A stretch of 44,195 nt of DNA from Treponema sp. (GTDB lineage: Bacteria; Spirochaetota; Spirochaetia; Treponematales; Breznakiellaceae): NCBI GenBank assembly GCA_031286205.1, contig JAITUR010000050.1, positions 1-44,195 on the forward strand. The letters run 5' to 3'. A program made the translations under genes and the position numbers. This document shows, one piece after another, positions 1 to 44,195 of the stretch. The notes beneath the pieces are model-generated. The model searched no databases. It was given only the letters and a program-made list of their open reading frames with translations, and was not told where the DNA came from. The number at the start of each line of letters is the position of its first letter. Position 1 is the stretch's first letter.

Positions 1-33
1 ACAAAGCAGGGGAAAAAAAGGAGCTTTTTAATT

Positions 34-609
34 ATGAAAAAGCTATTGTTTGTTTTAGTTATCGCAAGCTTAGTGCTCGGTAACGCGTTCGCGTTTGACT
101 TCATGAAGGCTTCCCCGGCCTTGGGAGATCAAAAAATTAATATCAACTTGGGTGTTGGTTATGGTCTATTAAAGTATGATATCGCAATACCGCCCGTGTC
201 AATTGATATTGCCTACAGATTGGACGACATGATTGGTATTCCTCTGTCGATAGGTGCATATGCCGGTTTTACTACAACTGACAACGGGGGAAATGAATCA
301 TCTGTTTGGGGTAATTGGAGTGAAACAATGATTGCTTTTGGCTTAAAAGCAAAATGGCATTTCCACTTATTTGATTTCATGGATACTTACATTGGTGTTA
401 CATTAGGTTATATGCTTTGGGAAACAGTAAATGTATGGACTTCTTCTTGGTCTGGTATTAAATATACATACACATATACCTATGATCAGTTCTTTTATGC
501 CGCTAATTTAGGTCTCAGGTTCTTCTTTACCGATAATATCGGATTGTATCTTGAATTAGGTTATTCCGCTATAACAGTAGCAAGCTTGGGTTTAGCACTT
601 AAGTTCTAA
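34..609 (+). CDS. Small exported beta-barrel-like protein
   Basis: The 191-residue product begins with a clear signal peptide (MKKLLFVLVIASLVLGNAFA, cleavage likely after residue 20). The mature part is rich in alternating aromatic, glycine and polar residues typical of short membrane beta-strands, and it ends in a phenylalanine (LGLALKF), as many outer-membrane barrels do. An AAGGAG ribosome site lies at 18-23, ten bases before the ATG. A strong terminator follows at 633-666, so the gene is probably transcribed alone or as the last gene of an operon that begins outside the window. I do not recognise a named family. An outer-membrane or periplasmic role is inferred from the signal peptide and strand pattern only. 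Confidence 0.75.
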   Translation: MKKLLFVLVIASLVLGNAFAFDFMKASPALGDQKININLGVGYGLLKYDIAIPPVSIDIAYRLDDMIGIPLSIGAYAGFTTTDNGGNESSVWGNWSETMIAFGLKAKWHFHLFDFMDTYIGVTLGYMLWETVNVWTSSWSGIKYTYTYTYDQFFYAANLGLRFFFTDNIGLYLELGYSAITVASLGLALKF

Positions 610-632
610 TTTACAGATTAATGTAACAATCA

Positions 633-666
633 CCCGGCATCTAAATTCTTAGGTGCCGGGTTTTTT
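633..666 (+). terminator. Rho-independent terminator after the first gene
   Basis: An 11-bp stem (arms 633-643 and 650-660, one G-T wobble) with a 6-base loop is followed at once by six T residues. The hairpin is almost identical to the reverse complement of the hairpin at 33825-33852 (26 of 28 bases). Confidence 0.85.
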
Positions 667-683
667 ATTGATATTTTAGCAGG

Positions 684-712
684 TTGACAGTTTGTTATAT
701 TCTTCATAAACT
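684..712 (+). promoter_or_regulatory. Promoter of glgP, probably leaderless
   Basis: TTGACA at 684-689 and TAAACT at 707-712 are separated by 17 bases. Six bases separate the -10 from the ATG at 719, so transcription should begin at or next to the start codon. No Shine-Dalgarno sequence is present. Confidence 0.6.
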
Positions 713-718
713 CATAAT

Positions 719-3259
719 ATGAATATATCCACATATACAGTTAAACCAAAACTTCCCCCGGTCTTGGAGCCGCTGGAAGAGATTGCCAACAATCTTTGGT
801 TATCATGGAATTATGACGCGGTTCAGTTGTTTATTAGACTGGACTATGATTCTTGGCTTCTTTCCAAACAGAGCCCCGTAAGGACTCTTGGTATGGTAAG
901 CCAGGAAAGGCTTGCAAAAACTGCCGTAGACGACTCTTATCTTGCGGCTCTTAAGGAAGTAAACGACCGGTTTCAGGACTATAAAAAAGGCGAAACATGG
1001 TATCGCGGCGACCACAAAGAAGTCGTAGCCTATTTCTCCATGGAATACGGCATGGACGCATCCTTGCCTATCTATTCCGGCGGCTTGGGTATCCTTTCCG
1101 GGGATCACATGAAAACTTCTTCGGATTTGGGACTGCCTCTTGTGGGTATTGGACTATTGTACCGGCAGGGTTATTTTAAACAAATGTTAAATGCCGACGG
1201 TTTTCAGCAGGAAGGATACCCCGAAAACGACTGGTATAATATGCCCGTAGAATTAAAAAACGGCAAAGACGGCCAACCCCTTAAAATATCTGTTGATCTT
1301 GCAGGCAGCCAGGCTGTTGCCCAAATTTGGGAAGTAAAAGTCGGCCGCTCCTCTCTGTATCTGCTTGATACCAATATCGAAGAAAATACTCAGGATATTC
1401 GCAATGTTACAGCCGCTCTTTATGGCGGCGACAAGGAAACCCGTATGCAACAGGAAATTCTGCTTGGCATTGGCGGTATCCGCGCCTTGCGTGCGTTAGG
1501 TATCAATCCTGCAGCTACCCACATGAACGAAGGGCACTCCGCATTCCTTGGTCTTGAACGAGTCCGCGAAGTTATGGAAGAAAAAGGTTTTACCTTTAAC
1601 GAAGCCCTGGAAGCAGTTTGGCCTACAAATATTTTTACAACCCATACGCCCGTTCCCGCAGGACACGAGCGTTTCGAAATTACCATGATGGACAAATATT
1701 TCCGTTCGTGGCCCCAAGTTCTTGGCATTTCCTGGAAAGACTTCCTTGCCCTTGGCAGGATTCATGCCGGCGATGAGCGCGAAACATTCTGTATGACAGT
1801 GCTTGCCCTAAAAATGGCTGCGTATGCCAATGGTGTTGCCAGACTGCATGGTGTTGTTTCCCGCGATATGTGGAAAGATCTTTGGCCGGGACTTCCTCTT
1901 AGCGAAGTGCCGATCGCCCATGTTACAAACGGCGTTCACCCGCGTACATGGATTTCTTCCGGTATGCTGGATTTATTGGATCGATACTTTGGTCCGCACT
2001 TCGAAGATAAACCGACAGATTTAGAAGTTTGGGAGCGCATGGACAGAATCTCTGACGAAGAATTGTGGCGTACCCACGAGCGCCGCCGTGAACGGCTGGT
2101 TGCCTTTGTCCGTGAACGAATGTACGAGCAGTACAAGCGGACAGGTGTTGCGGGAAACCGTATGCGCCAGGCAGAAGATGCATTATCTCCCTATGCGCTT
2201 ACTCTTTGTTTTGCACGCAGGTTTGCAACTTACAAGCGCGGCAATTTACTTCTGCGCGATCCTGAACGCCTGCTTCGACTGGTAAGGGATAACGACCGCC
2301 CTGTTCAGTTGATATTTGCCGGAAAGGCGCACCCGCACGACATTCCCGGTAAAGAGCTGATCCGCGAAATTATTCACTTTGCGGATAAATACGATGTTTC
2401 CAGCCGTATTGTATTCGTAGAAAATTACGATATGAATGTAGGCAAATATTTAACCTCCGGCGGCGATGTGTGGCTTAACACTCCGCGCCGTCCTATGGAA
2501 GCATCCGGCACTTCCGGCATGAAAGCCGCAATGAACGGCGTGCTTAACTGTTCAATTTTGGACGGCTGGTGGGACGAAGCCTATAACCCGGAAGTTGGCT
2601 GGGCAATAGGGCATGGCGAAGAATATCTTGATGAAAAACTGCAGGACGATGTAGAAAGCAAAGCACTCTACGATTTACTGGAAAGGGAAATTGTTCCGCT
2701 GTTTTATCAGAGAGGCCGCGACGGTCTCCCCCGTGAATGGATAAAGCGCATGAAAGAGTGCATGAAGCAGATTGGTCAATCAATGTCGTTCCATCGTACA
2801 TTGATGGATTACTCCAATATGTTCTACTTCCCTGCACTGGAAAATTACCGCAGAATTGTAAAAGATAACTATGCTGTATCAAAATCGCTTGCAAGCTATT
2901 TTGCTAAATTGCAGCAATCATGGGGCAGTTTAAAGATTGCCAAGATTGAATCTAATGCAAAGCCGGTAATGCAGCGCGGAGATACGCTTACAGTTACGGC
3001 GTTTATCGATCTTGGAACAGTAAAACCCGAAGAAGTGCTTGTAGAGTTGTACTACGGCAATATCACCAGTTCCTTGCACGAAATAACCGATGCCAATAAA
3101 ACAGAAATGAAGTGGATAAAAAGCGAAGGCAGCCTGAATCTGTATCAGATATGTGTTGAATGTAACGATACAGGTATGCAGGGACACACAGTGCGTATAT
3201 TGCCCAAACACGAAGCATTGGTGCATCCGTACAGGTCCGGATTTATTAAGTGGGCGTAA
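719..3259 (+). CDS. glgP: Alpha-glucan (glycogen/maltodextrin) phosphorylase, GT35
   Basis: This cytoplasmic, PLP-dependent enzyme releases glucose-1-phosphate from glycogen or maltodextrin. At 846 residues it has the size and layout of the bacterial alpha-glucan phosphorylase subfamily with an N-terminal DUF3417 region (about residues 10-110). Conserved blocks are easy to see: MEYGMDASLPIYSGGLG, NEGHSAFL, THTPVPAGHERF, VTNGVHPRTW, CFARRFATYKR, FAGKAHPHD and the PLP site EASGTSGMKAAMNG, whose lysine is about residue 602. The gene has its own promoter and no ribosome site; the start is fixed by the -10 spacing and the lack of a better ATG. It stands alone between a terminator and the preQ1 riboswitch. 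Product confidence is high; choice between glycogen and maltodextrin as main substrate is open. Confidence 0.96.
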   Translation: MNISTYTVKPKLPPVLEPLEEIANNLWLSWNYDAVQLFIRLDYDSWLLSKQSPVRTLGMVSQERLAKTAVDDSYLAALKEVNDRFQDYKKGETWYRGDHKEVVAYFSMEYGMDASLPIYSGGLGILSGDHMKTSSDLGLPLVGIGLLYRQGYFKQMLNADGFQQEGYPENDWYNMPVELKNGKDGQPLKISVDLAGSQAVAQIWEVKVGRSSLYLLDTNIEENTQDIRNVTAALYGGDKETRMQQEILLGIGGIRALRALGINPAATHMNEGHSAFLGLERVREVMEEKGFTFNEALEAVWPTNIFTTHTPVPAGHERFEITMMDKYFRSWPQVLGISWKDFLALGRIHAGDERETFCMTVLALKMAAYANGVARLHGVVSRDMWKDLWPGLPLSEVPIAHVTNGVHPRTWISSGMLDLLDRYFGPHFEDKPTDLEVWERMDRISDEELWRTHERRRERLVAFVRERMYEQYKRTGVAGNRMRQAEDALSPYALTLCFARRFATYKRGNLLLRDPERLLRLVRDNDRPVQLIFAGKAHPHDIPGKELIREIIHFADKYDVSSRIVFVENYDMNVGKYLTSGGDVWLNTPRRPMEASGTSGMKAAMNGVLNCSILDGWWDEAYNPEVGWAIGHGEEYLDEKLQDDVESKALYDLLEREIVPLFYQRGRDGLPREWIKRMKECMKQIGQSMSFHRTLMDYSNMFYFPALENYRRIVKDNYAVSKSLASYFAKLQQSWGSLKIAKIESNAKPVMQRGDTLTVTAFIDLGTVKPEEVLVELYYGNITSSLHEITDANKTEMKWIKSEGSLNLYQICVECNDTGMQGHTVRILPKHEALVHPYRSGFIKWA

Positions 3260-3270
3260 AACTGTAATCA

Positions 3271-3311
3271 TGGCAGTATCCTAGAACACCTGCCTTATCA
3301 AAACAAGGAGT
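3271..3311 (+). promoter_or_regulatory. preQ1-I riboswitch controlling yhhQ translation
   Basis: P1 is GGCAG (3272-3276) paired with CTGCC (3290-3294). The loop contains CCTAG and ACACC, as in the preQ1-I consensus. It is followed by an A-rich tail that closely resembles the tail of the Thermoanaerobacter tengcongensis class I aptamer and ends in the ribosome site AAGGAG (3305-3310). Loop bases TCCT (3279-3282) can pair with AGGA (3306-3309), forming the P2 pseudoknot that hides the ribosome site when preQ1 binds. The ATG at 3316 follows. The downstream gene is a known target family of this riboswitch. A translational OFF switch is inferred. Confidence 0.82.
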
Positions 3312-3315
3312 TAAT

Positions 3316-4014
3316 ATGTCTCTTGCAAAACAATCGCCTCAGTCATTTAAGTATCTTCATGTACTGTCGGCTTTTTTCGTCTCGATACTGGTAATATCCA
3401 ATATTGCATCGTCGGCGAAAATTGTAGATCTTGGTTTTTCGCTCTTTGCCATTCCGCTTATGTTTGACGGCGGCACTTTGCTGTTCCCCTTTGTTTACAT
3501 ACTGGGCGATGTAATAACGGAAGTATACGGTTTTAGAGCTGCCAAGCGAGTTATCTGGACAGGGTTCGCGGTAATGGTTCTTGCCGCCCTTGTGTTTTTT
3601 GTACTGGGCATACTGCCGCCGGAAAGCACATGGAGTGCCGAAGTCGGCTCCGGGGCGTACAATGCCGTGCTTGGCGGAATGAGCTATGGCGGCATCGTGC
3701 TTGCTTCCCTTGCCGCGTATTTGGCAGGGGAGCTGTCCAATGCCATTGTGCTTTCTAAAATCAAGGTAAAAATGAAAGGCAAGATGCTTTGGGTTCGCAC
3801 GATTGGTTCCACCCTGGTGGGTGAAGCCCTGGATACCTTTATCTTTGTATTGATAGCAACCATCGCTGGAGTTTTCCCCTGGGAGATTTTCTGGAGCCTT
3901 ATAATTACGAACTATATATTAAAGTGCGGTATCGAAATATTGGCAACCCCCGGCACTTACTGGTTAACGAATTTCCAAAAAAAGAAAGAGGGTATTGATG
4001 TTTACGACAATTAA
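3316..4014 (+). CDS. yhhQ: Queuosine precursor transporter, YhhQ/COG1738 family
   Basis: The 232-residue integral membrane protein has about six hydrophobic segments and belongs to the Vut_1/YhhQ family, which takes up preQ0 or preQ1 for queuosine tRNA modification. Recognisable family blocks are the N-terminal LVISNIASSAKIVDLG, the FPFVYILGDVITEVYGFRAAK motif region and the C-terminal LIITNYILKCGIEILATP. It is preceded by AAGGAG five bases before the ATG, embedded in a preQ1-I riboswitch. The riboswitch and family identification support each other: high intracellular preQ1 would switch off uptake. No other queuosine genes lie in the window, so the organism may salvage rather than make the precursor here. 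Confidence 0.93.
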   Translation: MSLAKQSPQSFKYLHVLSAFFVSILVISNIASSAKIVDLGFSLFAIPLMFDGGTLLFPFVYILGDVITEVYGFRAAKRVIWTGFAVMVLAALVFFVLGILPPESTWSAEVGSGAYNAVLGGMSYGGIVLASLAAYLAGELSNAIVLSKIKVKMKGKMLWVRTIGSTLVGEALDTFIFVLIATIAGVFPWEIFWSLIITNYILKCGIEILATPGTYWLTNFQKKKEGIDVYDN

Positions 4015-4052
4015 TTGTAAAATAAACATATAAAGATTTTAAGGAGATGGAA

Positions 4053-4592
4053 ATGAAAAGATTTTTGCTGGTTTTGGTTATTTTAGTGGTTGTCGCGGGT
4101 ACTGTATTTGCACAAGCTTCCCATCCTAAAGGGCTGGGTATTGGTGTGCTTTGGCGCAGCAATATGGTTTGGGGTGGTAGCGGATTTAATGGAAATGCAG
4201 CTTTGTCGCTTAAATTACCCAGTATGCCTATTTTTTGGGCAATAAATTTTGATGGCGGTAATAATTATTTGTACATTGGTGTTTCGGGAGATAACTATCT
4301 TATGGGAGGGCATCTTACTTCCAACATTTTATTTTGGTATTTAGGTCTTGGCGGCTATGTTGGTTTATCAACATGGAATAACCAAAAAAATAATAGCGGT
4401 GATGCTTCTATTAGTTTGGGAGCGCGTCTTCCTGTTGGTTTAAGCTTGCAATTGCTGGAAAGAATACTGGAAGTATTTGTAGAAATTGCACCATCTTTGG
4501 GAGTATCTTTCTGGACGAGTGGTCAGGGAGGAGTTCATTTTCCTGACGGTAGTTTAGGTATTGCCATAGGTCTTAGGGTCTGGATAAAATAA
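4053..4592 (+). CDS. Small exported beta-rich protein (DUF3996-like)
   Basis: This 179-residue protein has a signal peptide (MKRFLLVLVILVVVAGTVFA, then QASH). The mature region is glycine- and aromatic-rich with strand-like blocks such as GIGVLWRSN, ALSLKLPSMPIFWAINFD and SLGARLPVGLSLQ, resembling the small spirochaete DUF3996 outer-surface/outer-membrane family. The start is set by AAGGAG at 4041-4046: the ATG at 4047 abuts that site, whereas the ATG at 4053 is six bases downstream and gives a normal signal peptide. It is convergent with parB, eight bases apart. Family assignment is from memory of the pattern and is moderate; secretion is clear. Confidence 0.75.
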   Translation: MKRFLLVLVILVVVAGTVFAQASHPKGLGIGVLWRSNMVWGGSGFNGNAALSLKLPSMPIFWAINFDGGNNYLYIGVSGDNYLMGGHLTSNILFWYLGLGGYVGLSTWNNQKNNSGDASISLGARLPVGLSLQLLERILEVFVEIAPSLGVSFWTSGQGGVHFPDGSLGIAIGLRVWIK

Positions 4593-4600
4593 AAGCCAGG

Positions 4601-5548
4601 TTACTCGCCGCCCAGTATTTCGTAAAGCCGTTCCAGGTCTTCCATAGAATAATAGTCGATCTGGATACGGCCTTTGTTTAAATCCCCTTCTATTACTACT
4701 TTTGTTCCCAGCTTGCTTATAAACTTCTCTGCCATTGCATCGATTTCCGGCGGGCGTTTACTGTCTTTTCCGCCGCTCTTACCTTTGGAAGAACTCTTTC
4801 CGCCTGCTCCCGCATTTAGCGCCGCCGCGTTTTTTTCCGCTTCTCTTACCGATAAACCGCTGCCAAGTATTTCCCTGTAAAGTTTTTCCCTTGCCTTTGC
4901 GTCAGTCACGGAAAGAAGCGCTCTTGCGTGCCCGGAGCTTACACTGCCGTCTTCTATGCTTCTTTGCATTTCCACAGAAAGTTTTAACAGGCGCAGAGCA
5001 TTCGCAACTGTAGAGCGGTTCTTGCCGACACGGGAAGCAAGCTCGTCCTGCGAAAACCCGGAAAAGTCCATCAGGTTTTTATAAGCCGCCGCTTCATCTA
5101 TGGGGTTTAAATCTGTGCGTTGTATATTTTCTATTAAGGATACTTCCAGCTTTTTTTGGTCGGTGTAGTCGCGTACAATTACGGGAACCGTGTCCAGCCC
5201 TGCCAATTTTGCGGCGCGTGTTCTGCGCTCGCCTGCAATTATTATGTAAGAGCCGTCTCCGGCATTAGCCGCTATTACCGGCTGAATAATGCCGTAGGTT
5301 TTTATAGAGGCGGCAAGCTCGTTTAACTCGGTTTCGTCGAATCTTTTACGGGGCTGACCGGGGTTAGGAACAAGTTTGCCCACCGGCATTTGTACTATGT
5401 CATGAGCCTTGCTTATGTTTGATTTTTGAGTCTTACTGGTTTCGTCAAGAGACTGCATAAAAATCTGTTCCGGCGTGGAAAGTTGATCCTCATCGTTATT
5501 ATCCAGAAGCGCGCTTAATCCGCGGCCAAGACCAATTCTACGAGCCAT
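4601..5548 (-). CDS. parB: Chromosome partitioning protein ParB (Spo0J)
   Basis: ParB binds centromere-like parS sites, loads as a CTP-dependent clamp and works with ParA in chromosome segregation. The 315-residue product shows the standard layout: the N-terminal MARRIGLGRGLSALL segment, ParB box I with QPRKRFDE (about 65-72), the CTP-binding GERRTRAA motif (106-113), box III with IENIQRTDLNPIDEA, and a helix-turn-helix (FSQDELASRVGKNRSTVANAL). A low-complexity Gly/Ser/Lys linker then leads to a C-terminal dimerisation domain. The start overlaps the parA stop by 11 bases, which implies translational coupling. I did not see a parS consensus nearby, but I could not search exhaustively. Confidence 0.96.
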   Translation of the reverse strand: MARRIGLGRGLSALLDNNDEDQLSTPEQIFMQSLDETSKTQKSNISKAHDIVQMPVGKLVPNPGQPRKRFDETELNELAASIKTYGIIQPVIAANAGDGSYIIIAGERRTRAAKLAGLDTVPVIVRDYTDQKKLEVSLIENIQRTDLNPIDEAAAYKNLMDFSGFSQDELASRVGKNRSTVANALRLLKLSVEMQRSIEDGSVSSGHARALLSVTDAKAREKLYREILGSGLSVREAEKNAAALNAGAGGKSSSKGKSGGKDSKRPPEIDAMAEKFISKLGTKVVIEGDLNKGRIQIDYYSMEDLERLYEILGGE

Positions 5549-6314
5549 GAGCCGCCCCCTTTTCCTTGCGGATTATTTCTTTGGCAAGAGCCTGATACGC
5601 TCTTGCGCCCGGGCATTGTGGGTCGTAAAGAGAAATAGGCATTTCGCAGGAAGGCGCTTCGGAAAGACGGACATTACGCGGAATAATCGTATTTAGCACT
5701 TTATCTTTGTAGGTTGCGCTTACATCTTTAATGACATCGTTTGCAAGCTTTGTTCTGGGGTCGTACATTGTAAAGAAGATACCCCCAATTCTAAGCGATG
5801 GGTTTAGCTCTTTTTGCACAAGCTTGGTTGTATGTAAAAGCTGCCTTAATCCTTCCAGCGCAAAGAATTCGCACTGCATGGGAATAAGCATAATGTCGGC
5901 AGCCGCAAGACCATTCATGGTTAGCTGTCCCAAGCTGGGAGGACAATCTATCAATATAAAATCGTATTTGTTTTTGATAGGGGCAAGGGCTTTTTTTAAA
6001 AAGAAGTTGCGTTCTTTTTCTTCGATTAATTCGACAGCGGCGCCGGACAATTCGTGGTCGGCAGGGATTACATCCAGATTTTTTACCTCGGATTTTCTGG
6101 TTGCCTTTTCTGCGGTAGTGCTGCCGGCAAGCAGTTCGTAAATTCCGGGCTTGGCAGGCTTTGCGCCTACACCGCTGGAGAGATTTCCTTGAGGGTCAAA
6201 GTCCACCAAAAGTACGGATTTCCCGGCTTCCGCCATGAATGCCCCAATATTGATTGTAGAAGTGGTTTTGCCTACCCCGCCTTTTTGGTTAACAAATACA
6301 CATATAAGTCCCAT
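5538..6314 (-). CDS. parA: Chromosome partitioning ATPase ParA (Soj)
   Basis: ParA is a deviant-Walker ATPase that binds DNA non-specifically and is stimulated by ParB to move origins apart. The sequence begins MGLICVFVNQKGGVGKTT, where KGGVGKT is the deviant Walker A motif, followed by VLLVDFDPQGNLS (Walker A') and FILIDCPPSLG (Walker B). About 258 residues is the normal length for chromosomal Soj-type ParA. Two in-frame ATGs lie six bases apart (6320 and 6314). The promoter (TTGAAA 6344-6349, 17 bases, TAAACT 6321-6326) puts the transcription start at the second, so I chose 6314 and a leaderless transcript. It is the first gene of parA-parB and diverges from the CBS/ATPase gene. Confidence 0.95.
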   Translation of the reverse strand: MGLICVFVNQKGGVGKTTSTINIGAFMAEAGKSVLLVDFDPQGNLSSGVGAKPAKPGIYELLAGSTTAEKATRKSEVKNLDVIPADHELSGAAVELIEEKERNFFLKKALAPIKNKYDFILIDCPPSLGQLTMNGLAAADIMLIPMQCEFFALEGLRQLLHTTKLVQKELNPSLRIGGIFFTMYDPRTKLANDVIKDVSATYKDKVLNTIIPRNVRLSEAPSCEMPISLYDPQCPGARAYQALAKEIIRKEKGAAHGS

Positions 6315-6320
6315 AGCCAT

Positions 6321-6349
6321 AGTTTAGCATTGATATAAGAGCGTTTCAA
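6321..6349 (-). promoter_or_regulatory. parA promoter, overlapping the opposite promoter
   Basis: On the minus strand TTGAAA (6349-6344) and TAAACT (6326-6321) are 17 bases apart. The base seven positions after the -10 is the A of the ATG at 6314. It overlaps the plus-strand promoter at 6330-6358. Confidence 0.6.
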
Positions 6350-6358
6350 TAGTATCAT
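6330..6358 (+). promoter_or_regulatory. Promoter of the CBS/ATPase gene, probably leaderless
   Basis: TTGATA (6330-6335) and TATCAT (6353-6358) are separated by 17 bases. Eight bases then precede the ATG at 6367. There is no ribosome site. It interlocks with the parA promoter on the other strand. Confidence 0.55.
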
Positions 6359-6366
6359 AATAGAAT

Positions 6367-7314
6367 ATGAATGAGGCAAAAAAAAAGGAAGACATCCCCA
6401 TAAGTACTGTGGATTCGCCCGCGGTTGTTTTGGAGCTGATCCATCAACTTAAGGTAAAAGATGTAATGACAACCGCAGTTCTTACCAGCGACAAAAAACA
6501 AACCCTGCGGCATATTCAGGCTCTCTTGCGGGAAAACAAGGTAGCCGGCGTTCCCATTGTAGAAGACGATAAATTGATAGGGCTGGTCTCTACAGAGGAC
6601 ATTATCCATGCCCTGGAAAAAGGCTATATCGATGCTACTGCCGAAGAACGAATGACCAAGAATGTTATCCATCTGCAAGATGATATGCCCCTTTCTTTTG
6701 CAATTTCGTATCTTAATAAGTATCGATACGGAAGGTTTCCCGTATTAAATAAAAACAACGAATTGGTTGGGATTCTTACTTCCAGCGATGTTATTCGTAC
6801 TTTGTTAATAGAAATGAACCGCGAGGTGTTACGATTGGAAAAGCTGCAAAAAACTACAAACCCGGAAGTTGCATCGAAATATTTAGAGATGGAATTTACT
6901 ACCGCGCACTACGATATGGAAGCTGCCGGAAGGGCATCGACAGAAATAAAAAAGGCGCTTAAACAGCGTAACTTTGATCCTAAATTGATTCGGCGAATTG
7001 CCATTGCTTCTTACGAGTTGGAGATTAATCAGGTAGTGCACTCCGATGGCGGGGTAATTCGTTATTCCATTTTGCCGGACAAGGTTGTAATTACCGCGGA
7101 AGATACCGGTCCCGGTATTGAAGATGTCAGCCAGGCGCTTAAGGAAGGGTATTCCACCGCAAACGAATATGTCCGCTCGCTTGGTTTTGGCGCGGGCATG
7201 GGTCTTGCAAATACAAAACGAGTCTCCGATGAATTTACGATAGAGTCTGTTGTCGGCAAGGGCACTCTGGTGCGCTCGGTTGTTTTTGTCCATTCGTCCA
7301 AAGACGATAATTAG
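6367..7314 (+). CDS. CBS-domain pair fused to a GHKL (RsbW-like) ATPase
   Basis: Two CBS domains (about residues 33-90 and 95-150; VKDVMTTAV, GVPIVEDDKLIGLVST, RFPVLNKNNELVGILTSSD) form an adenine-nucleotide-sensing module. They are followed by a GHKL ATPase domain (about 175-315) with N-box ASYELEINQVVHS, G1-type ITAEDTGPGIED and a G2-type GFGAGMGLANTKR. There is no histidine-phosphorylation domain, so it resembles an anti-sigma or serine kinase rather than a sensor histidine kinase. It is followed eight bases later by a DRTGG protein and then, convergently, a PHP phosphoesterase. That trio is familiar from clusters near [FeFe]-hydrogenase genes in anaerobes, but no hydrogenase gene is visible here. 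Substrate and ligand are unknown. Confidence 0.85.
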   Translation: MNEAKKKEDIPISTVDSPAVVLELIHQLKVKDVMTTAVLTSDKKQTLRHIQALLRENKVAGVPIVEDDKLIGLVSTEDIIHALEKGYIDATAEERMTKNVIHLQDDMPLSFAISYLNKYRYGRFPVLNKNNELVGILTSSDVIRTLLIEMNREVLRLEKLQKTTNPEVASKYLEMEFTTAHYDMEAAGRASTEIKKALKQRNFDPKLIRRIAIASYELEINQVVHSDGGVIRYSILPDKVVITAEDTGPGIEDVSQALKEGYSTANEYVRSLGFGAGMGLANTKRVSDEFTIESVVGKGTLVRSVVFVHSSKDDN

Positions 7315-7322
7315 GGGCTAGC

Positions 7323-7661
7323 ATGAAAATATCGGAAATAGCCGCCGCCATTAATGCGGAAATTTGTCAGTGTAACGAAGATGTCGATGTTTCCTGCGCC
7401 TACACTTCCGATCTGCTTTCCGATGTAATTGCCCATGCCAAAGAAGGCGGCGCCCTTATTACAATTCAGGCGCACAAAAACACCGTAGCGGTATCCTCTC
7501 TTGCAAATATTTCCGTAATAATTATCTGCAACTCCCGCCCTCTCCCCGACGATATGCTGGAAGCAGCCAAAGACGAGGACATTGCTATTATCCGCACGAA
7601 GGAGAATCAATTTAATGTGTCGGGTAAATTGTGGGCACTGTTTTCGTCAAACACTAATTAA
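7323..7661 (+). CDS. Stand-alone DRTGG-domain protein
   Basis: The 112-residue protein is a single compact alpha/beta domain of the DRTGG type, a domain also found at the N-terminus of some HPr kinases and next to CBS domains. Visible blocks are MKISEIAAAINAEI, a central CAYTSDLLSDVIAHAKEGGAL segment (first 20 residues quoted in part) and IIICNSRPLPDDM. A GGGG-type ribosome site lies five bases before the ATG, eight bases after the CBS/ATPase stop, so the two are co-transcribed. Its last eight bases overlap the end of the convergent PHP gene. A ligand-binding or adaptor role for the neighbouring ATPase is an inference. Confidence 0.75.
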   Translation: MKISEIAAAINAEICQCNEDVDVSCAYTSDLLSDVIAHAKEGGALITIQAHKNTVAVSSLANISVIIICNSRPLPDDMLEAAKDEDIAIIRTKENQFNVSGKLWALFSSNTN

Positions 7662-8388
7662 TATTTTTTAATGCTGATGCAAAAACCGCCATGTCCATAT
7701 CCGTGCCGGGTCCGTTGGGCTGCAATTCTTCCTCGCTGATATTAAGTTTGAAGGGGCGGCGGCCGATGTGTTCGGGATAGTGCGCGTCCGATGAAGTAAT
7801 TAAGGGGTAAGCCTTTGTGTCCAATGGCAAGTCGTTTACAGTGGGCGGTATGCGGACACATTCAAGAGCAGCCCAAGGTCCGTCTACTACAACGCCAAGC
7901 TGGCTTGTCATGGAAAACGCATAACGATCTACATGGGCGGGAATTACAATGCCGCCGTATTCGGAAACCTTTGCGCCGATATTGTCTACCGATATATCCA
8001 GCGGGTTTACAAGATAGTATTCTACCTCGCCTTCGATATTGTCGTCTTCATCGACATAAACCTGGTCGCCTGTTTTTTCCGGAATGTTCAAAAATGGCGT
8101 TAATATGGAATAGGCATATTCGTTAAATGCCATGCAGGCATTAAGATTTGCAAATAGACACAGTACATGGATTTCTTCGGTGGTTGTTGCTTCCATTCCA
8201 AAAACAGGAATAATGCCAAATTGCGGAGACAGTTTTGCAAAAGCAGGGCAGTTAAGGCTGGAATTATGATCTGTTATAGCCATAAGTTTGATACCTCTGG
8301 TTTTCCCTAATTCCAGTATTCGTCTTGGAGATAGTTCCAGAGATCCGCAGGGGGAAAGGCAGGAATGGTTATGCAAATCGATGAGCAT
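7654..8388 (-). CDS. PHP-domain phosphoesterase
   Basis: The 244-residue protein is a PHP-superfamily metal-dependent phosphoesterase. Metal ligands are evident in DLHNHSCLSPCG (HxH motif), AITDHNSS and the C-terminal SSDAHYPEHIGRR. I chose the ATG at 8388 over an upstream TTG at 8403: TATAAT (8400-8395 on the minus strand) ends six bases before that ATG, which suggests a leaderless start, and the domain begins immediately. It converges with and overlaps the DRTGG gene, completing the CBS/ATPase-DRTGG-PHP trio. The natural substrate is unknown; the family includes nucleotide and histidinol phosphatases. Confidence 0.85.
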   Translation of the reverse strand: MLIDLHNHSCLSPCGSLELSPRRILELGKTRGIKLMAITDHNSSLNCPAFAKLSPQFGIIPVFGMEATTTEEIHVLCLFANLNACMAFNEYAYSILTPFLNIPEKTGDQVYVDEDDNIEGEVEYYLVNPLDISVDNIGAKVSEYGGIVIPAHVDRYAFSMTSQLGVVVDGPWAALECVRIPPTVNDLPLDTKAYPLITSSDAHYPEHIGRRPFKLNISEEELQPNGPGTDMDMAVFASALKNIN

Positions 8389-8394
8389 AGTGTT

Positions 8395-8400
8395 ATTATA
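8395..8400 (-). promoter_or_regulatory. -10 element of the PHP gene, probably leaderless
   Basis: A perfect TATAAT on the minus strand ends six bases before the ATG at 8388. The -35 is weak and no ribosome site is present. Confidence 0.55.
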
Positions 8401-8469
8401 CAATAAATTGCCGATAGATTTGTAGGTGTGTTCTATAAGCTAGAGGCTGGAATTTCAACACCCAAGCCC

Positions 8470-9831
8470 CTATGGATCAAACCTCGAAGGAACAGGAATT
8501 TGTACAAGATTAATATAATGCCCGGGATACCGTCTGTTAAAGCCGCTGAATGATGATTCTGTTGCGCTTTCAAAAACTACAACTCTAAAATTACCGTTTT
8601 CATCAAAGTAGGGAATAAGCGCGGCTATATGATAATATTGCCTTAGGCGGGGAGATCCGCGCGGATTTTGAGCGGTTACTGCTGATCCTATTTCATTATT
8701 AATTGCTGCAAGGTAAAAAGAAAATGGGTAATCAATTGCAAGAGTGTATAACAAGGCATGAAGCCCTTCAAAACCATAACCGGCTTCCGATAAAAATCCG
8801 GGGTAATTATGAATAACAAAAGATCGATTTTCGTTTACTAAAATCTGCGAAAAATTACTGCCGCGGACTTCGAACTCTTCCAAAGCCCGATGAGATGAAG
8901 AACGCAAAGTTCCGTTTGCCTCTGCGGCAAGATTGCGTATCCAGTCAAGACCGAAATGCGGATCTCGTCTATGATCAAGCGGGATTACAATGCCTTCGCT
9001 GGGTCTGTTTTCCCAGTTTGCGGTAAAAGACGAACCCCTGTCTCCAAACGGCATTTTTAATGCCGAAACGGACAGTCGTTTTCCTGTAATCGGACGCAGA
9101 CAGCCGTCAATTAACCATTTAGCAAAACCGGAACAGTTAACCCCCGCCGAACCAGAAGGCTGCCTTTCGAGTGTTTCTATAAAAATAAAATTTCCGTTTT
9201 CATCTATTGCGCCGTCGTCCGCATAACGAATTTCCCCAAGCCGCTGCCGAACCTGAGTTATAAATCTTTGGCTGTCCCTGTACATTGCCAGATCAGGATC
9301 AAAATATTTACGCGGGAATTTGTCGCCCGCAAGCCGTAAAATTTCATTTAACTGCATGGTGTAAAGGCGTTCGAAAGGAACAGCAATGGGTAAAGACCTT
9401 GCCATAAAACCGCCGTACAGAACCACATCCATTTGGGCTTTATCCGTGCTTAGGGGTTTTAAGTCAATATATGTAAATTGATCGCTTCTAAGGAAAATCC
9501 TGATAAGCACGCCTGCTCCCGTATCCCTGCGGCGGGTAAGCATCCATGACCCTTGAGTCCAGCCAGGAAATTCCCCCAGAGAATTTTCGCGGGAAAGAAG
9601 CACCATTATTTCGTTTCTGCCGTTAACCGCGCGGACTTCCACTTTTTCCCCGGAAGGCAGTTGTTCTATGGCGGAGCGGCGCGACAGTACATTGGCAGGG
9701 GTATCATAAAACCAGGCATCTCTTAGCCTGATTCTTAGCTGCGAATCGTCGGATATACGGGCAACCGGTACATCGGCAAAGAGCGGAAAAACGGCTGCGA
9801 AAAGTATCAATTTAAATAGAAATTTTGACAT
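8470..9831 (-). CDS. Exported papain-like (NlpC/P60-related) hydrolase candidate
   Basis: The 453-residue protein has a signal peptide (MSKFLFKLILFAAVFPLFA). An SH3-like first half (about 25-110, with LRDAWFYDTP and GWTQGSWML) precedes a domain containing VNCSGFAKWLIDG, whose cysteine is about residue 233. This strongly resembles the catalytic cysteine motif of NlpC/P60 and related papain-fold amidases. A downstream YYHIAALIPYF (His about 401) followed by VVVFESATESSF could supply the histidine and third residue. The large insert between Cys and His is unlike classical NlpC/P60 enzymes. A periplasmic peptidoglycan-related hydrolase is plausible but inferred. It diverges from the HtrA gene; no clear ribosome site precedes its ATG. 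Confidence 0.65.
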   Translation of the reverse strand: MSKFLFKLILFAAVFPLFADVPVARISDDSQLRIRLRDAWFYDTPANVLSRRSAIEQLPSGEKVEVRAVNGRNEIMVLLSRENSLGEFPGWTQGSWMLTRRRDTGAGVLIRIFLRSDQFTYIDLKPLSTDKAQMDVVLYGGFMARSLPIAVPFERLYTMQLNEILRLAGDKFPRKYFDPDLAMYRDSQRFITQVRQRLGEIRYADDGAIDENGNFIFIETLERQPSGSAGVNCSGFAKWLIDGCLRPITGKRLSVSALKMPFGDRGSSFTANWENRPSEGIVIPLDHRRDPHFGLDWIRNLAAEANGTLRSSSHRALEEFEVRGSNFSQILVNENRSFVIHNYPGFLSEAGYGFEGLHALLYTLAIDYPFSFYLAAINNEIGSAVTAQNPRGSPRLRQYYHIAALIPYFDENGNFRVVVFESATESSFSGFNRRYPGHYINLVQIPVPSRFDP

Positions 9832-9888
9832 ATATACTGTTATTATCGGTGTTTTTGTGTTAATATGTAAGCAAGGAGAAGGAAGGAA

Positions 9889-11097
9889 ATGCGGTTATAC
9901 AGTCGCGGACAGGTAATAATTTTTTCGGCAGTAAGCGGGCTTATTGTTCTGCTTTTGGCAATTGGATTTGGTATTTTTAAGCCGTCCCCGGTAAGCGAAA
10001 ACACGCCTGTTCTTTCTCAGGCTCAGGAAACAGAGGTTAAGTTAAATCAATCGGACTATCTGCTTCTTAATACCCAGGATTTTGTTCAATATTCCGACAG
10101 CGAAAGGGAAAATATTGCCATTTACGAAAGATTTAATTCTGCGGTTGTAAATATTACCACAGAAATAATGGCAATTGACTGGTTTCTTCAGCCCGTGCCC
10201 CAGGAAGGCTCTTCCGGCTCCGGCTCTATTATCGATACAAGCGGTTATGTTCTTACAAATAACCATGTTATAAACAGGGCGCACAGGATTTTTATTAACC
10301 TTGCGGATGGAAGCCAGTTTGAAGGCACAGTGGTAGGAACCGATCCGGAAAGCGATTTAGCTGTCTTAAAGTTTGATCCTCCGCAGGGTATGACACTGGT
10401 TGCAATTCCTTACGGCGATTCTTCCAATTTAATGGTTGGGCAGAAAGTTTTGGCAATAGGCAATCCATTTGCTCTTGAACGCACTTTGACGGTTGGAATT
10501 GTTTCCGGTTTAGGACGGCCAATTCAGGTTTCCAGAAACCGTGTTATACGCAATATGATTCAGACCGATGCCTCGATTAACCCCGGAAATTCCGGCGGTC
10601 CGCTTTTGGATACTCAGGGAAGGATGATTGGAATTAACACAATGATTTATTCGACATCCGGCGGTTCTGTCGGCATTGGTTTTGCCGTTCCTGTAAATAC
10701 CGCAAAGCGTGTTGTTTCCGAAATAATTCAGCATGGCAAGGTACGCAGAGGCTGGGTCGATGCAACTGTCGTGCAGTTATTTCCAAGCCTTGTTAATTAC
10801 GCAAAGCTGCCTGTAAGTTCCGGGCTTCTTGTTTCCCGCACCAAGCGGGGCGGGTTAGCTGAAAGAGCGGGACTGCGTCAGGGTACAGAACCTGTGCAGT
10901 ATGGCAGAAGCGTAATCTATCTTGGCGGCGATATAATAACAGCTGTTAATGGGGTAAGAACAAACACTCTTGCAGATTTATATTCAGCATTGGAATCCTC
11001 CCGCCCCGGAGATGTTATTAGAATAGATATTATTCGCGACGGCAACTCTGTTACTTTACAGGTAACGCTCGCAGACAGGGAAGAAGTACTTAACTAA
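9889..11097 (+). CDS. HtrA/DegP-like serine protease with one PDZ domain
   Basis: This 402-residue S1C-family protease has an N-terminal membrane anchor (about residues 8-30). A trypsin-like domain follows with the triad His126 (LTNNHVINRA), Asp156 (ESDLAVLKF) and Ser235 (NPGNSGGPLLD). One C-terminal PDZ domain (about 300-395; SGLLVSRTKRGGLAERAGL, GDIITAVNG) completes it. It would act in periplasmic protein quality control. An AAGGAG-rich ribosome site (GGAGAAGGAAGG) precedes the ATG. A second, two-PDZ HtrA lies at 16955-18439, so this organism has at least two. The gene ends in an 84-base convergent gap before mutS2. Confidence 0.93.
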   Translation: MRLYSRGQVIIFSAVSGLIVLLLAIGFGIFKPSPVSENTPVLSQAQETEVKLNQSDYLLLNTQDFVQYSDSERENIAIYERFNSAVVNITTEIMAIDWFLQPVPQEGSSGSGSIIDTSGYVLTNNHVINRAHRIFINLADGSQFEGTVVGTDPESDLAVLKFDPPQGMTLVAIPYGDSSNLMVGQKVLAIGNPFALERTLTVGIVSGLGRPIQVSRNRVIRNMIQTDASINPGNSGGPLLDTQGRMIGINTMIYSTSGGSVGIGFAVPVNTAKRVVSEIIQHGKVRRGWVDATVVQLFPSLVNYAKLPVSSGLLVSRTKRGGLAERAGLRQGTEPVQYGRSVIYLGGDIITAVNGVRTNTLADLYSALESSRPGDVIRIDIIRDGNSVTLQVTLADREEVLN

Positions 11098-11181
11098 TGG
11101 CTTTTATGAGAGTTAGGCGAAGCGGGTTTGTTTAGAAAATATATTTTTGCAGTATTAAAATTTTAATCGAGACAGCCATTT

Positions 11182-13584
11182 TTAATGTAAGACAACTTCG
11201 GTTCTTCCATAACCGCCCATTTCGGGTCTGGAAAAATGGAATTCCGCCACTGCGGAGCTGCTTCTAAGGTAGTCGTGTATTCCGTTTCTAAGAATGCCGT
11301 GGCCTTTGCCGTGTATAATGGCAAAGGTCTTTAATCCCGACAGCATGGCAGCTTCCAGTTGGCGGCGGACAGCTTCCAGGGCTTCTTCCAGATTCATTTT
11401 TCTTACCGTTAATTCGTAGACTGCTTCGTTTGCTGCGCTTATGTCGGCAGACCAGGAAACCGTTGCCGTATTGCCGGTATTTTTTTTCTTTGTTTGAGCT
11501 GCGGGAATTAAATCTTTTTCCGGAAAACTTATTTTTAAAGAACCAACTTTTACTATCCACGAAGTCCCCGCCGAATTTTTTTTGTCCACCCTTATTATTA
11601 CCCCGCTTTGTTTTGATTTTCCTGCAAGTACTTCCATGCCTTCCGTAAATATATTTTTTTCTGTGTTAACAGGGTTTTCCAGCTTATGTATTTGATCCCG
11701 AATAGCAGCCTCTTCGTTATCCAGAGCATTGCTTTCGTTATCTACATTGCGTGCAAGTTCGTTTAAGAATTCTTTTACTTTTAATGTTTTCTCCCGGGTT
11801 ATTTCTCCCTCTTTTACTTCTCTAACAAGGTTTTCCAAAGTTTTGCGGCTTTCGCTTAATAAAACCTGGAGCTTTCCGGTATATTCGCGTTTTAATTCCG
11901 CTTCTTTTTGCCTTAGCTGCAGCTCTTTTAAATCCGCTCTTCGTTTTTCTTCTTTTAATTGATTTTGCTCGACAGCGCTTTTTCGTTCGATGCCCGCAAG
12001 CTCTCTTTGTTTTTGTTCAAGCCCTTTGATCATTTCGGAGACATCTGACTTATCTTCGTTAATATATTTTCTTGCGCTGTCTACAATTACACCGTCTAAT
12101 CCATTTGCCTGAGCAATATCAATTGCCCTGCTTTCTCCGGGAAGACCCGCAATTATTTTATATGTGGGCGACAATGTATGTATATTAAATTCTACAGATG
12201 CGTTTTCTACTCCCTGTCTTGTATAACCGTAATGTTTTAAAATACCGTGATGCGTAGTAATAATCATCCGCGATTTTTTGTTAATTAAGTAATCCAGTAT
12301 TGCCATAGCAATTGCGCCGCCTTCCTCCGGGTCTGTGCCGGAACCAAGCTCGTCTAAAAGAATTAAAGATTTTTCTGCCGCGTGTTTTGTAATGGCGGAA
12401 ATATTTGTTATATGGGCGGAAAAAGTAGAAAGAGATTGGTCTATAGATTGTTCGTCGCCAATGTCTGCGTATATTCCGTCAAAAACCGGAAGAATACTGG
12501 ATGCTTCCAAAGGCAGAGCAAGAGCGCTTTGGTTCATCATGCAGAGCAGTCCAAGAGTTTTAAGCGCTACTGTTTTTCCTCCTGTATTTGGACCCGTAAT
12601 TATTAGGGTGCGGGTATCTCCGTTCATTTCTATATTTATTGGGACAGGATTTTTTAGAAGCGGATGCCGTGCCTGATTAAGAAACAGCGCTTCGTTATTG
12701 GAAGTGTTTTTGGTAAAGCAGCCTTTTATTGCCATCGAATACGATGCTTTTGTCCTTATACATTCCAATTTAATTATTTCTGTGTAAAAATCTTTTACTT
12801 CCTTTGAATAAATGGAAACCTTTTCCGTTAACTCTCGCATTATTTTTTGAATTTCCGCATCCAGATTTCTTTTTTCCAAAATTATGTCATTGTTCTTTTC
12901 TACGATATCAAGGGGTTCTATAAAAATGGTCTGACCCGACGAAGATGACTCGTGAACTATTCCTTTTATTCTTCCGCGATAATTCGATTTAACCGCAATT
13001 ACCGTCCGCCCGTCTCGCTGAGAAGGAAGGGGGGATTGCAACATTCGTTTGTAATCTTCTTCCCCGCAATAGCGGGAAATTGCCGCCTTTAAATCTTTTT
13101 CCAGACTCTCTATTCTTTTTTTTATAGCTCTTAATGCAGGAAGATCCCGCAGATTGCCGTCTTTGTCGATTATTTTAAATATTTCTGCAGAGACATTTTT
13201 TACCTCGGTAGATTGATATTCGAAAGACCAGTTTTTGTTTTTGGAAATCCATTTTACAAGCTCGATACTTCGTTCTATAAATAAACCAATAGCAAGAGCT
13301 TCGTCTAAATCCAAAACCGTACCTTCTGTTTCTATTTTTGGAATTAAAAACCCGATAGACGGCAGCCAATTTCTGGGTTCGTCCGCATTGCTTTTTTTTA
13401 GCTCGAATATTAAACGGACTTTTTCTTTTTCGTTGTTTACACTTTCGTCGAACAATGGTTTTGAATTTTTAATTATTTCCGCGGCTTCTGTGCTTAGGGC
13501 ATAACCCGATGCTTTTTCCATTATTTTGGGATATTCCAAAAGGTTTAAAGTTTTTTCCACAAGAGCGGCTTTGTCAGTATTCAT
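11182..13584 (-). CDS. mutS2: MutS2 endonuclease/ribosome-rescue ATPase
   Basis: The 800-residue product matches MutS2 in length and order. It has a core/lever region, an ABC-type ATPase with Walker A GPNTGGKT (331-338), signature-region EQSIDQSLSTFSAHI, and Walker B LILLDELGSGTDPEEG. A long charged coiled coil (about 520-640) and a C-terminal Smr nuclease domain (about 725-800, IHGKGHGILRNGIHDYL) follow. MutS2 proteins suppress homologous recombination and, in some bacteria, act on collided ribosomes. The N-terminal MutS mismatch-recognition domain is absent, as expected. The start overlaps the rsgA stop by 11 bases, making it the last gene of a coupled operon. Confidence 0.95.
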   Translation of the reverse strand: MNTDKAALVEKTLNLLEYPKIMEKASGYALSTEAAEIIKNSKPLFDESVNNEKEKVRLIFELKKSNADEPRNWLPSIGFLIPKIETEGTVLDLDEALAIGLFIERSIELVKWISKNKNWSFEYQSTEVKNVSAEIFKIIDKDGNLRDLPALRAIKKRIESLEKDLKAAISRYCGEEDYKRMLQSPLPSQRDGRTVIAVKSNYRGRIKGIVHESSSSGQTIFIEPLDIVEKNNDIILEKRNLDAEIQKIMRELTEKVSIYSKEVKDFYTEIIKLECIRTKASYSMAIKGCFTKNTSNNEALFLNQARHPLLKNPVPINIEMNGDTRTLIITGPNTGGKTVALKTLGLLCMMNQSALALPLEASSILPVFDGIYADIGDEQSIDQSLSTFSAHITNISAITKHAAEKSLILLDELGSGTDPEEGGAIAMAILDYLINKKSRMIITTHHGILKHYGYTRQGVENASVEFNIHTLSPTYKIIAGLPGESRAIDIAQANGLDGVIVDSARKYINEDKSDVSEMIKGLEQKQRELAGIERKSAVEQNQLKEEKRRADLKELQLRQKEAELKREYTGKLQVLLSESRKTLENLVREVKEGEITREKTLKVKEFLNELARNVDNESNALDNEEAAIRDQIHKLENPVNTEKNIFTEGMEVLAGKSKQSGVIIRVDKKNSAGTSWIVKVGSLKISFPEKDLIPAAQTKKKNTGNTATVSWSADISAANEAVYELTVRKMNLEEALEAVRRQLEAAMLSGLKTFAIIHGKGHGILRNGIHDYLRSSSAVAEFHFSRPEMGGYGRTEVVLH

Positions 13585-14524
13585 TAATGCTTCCTTCTAT
13601 ATCTTCCGCTATTCGAATAAGACTTTCGTATCGATCTTCGTGTATAATGCCCGCTGTTACAGCTTCCATTATTTTGCAGCCCGGTTCTGTTTTATGCGAA
13701 CAGGAAAGCCCAAAGCTGCACTTGCCTGCAAGCGGCGCAAACTCCTTCATGTGAAAAATTACTTCGTTTGCTTTTATTCCATCGGGAATAAATACTCTAA
13801 CTCCGGGCGTGTCAATTATTTTTGTTTTTTCTGATACATCTATCAGATAAGACATTGTTGTTGTGTGGACACCCCTGTCGTATTTTTCGTTAAGTTTGCC
13901 TTCTTTTATGTTTAATCCCGGCAGAAGCGCGTTTATTAAACTGGATTTTCCTACGCCGGATTGTCCTATTAACATACCGGTTTTTCCTTCTATGTTATTA
14001 CGGAGTTCGTTAAGCCCTTCTCCTGTTTTCGAAGATACAAAAAGCACCTTAAAACCGGTTTTATTAAAATCTTCCAGACGCTCGTTAATATCTATATCAT
14101 CGTATTTTAGATCTATCTTATTGCAGACAATGATAGGTTCTATTCCCGCAATATCCGCCTGTAAAAGAATCCTGTCTATAAAACGCGGGCGGAAAGGAGG
14201 GGAGACAGGTGTTGTTATACAAAGAACAAGATCTATATTTGCAGCCAATATTTGGCTTGCAGATTCTTTTTGGTTAAAGCGGGAAAAAAAGTTTTGTCTT
14301 TTTTCCAAAGAAAGAATAAGGGCTGTGTTATCGTTTGTTTCCGATAATTCTATGGTAACCCAGTCTCCGGGTGCAAAGGGGTTATAGTTTTCTTTATTGG
14401 TTTGTAAAACTTTTCCTTTTATCCGGCACTCAAGCTCTTTAATGCCTTCTTTTGTCTCCGCCCTTACGGTTATAATGTTACGAGACCCTTTAATTATTAG
14501 TCCCTTTACAATTTCTGTATTCAT
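13574..14524 (-). CDS. rsgA: Ribosome small-subunit maturation GTPase RsgA
   Basis: RsgA is a circularly permuted GTPase that assists late 30S maturation. The 316-residue protein shows an N-terminal OB fold (about 1-75) and a G4 motif CNKIDLK (134-140) lying before the P-loop GQSGVGKS (187-194), which is the permuted order. G3 is DTPG (238-241), and the C-terminal zinc site uses Cys269, Cys275, His277 and Cys283, with the family spacing. The gene overlaps murI by four bases and mutS2 by 11 bases. The grouping with mutS2, which in other bacteria can act on ribosomes, is notable. Confidence 0.95.
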   Translation of the reverse strand: MNTEIVKGLIIKGSRNIITVRAETKEGIKELECRIKGKVLQTNKENYNPFAPGDWVTIELSETNDNTALILSLEKRQNFFSRFNQKESASQILAANIDLVLCITTPVSPPFRPRFIDRILLQADIAGIEPIIVCNKIDLKYDDIDINERLEDFNKTGFKVLFVSSKTGEGLNELRNNIEGKTGMLIGQSGVGKSSLINALLPGLNIKEGKLNEKYDRGVHTTTMSYLIDVSEKTKIIDTPGVRVFIPDGIKANEVIFHMKEFAPLAGKCSFGLSCSHKTEPGCKIMEAVTAGIIHEDRYESLIRIAEDIEGSINEY

Positions 14525-15321
14525 AATTCCAAAATTTCCAGGTTAAACATTAATTTTTGCGCCCGATTCTCCCAGAAAGGATTTACATTTTTTGTGCTTG
14601 TAAGTAAAAGTTTTTTTTGTCCGGCTTTTTCCGCACGGAGTATACCGTTGTTTTCGTCCAGTAAAAACCCTATTCGTTTTGTAATTCCGGCAAGGGAATC
14701 GAAAACTGTTAAATCAGGGGCGGCTTCTTTTTGGAACTCTTCCTGTAAAAATAAAAAATGGGTGCAGCCAAGTACAATGGTATCTACATTTGCTTCGCGG
14801 AAAAGTTTTATATATTTTTTTACAATTTTTTCTTTTTCCGGCGAATTCCCGCACGAATCGTCGTATTGCATTTCTATAAAATCGACAAGTTCAGGGGCAG
14901 CTATTCCAAAAATCTCGCAGGTTTTTTCCGCAAGATTAAGATTATGAATTTCCTGTATAGTACGCTCTGTTCCAAGTACGCCTATTTTTCCGCTGTTGCA
15001 GGCAAGGGATGCGGGTTTTACAGCCGGCACAGTACCCACAAACGGAATAGTGGAAAACTTTTGCCGCAAGGAAGATAAAGCCGCAATAGTTGCGGTATTA
15101 CACGCCAGAACAATTATTTTTGGCTGAATCAATTTTATAAGTTTTTCTATAAGCGCGGTTAGTATCGATACTAATTCTTCTTTTGTACGAGGTCCGTAAG
15201 GATAATTTTTATTGTCGGCAAGATAGTAAACTGTTTCCTGCGGATTTTTTTTATAAAAATCCATGCAGTAGGGAAGACCGCCAATTCCTGAATCAATAAA
15301 TAATATAGGTAAATTATTCAT
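14521..15321 (-). CDS. murI: Glutamate racemase
   Basis: MurI converts L-glutamate to D-glutamate for peptidoglycan. The 266-residue product has DSGIGGL at residues 10-16 and both catalytic cysteines: Cys74 in LACNTATIA and Cys186 in VLGCTHFLF. The YYLADNKNYPYGPR block corresponds to the substrate-binding loop (usually GDxxxxPYG, here with an altered first half). It starts two bases after the zinc-ribbon gene and overlaps rsgA by four bases, so translation is coupled. The C-terminus has a short extension beyond the usual fold. Confidence 0.94.
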   Translation of the reverse strand: MNNLPILFIDSGIGGLPYCMDFYKKNPQETVYYLADNKNYPYGPRTKEELVSILTALIEKLIKLIQPKIIVLACNTATIAALSSLRQKFSTIPFVGTVPAVKPASLACNSGKIGVLGTERTIQEIHNLNLAEKTCEIFGIAAPELVDFIEMQYDDSCGNSPEKEKIVKKYIKLFREANVDTIVLGCTHFLFLQEEFQKEAAPDLTVFDSLAGITKRIGFLLDENNGILRAEKAGQKKLLLTSTKNVNPFWENRAQKLMFNLEILEL

Positions 15322-15323
15322 AT

Positions 15324-15641
15324 TTAATCGGGTGCCGGAAGGTTCTCTTCTTTGCCAAAAAGATTGTCAAATGCCGCTCTGGCAGATTCCGCTTTTTCCC
15401 GCTCTTTATACTGCCCGTCACCTGGGCGGTTTTTATCGTTTAAAGAAAACCAGTCGCAAAAATTGGCGCGTTCTTTGTCCGGCTGCATTTCTGCTCCGCT
15501 TTCCTTGCAGTCTCCGCGTCCGCCGGGCAGAAAAAAAAGGCAGTTTTTGCATGAACGCAGATCTTTGCCGCAGCTATCGCATCTGGCTGAACGGCCTATA
15601 GGCCTGGGAGCTGTTATCGGTTTTCCGCAATACCAACACAT
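15324..15641 (-). CDS. Small multi-zinc-ribbon protein
   Basis: The 105-residue product starts MCWYCGKPI and contains CxxC pairs at CWYC, CDSC and CKNC plus additional Cys (DCKES, FCDWF), so it probably binds two or more zinc ions. The C-terminal half is charged and likely helical. I do not recognise a characterised function; similar short zinc-ribbon proteins sit beside housekeeping genes in spirochaetes. It is the first gene of the murI-rsgA-mutS2 operon, two bases upstream of murI. Its own promoter has a textbook 17-base spacing and ends six bases before the ATG, with no ribosome site, so translation of the whole operon may begin leaderless. Confidence 0.75.
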   Translation of the reverse strand: MCWYCGKPITAPRPIGRSARCDSCGKDLRSCKNCLFFLPGGRGDCKESGAEMQPDKERANFCDWFSLNDKNRPGDGQYKEREKAESARAAFDNLFGKEENLPAPD

Positions 15642-15647
15642 ACTGTT

Positions 15648-15676
15648 ATTGTAGCCGTATAGGGATTGGCTGTAAA
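15648..15676 (-). promoter_or_regulatory. Promoter of the zinc-ribbon/murI/rsgA/mutS2 operon
   Basis: TTTACA (15676-15671) and TACAAT (15653-15648) on the minus strand are 17 bases apart. The -10 ends six bases before the ATG at 15641. This is one of the clearest leaderless arrangements in the window. Confidence 0.65.
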
Positions 15677-15712
15677 GGCAAAAAATGGTAATATTAGTCA
15701 GGAAGAGTAAAG

Positions 15713-16303
15713 GTGTTTAAGATAAATCCATGCGCCGCAGGCTGCGGAAAGCCGGCAATAACCGGCAATAACCTGTGTTTTACACATCAGGCAAATCCCG
15801 TGCAGGAATACGAACGAATTTGCGATTATATAGAAAATACCTCTGCAATTAAAGACCTGGCTGTTTCCGGAATGCGTTTCGAAAATGTCAATTTTTCTAA
15901 CCATCAATTTTATGGATGCAATTTTATGGATACATCTTTTTTTCAGTGTAATTTTTCCGGCGTAAAAATAAGAATGAGTTTTTTTGATTTTGCCGGTTTT
16001 ATTAATTGCAATTTTGTAAGTTCTGATATTCAGTTTGTTTCGTTTGCCGGTGCAAGTTTTAATAGCTGTAGTTTTTCGGATTCGGAAATTATCCATGTTA
16101 ATTTCGAAGGCACATCCGCTTTTGATACTTCTTTTAACAGTTCTAATTTATACAATACCAGATTTATTAGCGCAGATATAGTTAAATCCAATTTTATAAA
16201 CTGCAACTTAAAACGGGTATATTTTGCCAGTTCTAAACGGAAAGATATAATATTTAAATCGTCAAATACCGCAGAAGCAGTGTTTGAAGCGGAAGAGTCC
16301 TAG
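15713..16303 (+). CDS. Pentapeptide-repeat protein with N-terminal zinc-knuckle
   Basis: The 196-residue protein starts with GTG, supported by AGGAAG at about 15700. Its N-terminus has a C-x3-C-x10-C-x2-H pattern (PCAAGCGKP to NLCFTH), a likely small zinc site. From about residue 55 to 190 it consists of tandem five-residue repeats with F or L at the central position (for example NFSNH, NFMDT, SFFQC, NFSGV, SFNSC, NFEGT), which fold as a right-handed quadrilateral helix. Some such proteins mimic DNA and protect gyrase, but most have no known role. It is cotranscribed with the metallo-beta-lactamase-fold gene that begins one base after its stop. Confidence 0.8.
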   Translation: MFKINPCAAGCGKPAITGNNLCFTHQANPVQEYERICDYIENTSAIKDLAVSGMRFENVNFSNHQFYGCNFMDTSFFQCNFSGVKIRMSFFDFAGFINCNFVSSDIQFVSFAGASFNSCSFSDSEIIHVNFEGTSAFDTSFNSSNLYNTRFISADIVKSNFINCNLKRVYFASSKRKDIIFKSSNTAEAVFEAEES

Positions 16304-16304
16304 T

Positions 16305-16949
16305 ATGAAGTTGTTTTACCAATATTGTTCGTTTGGTTTTTGCAACTGTTATATTCTTGGCGCAGACGAAAATGAATGGCAGGCTATGAAGTCTGACAAG
16401 GAATTAACGCCGCCTGCCATTATTATAGATCCCTGTAATATGGAAAAAAACACCCTGGAAATTATAGAGAATAATAATTTTGACATAAAGGCAATTTTAG
16501 TAACTCATGATCATCTAAGTCATGTTCGGGGCTTGCGTACATTAAAAAGAATTTACGATGTCGATGTTTATGCCGTAAACCAAAATATTATGGAACATAA
16601 AACCATTATGGTAAAAGACAGCGATAAAATAAAAATAGAAAATTTTGATATAGAGGTAATTTCCATTCCGGGCCATTCTTCCGACTCTGTTGTATTTAAA
16701 ATAGATAACCTGCTTTTTACCGGAGATGTTCTTACTGCGGGGCTGGTGGGCAGTACTGCAAGTGCTTATGGGGCAACTACGCAGATGAATAATCTGCGCA
16801 GCCGTCTTTTGTCTCTGCCCGGCGATTACATTGTACTGCCCGGTCATGGTCCGCCTTCTACATTGGAAGCCGAGCGCCGCTTTAACACGGATATTTTTAA
16901 CTACGATCTAAATCGCGCTAAACGCCCTGTTTACCGGCTGGATTTATAA
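16305..16949 (+). CDS. Metallo-beta-lactamase-fold hydrolase with atypical metal motif
   Basis: This 214-residue MBL-fold protein begins MKLFYQYCSFGFCN. The usual HxHxDH motif reads THDHLSH (His68, His70, Ser72, His73), so the aspartate that normally binds the second metal is replaced by serine. The remaining ligands are present: His124 (IPGHSSDS), Asp141 (FTGDVL) and His181 (LPGHGPP). Glyoxalase-II-like or ribonuclease-like activity would be the default guess, but the altered site makes this uncertain. I chose the ATG at 16305 over an in-frame TTG at 16284 inside the preceding gene. It ends five bases from the convergent htrA gene. Confidence 0.85.
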   Translation: MKLFYQYCSFGFCNCYILGADENEWQAMKSDKELTPPAIIIDPCNMEKNTLEIIENNNFDIKAILVTHDHLSHVRGLRTLKRIYDVDVYAVNQNIMEHKTIMVKDSDKIKIENFDIEVISIPGHSSDSVVFKIDNLLFTGDVLTAGLVGSTASAYGATTQMNNLRSRLLSLPGDYIVLPGHGPPSTLEAERRFNTDIFNYDLNRAKRPVYRLDL

Positions 16950-16954
16950 CCCCG

Positions 16955-18439
16955 CTATCTTTTAAACCTAAGAGATTCAATCGAAGATCCGCCGCGGTTA
17001 ATGCCAAACCATAATTCGCTGGAGGTTCTTTCTCGCAGTGTTCTGTAGAAGCCCGCAATATTTTCTATGTTTACGCCATTAATTGATGTAATTATATCGC
17101 CTTGCCGCAAGCCGACAACATCCGCAGGACTGCCGGGAATAACCTGGGCAACAAAAAGCCCCTTTGTGTTTTCGTCAATTTCTGCTTGCTGCCTTAACTG
17201 GGGTGTAATTGGAATTGCCATAACGCCCGGCCAAAGTCTTCTGTTATCGGCTGCCGTCTGATCTGTTCGTGCCTCTATGCGAACTTGAATCTCTCTGGAT
17301 TGCCCGTCCCTGATAACCGTAAATGTTGCTCTTTCTCCGGCTCGCAAGTCTCCGACAAGCATTTGCAGTTGTTGGACTCCTCTTGCCTCTCTGCCGTTTA
17401 CATGGGTAATAAAATCGCCGGCTCTTATGCCGCCGGTGTCAGCGGGAGATCCAAGAAATACATGAGAAGCCAAAGCACCCCGCCTGTTTTCCAGCCCCAT
17501 AGCGGCGGCAATATCTCTGTTTAGTTCGAATAAAGAAACGCCAAGCCAGCCGTAACTTGCCGTGCCTGTTTCTATAAATTCATCGATAGCTCTTTTTGCA
17601 TTATTAATTGGAATTGCAAAACCAAGTCCGACATTACCGCCGCCGGAAATATTGCTTGCAATCCATGTATTAATACCGATTACTTCGCCCCGGATATTTA
17701 CAAGAGGCCCCCCTGAATTTCCCTGATTAATTGGAGCATCGGTCTGAATAAAGTCGTTAATGTTGCCGCCCGGTCCGCCTGTTCGTCCAACCGCACTTAC
17801 GATTCCCATTGTTACAGAAAAAGAAAATTGTTCGCCAAGCGGGTTGCCTATAGCTATTGCCCAGTCTCCTACAGATACCTTGTCAGAATCGCCAAGCGTG
17901 GCAAGCGGGTGAATGTCTGTAGTTTTAAAAGATACCATTGCAAGATCTTTTCTTTCGTCTTTGCCGACAACTTCCGCCGGATAATCCTTGCCTTCTTTGG
18001 TGGCAACTCTTATTTCTGTTGCATTTTCTATTACATGGTGGTTTGTTAGTACATAATAAGTGCCGTCCTTAAAACGGACAATTAATCCGGAACCCAGGCC
18101 ATGAGATCGGAATTCCCGTCCGCGTTCGCCCGGCGGTCCAAAGAAAAACTCAAGCGGATTATTCCGTGATGGCTGCTGCATTACGGAAACAGTCTTTAAT
18201 TCTACAACCGACGGCAGCATTTTTTCCGAAACACTGTTAAAAGCGGTTTGCAGGCTTTCCGCAACGGCAAGCGCGTTTTCCGGTATAACTATCTGGCTTT
18301 CCTGAGCTTGAACTTTTGCCTTGCCCGGTGTAGAGCAGGAAAACGATAAAAACGCCAGAGAAAACCCAAAAATTGTCCCCAAAAGAACTAAATTGAATAC
18401 AAACAGGTTTTTTGAGGATAGTTTATTAAAAATTTTCAT
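16955..18439 (-). CDS. degP: HtrA/DegP serine protease with two PDZ domains, likely lipoprotein
   Basis: The 494-residue Do-type protease has an N-terminal hydrophobic segment ending in LSFSC (Cys35), a plausible relaxed spirochaete lipobox. The protease domain carries His135 (LTNHHVIEN), Asp165 (RKDLAMVSF) and Ser242 (NQGNSGGPLVN). It is followed by two PDZ domains (about 290-385 and 395-494), the full DegP/DegQ arrangement. It would degrade or refold damaged periplasmic proteins. An AGGAGT ribosome site is seen upstream. It differs from the single-PDZ paralogue at 9889-11097 in length and domain number, so the two are not a recent duplication. Confidence 0.94.
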   Translation of the reverse strand: MKIFNKLSSKNLFVFNLVLLGTIFGFSLAFLSFSCSTPGKAKVQAQESQIVIPENALAVAESLQTAFNSVSEKMLPSVVELKTVSVMQQPSRNNPLEFFFGPPGERGREFRSHGLGSGLIVRFKDGTYYVLTNHHVIENATEIRVATKEGKDYPAEVVGKDERKDLAMVSFKTTDIHPLATLGDSDKVSVGDWAIAIGNPLGEQFSFSVTMGIVSAVGRTGGPGGNINDFIQTDAPINQGNSGGPLVNIRGEVIGINTWIASNISGGGNVGLGFAIPINNAKRAIDEFIETGTASYGWLGVSLFELNRDIAAAMGLENRRGALASHVFLGSPADTGGIRAGDFITHVNGREARGVQQLQMLVGDLRAGERATFTVIRDGQSREIQVRIEARTDQTAADNRRLWPGVMAIPITPQLRQQAEIDENTKGLFVAQVIPGSPADVVGLRQGDIITSINGVNIENIAGFYRTLRERTSSELWFGINRGGSSIESLRFKR

Positions 18440-18538
18440 AGTAACTCCTGAAAATAATATGTGGTTCTTATACTATAATAATTAATATGGACTTTGAATA
18501 GTTACATTTTTAATATAAAATCAAATAAAGGGTTCTAA

Positions 18539-19159
18539 GTGACTAACCACTACGATTTACTTGGCGTTAAACAGGGCGCAACCGGCGCGGAAATAAAAAA
18601 GGCATACCGCGAAAAAGCCAAAAAACTGCATCCCGACATAGCCGGCACTGCGGGGGCGGAAAAAATGCGCAAGCTTATTTCCGCTTACGAGGTGCTTTCC
18701 AGTCCGGAACGCCGTTTCGAGTACGATAAAATATACGCAAGATTTGTTAAAAAATCTGTGTTTAATTATCGAACATGGCTAGAAGAGCAAGATGACCCCG
18801 TAAGTCAGTCAAAATTGATTTTTTTCCAACTGCTTCATTTGGAGGAAGAAGAGGCAATTGCAGTGTGGCGAAAAAACGGCGGTTTGGCTTTTCGTCTGGA
18901 AGAATACATGGATCGCGAGGACTGGTTAGACTGTCAGTACATACTTGGCGAAGAATTGGATAAACAGGGACATTCATTCGAAGCCTTTAAGTTGATATCC
19001 CGGGTTCTTGCCGAAGAACGCCGCCGTCCCTATTTTAAATTGTTTACTATAGAAATTGAAAGTTATCTTAAAAATATAGTAAAATATAGGTTAAAATCCC
19101 AGGTGGATAAAGAAACATGGTTAGAGTGTATGGAAATTTATGATTCGGTTAAAAAATGA
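18539..19159 (+). CDS. J-domain (DnaJ-like) protein
   Basis: The 206-residue protein has an N-terminal J domain (about residues 1-65): YDLLGVKQGATGAEIKKAYR, then KKLHPDIAG with the HPD motif that stimulates Hsp70, and the last helix AYEVLSSPERRFEYD. There is no Gly/Phe region or zinc finger, so it is a class III co-chaperone. The remaining 140 residues are acidic and helical and not recognised. The start is a GTG with a weak AAAGGG site. Its end overlaps the map start by 20 bases, which couples the two. Confidence 0.88.
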   Translation: MTNHYDLLGVKQGATGAEIKKAYREKAKKLHPDIAGTAGAEKMRKLISAYEVLSSPERRFEYDKIYARFVKKSVFNYRTWLEEQDDPVSQSKLIFFQLLHLEEEEAIAVWRKNGGLAFRLEEYMDREDWLDCQYILGEELDKQGHSFEAFKLISRVLAEERRRPYFKLFTIEIESYLKNIVKYRLKSQVDKETWLECMEIYDSVKK

Positions 19160-19922
19160 AAAACAAATTAATGGTATAAGAAAATCCTGCAAGATGCTTT
19201 CTGCAATGTACCGGGAACTTATTCCTCTTGTTAAACCCGGTATCCAAACAATCGATATTGATATGTGGGTAAGAGATTGGATAAAAAAAGCGGGCGGCCG
19301 TCCTGTTTTTCTTGGATATAAAATAAAGCGGATCGAATATCCTGCCGCAATCTGTATATCAATTAACGATGAAGTTATTCACGGCATTCCTTCTAAACGG
19401 AAAATTTGCGAAGGAGATTTAGTTTCTCTGGATTGCGGTATCGACCTTGAAGGTTTTATAAGCGATCAAGCTGTCAGTATAGAAGCGGGCAAGGTAAGCG
19501 AAGAAGTACATAAACTAAATGTTGTTACAAATGAATGTCTTTACAAAGGTATTGCCGCGGTAAAAGCGGGCGACCGTCTTTTGCAAATTTCGCGTGCCGT
19601 AGAAAATCACGCTAAGGCGCATGGATACGGCATTGTGCGTGAATATTGCGGTCATGGAGTGGGCTTTGCTCTGCACGAAGACCCGCAAGTGCCGAATTAT
19701 CCTCATGGACCAAATCCAAAAATGACTAATGGCATGGTTTTTGCGATAGAACCGATGATCAATATAGGAACAGGAAATATTAATGTTCTTGACGATGAAT
19801 GGACTGTCGTTACTTCCGACGAAAAAGTTTCTGCCCATTGGGAACACACAGTTGCCATCGTTAATGGTCAGGCAGAAGTGCTTACAGATCCATTGGAAGA
19901 AGTGACAGGCGGAATAATATAA
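19140..19922 (+). CDS. map: Methionine aminopeptidase, type I
   Basis: Map removes the initiator methionine from nascent proteins. The 260-residue product has the five metal ligands at family-standard spacing: Asp98, Asp109, His172 (CGHGVG), Glu204 (FAIEPM) and Glu235 (WEHTVAI), plus substrate His81 (EVIHGIPS). The MIRLKNEKQINGIRKSC start is the usual one for the family. The start lies inside the 3' end of the J-domain gene. It is followed 50 bases later by the separately promoted ompA gene. Confidence 0.97.
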   Translation: MIRLKNEKQINGIRKSCKMLSAMYRELIPLVKPGIQTIDIDMWVRDWIKKAGGRPVFLGYKIKRIEYPAAICISINDEVIHGIPSKRKICEGDLVSLDCGIDLEGFISDQAVSIEAGKVSEEVHKLNVVTNECLYKGIAAVKAGDRLLQISRAVENHAKAHGYGIVREYCGHGVGFALHEDPQVPNYPHGPNPKMTNGMVFAIEPMINIGTGNINVLDDEWTVVTSDEKVSAHWEHTVAIVNGQAEVLTDPLEEVTGGII

Positions 19923-19937
19923 TTAACCGAGCTTTAC

Positions 19938-19966
19938 TTTACTTTTTTTACAATAAATAATATGCT
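19938..19966 (+). promoter_or_regulatory. Promoter of the OmpA-family gene, probably leaderless
   Basis: TTTACT (19938-19943) and TATGCT (19961-19966) are separated by 17 bases. The -10 ends six bases before the ATG at 19973 and there is no ribosome site. Confidence 0.5.
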
Positions 19967-19972
19967 ATAACT

Positions 19973-20974
19973 ATGATACGAAAATATGATTTTTATAGGG
20001 TAATCAGAAGTATCTTACTGGTTTTGGTAGTTTTTAACATAACCGGCTTACTGTATACCCAGACTAATTTGCCAAATACGGAAACTCCGTATATTTCTCT
20101 TGACGGAGGGGTAGGATCAAGCGATGTTCTTGTCGATGGAATGTCTTTTTGCATTCTTTTGAATCCCAAATTAAGCCTTACACCCGGGTTTATGATTGGT
20201 TCAAAAAATATTCTGCATATCAGCACCGATGACATTATTGCTTTGGAAGCGCAGGTGTTTTTTCGCTGGAATTTTCTTCGTTTAGGTTCTTCCATTACTA
20301 CGGATATTTTTGTCCAGGGAGGCGTAGGTTTTCTTGGAGCGTTTAAGGGGTCTGATGTAAGAGATTCCCGCGCATCTTTGCTGGCTGATTTTACGGCAGG
20401 GGTTACCATACCATTGGCTTCCGGCTGGTATATCGAACCTTCTATTCGCGGCGGATATCCGTTTATTGCCGGGGCTGCAATAACAGCCGGGTATAAATTC
20501 CCTTTAACAAAAAAAGTTGAATTTCATGGACTTGAATATTCGGAAGTAATAAAAAATCTTCCTCCAAACGAAATTATAAGAAGAATTGTAATTAACCAGG
20601 TTGAGTATATAATTTTTGCACCGGATTCAGCCAGGTTTAACATTGGAGTTGATCGCGACGCACAGGCGCTTAACGAACTGGTTATTCTTCATGTTGCGCA
20701 AATTTTAAGGGAAAACCCCGACTTCCGTGTCAGGCTGGAAGGTCATGCAAATCCGGTAACGCACGCAACCGGCGAAATGGAAGAACTTGTTGCGCTAAGT
20801 ACTGCCAGGGCAAATGAAGTAGCCAGACAGCTAAGGCAAAAAGGTGTAAGAGAATCGCAGATTGTTGTTATAGGATATGGGGGAGCCAGAATACTTGCCG
20901 ACACTACCGATCATGATCACTGGAACATGAACCGCCGTGTAGAATTAATTGTTATTCAGGTTGATACCGAATAA
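19973..20974 (+). CDS. OmpA-family outer-membrane/peptidoglycan-binding protein
   Basis: The 333-residue protein has an N-terminal hydrophobic signal (about 8-30). A strand-rich domain (about 35-185) looks like a small barrel. The C-terminal OmpA domain (about 205-330) contains IIFAPDSARFNI, RVRLEGHANPV, ALSTARANEVARQLRQKGV and NRRVELIV, the usual peptidoglycan-binding landmarks. It probably anchors the envelope to the cell wall. It heads a cluster with an InlB-repeat lipoprotein 15 bases downstream and a membrane metallophosphoesterase. Confidence 0.88.
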   Translation: MIRKYDFYRVIRSILLVLVVFNITGLLYTQTNLPNTETPYISLDGGVGSSDVLVDGMSFCILLNPKLSLTPGFMIGSKNILHISTDDIIALEAQVFFRWNFLRLGSSITTDIFVQGGVGFLGAFKGSDVRDSRASLLADFTAGVTIPLASGWYIEPSIRGGYPFIAGAAITAGYKFPLTKKVEFHGLEYSEVIKNLPPNEIIRRIVINQVEYIIFAPDSARFNIGVDRDAQALNELVILHVAQILRENPDFRVRLEGHANPVTHATGEMEELVALSTARANEVARQLRQKGVRESQIVVIGYGGARILADTTDHDHWNMNRRVELIVIQVDTE

Positions 20975-20989
20975 AGCAGGAGTAAATTA

Positions 20990-23221
20990 ATGAAAAACAA
21001 AATAAAATTTATTTTTAGTTTATTTATAATCGCATTTTTAGGATTATCGACTTGCCATAATTCGATTATGGAAACATGGTGGGATACTTCTTCTTCGGAA
21101 CAGGAAGAAGTTACAACTGTGTATTACGAGGTGGATTTTCAGGCGCATCTTGGATCGCCTGTTCCGGGTATTCAGTATATAGCGCATAATCAAAAAATTA
21201 TGAAAGTACAGCCGATAAGCAGAAGCGGTTTTGCATTTGCCGGATGGTTTACGCAGCAAACTGGAGGCAGGGAATGGGATTTTGCCAATGACAGGGTAAC
21301 ATCGAATTTGGTGCTTCATGCCAGATGGGAGAGCGATGTTTCCACGAATATTTATACCGTAAATTTTCAGTCCAATGGCGGTAATCTTGGAGGCAGAGAG
21401 TATTTATTGAATTCGCAAAGGGTTGTTCATGGTTCCAGAGTTATAGAACCTCCTGCAATGAAAAAGCAAGCGGCAAGTACCGATGTCTGGTATGGTTTTG
21501 GCGGCTGGTTTACGACTCCCGGTTTTACTGCGGGAAGTGAATGGAATTTTGCCGCAGACAGGGTTTCCGGTGATATGACCTTGTATGCTAAATGGGAAGA
21601 TCCTCCCCGCTGCTTTGTAACATTTTTTCCGCTTGGAGGAAGTCCCGAACCAAGATCTCAGGATTTACTTGAAGGAACAAAAATTGTAGAACCTCTTGCA
21701 ATGCTTCATACCGGTTATGGTTTTGGCGGCTGGTATTCGGACCCTAATTTTACAGAAGGAAGCCAATGGGATTTTAATACCCGTGTGGGTACTCAGGATA
21801 TAGCTCTTTATGCCAGGTGGATTACAAACGAGTATGTCGTTACATTTAATGCGAATGGCGGAAGCCCTGCTCCAATAAGCCAAAAGGTTAATCATGGAAC
21901 TTTGCTTCCAAGCCCGCTTTTAATGAAAAAGACCGGAGAAGCTTTTTTAGGCTGGTTTACAAACGATGGAAATGAATGGAACTTTGATTCGGACAAGGTA
22001 ACTTCCGACTTAAACCTTAGCGCAAGATGGGGGGAAGCTCACTATGTTGTCAGGTTCGACTTAAAACTGCCTGATGGGAGTATTTCGGATAATACCGGCG
22101 GACACGGACTTCCTCCTCCGCCGGTTCAGGAATTGTCGCTTGGCAGAAAAATATTCGAGCCTGTTCCCGGCAATATTTTAAACTGGTCTTTTTTTGGCTG
22201 GTTTTACAGCGATATAGATAATTTCGATCCGGAGATTGAAGGTCATCGTAATGCGCTTAAACCCTGGGATTTTGACTGGGATATATATCTTGATAATAAC
22301 GACGATTTAGCTGTTTCCAATAATGGTTTAGAAGAAAAATTAAAAACCAAAATAGAAGCCGACAATGTAATCTTTACCCTGTACGCCAGGTGGGTTCCTA
22401 ATGTGCCGGATATGGTATGGGTAAGAAAGGGCAGCTTTATGATGGGGGCAGCAGGCAGCGGTACTTCGCCCGTTCGCAATGTAAAGTTTGAATCCGGTTT
22501 TTACATAAGCAAGTATCAGGTAACGCAGGCAGAGTACCGCAATGTAATGATAACAAGCTTCCCCGATGTTAGAATAAACGATCCCAGCAGTTTTAAGGGA
22601 GAACCGCGTCAAATGAGTCGTCCCGTAGAAAGAGTATCGTGGTTTGATGCCGTATTATTCTGTAACGAAAAAACCGCAAAAGAAGCAGGCTTATTGGAAG
22701 TTTACAATATTAGCAGCATAATAAGAGACCCGCAGACAACTATTAATCCAATAACAGGCGCAGATGTAACAGCGGACTTTAGCCGCAATGGATACAGGCT
22801 TCCAACCGAAGCGGAATGGGAATATGCGGCAAGAGGCGGGAATGGATCGCCCGGTAATTTTATCTATGCGGGCAGCAGTATAGCGGAAGATTTTGCATGG
22901 TTTAATACCAACAGCGGCGGACAGACTCACCCCGTAGGAACAAAATTGTCCAATGGTCTTGGTATTTATGATATGAGCGGCAATGTTATGGAATGGTGCT
23001 GGGACTGGTATGGTTCTGCATATTATACCGGCAGACCCGTCCCCGATATTGATCCTAAAGGCCCGGTTTCAGGAACCGAACGAGTAAGACGCGGCGGAGC
23101 CTGGGGCAATGCCATAAATAATTTACGAAATACAGCCCGCGCAAGTTTTATTCCTGAAAATGCAACCTATGTTATGGGTATTAGGGTTGTCCGCAATGTC
23201 GGTCCGACAGAGGTTTATTAA
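20990..23221 (+). CDS. Lipoprotein with InlB-B repeats and a C-terminal FGE-like domain
   Basis: The 743-residue product has a lipoprotein signal (GLSTC, Cys22). From about residue 45 to 465 there are five InlB-B (Listeria-Bacteroides) repeats, each running from a VTF-NGG type strand to a GW-(F/Y) turn and an ARW or AKW end. The last 275 residues are a formylglycine-generating-enzyme (SUMF1)-like domain: MVWVRKGSFMMGA, YQVTQAEYRNVM, RLPTEAEWEYAARGG, DMSGNVMEWCWDWY, RVRRGGAW. The paired catalytic cysteines of true FGEs are missing from the C-terminal block (TARASFIPENATYVMGIR), so it is probably a binding domain. A CAGGAG site precedes the ATG. A surface-exposed adhesin-like role is inferred. 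Confidence 0.9.
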   Translation: MKNKIKFIFSLFIIAFLGLSTCHNSIMETWWDTSSSEQEEVTTVYYEVDFQAHLGSPVPGIQYIAHNQKIMKVQPISRSGFAFAGWFTQQTGGREWDFANDRVTSNLVLHARWESDVSTNIYTVNFQSNGGNLGGREYLLNSQRVVHGSRVIEPPAMKKQAASTDVWYGFGGWFTTPGFTAGSEWNFAADRVSGDMTLYAKWEDPPRCFVTFFPLGGSPEPRSQDLLEGTKIVEPLAMLHTGYGFGGWYSDPNFTEGSQWDFNTRVGTQDIALYARWITNEYVVTFNANGGSPAPISQKVNHGTLLPSPLLMKKTGEAFLGWFTNDGNEWNFDSDKVTSDLNLSARWGEAHYVVRFDLKLPDGSISDNTGGHGLPPPPVQELSLGRKIFEPVPGNILNWSFFGWFYSDIDNFDPEIEGHRNALKPWDFDWDIYLDNNDDLAVSNNGLEEKLKTKIEADNVIFTLYARWVPNVPDMVWVRKGSFMMGAAGSGTSPVRNVKFESGFYISKYQVTQAEYRNVMITSFPDVRINDPSSFKGEPRQMSRPVERVSWFDAVLFCNEKTAKEAGLLEVYNISSIIRDPQTTINPITGADVTADFSRNGYRLPTEAEWEYAARGGNGSPGNFIYAGSSIAEDFAWFNTNSGGQTHPVGTKLSNGLGIYDMSGNVMEWCWDWYGSAYYTGRPVPDIDPKGPVSGTERVRRGGAWGNAINNLRNTARASFIPENATYVMGIRVVRNVGPTEVY

Positions 23222-23225
23222 TAAC

Positions 23226-24377
23226 ATGAGATGGATATTTTTTAGTCCTATCGTTGTTATTCTCTTTGGAGGTATCTGCTTTTATGCGGGATTTAAACTT
23301 TTTGGCTTTATTCGTTACTTTTACCCGAATATAAAGATAACTGTATTTTGGATTCTTTTTGCTGTCTTGTGCTGCTTACTGCTTCTGTTAATTGTGTTTC
23401 GCCCTAGATTTATTTTTTTACGGCAGCTTAGCTCTCTTTGGGTTACAATTTTTCTGTATATTTTTATGCTTTTTGCGCTGTTGGTTGCGGTTGATCTTGT
23501 AAAACTGTTTTTACATTTTGCAGGAAAACTGCCAGAAAAATTTAATGTATATTCAGTTGGCAGCGCTCTTGTACTGTGTTTTGGTTTAATTGTCTATGGC
23601 GCATCAAATGCCCGTTTATTAGAAACCGTAAATTACAGAATAAACATACAGGATACAGGCATAAATAAAGAAATAAATAATAAGCGCATTGTTTTAATTT
23701 CGGATACGCATATTGGAGCATCAATAGGAAAAAAACATATTAAGCGGATTGTAGACGAAATAAATCGTGCAGAGCCGGATATAGTTTGTATTGCCGGCGA
23801 TATTTTTGACGGTAATATAGATCAATCTTCGGATTTACAGGGTGTTATAAATGAATTAAAAAAAATAAATTCTCCTTTGGGCGTATATGCCTGTCTTGGC
23901 AACCATGATGTTCACAGGCGAAGCACCGACAGAATTGTAAAAACTCTAAACGAAGCCGGTATTACGGTACTGCAGGACGATGTTCACAAACTAATGGACG
24001 GTTTTTACATTATTGGCAGAAAAGAACAGTACCCCATTGGAATTGAATCTGTACGGAAACCTGCGGCAGAGCTGACAAGCGGGCTTGATTCCGGCAGTTT
24101 TATTGTCATGATGGATCATAGACCGGGACAATTTGCCCAAATAGAAAAACTTGGCGTAAACCTTCTTCTTAATGGACATACCCACAAAGGACAGATTTTT
24201 CCGGGCACTATAATAACGCGTTTAATTTTTAAAAGAGCGGGAGCAATTGCATATGGTCATTGGCAGGGAGAATTGATGCATGCTATAGTTACATCGGGGG
24301 CGGGTTTTTGGGGGCCGTCCATTAGAATAGGCACTCAAAGCGAGGTTGTTGTAATTGATATTAATATTGTACAATAG
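23226..24377 (+). CDS. Membrane-anchored calcineurin-like metallophosphoesterase
   Basis: The 383-residue protein has four N-terminal hydrophobic segments (about 5-130) and then a metallophosphoesterase domain with VLISDTHIGA, IAGDIFDG, LGNHDVHR and NGHTHKGQIFPG, the full set of metal-binding motifs. This layout matches YkuE/YaeI-type membrane phosphoesterases. I chose the ATG at 23226, four bases after the previous stop, rather than an in-frame codon at 23160 inside that gene, because MRWIFFSPIVV starts a normal membrane segment. The substrate is unknown; UDP-sugar or lipid-linked substrates are known for relatives. Confidence 0.88.
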   Translation: MRWIFFSPIVVILFGGICFYAGFKLFGFIRYFYPNIKITVFWILFAVLCCLLLLLIVFRPRFIFLRQLSSLWVTIFLYIFMLFALLVAVDLVKLFLHFAGKLPEKFNVYSVGSALVLCFGLIVYGASNARLLETVNYRINIQDTGINKEINNKRIVLISDTHIGASIGKKHIKRIVDEINRAEPDIVCIAGDIFDGNIDQSSDLQGVINELKKINSPLGVYACLGNHDVHRRSTDRIVKTLNEAGITVLQDDVHKLMDGFYIIGRKEQYPIGIESVRKPAAELTSGLDSGSFIVMMDHRPGQFAQIEKLGVNLLLNGHTHKGQIFPGTIITRLIFKRAGAIAYGHWQGELMHAIVTSGAGFWGPSIRIGTQSEVVVIDINIVQ

Positions 24378-24422
24378 TAAGCAAGAGTTAATTAAAAGTT
24401 AATTTATTTTAAGGAGGATTTT

Positions 24423-26000
24423 ATGAAATACCAAAACTTTGACAGGACTGTCGTTTATAGAAATCTAAGAAAAAAGGCAAAGACATTTGACTTTTCTTTA
24501 AAAGATAATCTTGATTCTAAAAGGGCGGCTAAATGCGTAACCCCTATGGCTGCGGGGTTAAAATATTCCTGGGCGGCAAAACAGGTAGACAACGAGACTA
24601 TCGGCTTGCTTCAAACTGCGGCAGATAAACAGGAAGCAATTAAAAAATATATAGAAGTTTTAAACGGCAAAATAATGAATACAGGAGAAAACCGCAAGGT
24701 ACTGCATCATCTTACAAGAGGGCAGCAGAAAAGATCTGTAACAGAAGATGGAAAAAATATCGGTAAATTTTACCAAAAAGAACTTTCCCGTTTTAGCAAT
24801 TTTGCAGCCGCTGTCCATAAAGGCAAATTTAAAGGGGCAACAGGCAAGCCGTTTACTACGGTTGTTCAAATAGGTATTGGCGGTTCAGACCTTGGACCTC
24901 GTGCCATGTATTTGGCTCTGGAAAATTGGGCAGCCGCAAACGGCGTAAAAAAAATGGAAGCAAAGTTTATTTCCAATGTTGATCCTGATGATGCATCCAA
25001 TGTTACAGCATCCTGCCTGCTGGAAGAAACGCTTTTTATTCTTGTTTCCAAAAGCGGCACTACTCAGGAAACATTGGCAAACGAGCTTTTTGTAAAAGAA
25101 AAATTAAAAAAAGCCGGCCTTGATTCCAGCAAGCACATGATTGCAGTAACAAGCGAGACAAGCCCTCTTGCAAAAAACAGCGCATACCTTGATTCTTTTT
25201 ATATAGATGATTATGTCGGCGGGCGTTACTCGTCAACTTCTGCGGTGGGCGGATGCGTGTTATCTTTGGCTTTTGGTCCCGATGTTTTTAAGGAATTTCT
25301 TGCAGGCGCTGCCGAAGCGGATAAAATGGCTTTGGAACCCAATATTCTGCAAAATGCCGCATTGCTGGACGCGCTTATTGGCGTATGGGAAAGAAATTTT
25401 ATGGGCTATCCGTATACTGCGGTTCTGCCTTACAGCCAGGCTTTGTTCCGCTTTCCTGCACACTTGCAGCAGATGGACATGGAGTCGAACGGCAAGAGGG
25501 TAAATCGTAACGGAGAACCTGTTAAATACGAAACCGGTCCTGTAATTTTTGGAGAACCGGGAACAAACGGACAGCATTCTTTTTATCAGTTATTGCATCA
25601 GGGAACAAGTATAATTCCGCTGCAATTTATTGCCTTTAAAGAAAGCCAGAAAGACGATGATGTAAAAGTTGGCGGCTCTACAAGCCAAAATAAGTTAAAT
25701 GCGAATCTTGCCGCGCAAATTACCGCATTTGCAAAAGGCCAGGACTCGAAAGATAAAAACAAGGAATTCCCCGGAGGCCGTCCTTCCAGTTTAATTTACG
25801 GAAAAAAACTAACGCCTGCGGCTCTTGGAAGTCTTCTTGCCCACTTCGAAAATAAAGTAATGTTCCAGGGGTTTATATGGAATCTAAACAGCTTTGATCA
25901 GGAAGGCGTGCAGCTTGGCAAGGTATTAACTAAAAAGGTATTGCAGGGTAAATATGGAGACACCGCGCTTGAAGCTTTCAGTAAAATGCTGGGAGTATAA
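24423..26000 (+). CDS. pgi: Glucose-6-phosphate isomerase
   Basis: Pgi interconverts glucose-6-phosphate and fructose-6-phosphate. The 525-residue product has IGIGGSDLGPRAM, VSKSGTTQET, DDYVGGRYSSTSAVG and GTNGQHSFYQLLHQG, the substrate-binding and catalytic blocks of the family. A very strong ribosome site (AAGGAGG) lies just before the ATG, suggesting high expression. It is convergent with the M28-like peptidase gene, six bases apart. Together with glgP it would route glycogen-derived glucose phosphate into glycolysis, after a phosphoglucomutase not seen here. Confidence 0.97.
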   Translation: MKYQNFDRTVVYRNLRKKAKTFDFSLKDNLDSKRAAKCVTPMAAGLKYSWAAKQVDNETIGLLQTAADKQEAIKKYIEVLNGKIMNTGENRKVLHHLTRGQQKRSVTEDGKNIGKFYQKELSRFSNFAAAVHKGKFKGATGKPFTTVVQIGIGGSDLGPRAMYLALENWAAANGVKKMEAKFISNVDPDDASNVTASCLLEETLFILVSKSGTTQETLANELFVKEKLKKAGLDSSKHMIAVTSETSPLAKNSAYLDSFYIDDYVGGRYSSTSAVGGCVLSLAFGPDVFKEFLAGAAEADKMALEPNILQNAALLDALIGVWERNFMGYPYTAVLPYSQALFRFPAHLQQMDMESNGKRVNRNGEPVKYETGPVIFGEPGTNGQHSFYQLLHQGTSIIPLQFIAFKESQKDDDVKVGGSTSQNKLNANLAAQITAFAKGQDSKDKNKEFPGGRPSSLIYGKKLTPAALGSLLAHFENKVMFQGFIWNLNSFDQEGVQLGKVLTKKVLQGKYGDTALEAFSKMLGV

Positions 26001-26006
26001 ATAATT

Positions 26007-26942
26007 TCAGGTAATTTTGGCGCAGAGCTCCACCATAAATTTTGTGACTAAATCGAAATGCTCGGGGGTTAAACGCTGTATATTGTCTGCGGGGGTGTTT
26101 AGATTTTGCCATGTAAACGGCATAAACCTTCTTTCCGGGGATTTCTTTATTGCGCCGGAAATTAAAAGTTTTGTAAATTCCTGATTTCGCCTAAGAAGAT
26201 CCTCGTATTGGGCTGCCTCCGTTGATGGAAGTATTGTAATTGTCTGAGCAGCAAACCCGGCATACAAAAAGCCAATGTCATCGCTAAATGGGGTAGGGGC
26301 AAGAAGCATTTTATCTAAACGCAGTAAATTTGCAGTATCTAAAGCGTAATTTCTAAGCTGTCCAATTGCATTTTTAACAGCTATAACATTTTGACTTATA
26401 TTGTTTCCCAAAAGAGCGTCTGTTGTGGTAGAAAAAATAAATGTGTCTCCTGTTCCGCAGGCATCAAAATTAAAAATCCTTGCTTTTTCCAGCCCCCATG
26501 TTTTTAGTTTCTTGGCAAGCGTGAAAGAACCCTGAACTTCGAAACCTTCGCCGTCTTTTAATTCTTCTTTGTCTGTAAAAACAATTATCCAGTTATCGGC
26601 GCCGCGTTTGGCAAGAGCCATTGCAGTATGTAATAAATGAAAAACGGAAATACTGTTGTCGTTTGCTCCGGGGCTTCCTTCTACGCGGTCGTAATGAGCG
26701 GTAAGCATAATGGGGCTTTGTCCAGAAAACGGGAAAATACCTTTACGCAAAGACCTTTGGTTTTGCGGGAAAATAAAAATATGTTTATTTCCTTCTATAC
26801 TTATAACGGTAGTGTTAAGCCCAAGTTTTTCTATGGTGGCTGTAAGCGCTTTGTATCGATCTGCTTTACCTGCGATAAAATACATGAAGCGATCATACGG
26901 GGATTGTTTTAGCCAATCGTCATTTTGATTTTCTTTAGTCAT
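26007..26942 (-). CDS. M28-family-like zinc aminopeptidase, cytoplasmic
   Basis: The 311-residue protein has the M28 metal-site pattern: His83 and Asp85 (TAHYDRVEG), Asp95 (GANDNS), the Glu126-Glu127 pair (DKEELKDG) and Asp160 (FNFDACG). A C-terminal metal-binding histidine is not obvious. There is no signal peptide, unlike most secreted M28 enzymes. It overlaps the end of pdxY by eight bases and is last in a four-gene operon. Peptide or amino-acyl substrate hydrolysis is inferred from the fold only. Confidence 0.75.
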   Translation of the reverse strand: MTKENQNDDWLKQSPYDRFMYFIAGKADRYKALTATIEKLGLNTTVISIEGNKHIFIFPQNQRSLRKGIFPFSGQSPIMLTAHYDRVEGSPGANDNSISVFHLLHTAMALAKRGADNWIIVFTDKEELKDGEGFEVQGSFTLAKKLKTWGLEKARIFNFDACGTGDTFIFSTTTDALLGNNISQNVIAVKNAIGQLRNYALDTANLLRLDKMLLAPTPFSDDIGFLYAGFAAQTITILPSTEAAQYEDLLRRNQEFTKLLISGAIKKSPERRFMPFTWQNLNTPADNIQRLTPEHFDLVTKFMVELCAKIT

Positions 26943-27816
26943 TTAATTTCACCGCTTTATAAGTATATGTTGGAGAGCATAATTCCTCCTGAGCTTCGAT
27001 AATTTTTAGCTCTATAGGACTCTCTCTTTTATTATAAGCTATATTGCAGCTTTTATCAATAATTCCGTACACACCTGATGTACACAAATTCAGGGCTTTT
27101 TCCATGTCTTTTGTCTGTAAATACCATGATAAAAAGGCGGAAGTGGTCAGATCCCCTGTGCCGGCTACCCCGCCTCCCAAAGGCAGCTCCGGCGTGGTTA
27201 TTCGGTATAATTCGTTTTTATTGCTTGCCAGCATACTAAGGGTGGGGCTGCCTGCCTTTTCGCCCTCTTTGAAGCTGGTTACAAGTACAATGGACGGTCC
27301 TGCCTTGTGAATGGCGAAGATTGCTTCTATGGCTGTATCGATCCCATTTACCTCGATTCCCGTAAGGACTTCCAGCTCGAACTGGTTTGGGCATATTATA
27401 TCGGCGTGGGGAATAAGCTCGTTTTTAATAATATCCGGAATATCGGGTTTTACATAAATGCCGCGTCCTACATCTCCCATAACAGGATCACAGCAATAGA
27501 GAGCGCCGGGGTTCTCTTTTTTTACCATTTTTACAGCCTCGAGTATTGCCTTGCTTACTGCGGCAGAACCAAGATAGCCGGAAAGCACCGCATTGCATCG
27601 ATTTAATACACCGCGCTCTTTAAGGCCGGTAACCAAATCCTGAATTAGCCCGGCATCGAGTGCTTGCCCCCGCCATGATCCATAACCTGTGTGATTCGAA
27701 AATTCCACCGTGTTAACAGCCCAAACTTCGTTTCCAAGCCGCTGAAGCGGAAAAACTGCCGCGCTGTTTCCCGCATATCCATAAACAACATGAGACTGAA
27801 TAGACAAAACCGCCAT
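26935..27816 (-). CDS. pdxY: Pyridoxal/pyridoxine kinase
   Basis: The 293-residue ribokinase-fold enzyme phosphorylates B6 vitamers to pyridoxal phosphate. The N-terminus MAVLSIQSHVVYGYAGNSAA is the hallmark of the PdxY/PdxK family. Others are FSNHTGYG, CDPVMGD and the anion-hole and catalytic region GGVAGTGDLTTSAFLSW. An AGGAG site precedes the ATG. It lies nine bases after the ParB-like gene and overlaps the peptidase gene. glgP in this window needs PLP, but the operon link does not show a functional connection. Confidence 0.93.
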   Translation of the reverse strand: MAVLSIQSHVVYGYAGNSAAVFPLQRLGNEVWAVNTVEFSNHTGYGSWRGQALDAGLIQDLVTGLKERGVLNRCNAVLSGYLGSAAVSKAILEAVKMVKKENPGALYCCDPVMGDVGRGIYVKPDIPDIIKNELIPHADIICPNQFELEVLTGIEVNGIDTAIEAIFAIHKAGPSIVLVTSFKEGEKAGSPTLSMLASNKNELYRITTPELPLGGGVAGTGDLTTSAFLSWYLQTKDMEKALNLCTSGVYGIIDKSCNIAYNKRESPIELKIIEAQEELCSPTYTYKAVKLND

Positions 27817-27825
27817 TGTATTCTC

Positions 27826-28743
27826 CTATTTAATGCGAAATAATCTTGCGGCCAATAGAGCCAAAAGTCTTAATATTCTTCCCTGACTTTTACCGTACTT
27901 TTTGGAAAAATCTCCCGCGGCTTTTGACAGCGAATATTTACCGTATTTTTTCTTTAAAAAATCCCAGTGTTTTATAATCCATACATAAAGGTCTGCTTCT
28001 GATCTTCCGGGGAAATTTGCCAAAAGCCATTGTTCTTTAATAATCGATATTACCGGATTATACACATTGTTATACCAAGAAACAAGGGCATCGCTAAACG
28101 GAATTTCTTCTTCCATACCTTCGTTAAGGTAATATTTATGCACCAGTATATGGTTATAAATTACATCGTATCTTCCCGGTGTGCTAAAATTTAAATCCAG
28201 ATAATTTGTAAGCTCTCCAAACTCGGTTTTTTCGTAAAATATATTTTTTTCGTATGCGACAAGCGCTTCTGTAAGCTCGTCTGTAGTCATGGATGGTTTT
28301 AGATTAATCTCTGTTGTAAGACTTATTACTTCTGCATCGATAAATTCTACTTCCTGCATTTTTGCTACAGATACGCGGTGGTTGCCGTCGCGGACAAAAT
28401 AAACCCCGCCAATTTCATAAAGCTGAATGGGCGGTAAAATTATATCCTTTATGTGGGCTTCATCGATTCTTACCCAGCGCTGACGAAGATGCTCTCTTTT
28501 TGGCAGGAAAAACTTGTTAAAATCACGGTACCGGCCTTCAGAGCCGGCTATTAATTTTATGGGTATTGTTTGGCTTCCCATGTAAACCTGATTTTTTGGC
28601 TTTAGAATATCTTTTACATCATGGAAAGACAGCAGTTTATCGCGGTCGGTATTCAGAAAATTTTGAATTTGCGAAAGTATAGCCCTGCCTCTTGCGCGGG
28701 AAAAATCAGAGTATGCTTGCTGGCTGGTTGCGTTTATTTCCAA
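27826..28743 (-). CDS. ParB/sulfiredoxin-fold domain protein of unknown role
   Basis: The 305-residue protein has a ParB-N-like core (about 60-145): PIKLIAGSEGRYRDFNKFFL, LPPIQLYEIGGVYFVRDGNH and RVSVAKMQEVEFIDAEV. The DGNHRVSVA motif corresponds to the ParB box with the GERR position changed to DGNHR, as in a family often labelled transcriptional regulator or universal stress protein. The C-terminal half is helical and basic at the end. No helix-turn-helix of ParB type is seen. It lies in an operon with a metallophosphoesterase upstream and pdxY downstream, each nine bases away. Nucleotide binding or hydrolysis is possible but unproven. Confidence 0.7.
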   Translation of the reverse strand: MEINATSQQAYSDFSRARGRAILSQIQNFLNTDRDKLLSFHDVKDILKPKNQVYMGSQTIPIKLIAGSEGRYRDFNKFFLPKREHLRQRWVRIDEAHIKDIILPPIQLYEIGGVYFVRDGNHRVSVAKMQEVEFIDAEVISLTTEINLKPSMTTDELTEALVAYEKNIFYEKTEFGELTNYLDLNFSTPGRYDVIYNHILVHKYYLNEGMEEEIPFSDALVSWYNNVYNPVISIIKEQWLLANFPGRSEADLYVWIIKHWDFLKKKYGKYSLSKAAGDFSKKYGKSQGRILRLLALLAARLFRIK

Positions 28744-28752
28744 GTTATCTCC

Positions 28753-29403
28753 TTAATTAATATTAATAATATAATGGCTGTATGCGTTAACAACTGTCGT
28801 GTTATTCCATTTTGTACAGCGAACATCAGATAAATCATATAAATGAATATGTCCGTGAACAAGATATTTTGGTTTAAAAACTTTCATAAACCAAAGAAAT
28901 GCCTTAAACCCCCAGTGGCATTTGTCCGCTCTGTCATGAATGCCTTTTGGCGGCGCATGGGTTAATAAAATATCGATATACCTGCCGTGGAAAATACGAT
29001 TCCACAAAAGCCGCGGTATTAGCTTAAAAATTTCCATGTACATCTCGAACTCCGTAAATTGGTTAACCCCATGATTATAACGCATTGATCCGCCAAAGCC
29101 CGCAAGAAGGAGCTTTCCTTCTTTTTTAAACTTTGTTCCAAGATGAATGGCTCCGCACCCCATATATTCGGAGTCCATAAATGCGGGGCTGTTCCAGAGC
29201 CTTCTGTAATATTTTAAATCGCCGGTATGGTGGTTGCCAAAGACAAAAAACAGGGGTTTGTTCAGGGTAGAAATTATAAAATCAAGATAATCCAGGGGAA
29301 GGTCTCCGGCAGCCAGTATTAAATCTATACCAGAGAATCTTTCTTTTATGCCGGGAGAATAGACTAAAGGGTCAATTTGATCGGAAATACACAAAATTTT
29401 CAA
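28753..29403 (-). CDS. Soluble calcineurin-like metallophosphoesterase
   Basis: The 216-residue cytoplasmic protein has metallophosphoesterase motifs MKILCISDQIDPL (first Asp; the usual DxH here reads DQI), LAAGDLPLDY, FVFGNHHTG, LLTHAPPKGIHD and LVHGHIHLYD. The first metal motif lacks its histidine (D-x-I), a change worth noting. The start is TTG with GGGGAG six bases upstream; no ATG is nearby. It is the first gene of the four-gene minus operon ending with the M28-like peptidase. The substrate is unknown. Confidence 0.85.
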   Translation of the reverse strand: MKILCISDQIDPLVYSPGIKERFSGIDLILAAGDLPLDYLDFIISTLNKPLFFVFGNHHTGDLKYYRRLWNSPAFMDSEYMGCGAIHLGTKFKKEGKLLLAGFGGSMRYNHGVNQFTEFEMYMEIFKLIPRLLWNRIFHGRYIDILLTHAPPKGIHDRADKCHWGFKAFLWFMKVFKPKYLVHGHIHLYDLSDVRCTKWNNTTVVNAYSHYIININ

Positions 29404-29523
29404 ATCTTTCTCCCCTGCTGTGAGTAGAAAAATATGCCGAAATAGTATATATAGAAAGAATGGAACATAAAACCTCTGTATTTATATTTTAGTACATTGT
29501 TTTTATAATAGGAAGGATAAATA

Positions 29524-30216
29524 ATGAAAAAAGCATTGATTGTTATTTGGCTGTTTCAGGCTGTTTTTTGCCATGCACAGTCGAATTTTACCAGGGGAGA
29601 GGAACTTTTAATGCAGAATAAGCCTGCCGAGGCTGTGGGGTTTCTGGAACGCGCTGTTTCCGAAGATCCTGCCCATGTTAAGGCTTTTCTTTACCTTGGT
29701 ATTGTTTATGAACAGCTCGACAGGATAGAGCAGGCTATTACCATTTACAGGCGAATTCTGCCGTCAGCAGGAAGTTTGTCCGCAAATGTTGCCAATAATT
29801 TGGGGAATGTGTATTTTCAAAGGGGAAATACGGACGAAGCCGAAAGGTACTATACCGAGGCTATCAACTTTAACGGCCGTTTTTCCGGGGCATATTTGGG
29901 GCGTGCCAATACTCGAATTAAAACGGGTAATTTTCAGAATGCCATAACCGATTACGAACAGTATTTGTTTTTAGAGCCATCCAGCGCTCAAAGAGCCAAT
30001 ATAGAAAGGTTAATTGCGTTGCTCCGTCAGGAGGAGGCAACAGCAGAATTAAGAAGACAGATGGCGGAAGAAGAAGCGCGGCGGCTTGCCGAAGAAAGGC
30101 AGAAGCTTCTGGAATCTGTTTCCGCATCTTTACAGTCGGCGGCAGATTCAAGCCAGGGGTTGTCTACCGGTGCGGATAGTGTAGAAGGTTACGAAGGCGA
30201 ATTTATACTGGAATAG
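29524..30216 (+). CDS. Exported TPR-repeat protein
   Basis: The 230-residue protein has a signal peptide (MKKALIVIWLFQAVFCHAQ). About three to four TPR units follow (about residues 25-150: RGEELLMQNKPAEAVGFLE, AFLYLGIVYEQLDRIEQAI, NNLGNVYFQRGNTDEAERYY). The C-terminus is a charged, glutamate- and arginine-rich coiled coil (about 160-205). GGAAGG precedes the ATG. It begins a plus-strand operon with the larger TPR protein ten bases downstream; the pair probably forms a scaffold at the inner membrane or in the periplasm. Specific partners are unknown. Confidence 0.82.
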   Translation: MKKALIVIWLFQAVFCHAQSNFTRGEELLMQNKPAEAVGFLERAVSEDPAHVKAFLYLGIVYEQLDRIEQAITIYRRILPSAGSLSANVANNLGNVYFQRGNTDEAERYYTEAINFNGRFSGAYLGRANTRIKTGNFQNAITDYEQYLFLEPSSAQRANIERLIALLRQEEATAELRRQMAEEEARRLAEERQKLLESVSASLQSAADSSQGLSTGADSVEGYEGEFILE

Positions 30217-30226
30217 GGAGGGGAAA

Positions 30227-32194
30227 ATGTATATCGATAAAAAAAAGGTTTTAGTTATCGCGGGCGCTGTCTTGCTTACAATCCTGTTGGTTGTAGGCAT
30301 TATATTTCTTGTAAAAAGCTGTTCTTCGGATTCCGATGGCGCAGGCGGGTTTAACAAAGAAAGGCAGCATACTCTAAGGCTTGTAGAAAGATATTTGCAA
30401 GCCGGTGAATATGATCGTGCTTTAAATTTAATCGAAGGTTTATTAATAAAAAACCCTGACGATGAAGAAGCGTTTAATCTTCAGATGTTAATTTTAAGCA
30501 TGGATAGAAGTGAATCCGCAAGCGGCGGTCTTGATCCGGATCAATTAGCGCAGTTGCTGGAAGCGCAAAGGCTGCTTCTGGAAGAACAAAGGCGGCAAAC
30601 TGCGGCTTTGCAGTCGGCGGCAAGATCCGGAGGAACAAATACAACTTCGCTGTCATCTTCCGATTCGGAAGAAGCTGCCGCGCGAAGAGCCGCACAGGAA
30701 GCGGAAGAAGCCCGCAAAAAAGCGCAGGAAGAAGAACTTGCAAGAGCAAGCCGCGAAACTCAGGAAGCAATGAGGCGTATTAATAATCTTGTTTCGGACG
30801 GCAAAGCGCGTCTTTCTTCCGGCGATGTGAATGGCGCAAACCAGTTGTTTTCCGATGCAAGAAGGGCAATGCCCGCGGGCGAAAATCGTTTTGAGTCTCA
30901 GAAATTATCGGAAATGGCGGAAGCATATTACGATTACAGCACAAATAATCCGAATACGCCCGCCGGCCGCGATGCAGTAAACAGGGCTTCTGAACTTGCA
31001 AACGAAGCTGTTGCAAAAGATGCTACGCAAGCTTTGCCTCATTATGTTCTTGGAAGTGTAGCGCGGGATAATAATCAAACAGACAGGGCTATTAGTGAAT
31101 TCAGGGAAGCTGCCCGTTTAGATGCAAATAACTTTTTATACTCTTATAACCTTGGCAGGGTTTTGTTTATGGCAAGACGGTATCCTGAAGCAAGAGATGC
31201 TTTTCAGAATACGACAAGGTTAAATGCCAACTTTGAACCTGCATGGTACAATCTTGGCGGAACTTTCCGTATGTTAAACCGTCAGGATGATGCATTGGCG
31301 GCATACAGGCGGGCTGTTTCTATTAAGGCGGATTATGTTGCCGCGCACAGAGAAATTGGAAGAATCTTGCAGGCAAAGGGAGATACAAGAGGCGCGATTG
31401 CCTCTTTTACAAGCGCATTACAGCACAACCCCAACGATTTCGCCATTATCTGCGAATTGGGAACGGCGCAGAGTCAGGCGGGAAATTTTGTAGAAGCAGA
31501 AAGAAATTTTACACGGGCATTGCAAATGAACTCGCAGGATGCTCAGACAAATTACAATATGGCGGTTGTAAAACTGGAACTTAAAAAACATTCAGAAGCA
31601 TTAACTTTTGCAAGAGCTGCCGTAGATGCCGCCCCCAACAATGCTGTTTATGTCTATACCTTGGGGCTTGCTTGCGAAGAATCGGGCGCAAGAGACCCTG
31701 CAATTCAGGCGTATCAAAAAGCGGCAAGCCTTGATCCAAAATATATTCGTCCAAGAATTAACCTTGGGAACTTATATATTTCTGCAGGGAATCATGCGGA
31801 AGCCATAAGGTATCTTAACGAAGCATATAATGCGGAGCCTAATAATTTCGAAGTAAACAACAATCTTGGCGCCGCTTATGCCAGGCAGGAAAATTGGACA
31901 AGCAGTATTAATCATTATGAACGGGCATTAAACGCAAGGCAGAACGATGCGACAGTACGCTTAAACCTGGCGCGCGCTTATGTGGGAGCGGGTAATTTTC
32001 AGAGTGCTCAAGCCGCATATTTGGCGCTTTTGCGTGTAGCGCCGGATAACTGGGATGCCATATTCGAACTTGGCAAGACATATATTACAACAGAAAATAA
32101 CTCGGAGGCAAAGCGTCATTTGGAAGATCTTGTACGCCGCAATCCAAGTTATGCAAACAGAGCGGAAGCAGAAAGGATTTTAAGAAGCTTATGA
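30227..32194 (+). CDS. Large membrane-anchored TPR-repeat protein
   Basis: The 655-residue protein has one N-terminal membrane segment (about 8-30, VLVIAGAVLLTILLVVGIIF), a short TPR-like helical pair and a Gln/Glu/Ala-rich coiled coil (about 100-180). At least ten TPR repeats then run to the C-terminus (about 190-655; recurring patterns such as AWYNLGGTFRMLNRQDDALA and NNLGAAYARQENWTSSINHY). The orientation (N-in, repeats outside) is inferred. AGGGAGG precedes the ATG. Its stop overlaps the next start (ATGA), so it is translationally coupled to the ACT-domain gene. Confidence 0.85.
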   Translation: MYIDKKKVLVIAGAVLLTILLVVGIIFLVKSCSSDSDGAGGFNKERQHTLRLVERYLQAGEYDRALNLIEGLLIKNPDDEEAFNLQMLILSMDRSESASGGLDPDQLAQLLEAQRLLLEEQRRQTAALQSAARSGGTNTTSLSSSDSEEAAARRAAQEAEEARKKAQEEELARASRETQEAMRRINNLVSDGKARLSSGDVNGANQLFSDARRAMPAGENRFESQKLSEMAEAYYDYSTNNPNTPAGRDAVNRASELANEAVAKDATQALPHYVLGSVARDNNQTDRAISEFREAARLDANNFLYSYNLGRVLFMARRYPEARDAFQNTTRLNANFEPAWYNLGGTFRMLNRQDDALAAYRRAVSIKADYVAAHREIGRILQAKGDTRGAIASFTSALQHNPNDFAIICELGTAQSQAGNFVEAERNFTRALQMNSQDAQTNYNMAVVKLELKKHSEALTFARAAVDAAPNNAVYVYTLGLACEESGARDPAIQAYQKAASLDPKYIRPRINLGNLYISAGNHAEAIRYLNEAYNAEPNNFEVNNNLGAAYARQENWTSSINHYERALNARQNDATVRLNLARAYVGAGNFQSAQAAYLALLRVAPDNWDAIFELGKTYITTENNSEAKRHLEDLVRRNPSYANRAEAERILRSL

Positions 32195-32460
32195 ACGCAA
32201 TTATTACGGTAGTAGGAAGCGATAAAGTAGGAATTATTGCAAAAGTTTCCGCATTTTTGGCGGAGCGGGATATTAATATAGAGGATATTTCGCAGACTGT
32301 TCTTAGCGGGAACTTTGTAATGATGATGATGGTAAGTCTTGGTTCGGGTTCCAAAGCTCTGGAAGAAATAAAAAAAGAACTTAATGGTCTTGGCGAATCG
32401 TTAAATGTAAGCATCAGTTTGATGCACGAAAAAGTTTTTTCTACAATGCACCGGATATAA
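32191..32460 (+). CDS. ACT-domain protein, UPF0237 family
   Basis: The 89-residue protein is a single ACT domain with [20 protein letters not shown] and [20 protein letters not shown], typical of UPF0237. It is probably an amino-acid- or small-molecule-sensing regulator. It overlaps the upstream TPR gene by four bases and is followed two bases later by the PFL/UPF0210 gene. These two families are very commonly adjacent, so they probably act together. Confidence 0.9.
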
Positions 32461-32462
32461 CA

Positions 32463-33824
32463 ATGCTGTTTACACCTTTCGAGATAAAAGAAACCATAGA
32501 TATGTTTCTTCGCTATAAATTGGATATTAGGGCTATAACTCTTGGCGTTTCTTTGCTGGATTGTATTTCTTCTACAGGACAGGAAACAAGAAAAAAAATA
32601 AGAGAAAAACTTTTACGAACAGCAGGTTCTCTTGTAAAAACCGGCTGCGATATAGAAACAGAGTATGGTATTCCAATTATAAATAAACGAATATCCGTAA
32701 CGCCAATTTCCATTATTGCCGGAAGCTGCGACGAAGACGACTACACCCCCTTTGCTGTTACACTGGATGATGCCGCAAATGAACTTGGAATTGATTTTGT
32801 CGGAGGGTTTTCTGCTCTTGTTCATAAAGGTTTTACCGCAGGCGACGAAAAGTTAATAAAATCTTTGCCTTCCGCGCTTTCTGTTACAGAAAAAGTATGC
32901 GCAAGCGTAAATGTCGCGGCTACAAAGAGCGGTATTAATATGGATGCAGTTAAATTGATGGGGCAAATAATAAAACAAATAGCGGAAAAAACGGCGGATC
33001 GCGACGGTATTGGATGCGCAAAACTTGTGGTTTTTTGCAACGCGCCGGAAGATAATCCTTTTATGGCTGGAGCTTTTCATGGAGCGGGAGAGGCGGAAAG
33101 CGTGCTTAATGTGGGCGTTTCCGGTCCTGGTGTTGTTAAAGCGGCTTTGGAAAATTGCAGGGATGCCTCTATGGATGAACTTGCGGACGCGATCAAAAAA
33201 ACTGCTTTTAAGATTACCCGCATGGGGCAGCTTGTAGGAATGGAAGCTGCAAAAAAATTAAATGTACCTTTTGGTATTTTAGATTTATCATTGGCGCCAA
33301 CCCCCGAAGTAGGAGATTCTGTCGCGCGTATTCTGGAAGAAATGGGGCTGGAAGCTGCCGGAACCCACGGAACAACGGCTGCGCTTGCAATGTTAACCGA
33401 CATGGTAAAAAAAGGCGGGGTTATGGCATCTACCCATGTTGGCGGCTTTTCCGGGGCTTTTATTCCCGTCTCCGAAGACGAGGGTATGGTGGCAGCGGTT
33501 AAAAATGGCAGTATTACTTTAGATAAACTGGAAGCTCTTACTTGCGTTTGTTCTGTAGGATTAGATATGATACCGCTGCCCGGCGATACAAGCGCCGCTA
33601 CCATTGCCGCGATTATCGCCGATGAAATGGCAATTGGCATGGTAAATAATAAAACTACAGCGGCAAGATTAATTCCTGTTCCCGGCAAAAAAGCGGGCGA
33701 ATGGGCAGAATTTGGCGGACTCCTTGGCGGCTCTCCAATTTTGGCGGTAAACAAAGCCGCAAGCGATGTATTTATTAACCGCGGCGGCAGAATACCCGCA
33801 CCCATACATAGTTTTAGAAATTAA
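32463..33824 (+). CDS. PFL-family (UPF0210/COG2848) protein
   Basis: The 453-residue protein matches the UPF0210 family in length and motifs. The N-terminus is [20 protein letters not shown] (preceded by MLFTP), with an internal GISGPGVV-like [14 protein letters not shown] and the C-terminal [20 protein letters not shown]. The fold is related to pyruvate-formate-lyase-like proteins by annotation, but the Gly-radical motif of true PFL is not evident. It pairs with the UPF0237 ACT protein. Function is unknown. It ends just before a hairpin cluster. Confidence 0.9.
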
Positions 33825-33852
33825 CCCAGCACCTAAGAATTTAGATGCTGGG
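33825..33852. repeat. Hairpin A: copy of the dispersed 28-base hairpin
   Basis: An 11-bp stem (33825-33835 and 33842-33852, one G-T wobble) with a 6-base loop. The reverse complement matches the terminator hairpin at 633-660 at 26 of 28 bases; the two differences are at paired positions and keep the pairing. Confidence 0.8.
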
Positions 33853-33859
33853 TAAGATT

Positions 33860-33898
33860 GGACTTGTGAGACAACTTGGTTAGTTGTCTCACAAGTCC
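33860..33898. repeat. Hairpin B: perfect 17-bp inverted repeat
   Basis: Arms 33860-33876 and 33882-33898 are exact reverse complements around a 5-base loop (TTGGT). No T-run follows on either strand, so it is unlike a simple terminator. Confidence 0.85.
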
Positions 33899-33899
33899 T

Positions 33900-33937
33900 G
33901 CAGTTTTACAAGCTAAAGCTCATAAAACTGCTATTTT
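33900..33937 (+). terminator. Hairpin C: possible terminator of the TPR/ACT/PFL operon
   Basis: Arms 33900-33908 and 33923-33931 are perfectly complementary over 9 bp, with a further short inner stem. TATTTTT follows on the plus strand, so it may end the plus-strand operon. Confidence 0.55.
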
Positions 33938-33945
33938 TCTATGGA

Positions 33946-33977
33946 AGTTGTTCTGAAACTGAAGTTTCCGAACAACT
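33946..33977. repeat. Hairpin D: compound inverted repeat
   Basis: AGTTGTTC (33946-33953) pairs with GAACAACT (33970-33977). After one mismatch, an inner GAAAC/GTTTC stem closes a TGAA loop. It lies three bases from the stop of the minus-strand lipoprotein gene. Confidence 0.75.
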
Positions 33978-33980
33978 CTA

Positions 33981-35480
33981 TTATTCAAGATTCAATGTAA
34001 ACAGGAAGCTTTGATCTTCTCCGCTGACATCTTCTGTTGCGTTTACAGAAATTATATATTCAAATCCTTTAATAAAACTATTTGCCGCAACCCCGCCTGT
34101 TGTTAATACATTAAGGGTATCTCCAGATACTGTTACAAGAGTCCCGGCGACAGTATAAGACCACTCAATAGAAGAATAATCTGTGTCATTAATAATGGAT
34201 AATACTGCTGTGTCAACTGTGTTTGCAATTGTAATTCTGCTGTTTTTTGCAACATTGGCTGTTGTTGCATCAAGGGTTGATTCTACTTTTATTGCTTTTC
34301 CGCCAAGCGAACCTTCGTCGAACAAGAATCCGGGTGATTCATATTCTCCGTCTTTTATCCATCTTGCATAAACCGTTATGTTTCCCCAAACTTGAGTGCC
34401 GGCAGCGCCGCCTGTAAATTCAGTACCCCAATCAACCGGATTGGCAGGATCATAACCGGCTGCAGGAATTCCGCCGTTAACCGAGTCGTCAATAGTCCAC
34501 CAGCCGTCAAAAGTAAAACCTTCGGGAGGGGTGCGTAAATTATAGGTTTGATATTTTACATACTCACTCGGCATATTTCCTGAAGCTACAGTACCGCCAA
34601 GAGAAGTATAAGTTACAAGATCTGCCGTGCTAGGAGTACCATCCAGATATTTAAATGTTACTTTCTGGGGACCAAAGGAAGCATCTGTAAAGGTAAATGC
34701 AAACTTACTTTCCAGGCTTAAATAAACCCAAAGAGCCTGAGAAAATGTAATGCTTGCCGAGCTGACTTCGTCTTTATTAGCTACCCAATTAGAATCGGTA
34801 ATTGTTATTGTAAATTCTACATTATAGTAATCTGCATCTAGGTCAGTAGCACCGGTTGCTATACCGGCAGCAAAGGAGTTTAGAGGATCATTATCATCGT
34901 GGAGATCTACAGTTATTGGACCAGCACCGCCTGTTATAACCATTTCAGCTTCAAAATCATCGGCTGTAATGCCGGAGAAGTCTAAAATCCAGGAATAAGA
35001 TCCTTCGCCCGCTTCGGAGCCGGGGCTGTATGCGCTTAATGTAATCTGGGTATTTGTAGATGCGCCTTCATCTATAACAATCTCTTCTTCTCCCATAGCT
35101 ACAGGTAAAAGTTGACCATCAGCAACTTCATCCAGATATGCAATTACTTCTAAATCATAAGTACCCGGTACTAAAGGAATAGGATCGCCTACATCGGCTC
35201 TATCGACTTTAACCACTACCAGATTAGTATCGTAACCTGCATATACTGCATAACCATCGGTTGCGGTAAATGTCAGCTTGTATGATAAAATATTGCCGTC
35301 TACTTCGTTTGCATCCGGCAGTATGGTTCTTGCTAAATTTGTGCCGCCTATGCTTATTTTGGCATATCCATAACCTGATTCCGGCACGGGTGTTTCAGGA
35401 CAAGCTGTTATGCCCAGCGAAATTGCCAGTAAAACTGCCAATACGGTAAATACCTTAAAATTCTTTTTCTTCATCATCAT
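33981..35480 (-). CDS. Lipoprotein with InlB-B-like repeat, paralogue 1
   Basis: The 499-residue product has a lipoprotein signal (GITACPE) and an N-terminal block shared with its neighbour (SGYGYAKISIGG, then RTILP, SYKLTFTATDGYAV, IPLVPGTYDLEVIAY). A beta-rich middle follows, then an InlB-B-type repeat (about 290-380; VTFKYLDGTP to ITVYARW) and a C-terminal domain ending in SFLFTLNLE. AAGGAG precedes three consecutive ATGs, so the start is uncertain by one or two codons. It is probably a surface lipoprotein; the role is unknown. Confidence 0.85.
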   Translation of the reverse strand: MMMKKKNFKVFTVLAVLLAISLGITACPETPVPESGYGYAKISIGGTNLARTILPDANEVDGNILSYKLTFTATDGYAVYAGYDTNLVVVKVDRADVGDPIPLVPGTYDLEVIAYLDEVADGQLLPVAMGEEEIVIDEGASTNTQITLSAYSPGSEAGEGSYSWILDFSGITADDFEAEMVITGGAGPITVDLHDDNDPLNSFAAGIATGATDLDADYYNVEFTITITDSNWVANKDEVSSASITFSQALWVYLSLESKFAFTFTDASFGPQKVTFKYLDGTPSTADLVTYTSLGGTVASGNMPSEYVKYQTYNLRTPPEGFTFDGWWTIDDSVNGGIPAAGYDPANPVDWGTEFTGGAAGTQVWGNITVYARWIKDGEYESPGFLFDEGSLGGKAIKVESTLDATTANVAKNSRITIANTVDTAVLSIINDTDYSSIEWSYTVAGTLVTVSGDTLNVLTTGGVAANSFIKGFEYIISVNATEDVSGEDQSFLFTLNLE

Positions 35481-35502
35481 AATCCTTCTCCTTAAAATAT
35501 AA

Positions 35503-37068
35503 TTACGGTAAATCTTTAAGATCTAATATAAACCAGAAACTCTGCAACGCATCGTCATAATCAGGATCTGTTGCCTTTATAACTACTATGTGTTCAAATC
35601 CTTTAATAAATGGCTTGTTGTCGGGTTGAACTCCGCCGGAGTTTATAATAACAAGTGTTTCGTTATCCGAACCTGTAATGTATTGTCCGGTTATAAGCTC
35701 GTTATTGTATATCCATTCAACATTTTCCAATTTATCGATATTGGTAATGGTTAACTCTGCTTCGTCTGTACTATCAATTGTAATTGTGTCGCCGTTATAT
35801 ATTGCAGTGGAAACACCGTCAATTGATAAAGCTAATTTAATTAAATTGCCGCCAAGAGGTGCAACTTCAAAATTATGTGCGGATTCCCCGTCTTTTACCC
35901 ATCTTGCGTAAACTGTTATGTTTCCTAAAACACCGGTGGTATTTGTAAACAAGTTGCCCCACTCCGGATGATCCTCTAAATCAGGATTATAAGGATCGTC
36001 TATTGGGTTGCCGGGAAGACCGCCTCCATAAGGCCTTCCGTCCTTTGTCCACCAGCCGGCAAAATAATATCTTGCAGGAGGAGTGCCAAATGTATCGTTA
36101 GTAACATCTTTGGTATAACCGCTTGGTAAACTTACAGAACCGCCAAGAACGGCGTGGGCTTGAGTATCGGGTGTAGGATCTTCCAGATATTTAAATGTTA
36201 CTGTCTGCGGACCAAAAGATTCGTCGGTAAAATCAAATTCAAATTCGCTGTCTAAGTATTGATAAATCCAAAGTGCCTGAGAGAAAATAAATTTGCCGTT
36301 GTCAAAAGGGTCCTCCATATTTGCATTAACCCAAGCGCCGCTATTTTTGGATATCCAGGAAAGATCGTCAACTTCCAATGTAAATGTTACATTGTAATAT
36401 CCGGCGGCAAGATTTGAAGTACCGGTTGATACTTCGTCTGTATTATCAAAAGTATTATCCCAATCGGTATCGCTGTCGGTTTCCAGAAGATCTATATCTT
36501 GCAGCAGAGTAGACATGGCATCATCCAGGGCTATTTCCATTTTTACTGTATAATCAGATGCGGTAATACCGGAGAAATCGATTTTCCATGAAAATGTTCC
36601 GCCATTTGTTGTGCTGCCGGGGCTGTATACTTCTAATCTGATTGTTGTAGTTGTAGTGCCGCCTTCGTTAATGGTTATTGATACCGGATCCGGTGTTTCT
36701 GCTACAGATTGATTCTGCCCGTCTGAAACAGAATCCATAAAAGCAATTACTTGCAGATTGTAGGTTCCCGGAACCAGAGGAATGGGGCTGCCCAGATTAT
36801 CTTTATTGATATTTATTGTTTCGTTATAACCGACTTGCTGTGCATATCCGCCTGTTGCAGTAAATGTAAACCTGTATGAATTAAAAATATCAAGCAAATC
36901 AGTTCCGTCAGGAGGAAGGATAGTTCTTAAATTTACCCTTCCTACGCTTACAACGGCATATCCATAACCCGTATTTGCTGGTTTTGATTCGGGGGGACAG
37001 CTTGTAAGAATAAACATAACTGTTAAAGAAGCTAACAGCGCAAAGACCAGTTTTTTATAAATCTTCAT
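35503..37068 (-). CDS. Lipoprotein with InlB-B-like repeat, paralogue 2
   Basis: The 521-residue product shares its architecture with the downstream gene: lipobox LTSCPPE, then SGYGYA-type opening (TGYGYAVVSVGRVNLRTILP), RFTFTATGGYAQQ, IPLVPGTYNLQVIAF, a middle region with SWKIDFSGITASDY, an InlB-B repeat (GPQTVTFKYLEDP to NITVYARW) and a C-terminal tail ending SFWFILDLK. The shared block order shows a tandem duplication followed by divergence. A GGGAG site precedes the ATG. It is 22 bases upstream of paralogue 1, so they are co-transcribed. Confidence 0.85.
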   Translation of the reverse strand: MKIYKKLVFALLASLTVMFILTSCPPESKPANTGYGYAVVSVGRVNLRTILPPDGTDLLDIFNSYRFTFTATGGYAQQVGYNETININKDNLGSPIPLVPGTYNLQVIAFMDSVSDGQNQSVAETPDPVSITINEGGTTTTTIRLEVYSPGSTTNGGTFSWKIDFSGITASDYTVKMEIALDDAMSTLLQDIDLLETDSDTDWDNTFDNTDEVSTGTSNLAAGYYNVTFTLEVDDLSWISKNSGAWVNANMEDPFDNGKFIFSQALWIYQYLDSEFEFDFTDESFGPQTVTFKYLEDPTPDTQAHAVLGGSVSLPSGYTKDVTNDTFGTPPARYYFAGWWTKDGRPYGGGLPGNPIDDPYNPDLEDHPEWGNLFTNTTGVLGNITVYARWVKDGESAHNFEVAPLGGNLIKLALSIDGVSTAIYNGDTITIDSTDEAELTITNIDKLENVEWIYNNELITGQYITGSDNETLVIINSGGVQPDNKPFIKGFEHIVVIKATDPDYDDALQSFWFILDLKDLP

Positions 37069-37114
37069 TAATGTACTCCCTTTTCTTTGTATTATTTTAA
37101 CATAATACGGTTTA

Positions 37115-37570
37115 TTAATCAGTTACCTCTATCGTAAAGAAGGTGCTATGAAGAAGCCCGTCTATTTCCAGAATTGTCTCTAAATTGATTAAATAAGCCC
37201 CTTTTATCTCGAACATATTGTGTAAAGATGTATCAAGGGTATCGCCCGAGTCCAGTAGAATTGAATTCCATAACCATGTTATTGAAGAGAAAATGTCGCT
37301 ATTTGTAACTTTTATGGAATTTGAGCTGCCAAGCGGGATTGTAACAATTTCTCCTTTTTTTAACGGGCTTCCATCGTCCAATTCAAGTTCCGGTACCCCT
37401 AGCCCATTATCGGTATCGGAGTCATTATTGTTGTTTTCGTTGACTTTTTGGACTTTTTCGTCCGATAAAAATCCTTGGATATCAGTTGGACTTGGACAAG
37501 AGGTAAATGTAAGTGCAATTAATGTTAAAAAAGCACTAAATAGTAAATAAAGAAGAGTTTTTCTTACCAT
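37115..37570 (-). CDS. Small lipoprotein, related to the C-terminal domain of the paralogues
   Basis: I place the start at the ATG at 37570 (MVRKTLLYLLFSAFLTLIALTFTSC), giving 151 residues with a lipobox FTSC. An upstream in-frame codon would add a non-signal-like leader that runs through the promoter. After a short Asn/Asp-rich linker the mature part (about 65-150) resembles the C-terminal domain of the two larger lipoproteins (VTNSDIFSSITWLWNSILL, FEIKGAYLINLETIL, FFTIEVTD). It may be an assembly partner or a remnant of the same family. TATATT lies seven bases before the ATG and no ribosome site is visible, so it looks leaderless. Confidence 0.75.
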   Translation of the reverse strand: MVRKTLLYLLFSAFLTLIALTFTSCPSPTDIQGFLSDEKVQKVNENNNNDSDTDNGLGVPELELDDGSPLKKGEIVTIPLGSSNSIKVTNSDIFSSITWLWNSILLDSGDTLDTSLHNMFEIKGAYLINLETILEIDGLLHSTFFTIEVTD

Positions 37571-37577
37571 AATATAT

Positions 37578-37605
37578 AATATACTAAAATAGGCGAAAAA
37601 GTCAA
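37578..37605 (-). promoter_or_regulatory. Promoter of the small lipoprotein gene, probably leaderless
   Basis: On the minus strand TTGACT (37605-37600) and TATATT (37583-37578) are separated by 16 bases. Seven bases then precede the ATG at 37570. No ribosome site is seen. Confidence 0.5.
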
Positions 37606-37616
37606 TTAGGCTAAAC

Positions 37617-37645
37617 TTGAAAAAATCAGTTGACTGCATTATAGT
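37617..37645 (+). promoter_or_regulatory. Promoter of the exported protein at 37653, probably leaderless
   Basis: TTGAAA (37617-37622) and TATAGT (37640-37645) are separated by 17 bases, with seven bases to the GTG at 37653. The TTGAAA could be misread as an in-frame TTG start codon. Confidence 0.55.
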
Positions 37646-37652
37646 TAAATTA

Positions 37653-38726
37653 GTGAAAAAACTTGTAAATTTGATGCTAATATCGATGTTTTTCCTCGCT
37701 GCCCACAATTTATACGCCCAAATACCCAGCGAATCCCGGTTTTATGTCCTGCCAATAACAGGCTCCGGCACTAAACAGGATAAGGCCTTTTTATATGACA
37801 GAATTAACTATGAGGTTGCTTTTCAGAATTATTTGCTGGTTTGGGCAAGAAGAGAAAGCGATTATATCTTTAGGGGAACAATTCAATTTGTATCCGGCGA
37901 ATATCCGGAATATATTCTTAATATAAGGTTGATGAGCAGCCGTACAAATAAGGTACTTTCAGAAAAACAACTGATTTTTTATGATATAAACGACAGTGAC
38001 GATATTAGTCAGGGGATAACCCGGCTAATGACGGATTTCTTTTTGCAGGTACCGGATGAAACAGAGGCAGAAAGACCTCCGTCTCGTGTAGCTCAAAGAC
38101 CGCCATCCCAGGAACCGGAACCCGCTGTACCAAACAGGCGGCAAAGGGCGGAAAGACCGGAACAGGAGTCGACTTTTGTGGATCGATCCAACGAAAGACT
38201 GGCTTTTTCCGACGATTGGCGCGATAAACTGTTTTTCTTTGAGTACAGTCTAATATGGGCTCCCAGGGAATATGTAGAAAATGATTCTATAAATTATATA
38301 AATCTGGGGTTGAATTTTGCCCTGGAAATGCAATTTTTAAATTTTTTAGCCATAGAAGTAGGCGCGCAGTTTATCCAGGAAACATCGGGAGGGAACAAAA
38401 ACCGCGACCTTTTACTGGAATTTCCTGCGGCATTAAAAATTGTGTTAAAACCCGGAAAAGCTTTTATGTTCGAGATTTACGGAGGAGTATCTTTTAATTT
38501 TATTTCATTTATGAATGTGGTTACACCTTCCCGTTATTCAGTTTTTGGCGGATTGGAAATTTGCTTAAAAACCAATTCCGGTATATTTGTTATAGAACCC
38601 CGTTATGCTATGGATATAAATAATTCCAATCTGGGATCTGGTTTGGAGCATAAACGCAAGATGGTGCAGGTTGGCATAGGCTATAAAACAGGTCTTTTTA
38701 CCAAGCTTGTAAGAAAACAAGATTAA
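37653..38726 (+). CDS. Exported protein with Pro/Arg linker and C-terminal barrel-like domain
   Basis: The product (about 357 residues) starts at GTG 37653 and gives a clean signal peptide, MKKLVNLMLISMFFLAAHNLYA followed by QIPSES. An alpha/beta N-domain (about 25-135) precedes a Pro/Arg/Glu-rich linker (about 137-175, ERPPSRVAQRPPSQEPEP). The C-terminal domain (about 190-357) consists of alternating strands such as LGLNFALEMQFLNFLAIEVG and FEIYGGVSFNF, typical of a membrane barrel. The upstream TTG at 37617 was rejected because it falls on the -35 box. I do not recognise a family; a linker-tethered outer-membrane protein is inferred. Confidence 0.72.
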   Translation: MKKLVNLMLISMFFLAAHNLYAQIPSESRFYVLPITGSGTKQDKAFLYDRINYEVAFQNYLLVWARRESDYIFRGTIQFVSGEYPEYILNIRLMSSRTNKVLSEKQLIFYDINDSDDISQGITRLMTDFFLQVPDETEAERPPSRVAQRPPSQEPEPAVPNRRQRAERPEQESTFVDRSNERLAFSDDWRDKLFFFEYSLIWAPREYVENDSINYINLGLNFALEMQFLNFLAIEVGAQFIQETSGGNKNRDLLLEFPAALKIVLKPGKAFMFEIYGGVSFNFISFMNVVTPSRYSVFGGLEICLKTNSGIFVIEPRYAMDINNSNLGSGLEHKRKMVQVGIGYKTGLFTKLVRKQD

Positions 38727-38735
38727 TTGTAAAAT
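38707..38735 (+). promoter_or_regulatory. Promoter of the GyrA/ParC-type gene, probably leaderless
   Basis: TTGTAA (38707-38712) and TAAAAT (38730-38735) are separated by 17 bases. The -10 ends six bases before the ATG at 38742. No ribosome site is present. The -35 lies inside the previous coding region. Confidence 0.5.
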
Positions 38736-38741
38736 AAAGTA

Positions 38742-40661
38742 ATGGCATACATAAAAAATATTTTTGATCGTAATTTTCTTGAATATGCGTCTTATGTAAT
38801 AAAAGACCGCGCCATTCCCGATCTGGAAGACGGACTTAAACCTGTTCAAAGAAGAATTCTTCATTCGCTTTTTGAAATGGACGACGGAAAGTTCCACAAG
38901 GTAGCAAATGTTACCGGGCACTGCGCAAAGTATCATCCTCATGGCGAGCAGTCCATAAACCCCGCTCTTGTTGTGCTTGCAAACAAAGAATTGTTTATTG
39001 ACAGGCAGGGAAACTTTGGAAACCTTTATACAGGGGACGATGCTGCCGCTCCCCGTTATATCGAATGCCGCATAACACAGCTTGCCAAGGATATTTTTTA
39101 TAATCCCAAGTTAACCGAATGGGCGGGTTCTTACGACGGCCGTAATAAAGAGCCGGTTCTTTTTCCCGCAAAAATTCCTGTGGTAATTGTTTTGGGTGTA
39201 GAAGGAATCGCGGTAGGAATGTCCACAAAAATTTTACCGCATAATGTTATAGAAGTTATAGAAGCGGAAATTGCCTGTCTTAAAGGGCAAAAGTTCGAGC
39301 TGTATCCCGATTTTCCCACCGGCGGCTTTGTCGATGTCTCCGAGTATCGCGGCGGAAACGGCAAGGTATTGGTGCGCGCAAAATTGGATACGACAGACCC
39401 AAAACGAATCCTTATAACCGAGCTTCCTTTTGGTTCCACTACAGAAAGTATAATTAACAGTATAGATAACGCGGCAAAAGCCGGCAGGCTTAAAATACAG
39501 GGCATAAATGATTTTACAACCGACAAGGTAGAAATAGAAATTAAACTTGCCCGCGGTGTATATGCGCAGGAAACAATCGATGCTCTTTTTGCGTTTACCG
39601 AATGTGAACAGTCAATCTCTGTAAATCTTTTGGTAATTAAAAACGGTTATCCTACAATAATGACAGTAAACGAAATTATCCGTTACCACGCAAAACAAAT
39701 TGTAAAAATTCTTACAAAAGAATTGGAGCTGGAAAAGAAAGAACTTTTAGACAAACTGCACCTTCGTACTTTGGAGCGTATTTTTATAGAAGAACGAATT
39801 TACAAAGGTATAGAAAAAATGAAAACCGCCAAGGGTGTTCAGGATGCGGTAATTGGCGGGTTTAAGCCTTTCTTAAAAGAAGTTGGCGCAAGAAAAATTA
39901 CGGAAGACGATGTAGACCACCTCTTGCGAATTCCAATCCGCAGAATTTCGTTATACGACATAAACAAGGCAAAAGACGAGATGGAGCAGATAAAGGCAAG
40001 AATAAAGGAAATAAACGCTCATCTTAAAAATATTACGGCGTATTCTGTATCGTTCTTAAAAAGTATTATTGCAAAAATAAAAGCTAACCCGGAAATTGGA
40101 GGGGGAGCGCGCAAATCTGTTGTCGGCTCTTTTGACAAAGTTGTTGCAAAAGAAGTTGTCCGCCGCGATGTGGAATTAAAATACGATGCAAAATCCGGCT
40201 ATCTTGGCACTAATGTAAGCGGTTCTAAAGTTTGCGAAGTATCCCCATTCGACCGCATATTGGTAGTCCGAAAAAACGGAATGTTTACAGTAATGGATTT
40301 ACCGGAAAAAACATTTGCGGGCGCGGATGCCTGGTGGATAGGGGTAGCGGACAAGGATATTCTTGCAAAAACAATATTTACAATTATTTACAAAGATAAA
40401 GAAAACGGCTTCCCCTGCATTAAACGATTTATTATCGAAGGCTGGATTATAAACAAGGACTATTTCCTTGTCCCGGATGGAGCGCAGATTCTTCATGTAG
40501 ATACAAGATCAAAGTTTACCTTTACCGTAAAATACAAACCAAAACCACGGCTTAAAGTATTGGAAGAAGGTTTTAAGGCGCAGGATTACAATGTTCGCGG
40601 GCTAAAAGCGGGCGGGATTCGGCTTGCTGCCAAAGAAGCGGACAGGGCGGCGGCAAAGTAG
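38742..40661 (+). CDS. Type IIA topoisomerase A subunit (GyrA/ParC-type), short C-terminus
   Basis: The 639-residue protein is the breakage-reunion subunit of a type IIA topoisomerase. It has ASYVIKDRAIPDLEDGLKPV, GHCAKYHPHGEQSI, the quinolone-region-like GNFGNLYTGDDAAAPRYIEC with the catalytic Tyr, and GIAVGMSTKILPHN. The usual six-bladed beta-pinwheel is much reduced: after the coiled-coil region (about 330-460) only about 180 residues remain, without a recognisable GyrA-box. This resembles the ParC/GyrA-2 type of Bacteroidetes and Chlamydiae. No B subunit lies nearby. The start is set by the promoter; no ribosome site is seen. Confidence 0.88.
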   Translation: MAYIKNIFDRNFLEYASYVIKDRAIPDLEDGLKPVQRRILHSLFEMDDGKFHKVANVTGHCAKYHPHGEQSINPALVVLANKELFIDRQGNFGNLYTGDDAAAPRYIECRITQLAKDIFYNPKLTEWAGSYDGRNKEPVLFPAKIPVVIVLGVEGIAVGMSTKILPHNVIEVIEAEIACLKGQKFELYPDFPTGGFVDVSEYRGGNGKVLVRAKLDTTDPKRILITELPFGSTTESIINSIDNAAKAGRLKIQGINDFTTDKVEIEIKLARGVYAQETIDALFAFTECEQSISVNLLVIKNGYPTIMTVNEIIRYHAKQIVKILTKELELEKKELLDKLHLRTLERIFIEERIYKGIEKMKTAKGVQDAVIGGFKPFLKEVGARKITEDDVDHLLRIPIRRISLYDINKAKDEMEQIKARIKEINAHLKNITAYSVSFLKSIIAKIKANPEIGGGARKSVVGSFDKVVAKEVVRRDVELKYDAKSGYLGTNVSGSKVCEVSPFDRILVVRKNGMFTVMDLPEKTFAGADAWWIGVADKDILAKTIFTIIYKDKENGFPCIKRFIIEGWIINKDYFLVPDGAQILHVDTRSKFTFTVKYKPKPRLKVLEEGFKAQDYNVRGLKAGGIRLAAKEADRAAAK

Positions 40662-40716
40662 ATTTGTTAAGGTGTGATCTTACTTGCGGGGGTAAAACGA
40701 GCGTTTTCTATAGGTC

Positions 40717-40760
40717 AGAGGTTTTAGAATCCACTGCCTAAATTCCAACTTCTAACCTCT
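40717..40760. repeat. Imperfect inverted repeat before the NlpC gene
   Basis: AGAGGTTTTAGAA (40717-40729) can pair with TTCTAACCTCT (40750-40760) with a two-base bulge. No T-run follows. It may end the topoisomerase transcript or be an operator for the next promoter. Confidence 0.45.
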
Positions 40761-40770
40761 AAACTGCCGA

Positions 40771-40776
40771 TATAAT
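40771..40776 (+). promoter_or_regulatory. -10 element of the NlpC/P60 gene, probably leaderless
   Basis: TATAAT ends five bases before the ATG at 40782; a second TATAAT overlaps it and abuts the ATG. The -35 is weak. No ribosome site is present. Confidence 0.45.
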
Positions 40777-40781
40777 ATAAT

Positions 40782-41936
40782 ATGAAGTTTTTTCTTTCCA
40801 TCAGCCTATTTTTCCTCGTCGCCGGTCTTATAGTTGCCGCGCCCCTGGAAAGCGGATACCCCCTTGCCCCAAGAGCATCAGCTTCGCCGGAAGAAAAGCA
40901 AAGGGCATATCTGGAAGCGCGAAACAGAGTAATAGCCGCGGCTTTATCTTACGAGAATACCCCCTACAGATACGGAGGGTTAACCGCCGCGGGACTGGAT
41001 TGCTCGGGGTTTATTTATCTTAGCTTTAAGGATGGAATAGGGGCTTCTGTGCCCCGTTCAACATCCGGACTTTATGCATGGGTAGAAAAAATACCTTTGG
41101 AAAAACTACAACCCGGCGATCTTATTTTTTTTAAAACAGACAGCACCGGTAATATTACCCATGTAGGACTTTATTTGGGAAATCGCCGTTTTATTCATGC
41201 AGCTTCTGTAGGACCAAGAACAGGGGTAATTATTAATACACTGGATGAAGGGAATTGGACACGCAATTATGCCGGCGCAGGACGAGCTTTTCCGGAAGCC
41301 GCACCCGGATTTTTTCCCGCGGAAGTTTCCGCATCAGGCAGAAACCGCTCCAATACCGCAGAAACAAAAACAAGAACAAATACAAGGACAAGTACAAATA
41401 ACTCAAACAGCGGAAGCTCAAGCGAGGGAAACCGTTTTTTAGCGGGAGTAGCGCTTGCGCCGACATGGAATGGGTTTTTAAAAGACGGAGACCCCTTGCG
41501 GGGGTTTACTTCGCAGTTACGCATTGCTTTGGATACTTCGATTTTTTACAAAAAGATGATTCTTGGTTTGGAAGCAAGACCGGAATATGACGGAGCGCTT
41601 GGGGTTTTTCGCCTGCCTTTTACATTGTCTTGGGGGTTAAGCGATAAGTTTAGAATCTTTGCAGGTCCTGTAATTAGTTTTGGCAATGCAGTTATTACCA
41701 CAGAAGACGGTGCAAGAAATTATTCCGGCGGGACAAGCTGGTTTGGAACAGCAGGCATAACAGCCGCTCCTTTTATTATAAAAACAGTAGTTGGGGATTT
41801 TTGCATTTATGCCGAAGCTGCCTGGCAGTCATATTTTAGCGACAATAATTCTTATAGTTTAAATGCGGATTTTTCTGCGGCTGTCCGATTATCTACCGGT
41901 ATAAGATGGACAAAACAAGTGTCTAATAAAAATTAA
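40782..41936 (+). CDS. NlpC/P60 peptidoglycan hydrolase fused to a barrel-like domain
   Basis: The 384-residue product has a signal peptide (about 1-20). The NlpC/P60 domain (about 45-175) carries Cys74 (LDCSGF), His127 (NITHVGLYLG) and His139 (FIHAAS). An Asn/Thr/Ser/Arg-rich linker follows (about 185-215), and the C-terminal 165 residues alternate strands with Gly and aromatic residues (for example KMILGLEARPEYDGALGVF and GDFCIYAEAAWQSYF), resembling an outer-membrane barrel. The hydrolase would cut peptide cross-links in the cell wall. The fusion is unusual. It overlaps the convergent HPt gene by four bases. Confidence 0.88.
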   Translation: MKFFLSISLFFLVAGLIVAAPLESGYPLAPRASASPEEKQRAYLEARNRVIAAALSYENTPYRYGGLTAAGLDCSGFIYLSFKDGIGASVPRSTSGLYAWVEKIPLEKLQPGDLIFFKTDSTGNITHVGLYLGNRRFIHAASVGPRTGVIINTLDEGNWTRNYAGAGRAFPEAAPGFFPAEVSASGRNRSNTAETKTRTNTRTSTNNSNSGSSSEGNRFLAGVALAPTWNGFLKDGDPLRGFTSQLRIALDTSIFYKKMILGLEARPEYDGALGVFRLPFTLSWGLSDKFRIFAGPVISFGNAVITTEDGARNYSGGTSWFGTAGITAAPFIIKTVVGDFCIYAEAAWQSYFSDNNSYSLNADFSAAVRLSTGIRWTKQVSNKN

Positions 41937-42283
41937 TTTTTATCCAGCCATTTTTTAACTTCGGCTAAAGCACCTTCCGCTTGTTTTAAGAAAGCTTCGT
42001 TTTCGGATTGCAAACCGGATATATCGCCGGCTTTTGCCATTTCTTCCAATTTGCGGGCTTTTGCTCTTAGTTCTTCCGCTCCAATACTTGCGCAGGTTCC
42101 TTTTAAGTTGTGCATGGCGGCGGCATAGTTTGCCAATGTTTCCGAAGATACATTGCGAAGCTTGTCCAGTACCGCCGGTACATTTGCCAGCCACGCTCGC
42201 AAAACAGTTAAATAGTTGTTTTCATCGCCGTCAAACAGATTAAGTCCTGTAACTGTATCTATACCAGGTATTTTAATAGCCAT
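41933..42283 (-). CDS. Histidine phosphotransfer (HPt) domain protein
   Basis: The 116-residue protein is a stand-alone HPt domain. The phosphorylatable His58 lies in MHNLKGTCASIGAEEL. The remainder is a four-helix bundle pattern. It would relay phosphate between a hybrid kinase and a response regulator. It is downstream of another HPt gene with an 84-base gap that contains a possible promoter (TTGCTT, 17 bases, TAATAT on the minus strand). Its kinase is not in the window. Confidence 0.88.
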   Translation of the reverse strand: MAIKIPGIDTVTGLNLFDGDENNYLTVLRAWLANVPAVLDKLRNVSSETLANYAAAMHNLKGTCASIGAEELRAKARKLEEMAKAGDISGLQSENEAFLKQAEGALAEVKKWLDKN

Positions 42284-42367
42284 TTATAATCTCTTTTATC
42301 TCTTTACTGTTATTTTCCAACAATTAAATATTACACTATAGAATCAAAATAAGCAATAGGCATAACA

Positions 42368-42979
42368 TTAACTTATGTTTTTTATTACTTCCAGGGCGGT
42401 TTCATATTCCATTACAAGTACCGCGTCTTTTATTTTTTCTATTTCTTCATACAAAACGCCGCCCACTTTAAGCGTATCCAGCTTTTCTACCCCTTCGTTT
42501 ATAGCCATAAAGTCTGTTTCGTCAATGGCGGCTGCAAGGTTTTGTAAAATTAAAGACAGCTCCGGCGGTCTTTCGCCAGAATCCTGAATTACCGGTTTTA
42601 ACTCAAAAGCCGCGTCAAGATTGCTTTTAAGTTTTTTTATTTCTTCTACAAACAGGGGAAGGTTAATTGTACAATAGTCTTTATTTTTAAGATTGGCTGC
42701 TTTTTCCAGACCGCCTGCCATAGCAGAAATATCCGTTGCGCCTATAAAAGCCAGGGTTCCTTTCATGCCATGAACTATAATCGATAAATTTTGCAGATCT
42801 CCAGATTCCAGAAGATCTATCAGGGTTTTATCGTTCTTTTCTATTTCCTTCATTATAAGTTTTAGGGATTTTTCGTAATTTTCCTTCTGACCGGAAACAT
42901 GATTCAGCCCTATCTTTAGCGAAAGCCCCTCGATTTGTTCAACTTTTTCCCAAAAAATGGTATTATCTGTATCACTCAT
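42368..42979 (-). CDS. HPt-domain protein with C-terminal extension
   Basis: The 203-residue protein contains one clear HPt site, His70 in IIVHGMKGTLAFIGATD. The remaining 100 residues are helical and look like a second, degenerate HPt-like bundle without the His (LQNLAAAIDETDFMAINEGV region). AAGGA precedes the ATG. It starts 11 bases after the REC-HD-GYP gene, so these two are an operon. It could act as phosphate relay or as a sink for the response regulator. Confidence 0.82.
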   Translation of the reverse strand: MSDTDNTIFWEKVEQIEGLSLKIGLNHVSGQKENYEKSLKLIMKEIEKNDKTLIDLLESGDLQNLSIIVHGMKGTLAFIGATDISAMAGGLEKAANLKNKDYCTINLPLFVEEIKKLKSNLDAAFELKPVIQDSGERPPELSLILQNLAAAIDETDFMAINEGVEKLDTLKVGGVLYEEIEKIKDAVLVMEYETALEVIKNIS

Positions 42980-42990
42980 ATTAATCCTTA

Positions 42991-44067
42991 TTAAAAATTA
43001 ATTTTTTTAAATTCGTCGGACAGGCTGACAAAAAGATCCACTAAATCGGGATCAAACTGGGTTCCGCGGCCTTCGCTTATTATCCGTACTGCTTCTTCGT
43101 GGGTAAAAGGCTTTTTATACGGGCGCTTGGAAATTAAGGCATCGTAAACATCGGCAAGAGACATCATTCTTGCTTGCAGAGGAATTTCATTGCCTTTTAA
43201 ACCTTCGGGATACCCTTTTCCGTCCCATCTTTCATGATGCCCATATGCAAGTGTTTTGGCATAATCCAGGAAAGTTTGATTCGGAACCATACCTTGCAGA
43301 CTTTCCAGAAGTATTTTTCCGTATATGGTGTGCATTTTCATTATGTCGAATTCTTCGTCTGTAAGCCTTGCTTTTTTTAGAAGAATATTATCGCTTGTTT
43401 TAATTTTTCCAATATCATGGAGAAGGGCGGACTTTAAGAATGCTTCTACATCCCAATCTTTTAACTCGCTCTTGTACATTTCGTTATTTCCCATTTCATC
43501 CAAAAGCAGTTTTAGATACTGTTGAACTCGCTCTACATGCTGCCCTGTATCTTCGTCCCGGAATTCTACCATTTCTGCAGTCCACAGAATAATTGCGTTT
43601 TTTAGCTGAGTTAAATCATCTGTCCGTTCATCAACCATTTTAGTAAGATTTTCGTTAAATTCACGCAGTTCATGGTTTTGCGATTGTATAAGCAAGTGTA
43701 ATTCTATTCTTTTTAGCAAAAGCGGCGGCGAAAAGGGCTTAATTATATAATCTATAGCGCCAAGGGAAAGCCCCAAAAATTCGCTTTCGGACTCGCTTTT
43801 CCCTGTTAGGAATATTACGGGAATATCTGCTGTTCTAGGATTATCTTTTATGGCTTTGATAGTGTCATATCCGCTCATAACCGGCATTTCTACATCCAAT
43901 AGTATAAGATCCGGCTTGCTTTTTTCCAGCATTATCAGGAGTTTTTCGCCTGATGGTATAGTAACCACAGTGTATTTCTCTTGTAAAGCAGCTTTTCCTG
44001 TATTTAGATTAACGGGATTGTCATCAACTAAAAAAATACAGCTTTTTTGCTCTTTTAAATTTGCCAT
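42991..44067 (-). CDS. Response regulator with HD-GYP domain (probable c-di-GMP phosphodiesterase)
   Basis: The 358-residue protein has an N-terminal REC domain (about 9-125) with phosphoacceptor Asp58 (LILLDVEMP) and the conserved Lys in YIIKPF. A coiled linker (about 130-165) leads to an HD-GYP domain (about 170-355) with LLHDIGKI and YGHHERWDGKGYPEG, the residues needed for cyclic-di-GMP hydrolysis. Phosphorylation from the adjacent HPt proteins is likely. TATTAT ends six bases before the ATG at 44067, with no ribosome site, suggesting a leaderless mRNA. It diverges from the partial gene at 44151. Confidence 0.92.
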   Translation of the reverse strand: MANLKEQKSCIFLVDDNPVNLNTGKAALQEKYTVVTIPSGEKLLIMLEKSKPDLILLDVEMPVMSGYDTIKAIKDNPRTADIPVIFLTGKSESESEFLGLSLGAIDYIIKPFSPPLLLKRIELHLLIQSQNHELREFNENLTKMVDERTDDLTQLKNAIILWTAEMVEFRDEDTGQHVERVQQYLKLLLDEMGNNEMYKSELKDWDVEAFLKSALLHDIGKIKTSDNILLKKARLTDEEFDIMKMHTIYGKILLESLQGMVPNQTFLDYAKTLAYGHHERWDGKGYPEGLKGNEIPLQARMMSLADVYDALISKRPYKKPFTHEEAVRIISEGRGTQFDPDLVDLFVSLSDEFKKINF

Positions 44068-44076
44068 ACTACCATA

Positions 44077-44103
44077 ATAGCATATTTAATAAAAAAATGC
44101 TAT
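44077..44103. promoter_or_regulatory. Dyad in the divergent promoter region (possible operator)
   Basis: ATAGCAT (44077-44083) and ATGCTAT (44097-44103) are perfect inverted repeats 13 bases apart. They overlap the -35 positions of both the HD-GYP promoter (-10 at 44079-44074, minus) and the plus-strand promoter with TATAAT at 44101-44106. Confidence 0.45.
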
Positions 44104-44150
44104 AATTTAATATATAAGTCCCGAAAAAGTCGTACAGGAGACCTTTATTT

Positions 44151-44195
44151 ATGGAAACGATTTATAAACGGATGTTTTCGATATTTTCTGCTATT
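44151..44195 (+). CDS. Start of a gene cut off by the window end
   Basis: An ATG at 44151 opens a frame METIYKRMFSIFSAI that stays open to the end of the window. AGGAG lies ten bases upstream and TATAAT at 44101-44106 could start a transcript with a leader of about 40 bases. Too little is visible to name it. A membrane sensor kinase would fit the divergent phosphorelay cluster, but this is a guess. Confidence 0.5.
   Translation, partial: METIYKRMFSIFSAI

Follow-up and report, generated by a model that had tools for sequence, protein, structure and literature searches.

Leaderless genes in spirochaetes and other bacteria

Genes described as 'TA-led' were catalogued in 2011 in a survey by Zheng et al. 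In this survey, a TANNNT hexamer located ~10–12 bp before the start codon was regarded as the -10 box of genes lacking a Shine-Dalgarno (SD) sequence, and in 6 of 18 Spirochaetes genomes 1.8–6.9% of the genes were predicted to be leaderless; its main text makes no mention of Treponema (PMC3160421). In Leptospira interrogans, dRNA-seq revealed 430–450 genes with primary starts at most 10 bases from the start codon and ~170–184 primary starts exactly at it, and no motif except for sigma-54 sites is reported to have been found (PMC5243855). The same article quotes 1174 leaderless mRNAs for Deinococcus deserti (PMC5243855). The phenomenon itself is thus not new. It occurs in other bacteria, as the earlier note on this DNA had remarked, and it has been mapped in a distant spirochaete. 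No paper on leaderless mRNA in Treponema was evident among open-licence literature, judged by titles and the openings of abstracts.

The DNA analyzed here (a stretch of 44,195 nt, called the window) comes from a Treponema-type bacterium, of the same phylum as L. interrogans but of a different order. Leaderless starts were measured in L. interrogans, whereas here they are deduced from the sequence; conversely, -10 and -35 boxes are clear here, whereas none were reported there (PMC5243855). The 2011 survey classed genes within single genomes (PMC3160421), whereas in this study single genes were traced through their relatives.

It is highly probable that a minority of first-of-operon genes in this bacterium is transcribed into leaderless mRNAs. 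Such genes would have ordinary sigma-70-like promoters with the -10 box at roughly -12 to -7, counted from the A of the start codon, and RNA polymerase would start at that A or within 1–2 bases of it, producing an mRNA without room for an SD. The 5'-terminal AUG would be expected to be bound by 70S ribosomes or by the 30S subunit with initiator tRNA. SD sites serve a good many of the remaining genes, chiefly those inside operons. We infer the position of the transcription start and the ribosomal mechanism; the sites, a genome-wide positional peak, linked -35 boxes and a conserved distance to the start codon are observed.

Candidate leaderless starts in the window

The earlier note listed eleven SD-less genes with a -10-like hexamer 5–8 bases before the start codon. 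All of them were recovered when the sequence was re-read: each of the 11 starts has TANNNT at d5–8 (d is the number of bases separating the hexamer from the start codon), and SD words were found upstream of 0/11. None of the 35 remaining listed starts in the window, which include five genes entered twice with alternative starts, has TANNNT at d5–8. Several of them carry AAGGAG (3316, 4047, 9889, 24423, 28743 and 35480), as had been stated. The -35 boxes reported for eight of the eleven genes are also present, with a spacer of 17 in glgP, parA, CBS/ATPase, zinc-ribbon, ompA, the exported protein gene 37653 and topoisomerase IV, and of 18 or 16 in the small lipoprotein gene. Those of ompA (TTTACT) and topoisomerase IV (TTGTAA) each match 4/6 positions, and for PHP, NlpC and HD-GYP, taken individually, the best match is 3/6 each, leaving these three with no linked -35.

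Three starts had been preferred over longer ORFs, i.e. parA 6314 (not 6320), PHP 8388 (not TTG 8403) and the GTG at 37653 (not TTG 37617), and homology backs the first two choices. With such hand-chosen starts, 11 of 22 first genes (22 being an assumed number) gives p = 2.5e-4, and 11 of 46 (every listed start) gives p = 0.12. With motif-blind automatic starts, TANNNT at d5–7 precedes 5 of the 20 first-of-operon genes of the window (3.9 expected), so the window by itself is weak evidence.

Genome-wide position of the hexamer

The sample of the same genome comprised 695 kb with 247 first-of-operon genes. TANNNT at d5–7 was found in 58 of these genes (32.1 expected; p = 2e-5), and the peak persists when the window is removed (53 vs 28.3). 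Enrichment of -10 hexamers at this spacing had been set as a test beforehand, and the claimed placement in first-of-operon genes is likewise borne out, as genes close behind an upstream gene show no excess (12 vs 11.9). A -35 match of at least 4/6 accompanies 28/58 hexamers at d5–7 vs 46/237 at d20–40 (p = 1.6e-5). The excess corresponds to about 10% of first-of-operon genes, so the 'systematic use' proposed for the lineage was an overstatement, and to about 5% of genes, which falls within the 1.8–6.9% range predicted for Spirochaetes (PMC3160421).

Genome-wide, 0/54 TA-led genes have an SD, which is partly mechanical since the box fills the SD position. ATG use does not differ between TA-led and SD-led starts (50/54 vs 84/90). 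A pyrimidine at -1 is commoner in TA-led than in SD genes (81/111 vs 114/212), though its lead over genes that carry neither signal (151/238) is not clear (p = 0.09). Divergent gaps of at most 60 bp make up 26/134 here vs 2/36 in E. coli (p = 0.07), which as independent evidence is suggestive only. A second TANNNT peak at d11 (20 vs 10.7 expected) is unexplained, and no 16S rRNA gene was found in the assembly.

With the same pipeline, 7 further genomes belonging to the genus show this peak too (37 vs 17.0 expected; 169 first genes); one genus genome taken alone (G008) shows little excess (7 vs 5.3), and two other samples of the order show little total excess (11 vs 9.3 in G019 and 3 vs 1.9 in G027). 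No peak occurs in E. coli (1 vs 5.6 expected; 73 genes). D. deserti plasmid 1 has a peak at d6 (13 vs 2.4 expected; 94 genes), but its hexamers at d5–7 (2/13) have no better -35 match than those elsewhere, unlike the 28/58 of the present genome.

Conservation among relatives

The putative leaderless layout is conserved for zinc-ribbon, parA, glgP (in close relatives) and murA. The zinc-ribbon promoter (15639..15676, - strand; -35 TTTACA 15676–15671, -10 TACAAT 15653–15648, d6, ATG 15641) retains TANNNT at d5–7 in 29/29 relatives spanning five families. For parA (6312..6349, - strand; -35 TTGAAA 6349–6344, -10 TAAACT 6326–6321, d6, ATG 6314) the box lies at d5–7 in 54/63 relatives, at d6 in 39 of them, and an SD occurs in 1. 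The glgP promoter (684..721, + strand; -35 TTGACA 684–689, -10 TAAACT 707–712, d6, ATG 719) is preceded by a terminator-like hairpin (632–661) just on its 5' side. TTGACA with TANNNT at d6–7 was found in 21/21 glgP relatives of at least 75% identity and in 0/11 more distant ones (21/32 overall). In murA, a gene outside the window, the box is kept 5–7 bases from the start in 22/26 relatives. In SD-led controls, the box is present in 0/57 parB and 0/7 yhhQ relatives and the SD is kept. A test on orthologues from random stretches of relatives included few first-of-operon genes (14, then 29) and is therefore underpowered; there, 81% of the orthologues retained the SD (11 genes) and 43% retained the TA box (5 genes).

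Conservation appears partial for topoisomerase IV subunit A (38707..38744, + strand; TTGTAA 38707–38712, TAAAAT 38730–38735, d6, ATG 38742), with TANNNT at d5–7 in 17/28 relatives and an SD word in 8. In NlpC/P60 (40766..40784, + strand; ATG 40782), GCCGA (40766–40770) runs into TATAAT (40771–40776, d5). Only 7/20 of its relatives have TANNNT at d5–7; a GCCGATAAT-like block is found instead, and (A/G)CCGATA lies near the start in 13/21. A sigma-28 reading of this block was rejected, as no -35 fitting the consensus could be seen by eye.

The CBS/ATPase promoter (6330..6369, + strand; -35 TTGATA 6330–6335, -10 TATCAT 6353–6358, d8, ATG 6367) is interleaved with that of parA. Its box is present in 1/70 relatives and an SD in 35; a plasmid search with the CBS protein gave 171 records, all below 60% identity and none covering 80%. 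The PHP gene (8386..8400, - strand; -10 TATAAT 8400–8395, d6, ATG 8388) directly follows another gene in its relatives, which do not share the layout. No conservation of layout was thus found for CBS and PHP; given the SD in many CBS relatives and the gene order around PHP, both layouts would be recent, newly acquired and lineage-specific.

The other four genes are weakly comparable. For the OmpA-family gene (19938..19975, + strand; TTTACT 19938–19943, TATGCT 19961–19966, d6, ATG 19973), 8 sequences, its own included, aligned near the N-terminus. The small lipoprotein gene (37568..37605, - strand; TTGACT 37605–37600, ATG 37570) offers either TATTAT (37581–37576) at d5 with spacer 18 or TATATT (37583–37578) at d7 with spacer 16, and no homologue aligned in the neighbouring loci that were compared. 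The exported protein gene (37617..37655, + strand; TTGAAA 37617–37622, TATAGT 37640–37645, d7, GTG 37653) has an uncertain start and relatives too divergent to align. The HD-GYP response regulator (44065..44079, - strand; -10 TATTAT 44079–44074, d6, ATG 44067) has many paralogues, among which the start is not alignable.

Hence the proposal of two coexisting initiation classes holds as regards the peak, the linked -35 boxes and the conserved distance, but not equally for all 11 genes: parA, glgP and zinc-ribbon are strong cases, topoisomerase IV is a partial one, the NlpC relatives share a different block, and CBS and PHP would be lineage-specific cases. The growth- and segregation-related character that the earlier note gave to the leaderless class is a conjecture.

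Probable leaderless expression and alternative explanations

The peak, the linked -35 boxes and the conserved -10-to-ATG distance make a leaderless class in this genome very likely. These same three observations oppose the view that AT-rich upstream DNA yields TANNNT near many starts, of which fitting ones were picked. Such a chance origin is very unlikely for the class as a whole, even with the motif-blind count in the window (5 vs 3.9), the three hand-chosen starts, the unconserved CBS and PHP boxes and a consensus promoter scan of 20 kb of the window that gave no excess (43 promoter-like sites vs 40.9 in shuffles); it is possible for the individual boxes of ompA, lipoprotein, 37653, HD-GYP, PHP and CBS. 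Start codons might also be wrong, with the true start farther downstream behind an SD and the box at an ordinary distance from it, since homology and coding score are the only basis of the start calls. This is very unlikely: the zinc-ribbon, ParA, MurA and GlgP proteins match their relatives from residue 1 onwards, and the zinc-ribbon protein, beginning with MCWYC, would lose its first cysteines.

A more serious alternative, though still an unlikely one, is that the promoters are real but give leaders of a few bases, or are joined by extra upstream promoters giving leadered mRNAs. The d8 of CBS, the d6–9 range among topoisomerase IV relatives, and parA of two isolates with names, Breznakiella homolactica and Gracilinema caldarium, whose box ~10 bases before ATG implies a short leader there, are consistent with it. 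Against this stands the modal distance of exactly 6 in zinc-ribbon (20 relatives), glgP (18), parA (39) and murA (19), at which a canonical transcription start falls on the A of ATG. As for leaderless expression itself, it is doubtful that leaderlessness as such is under selection for a few cell-cycle and envelope genes of Treponematales (parA, topoisomerase IV subunit A, murA and zinc-ribbon); this idea stems from the box staying near 6 bases from ATG, in part even between families, although the bases around it have mostly changed. If it were true, such mRNAs would form a co-regulated class responding to the state of the ribosome and not to a transcription factor.

Gene-by-gene comparative evidence for leaderless expression now extends to Treponematales. 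Owing to their nearly fixed -10-to-ATG distance, zinc-ribbon, murA, parA and glgP are clean test cases for initiation on leaderless mRNA by the ribosomes of spirochaetes. Leaderless starts may be misplaced by gene finders built around an SD; in the window, the start codon of parA was corrected to 6314.

Promoter-like hexamers at first-of-operon genes

According to the earlier note, eleven genes of the window lack a Shine-Dalgarno (SD) sequence and carry a -10-like hexamer just upstream of the start codon. Both observations were reproduced: TANNNT ends 5-8 bases before the start (d5-8, where d is the number of bases between hexamer and start codon) at all 11 starts and an SD word is found at none (glgP 719, parA 6314, CBS 6367, PHP 8388, zinc-ribbon 15641, ompA 19973, lipoprotein 37570, exported protein 37653, topoisomerase IV subunit A 38742, NlpC 40782 and HD-GYP 44067), while 0 of 35 other listed starts have TANNNT at d5-8. 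The eight proposed -35 elements match TTGACA at 4-6 of six positions, with a spacing of 16-18 bases instead of 16-17; at PHP, NlpC and HD-GYP only three positions match. Three of the 11 starts were hand-chosen and, when starts were set blind to the motif, TANNNT occurred at d5-7 in 5 of the window's 20 first-of-operon genes versus 3.9 expected, and therefore the claim cannot be supported from the window alone.

The assembly comprises 2.34 Mb in 126 contigs, of which the window is contig C52. The window and 650,700 further bases (694,895 in total) were analyzed, with genes called by codon usage and starts set without upstream motifs. This yielded 555 genes, 508 of them with usable upstream sequence and neighbour, and 247 of these were first-of-operon (divergent, or with a gap of at least 50 bases). 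The genome-wide enrichment check proposed with the claim revealed TANNNT 15, 27 and 16 times at d5, d6 and d7 of the first genes, against a background at d25-55 with a mean of 10.7 (sd 2.7, maximum 16). No excess was seen for genes lying close behind another gene (12 vs 11.9 expected at d5-7). The signal was retained after removal of the window (53 vs 28.3 expected, p 2e-5) and under a looser start rule (18, 29 and 10 at d5, d6 and d7; 225 genes). The TANNNT background of the first genes is uneven and rises again at d11 (20 vs 10.7).

The d5-7 hexamers look like promoters: a -35 with at least 4/6 matches accompanies 28 of 58, compared with 46 of 237 at d20-40 (p 1.6e-5), 11 of 78 at d8-14 and 20 of 70 at d15-19. 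When both elements were required, 16 cases were found at d6 and 8 at d7, versus 1.3 per position at d20-95; with any plausible start allowed, d5-7 held 39 of the 247 genes, compared with 10-27 in the other listed three-base windows. A d6 box covers -12 to -7 when the A of ATG is counted as +1, which is the textbook placement of the -10 element, so that the mRNA would begin at the start codon; ribosomes would then follow the known leaderless route. The suggestion that SD-led and leaderless genes coexist is supported by the leaderless-type peak at first genes, but the two classes do not cover the genome as called, since 103 of the 247 first genes have neither an SD nor a d5-7 box.

Leaderless genes are already a known kind. 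The TANNNT signal was defined by Zheng 2011 (PMC3160421), where 1.8-6.9% leaderless genes are given for 6 of 18 Spirochaetes genomes; the crude excess here is about 26 of 508 genes (5%). For Leptospira interrogans, mapped starts at most 10 bases from the start codon are described for 430-450 genes (PMC5243855), and an AT-rich bias at -20 to -10 is discussed as possible Pribnow boxes in PMC5397173. What is added here is gene-resolved conservation within Treponematales.

Conservation gene by gene

Relatives are not mutually independent and conservation is therefore given as counts, without p values. The 80 named loci encoding relatives of the CBS protein are mostly from Treponema-labelled metagenome bins, and include Breznakiella homolactica and Gracilinema caldarium; Breznakiella is placed in Spirochaetota, order Treponematales, family Breznakiellaceae. 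Judging by such bins, the bacterium that carries the window presumably lives in a termite gut.

All 29 relatives of the zinc-ribbon gene have TANNNT at d5-7; 22 of them belong to the same genus, whereas the remaining 7 represent four further families. An SD word is present in 3 of the 29. For parA the box is at d5-7 in 54 of 63 relatives (d6 in 39), with an SD in 1; the misses include B. homolactica and G. caldarium, where it lies at d10. In glgP it was found in 21 of 32 relatives: every one of the 21 that share 75% identity or more has it, and the 11 more distant ones lack it. The murA gene (L139:16234-17511), which lies outside the window and was picked for its promoter in this genome, has a d5-7 box in 22 of 26 relatives. 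The four exceptions are a same-genus relative without any box, a relative whose box lies at d8, and two members of family f3 that carry AGGAG instead. In column counts for glgP and murA, the -35, the T/A/T of the -10 and the -1 base stand out. The box is present in 17 of 28 relatives for topoisomerase IV subunit A (SD word in 8), in 7 of 20 for NlpC and in 1 of 70 for CBS (SD word in 35). Of the SD-led controls, parB has the box in 0 of 57 relatives (SD in 54) and yhhQ in 0 of 7 (SD in 6).

The zinc-ribbon gene (15324-15641) encodes a 105-aa protein with the N-terminus MCWYC, without a Pfam or NCBIfam match and with a homologue in 35 of the 39 genomes of the order searched.

Distribution across the order

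Seven other genomes of the genus gave 37 d5-7 hexamers vs 17.0 expected among 169 pooled first genes, with a -35 at 19 of the 37 vs 32 of 131 (p 0.002); taken singly, the excess was large in genome G015 (14 vs 4.3) and slight in G008 (7 vs 5.3), and with G032 added the pool reached 58 vs 32.4 among 311. Other samples from the order gave 6 vs 1.4 among 62 (G021 and G023 together), 11 vs 9.3 among 81 (G019; -35 at 9 of 11) and 3 vs 1.9 among 40 (G027). The trait is unevenly spread over the order. With the same pipeline no peak was found in Escherichia coli K-12 (1 vs 5.6 among 73 first genes), while Deinococcus deserti plasmid 1 gave 13 vs 2.4 among 94, and thus the method detects a lineage rich in leaderless mRNAs.

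Upstream regions of individual genes

Near the NlpC start, an (A/G)CCGATA block (40766-40776) occurs in 13 of 21 relatives (loci L349-L365). It resembles a sigma-28 -10, but no -35 fitting that reading was seen; GCCGATAA occurs 44 times in the sample of this genome vs about 18 expected. The 57-bp gap between htrA and a divergent 453-aa protein without a match (8470-9889) contains CCGATAATAAC.

CBS and PHP depart from the conserved pattern. PHP (7323-8403) lies directly behind the preceding gene in relatives and on the opposite strand here, inverted with respect to the CBS-DRTGG-PHP order implied by the relatives' upstream sequence, with TATAAT 6 bases before its start. The parA and CBS genes diverge across 46 bp (measured from the longer parA start; 6315-6366) with interleaved promoters that face each other, so that a polymerase bound at one should keep a second from binding at the other. 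The gap is 64-128 bp in the relatives found with this divergent order; the locus with the 64-bp gap (L060) likewise has no SD, and TATAAT lies 5 bases before a GTG. In 28 of 62 parA relatives (L051-L130 and others; about 6344-6366 in the window) the word CAATAG overlaps the -35 position, lying at -38/-39 relative to the ATG, and is possibly a regulator site or an unusual -35; TTCAATAG is under-represented in the sample of this genome (10 vs 40.5 expected). Six parA relatives have CTATTG at -38 instead.
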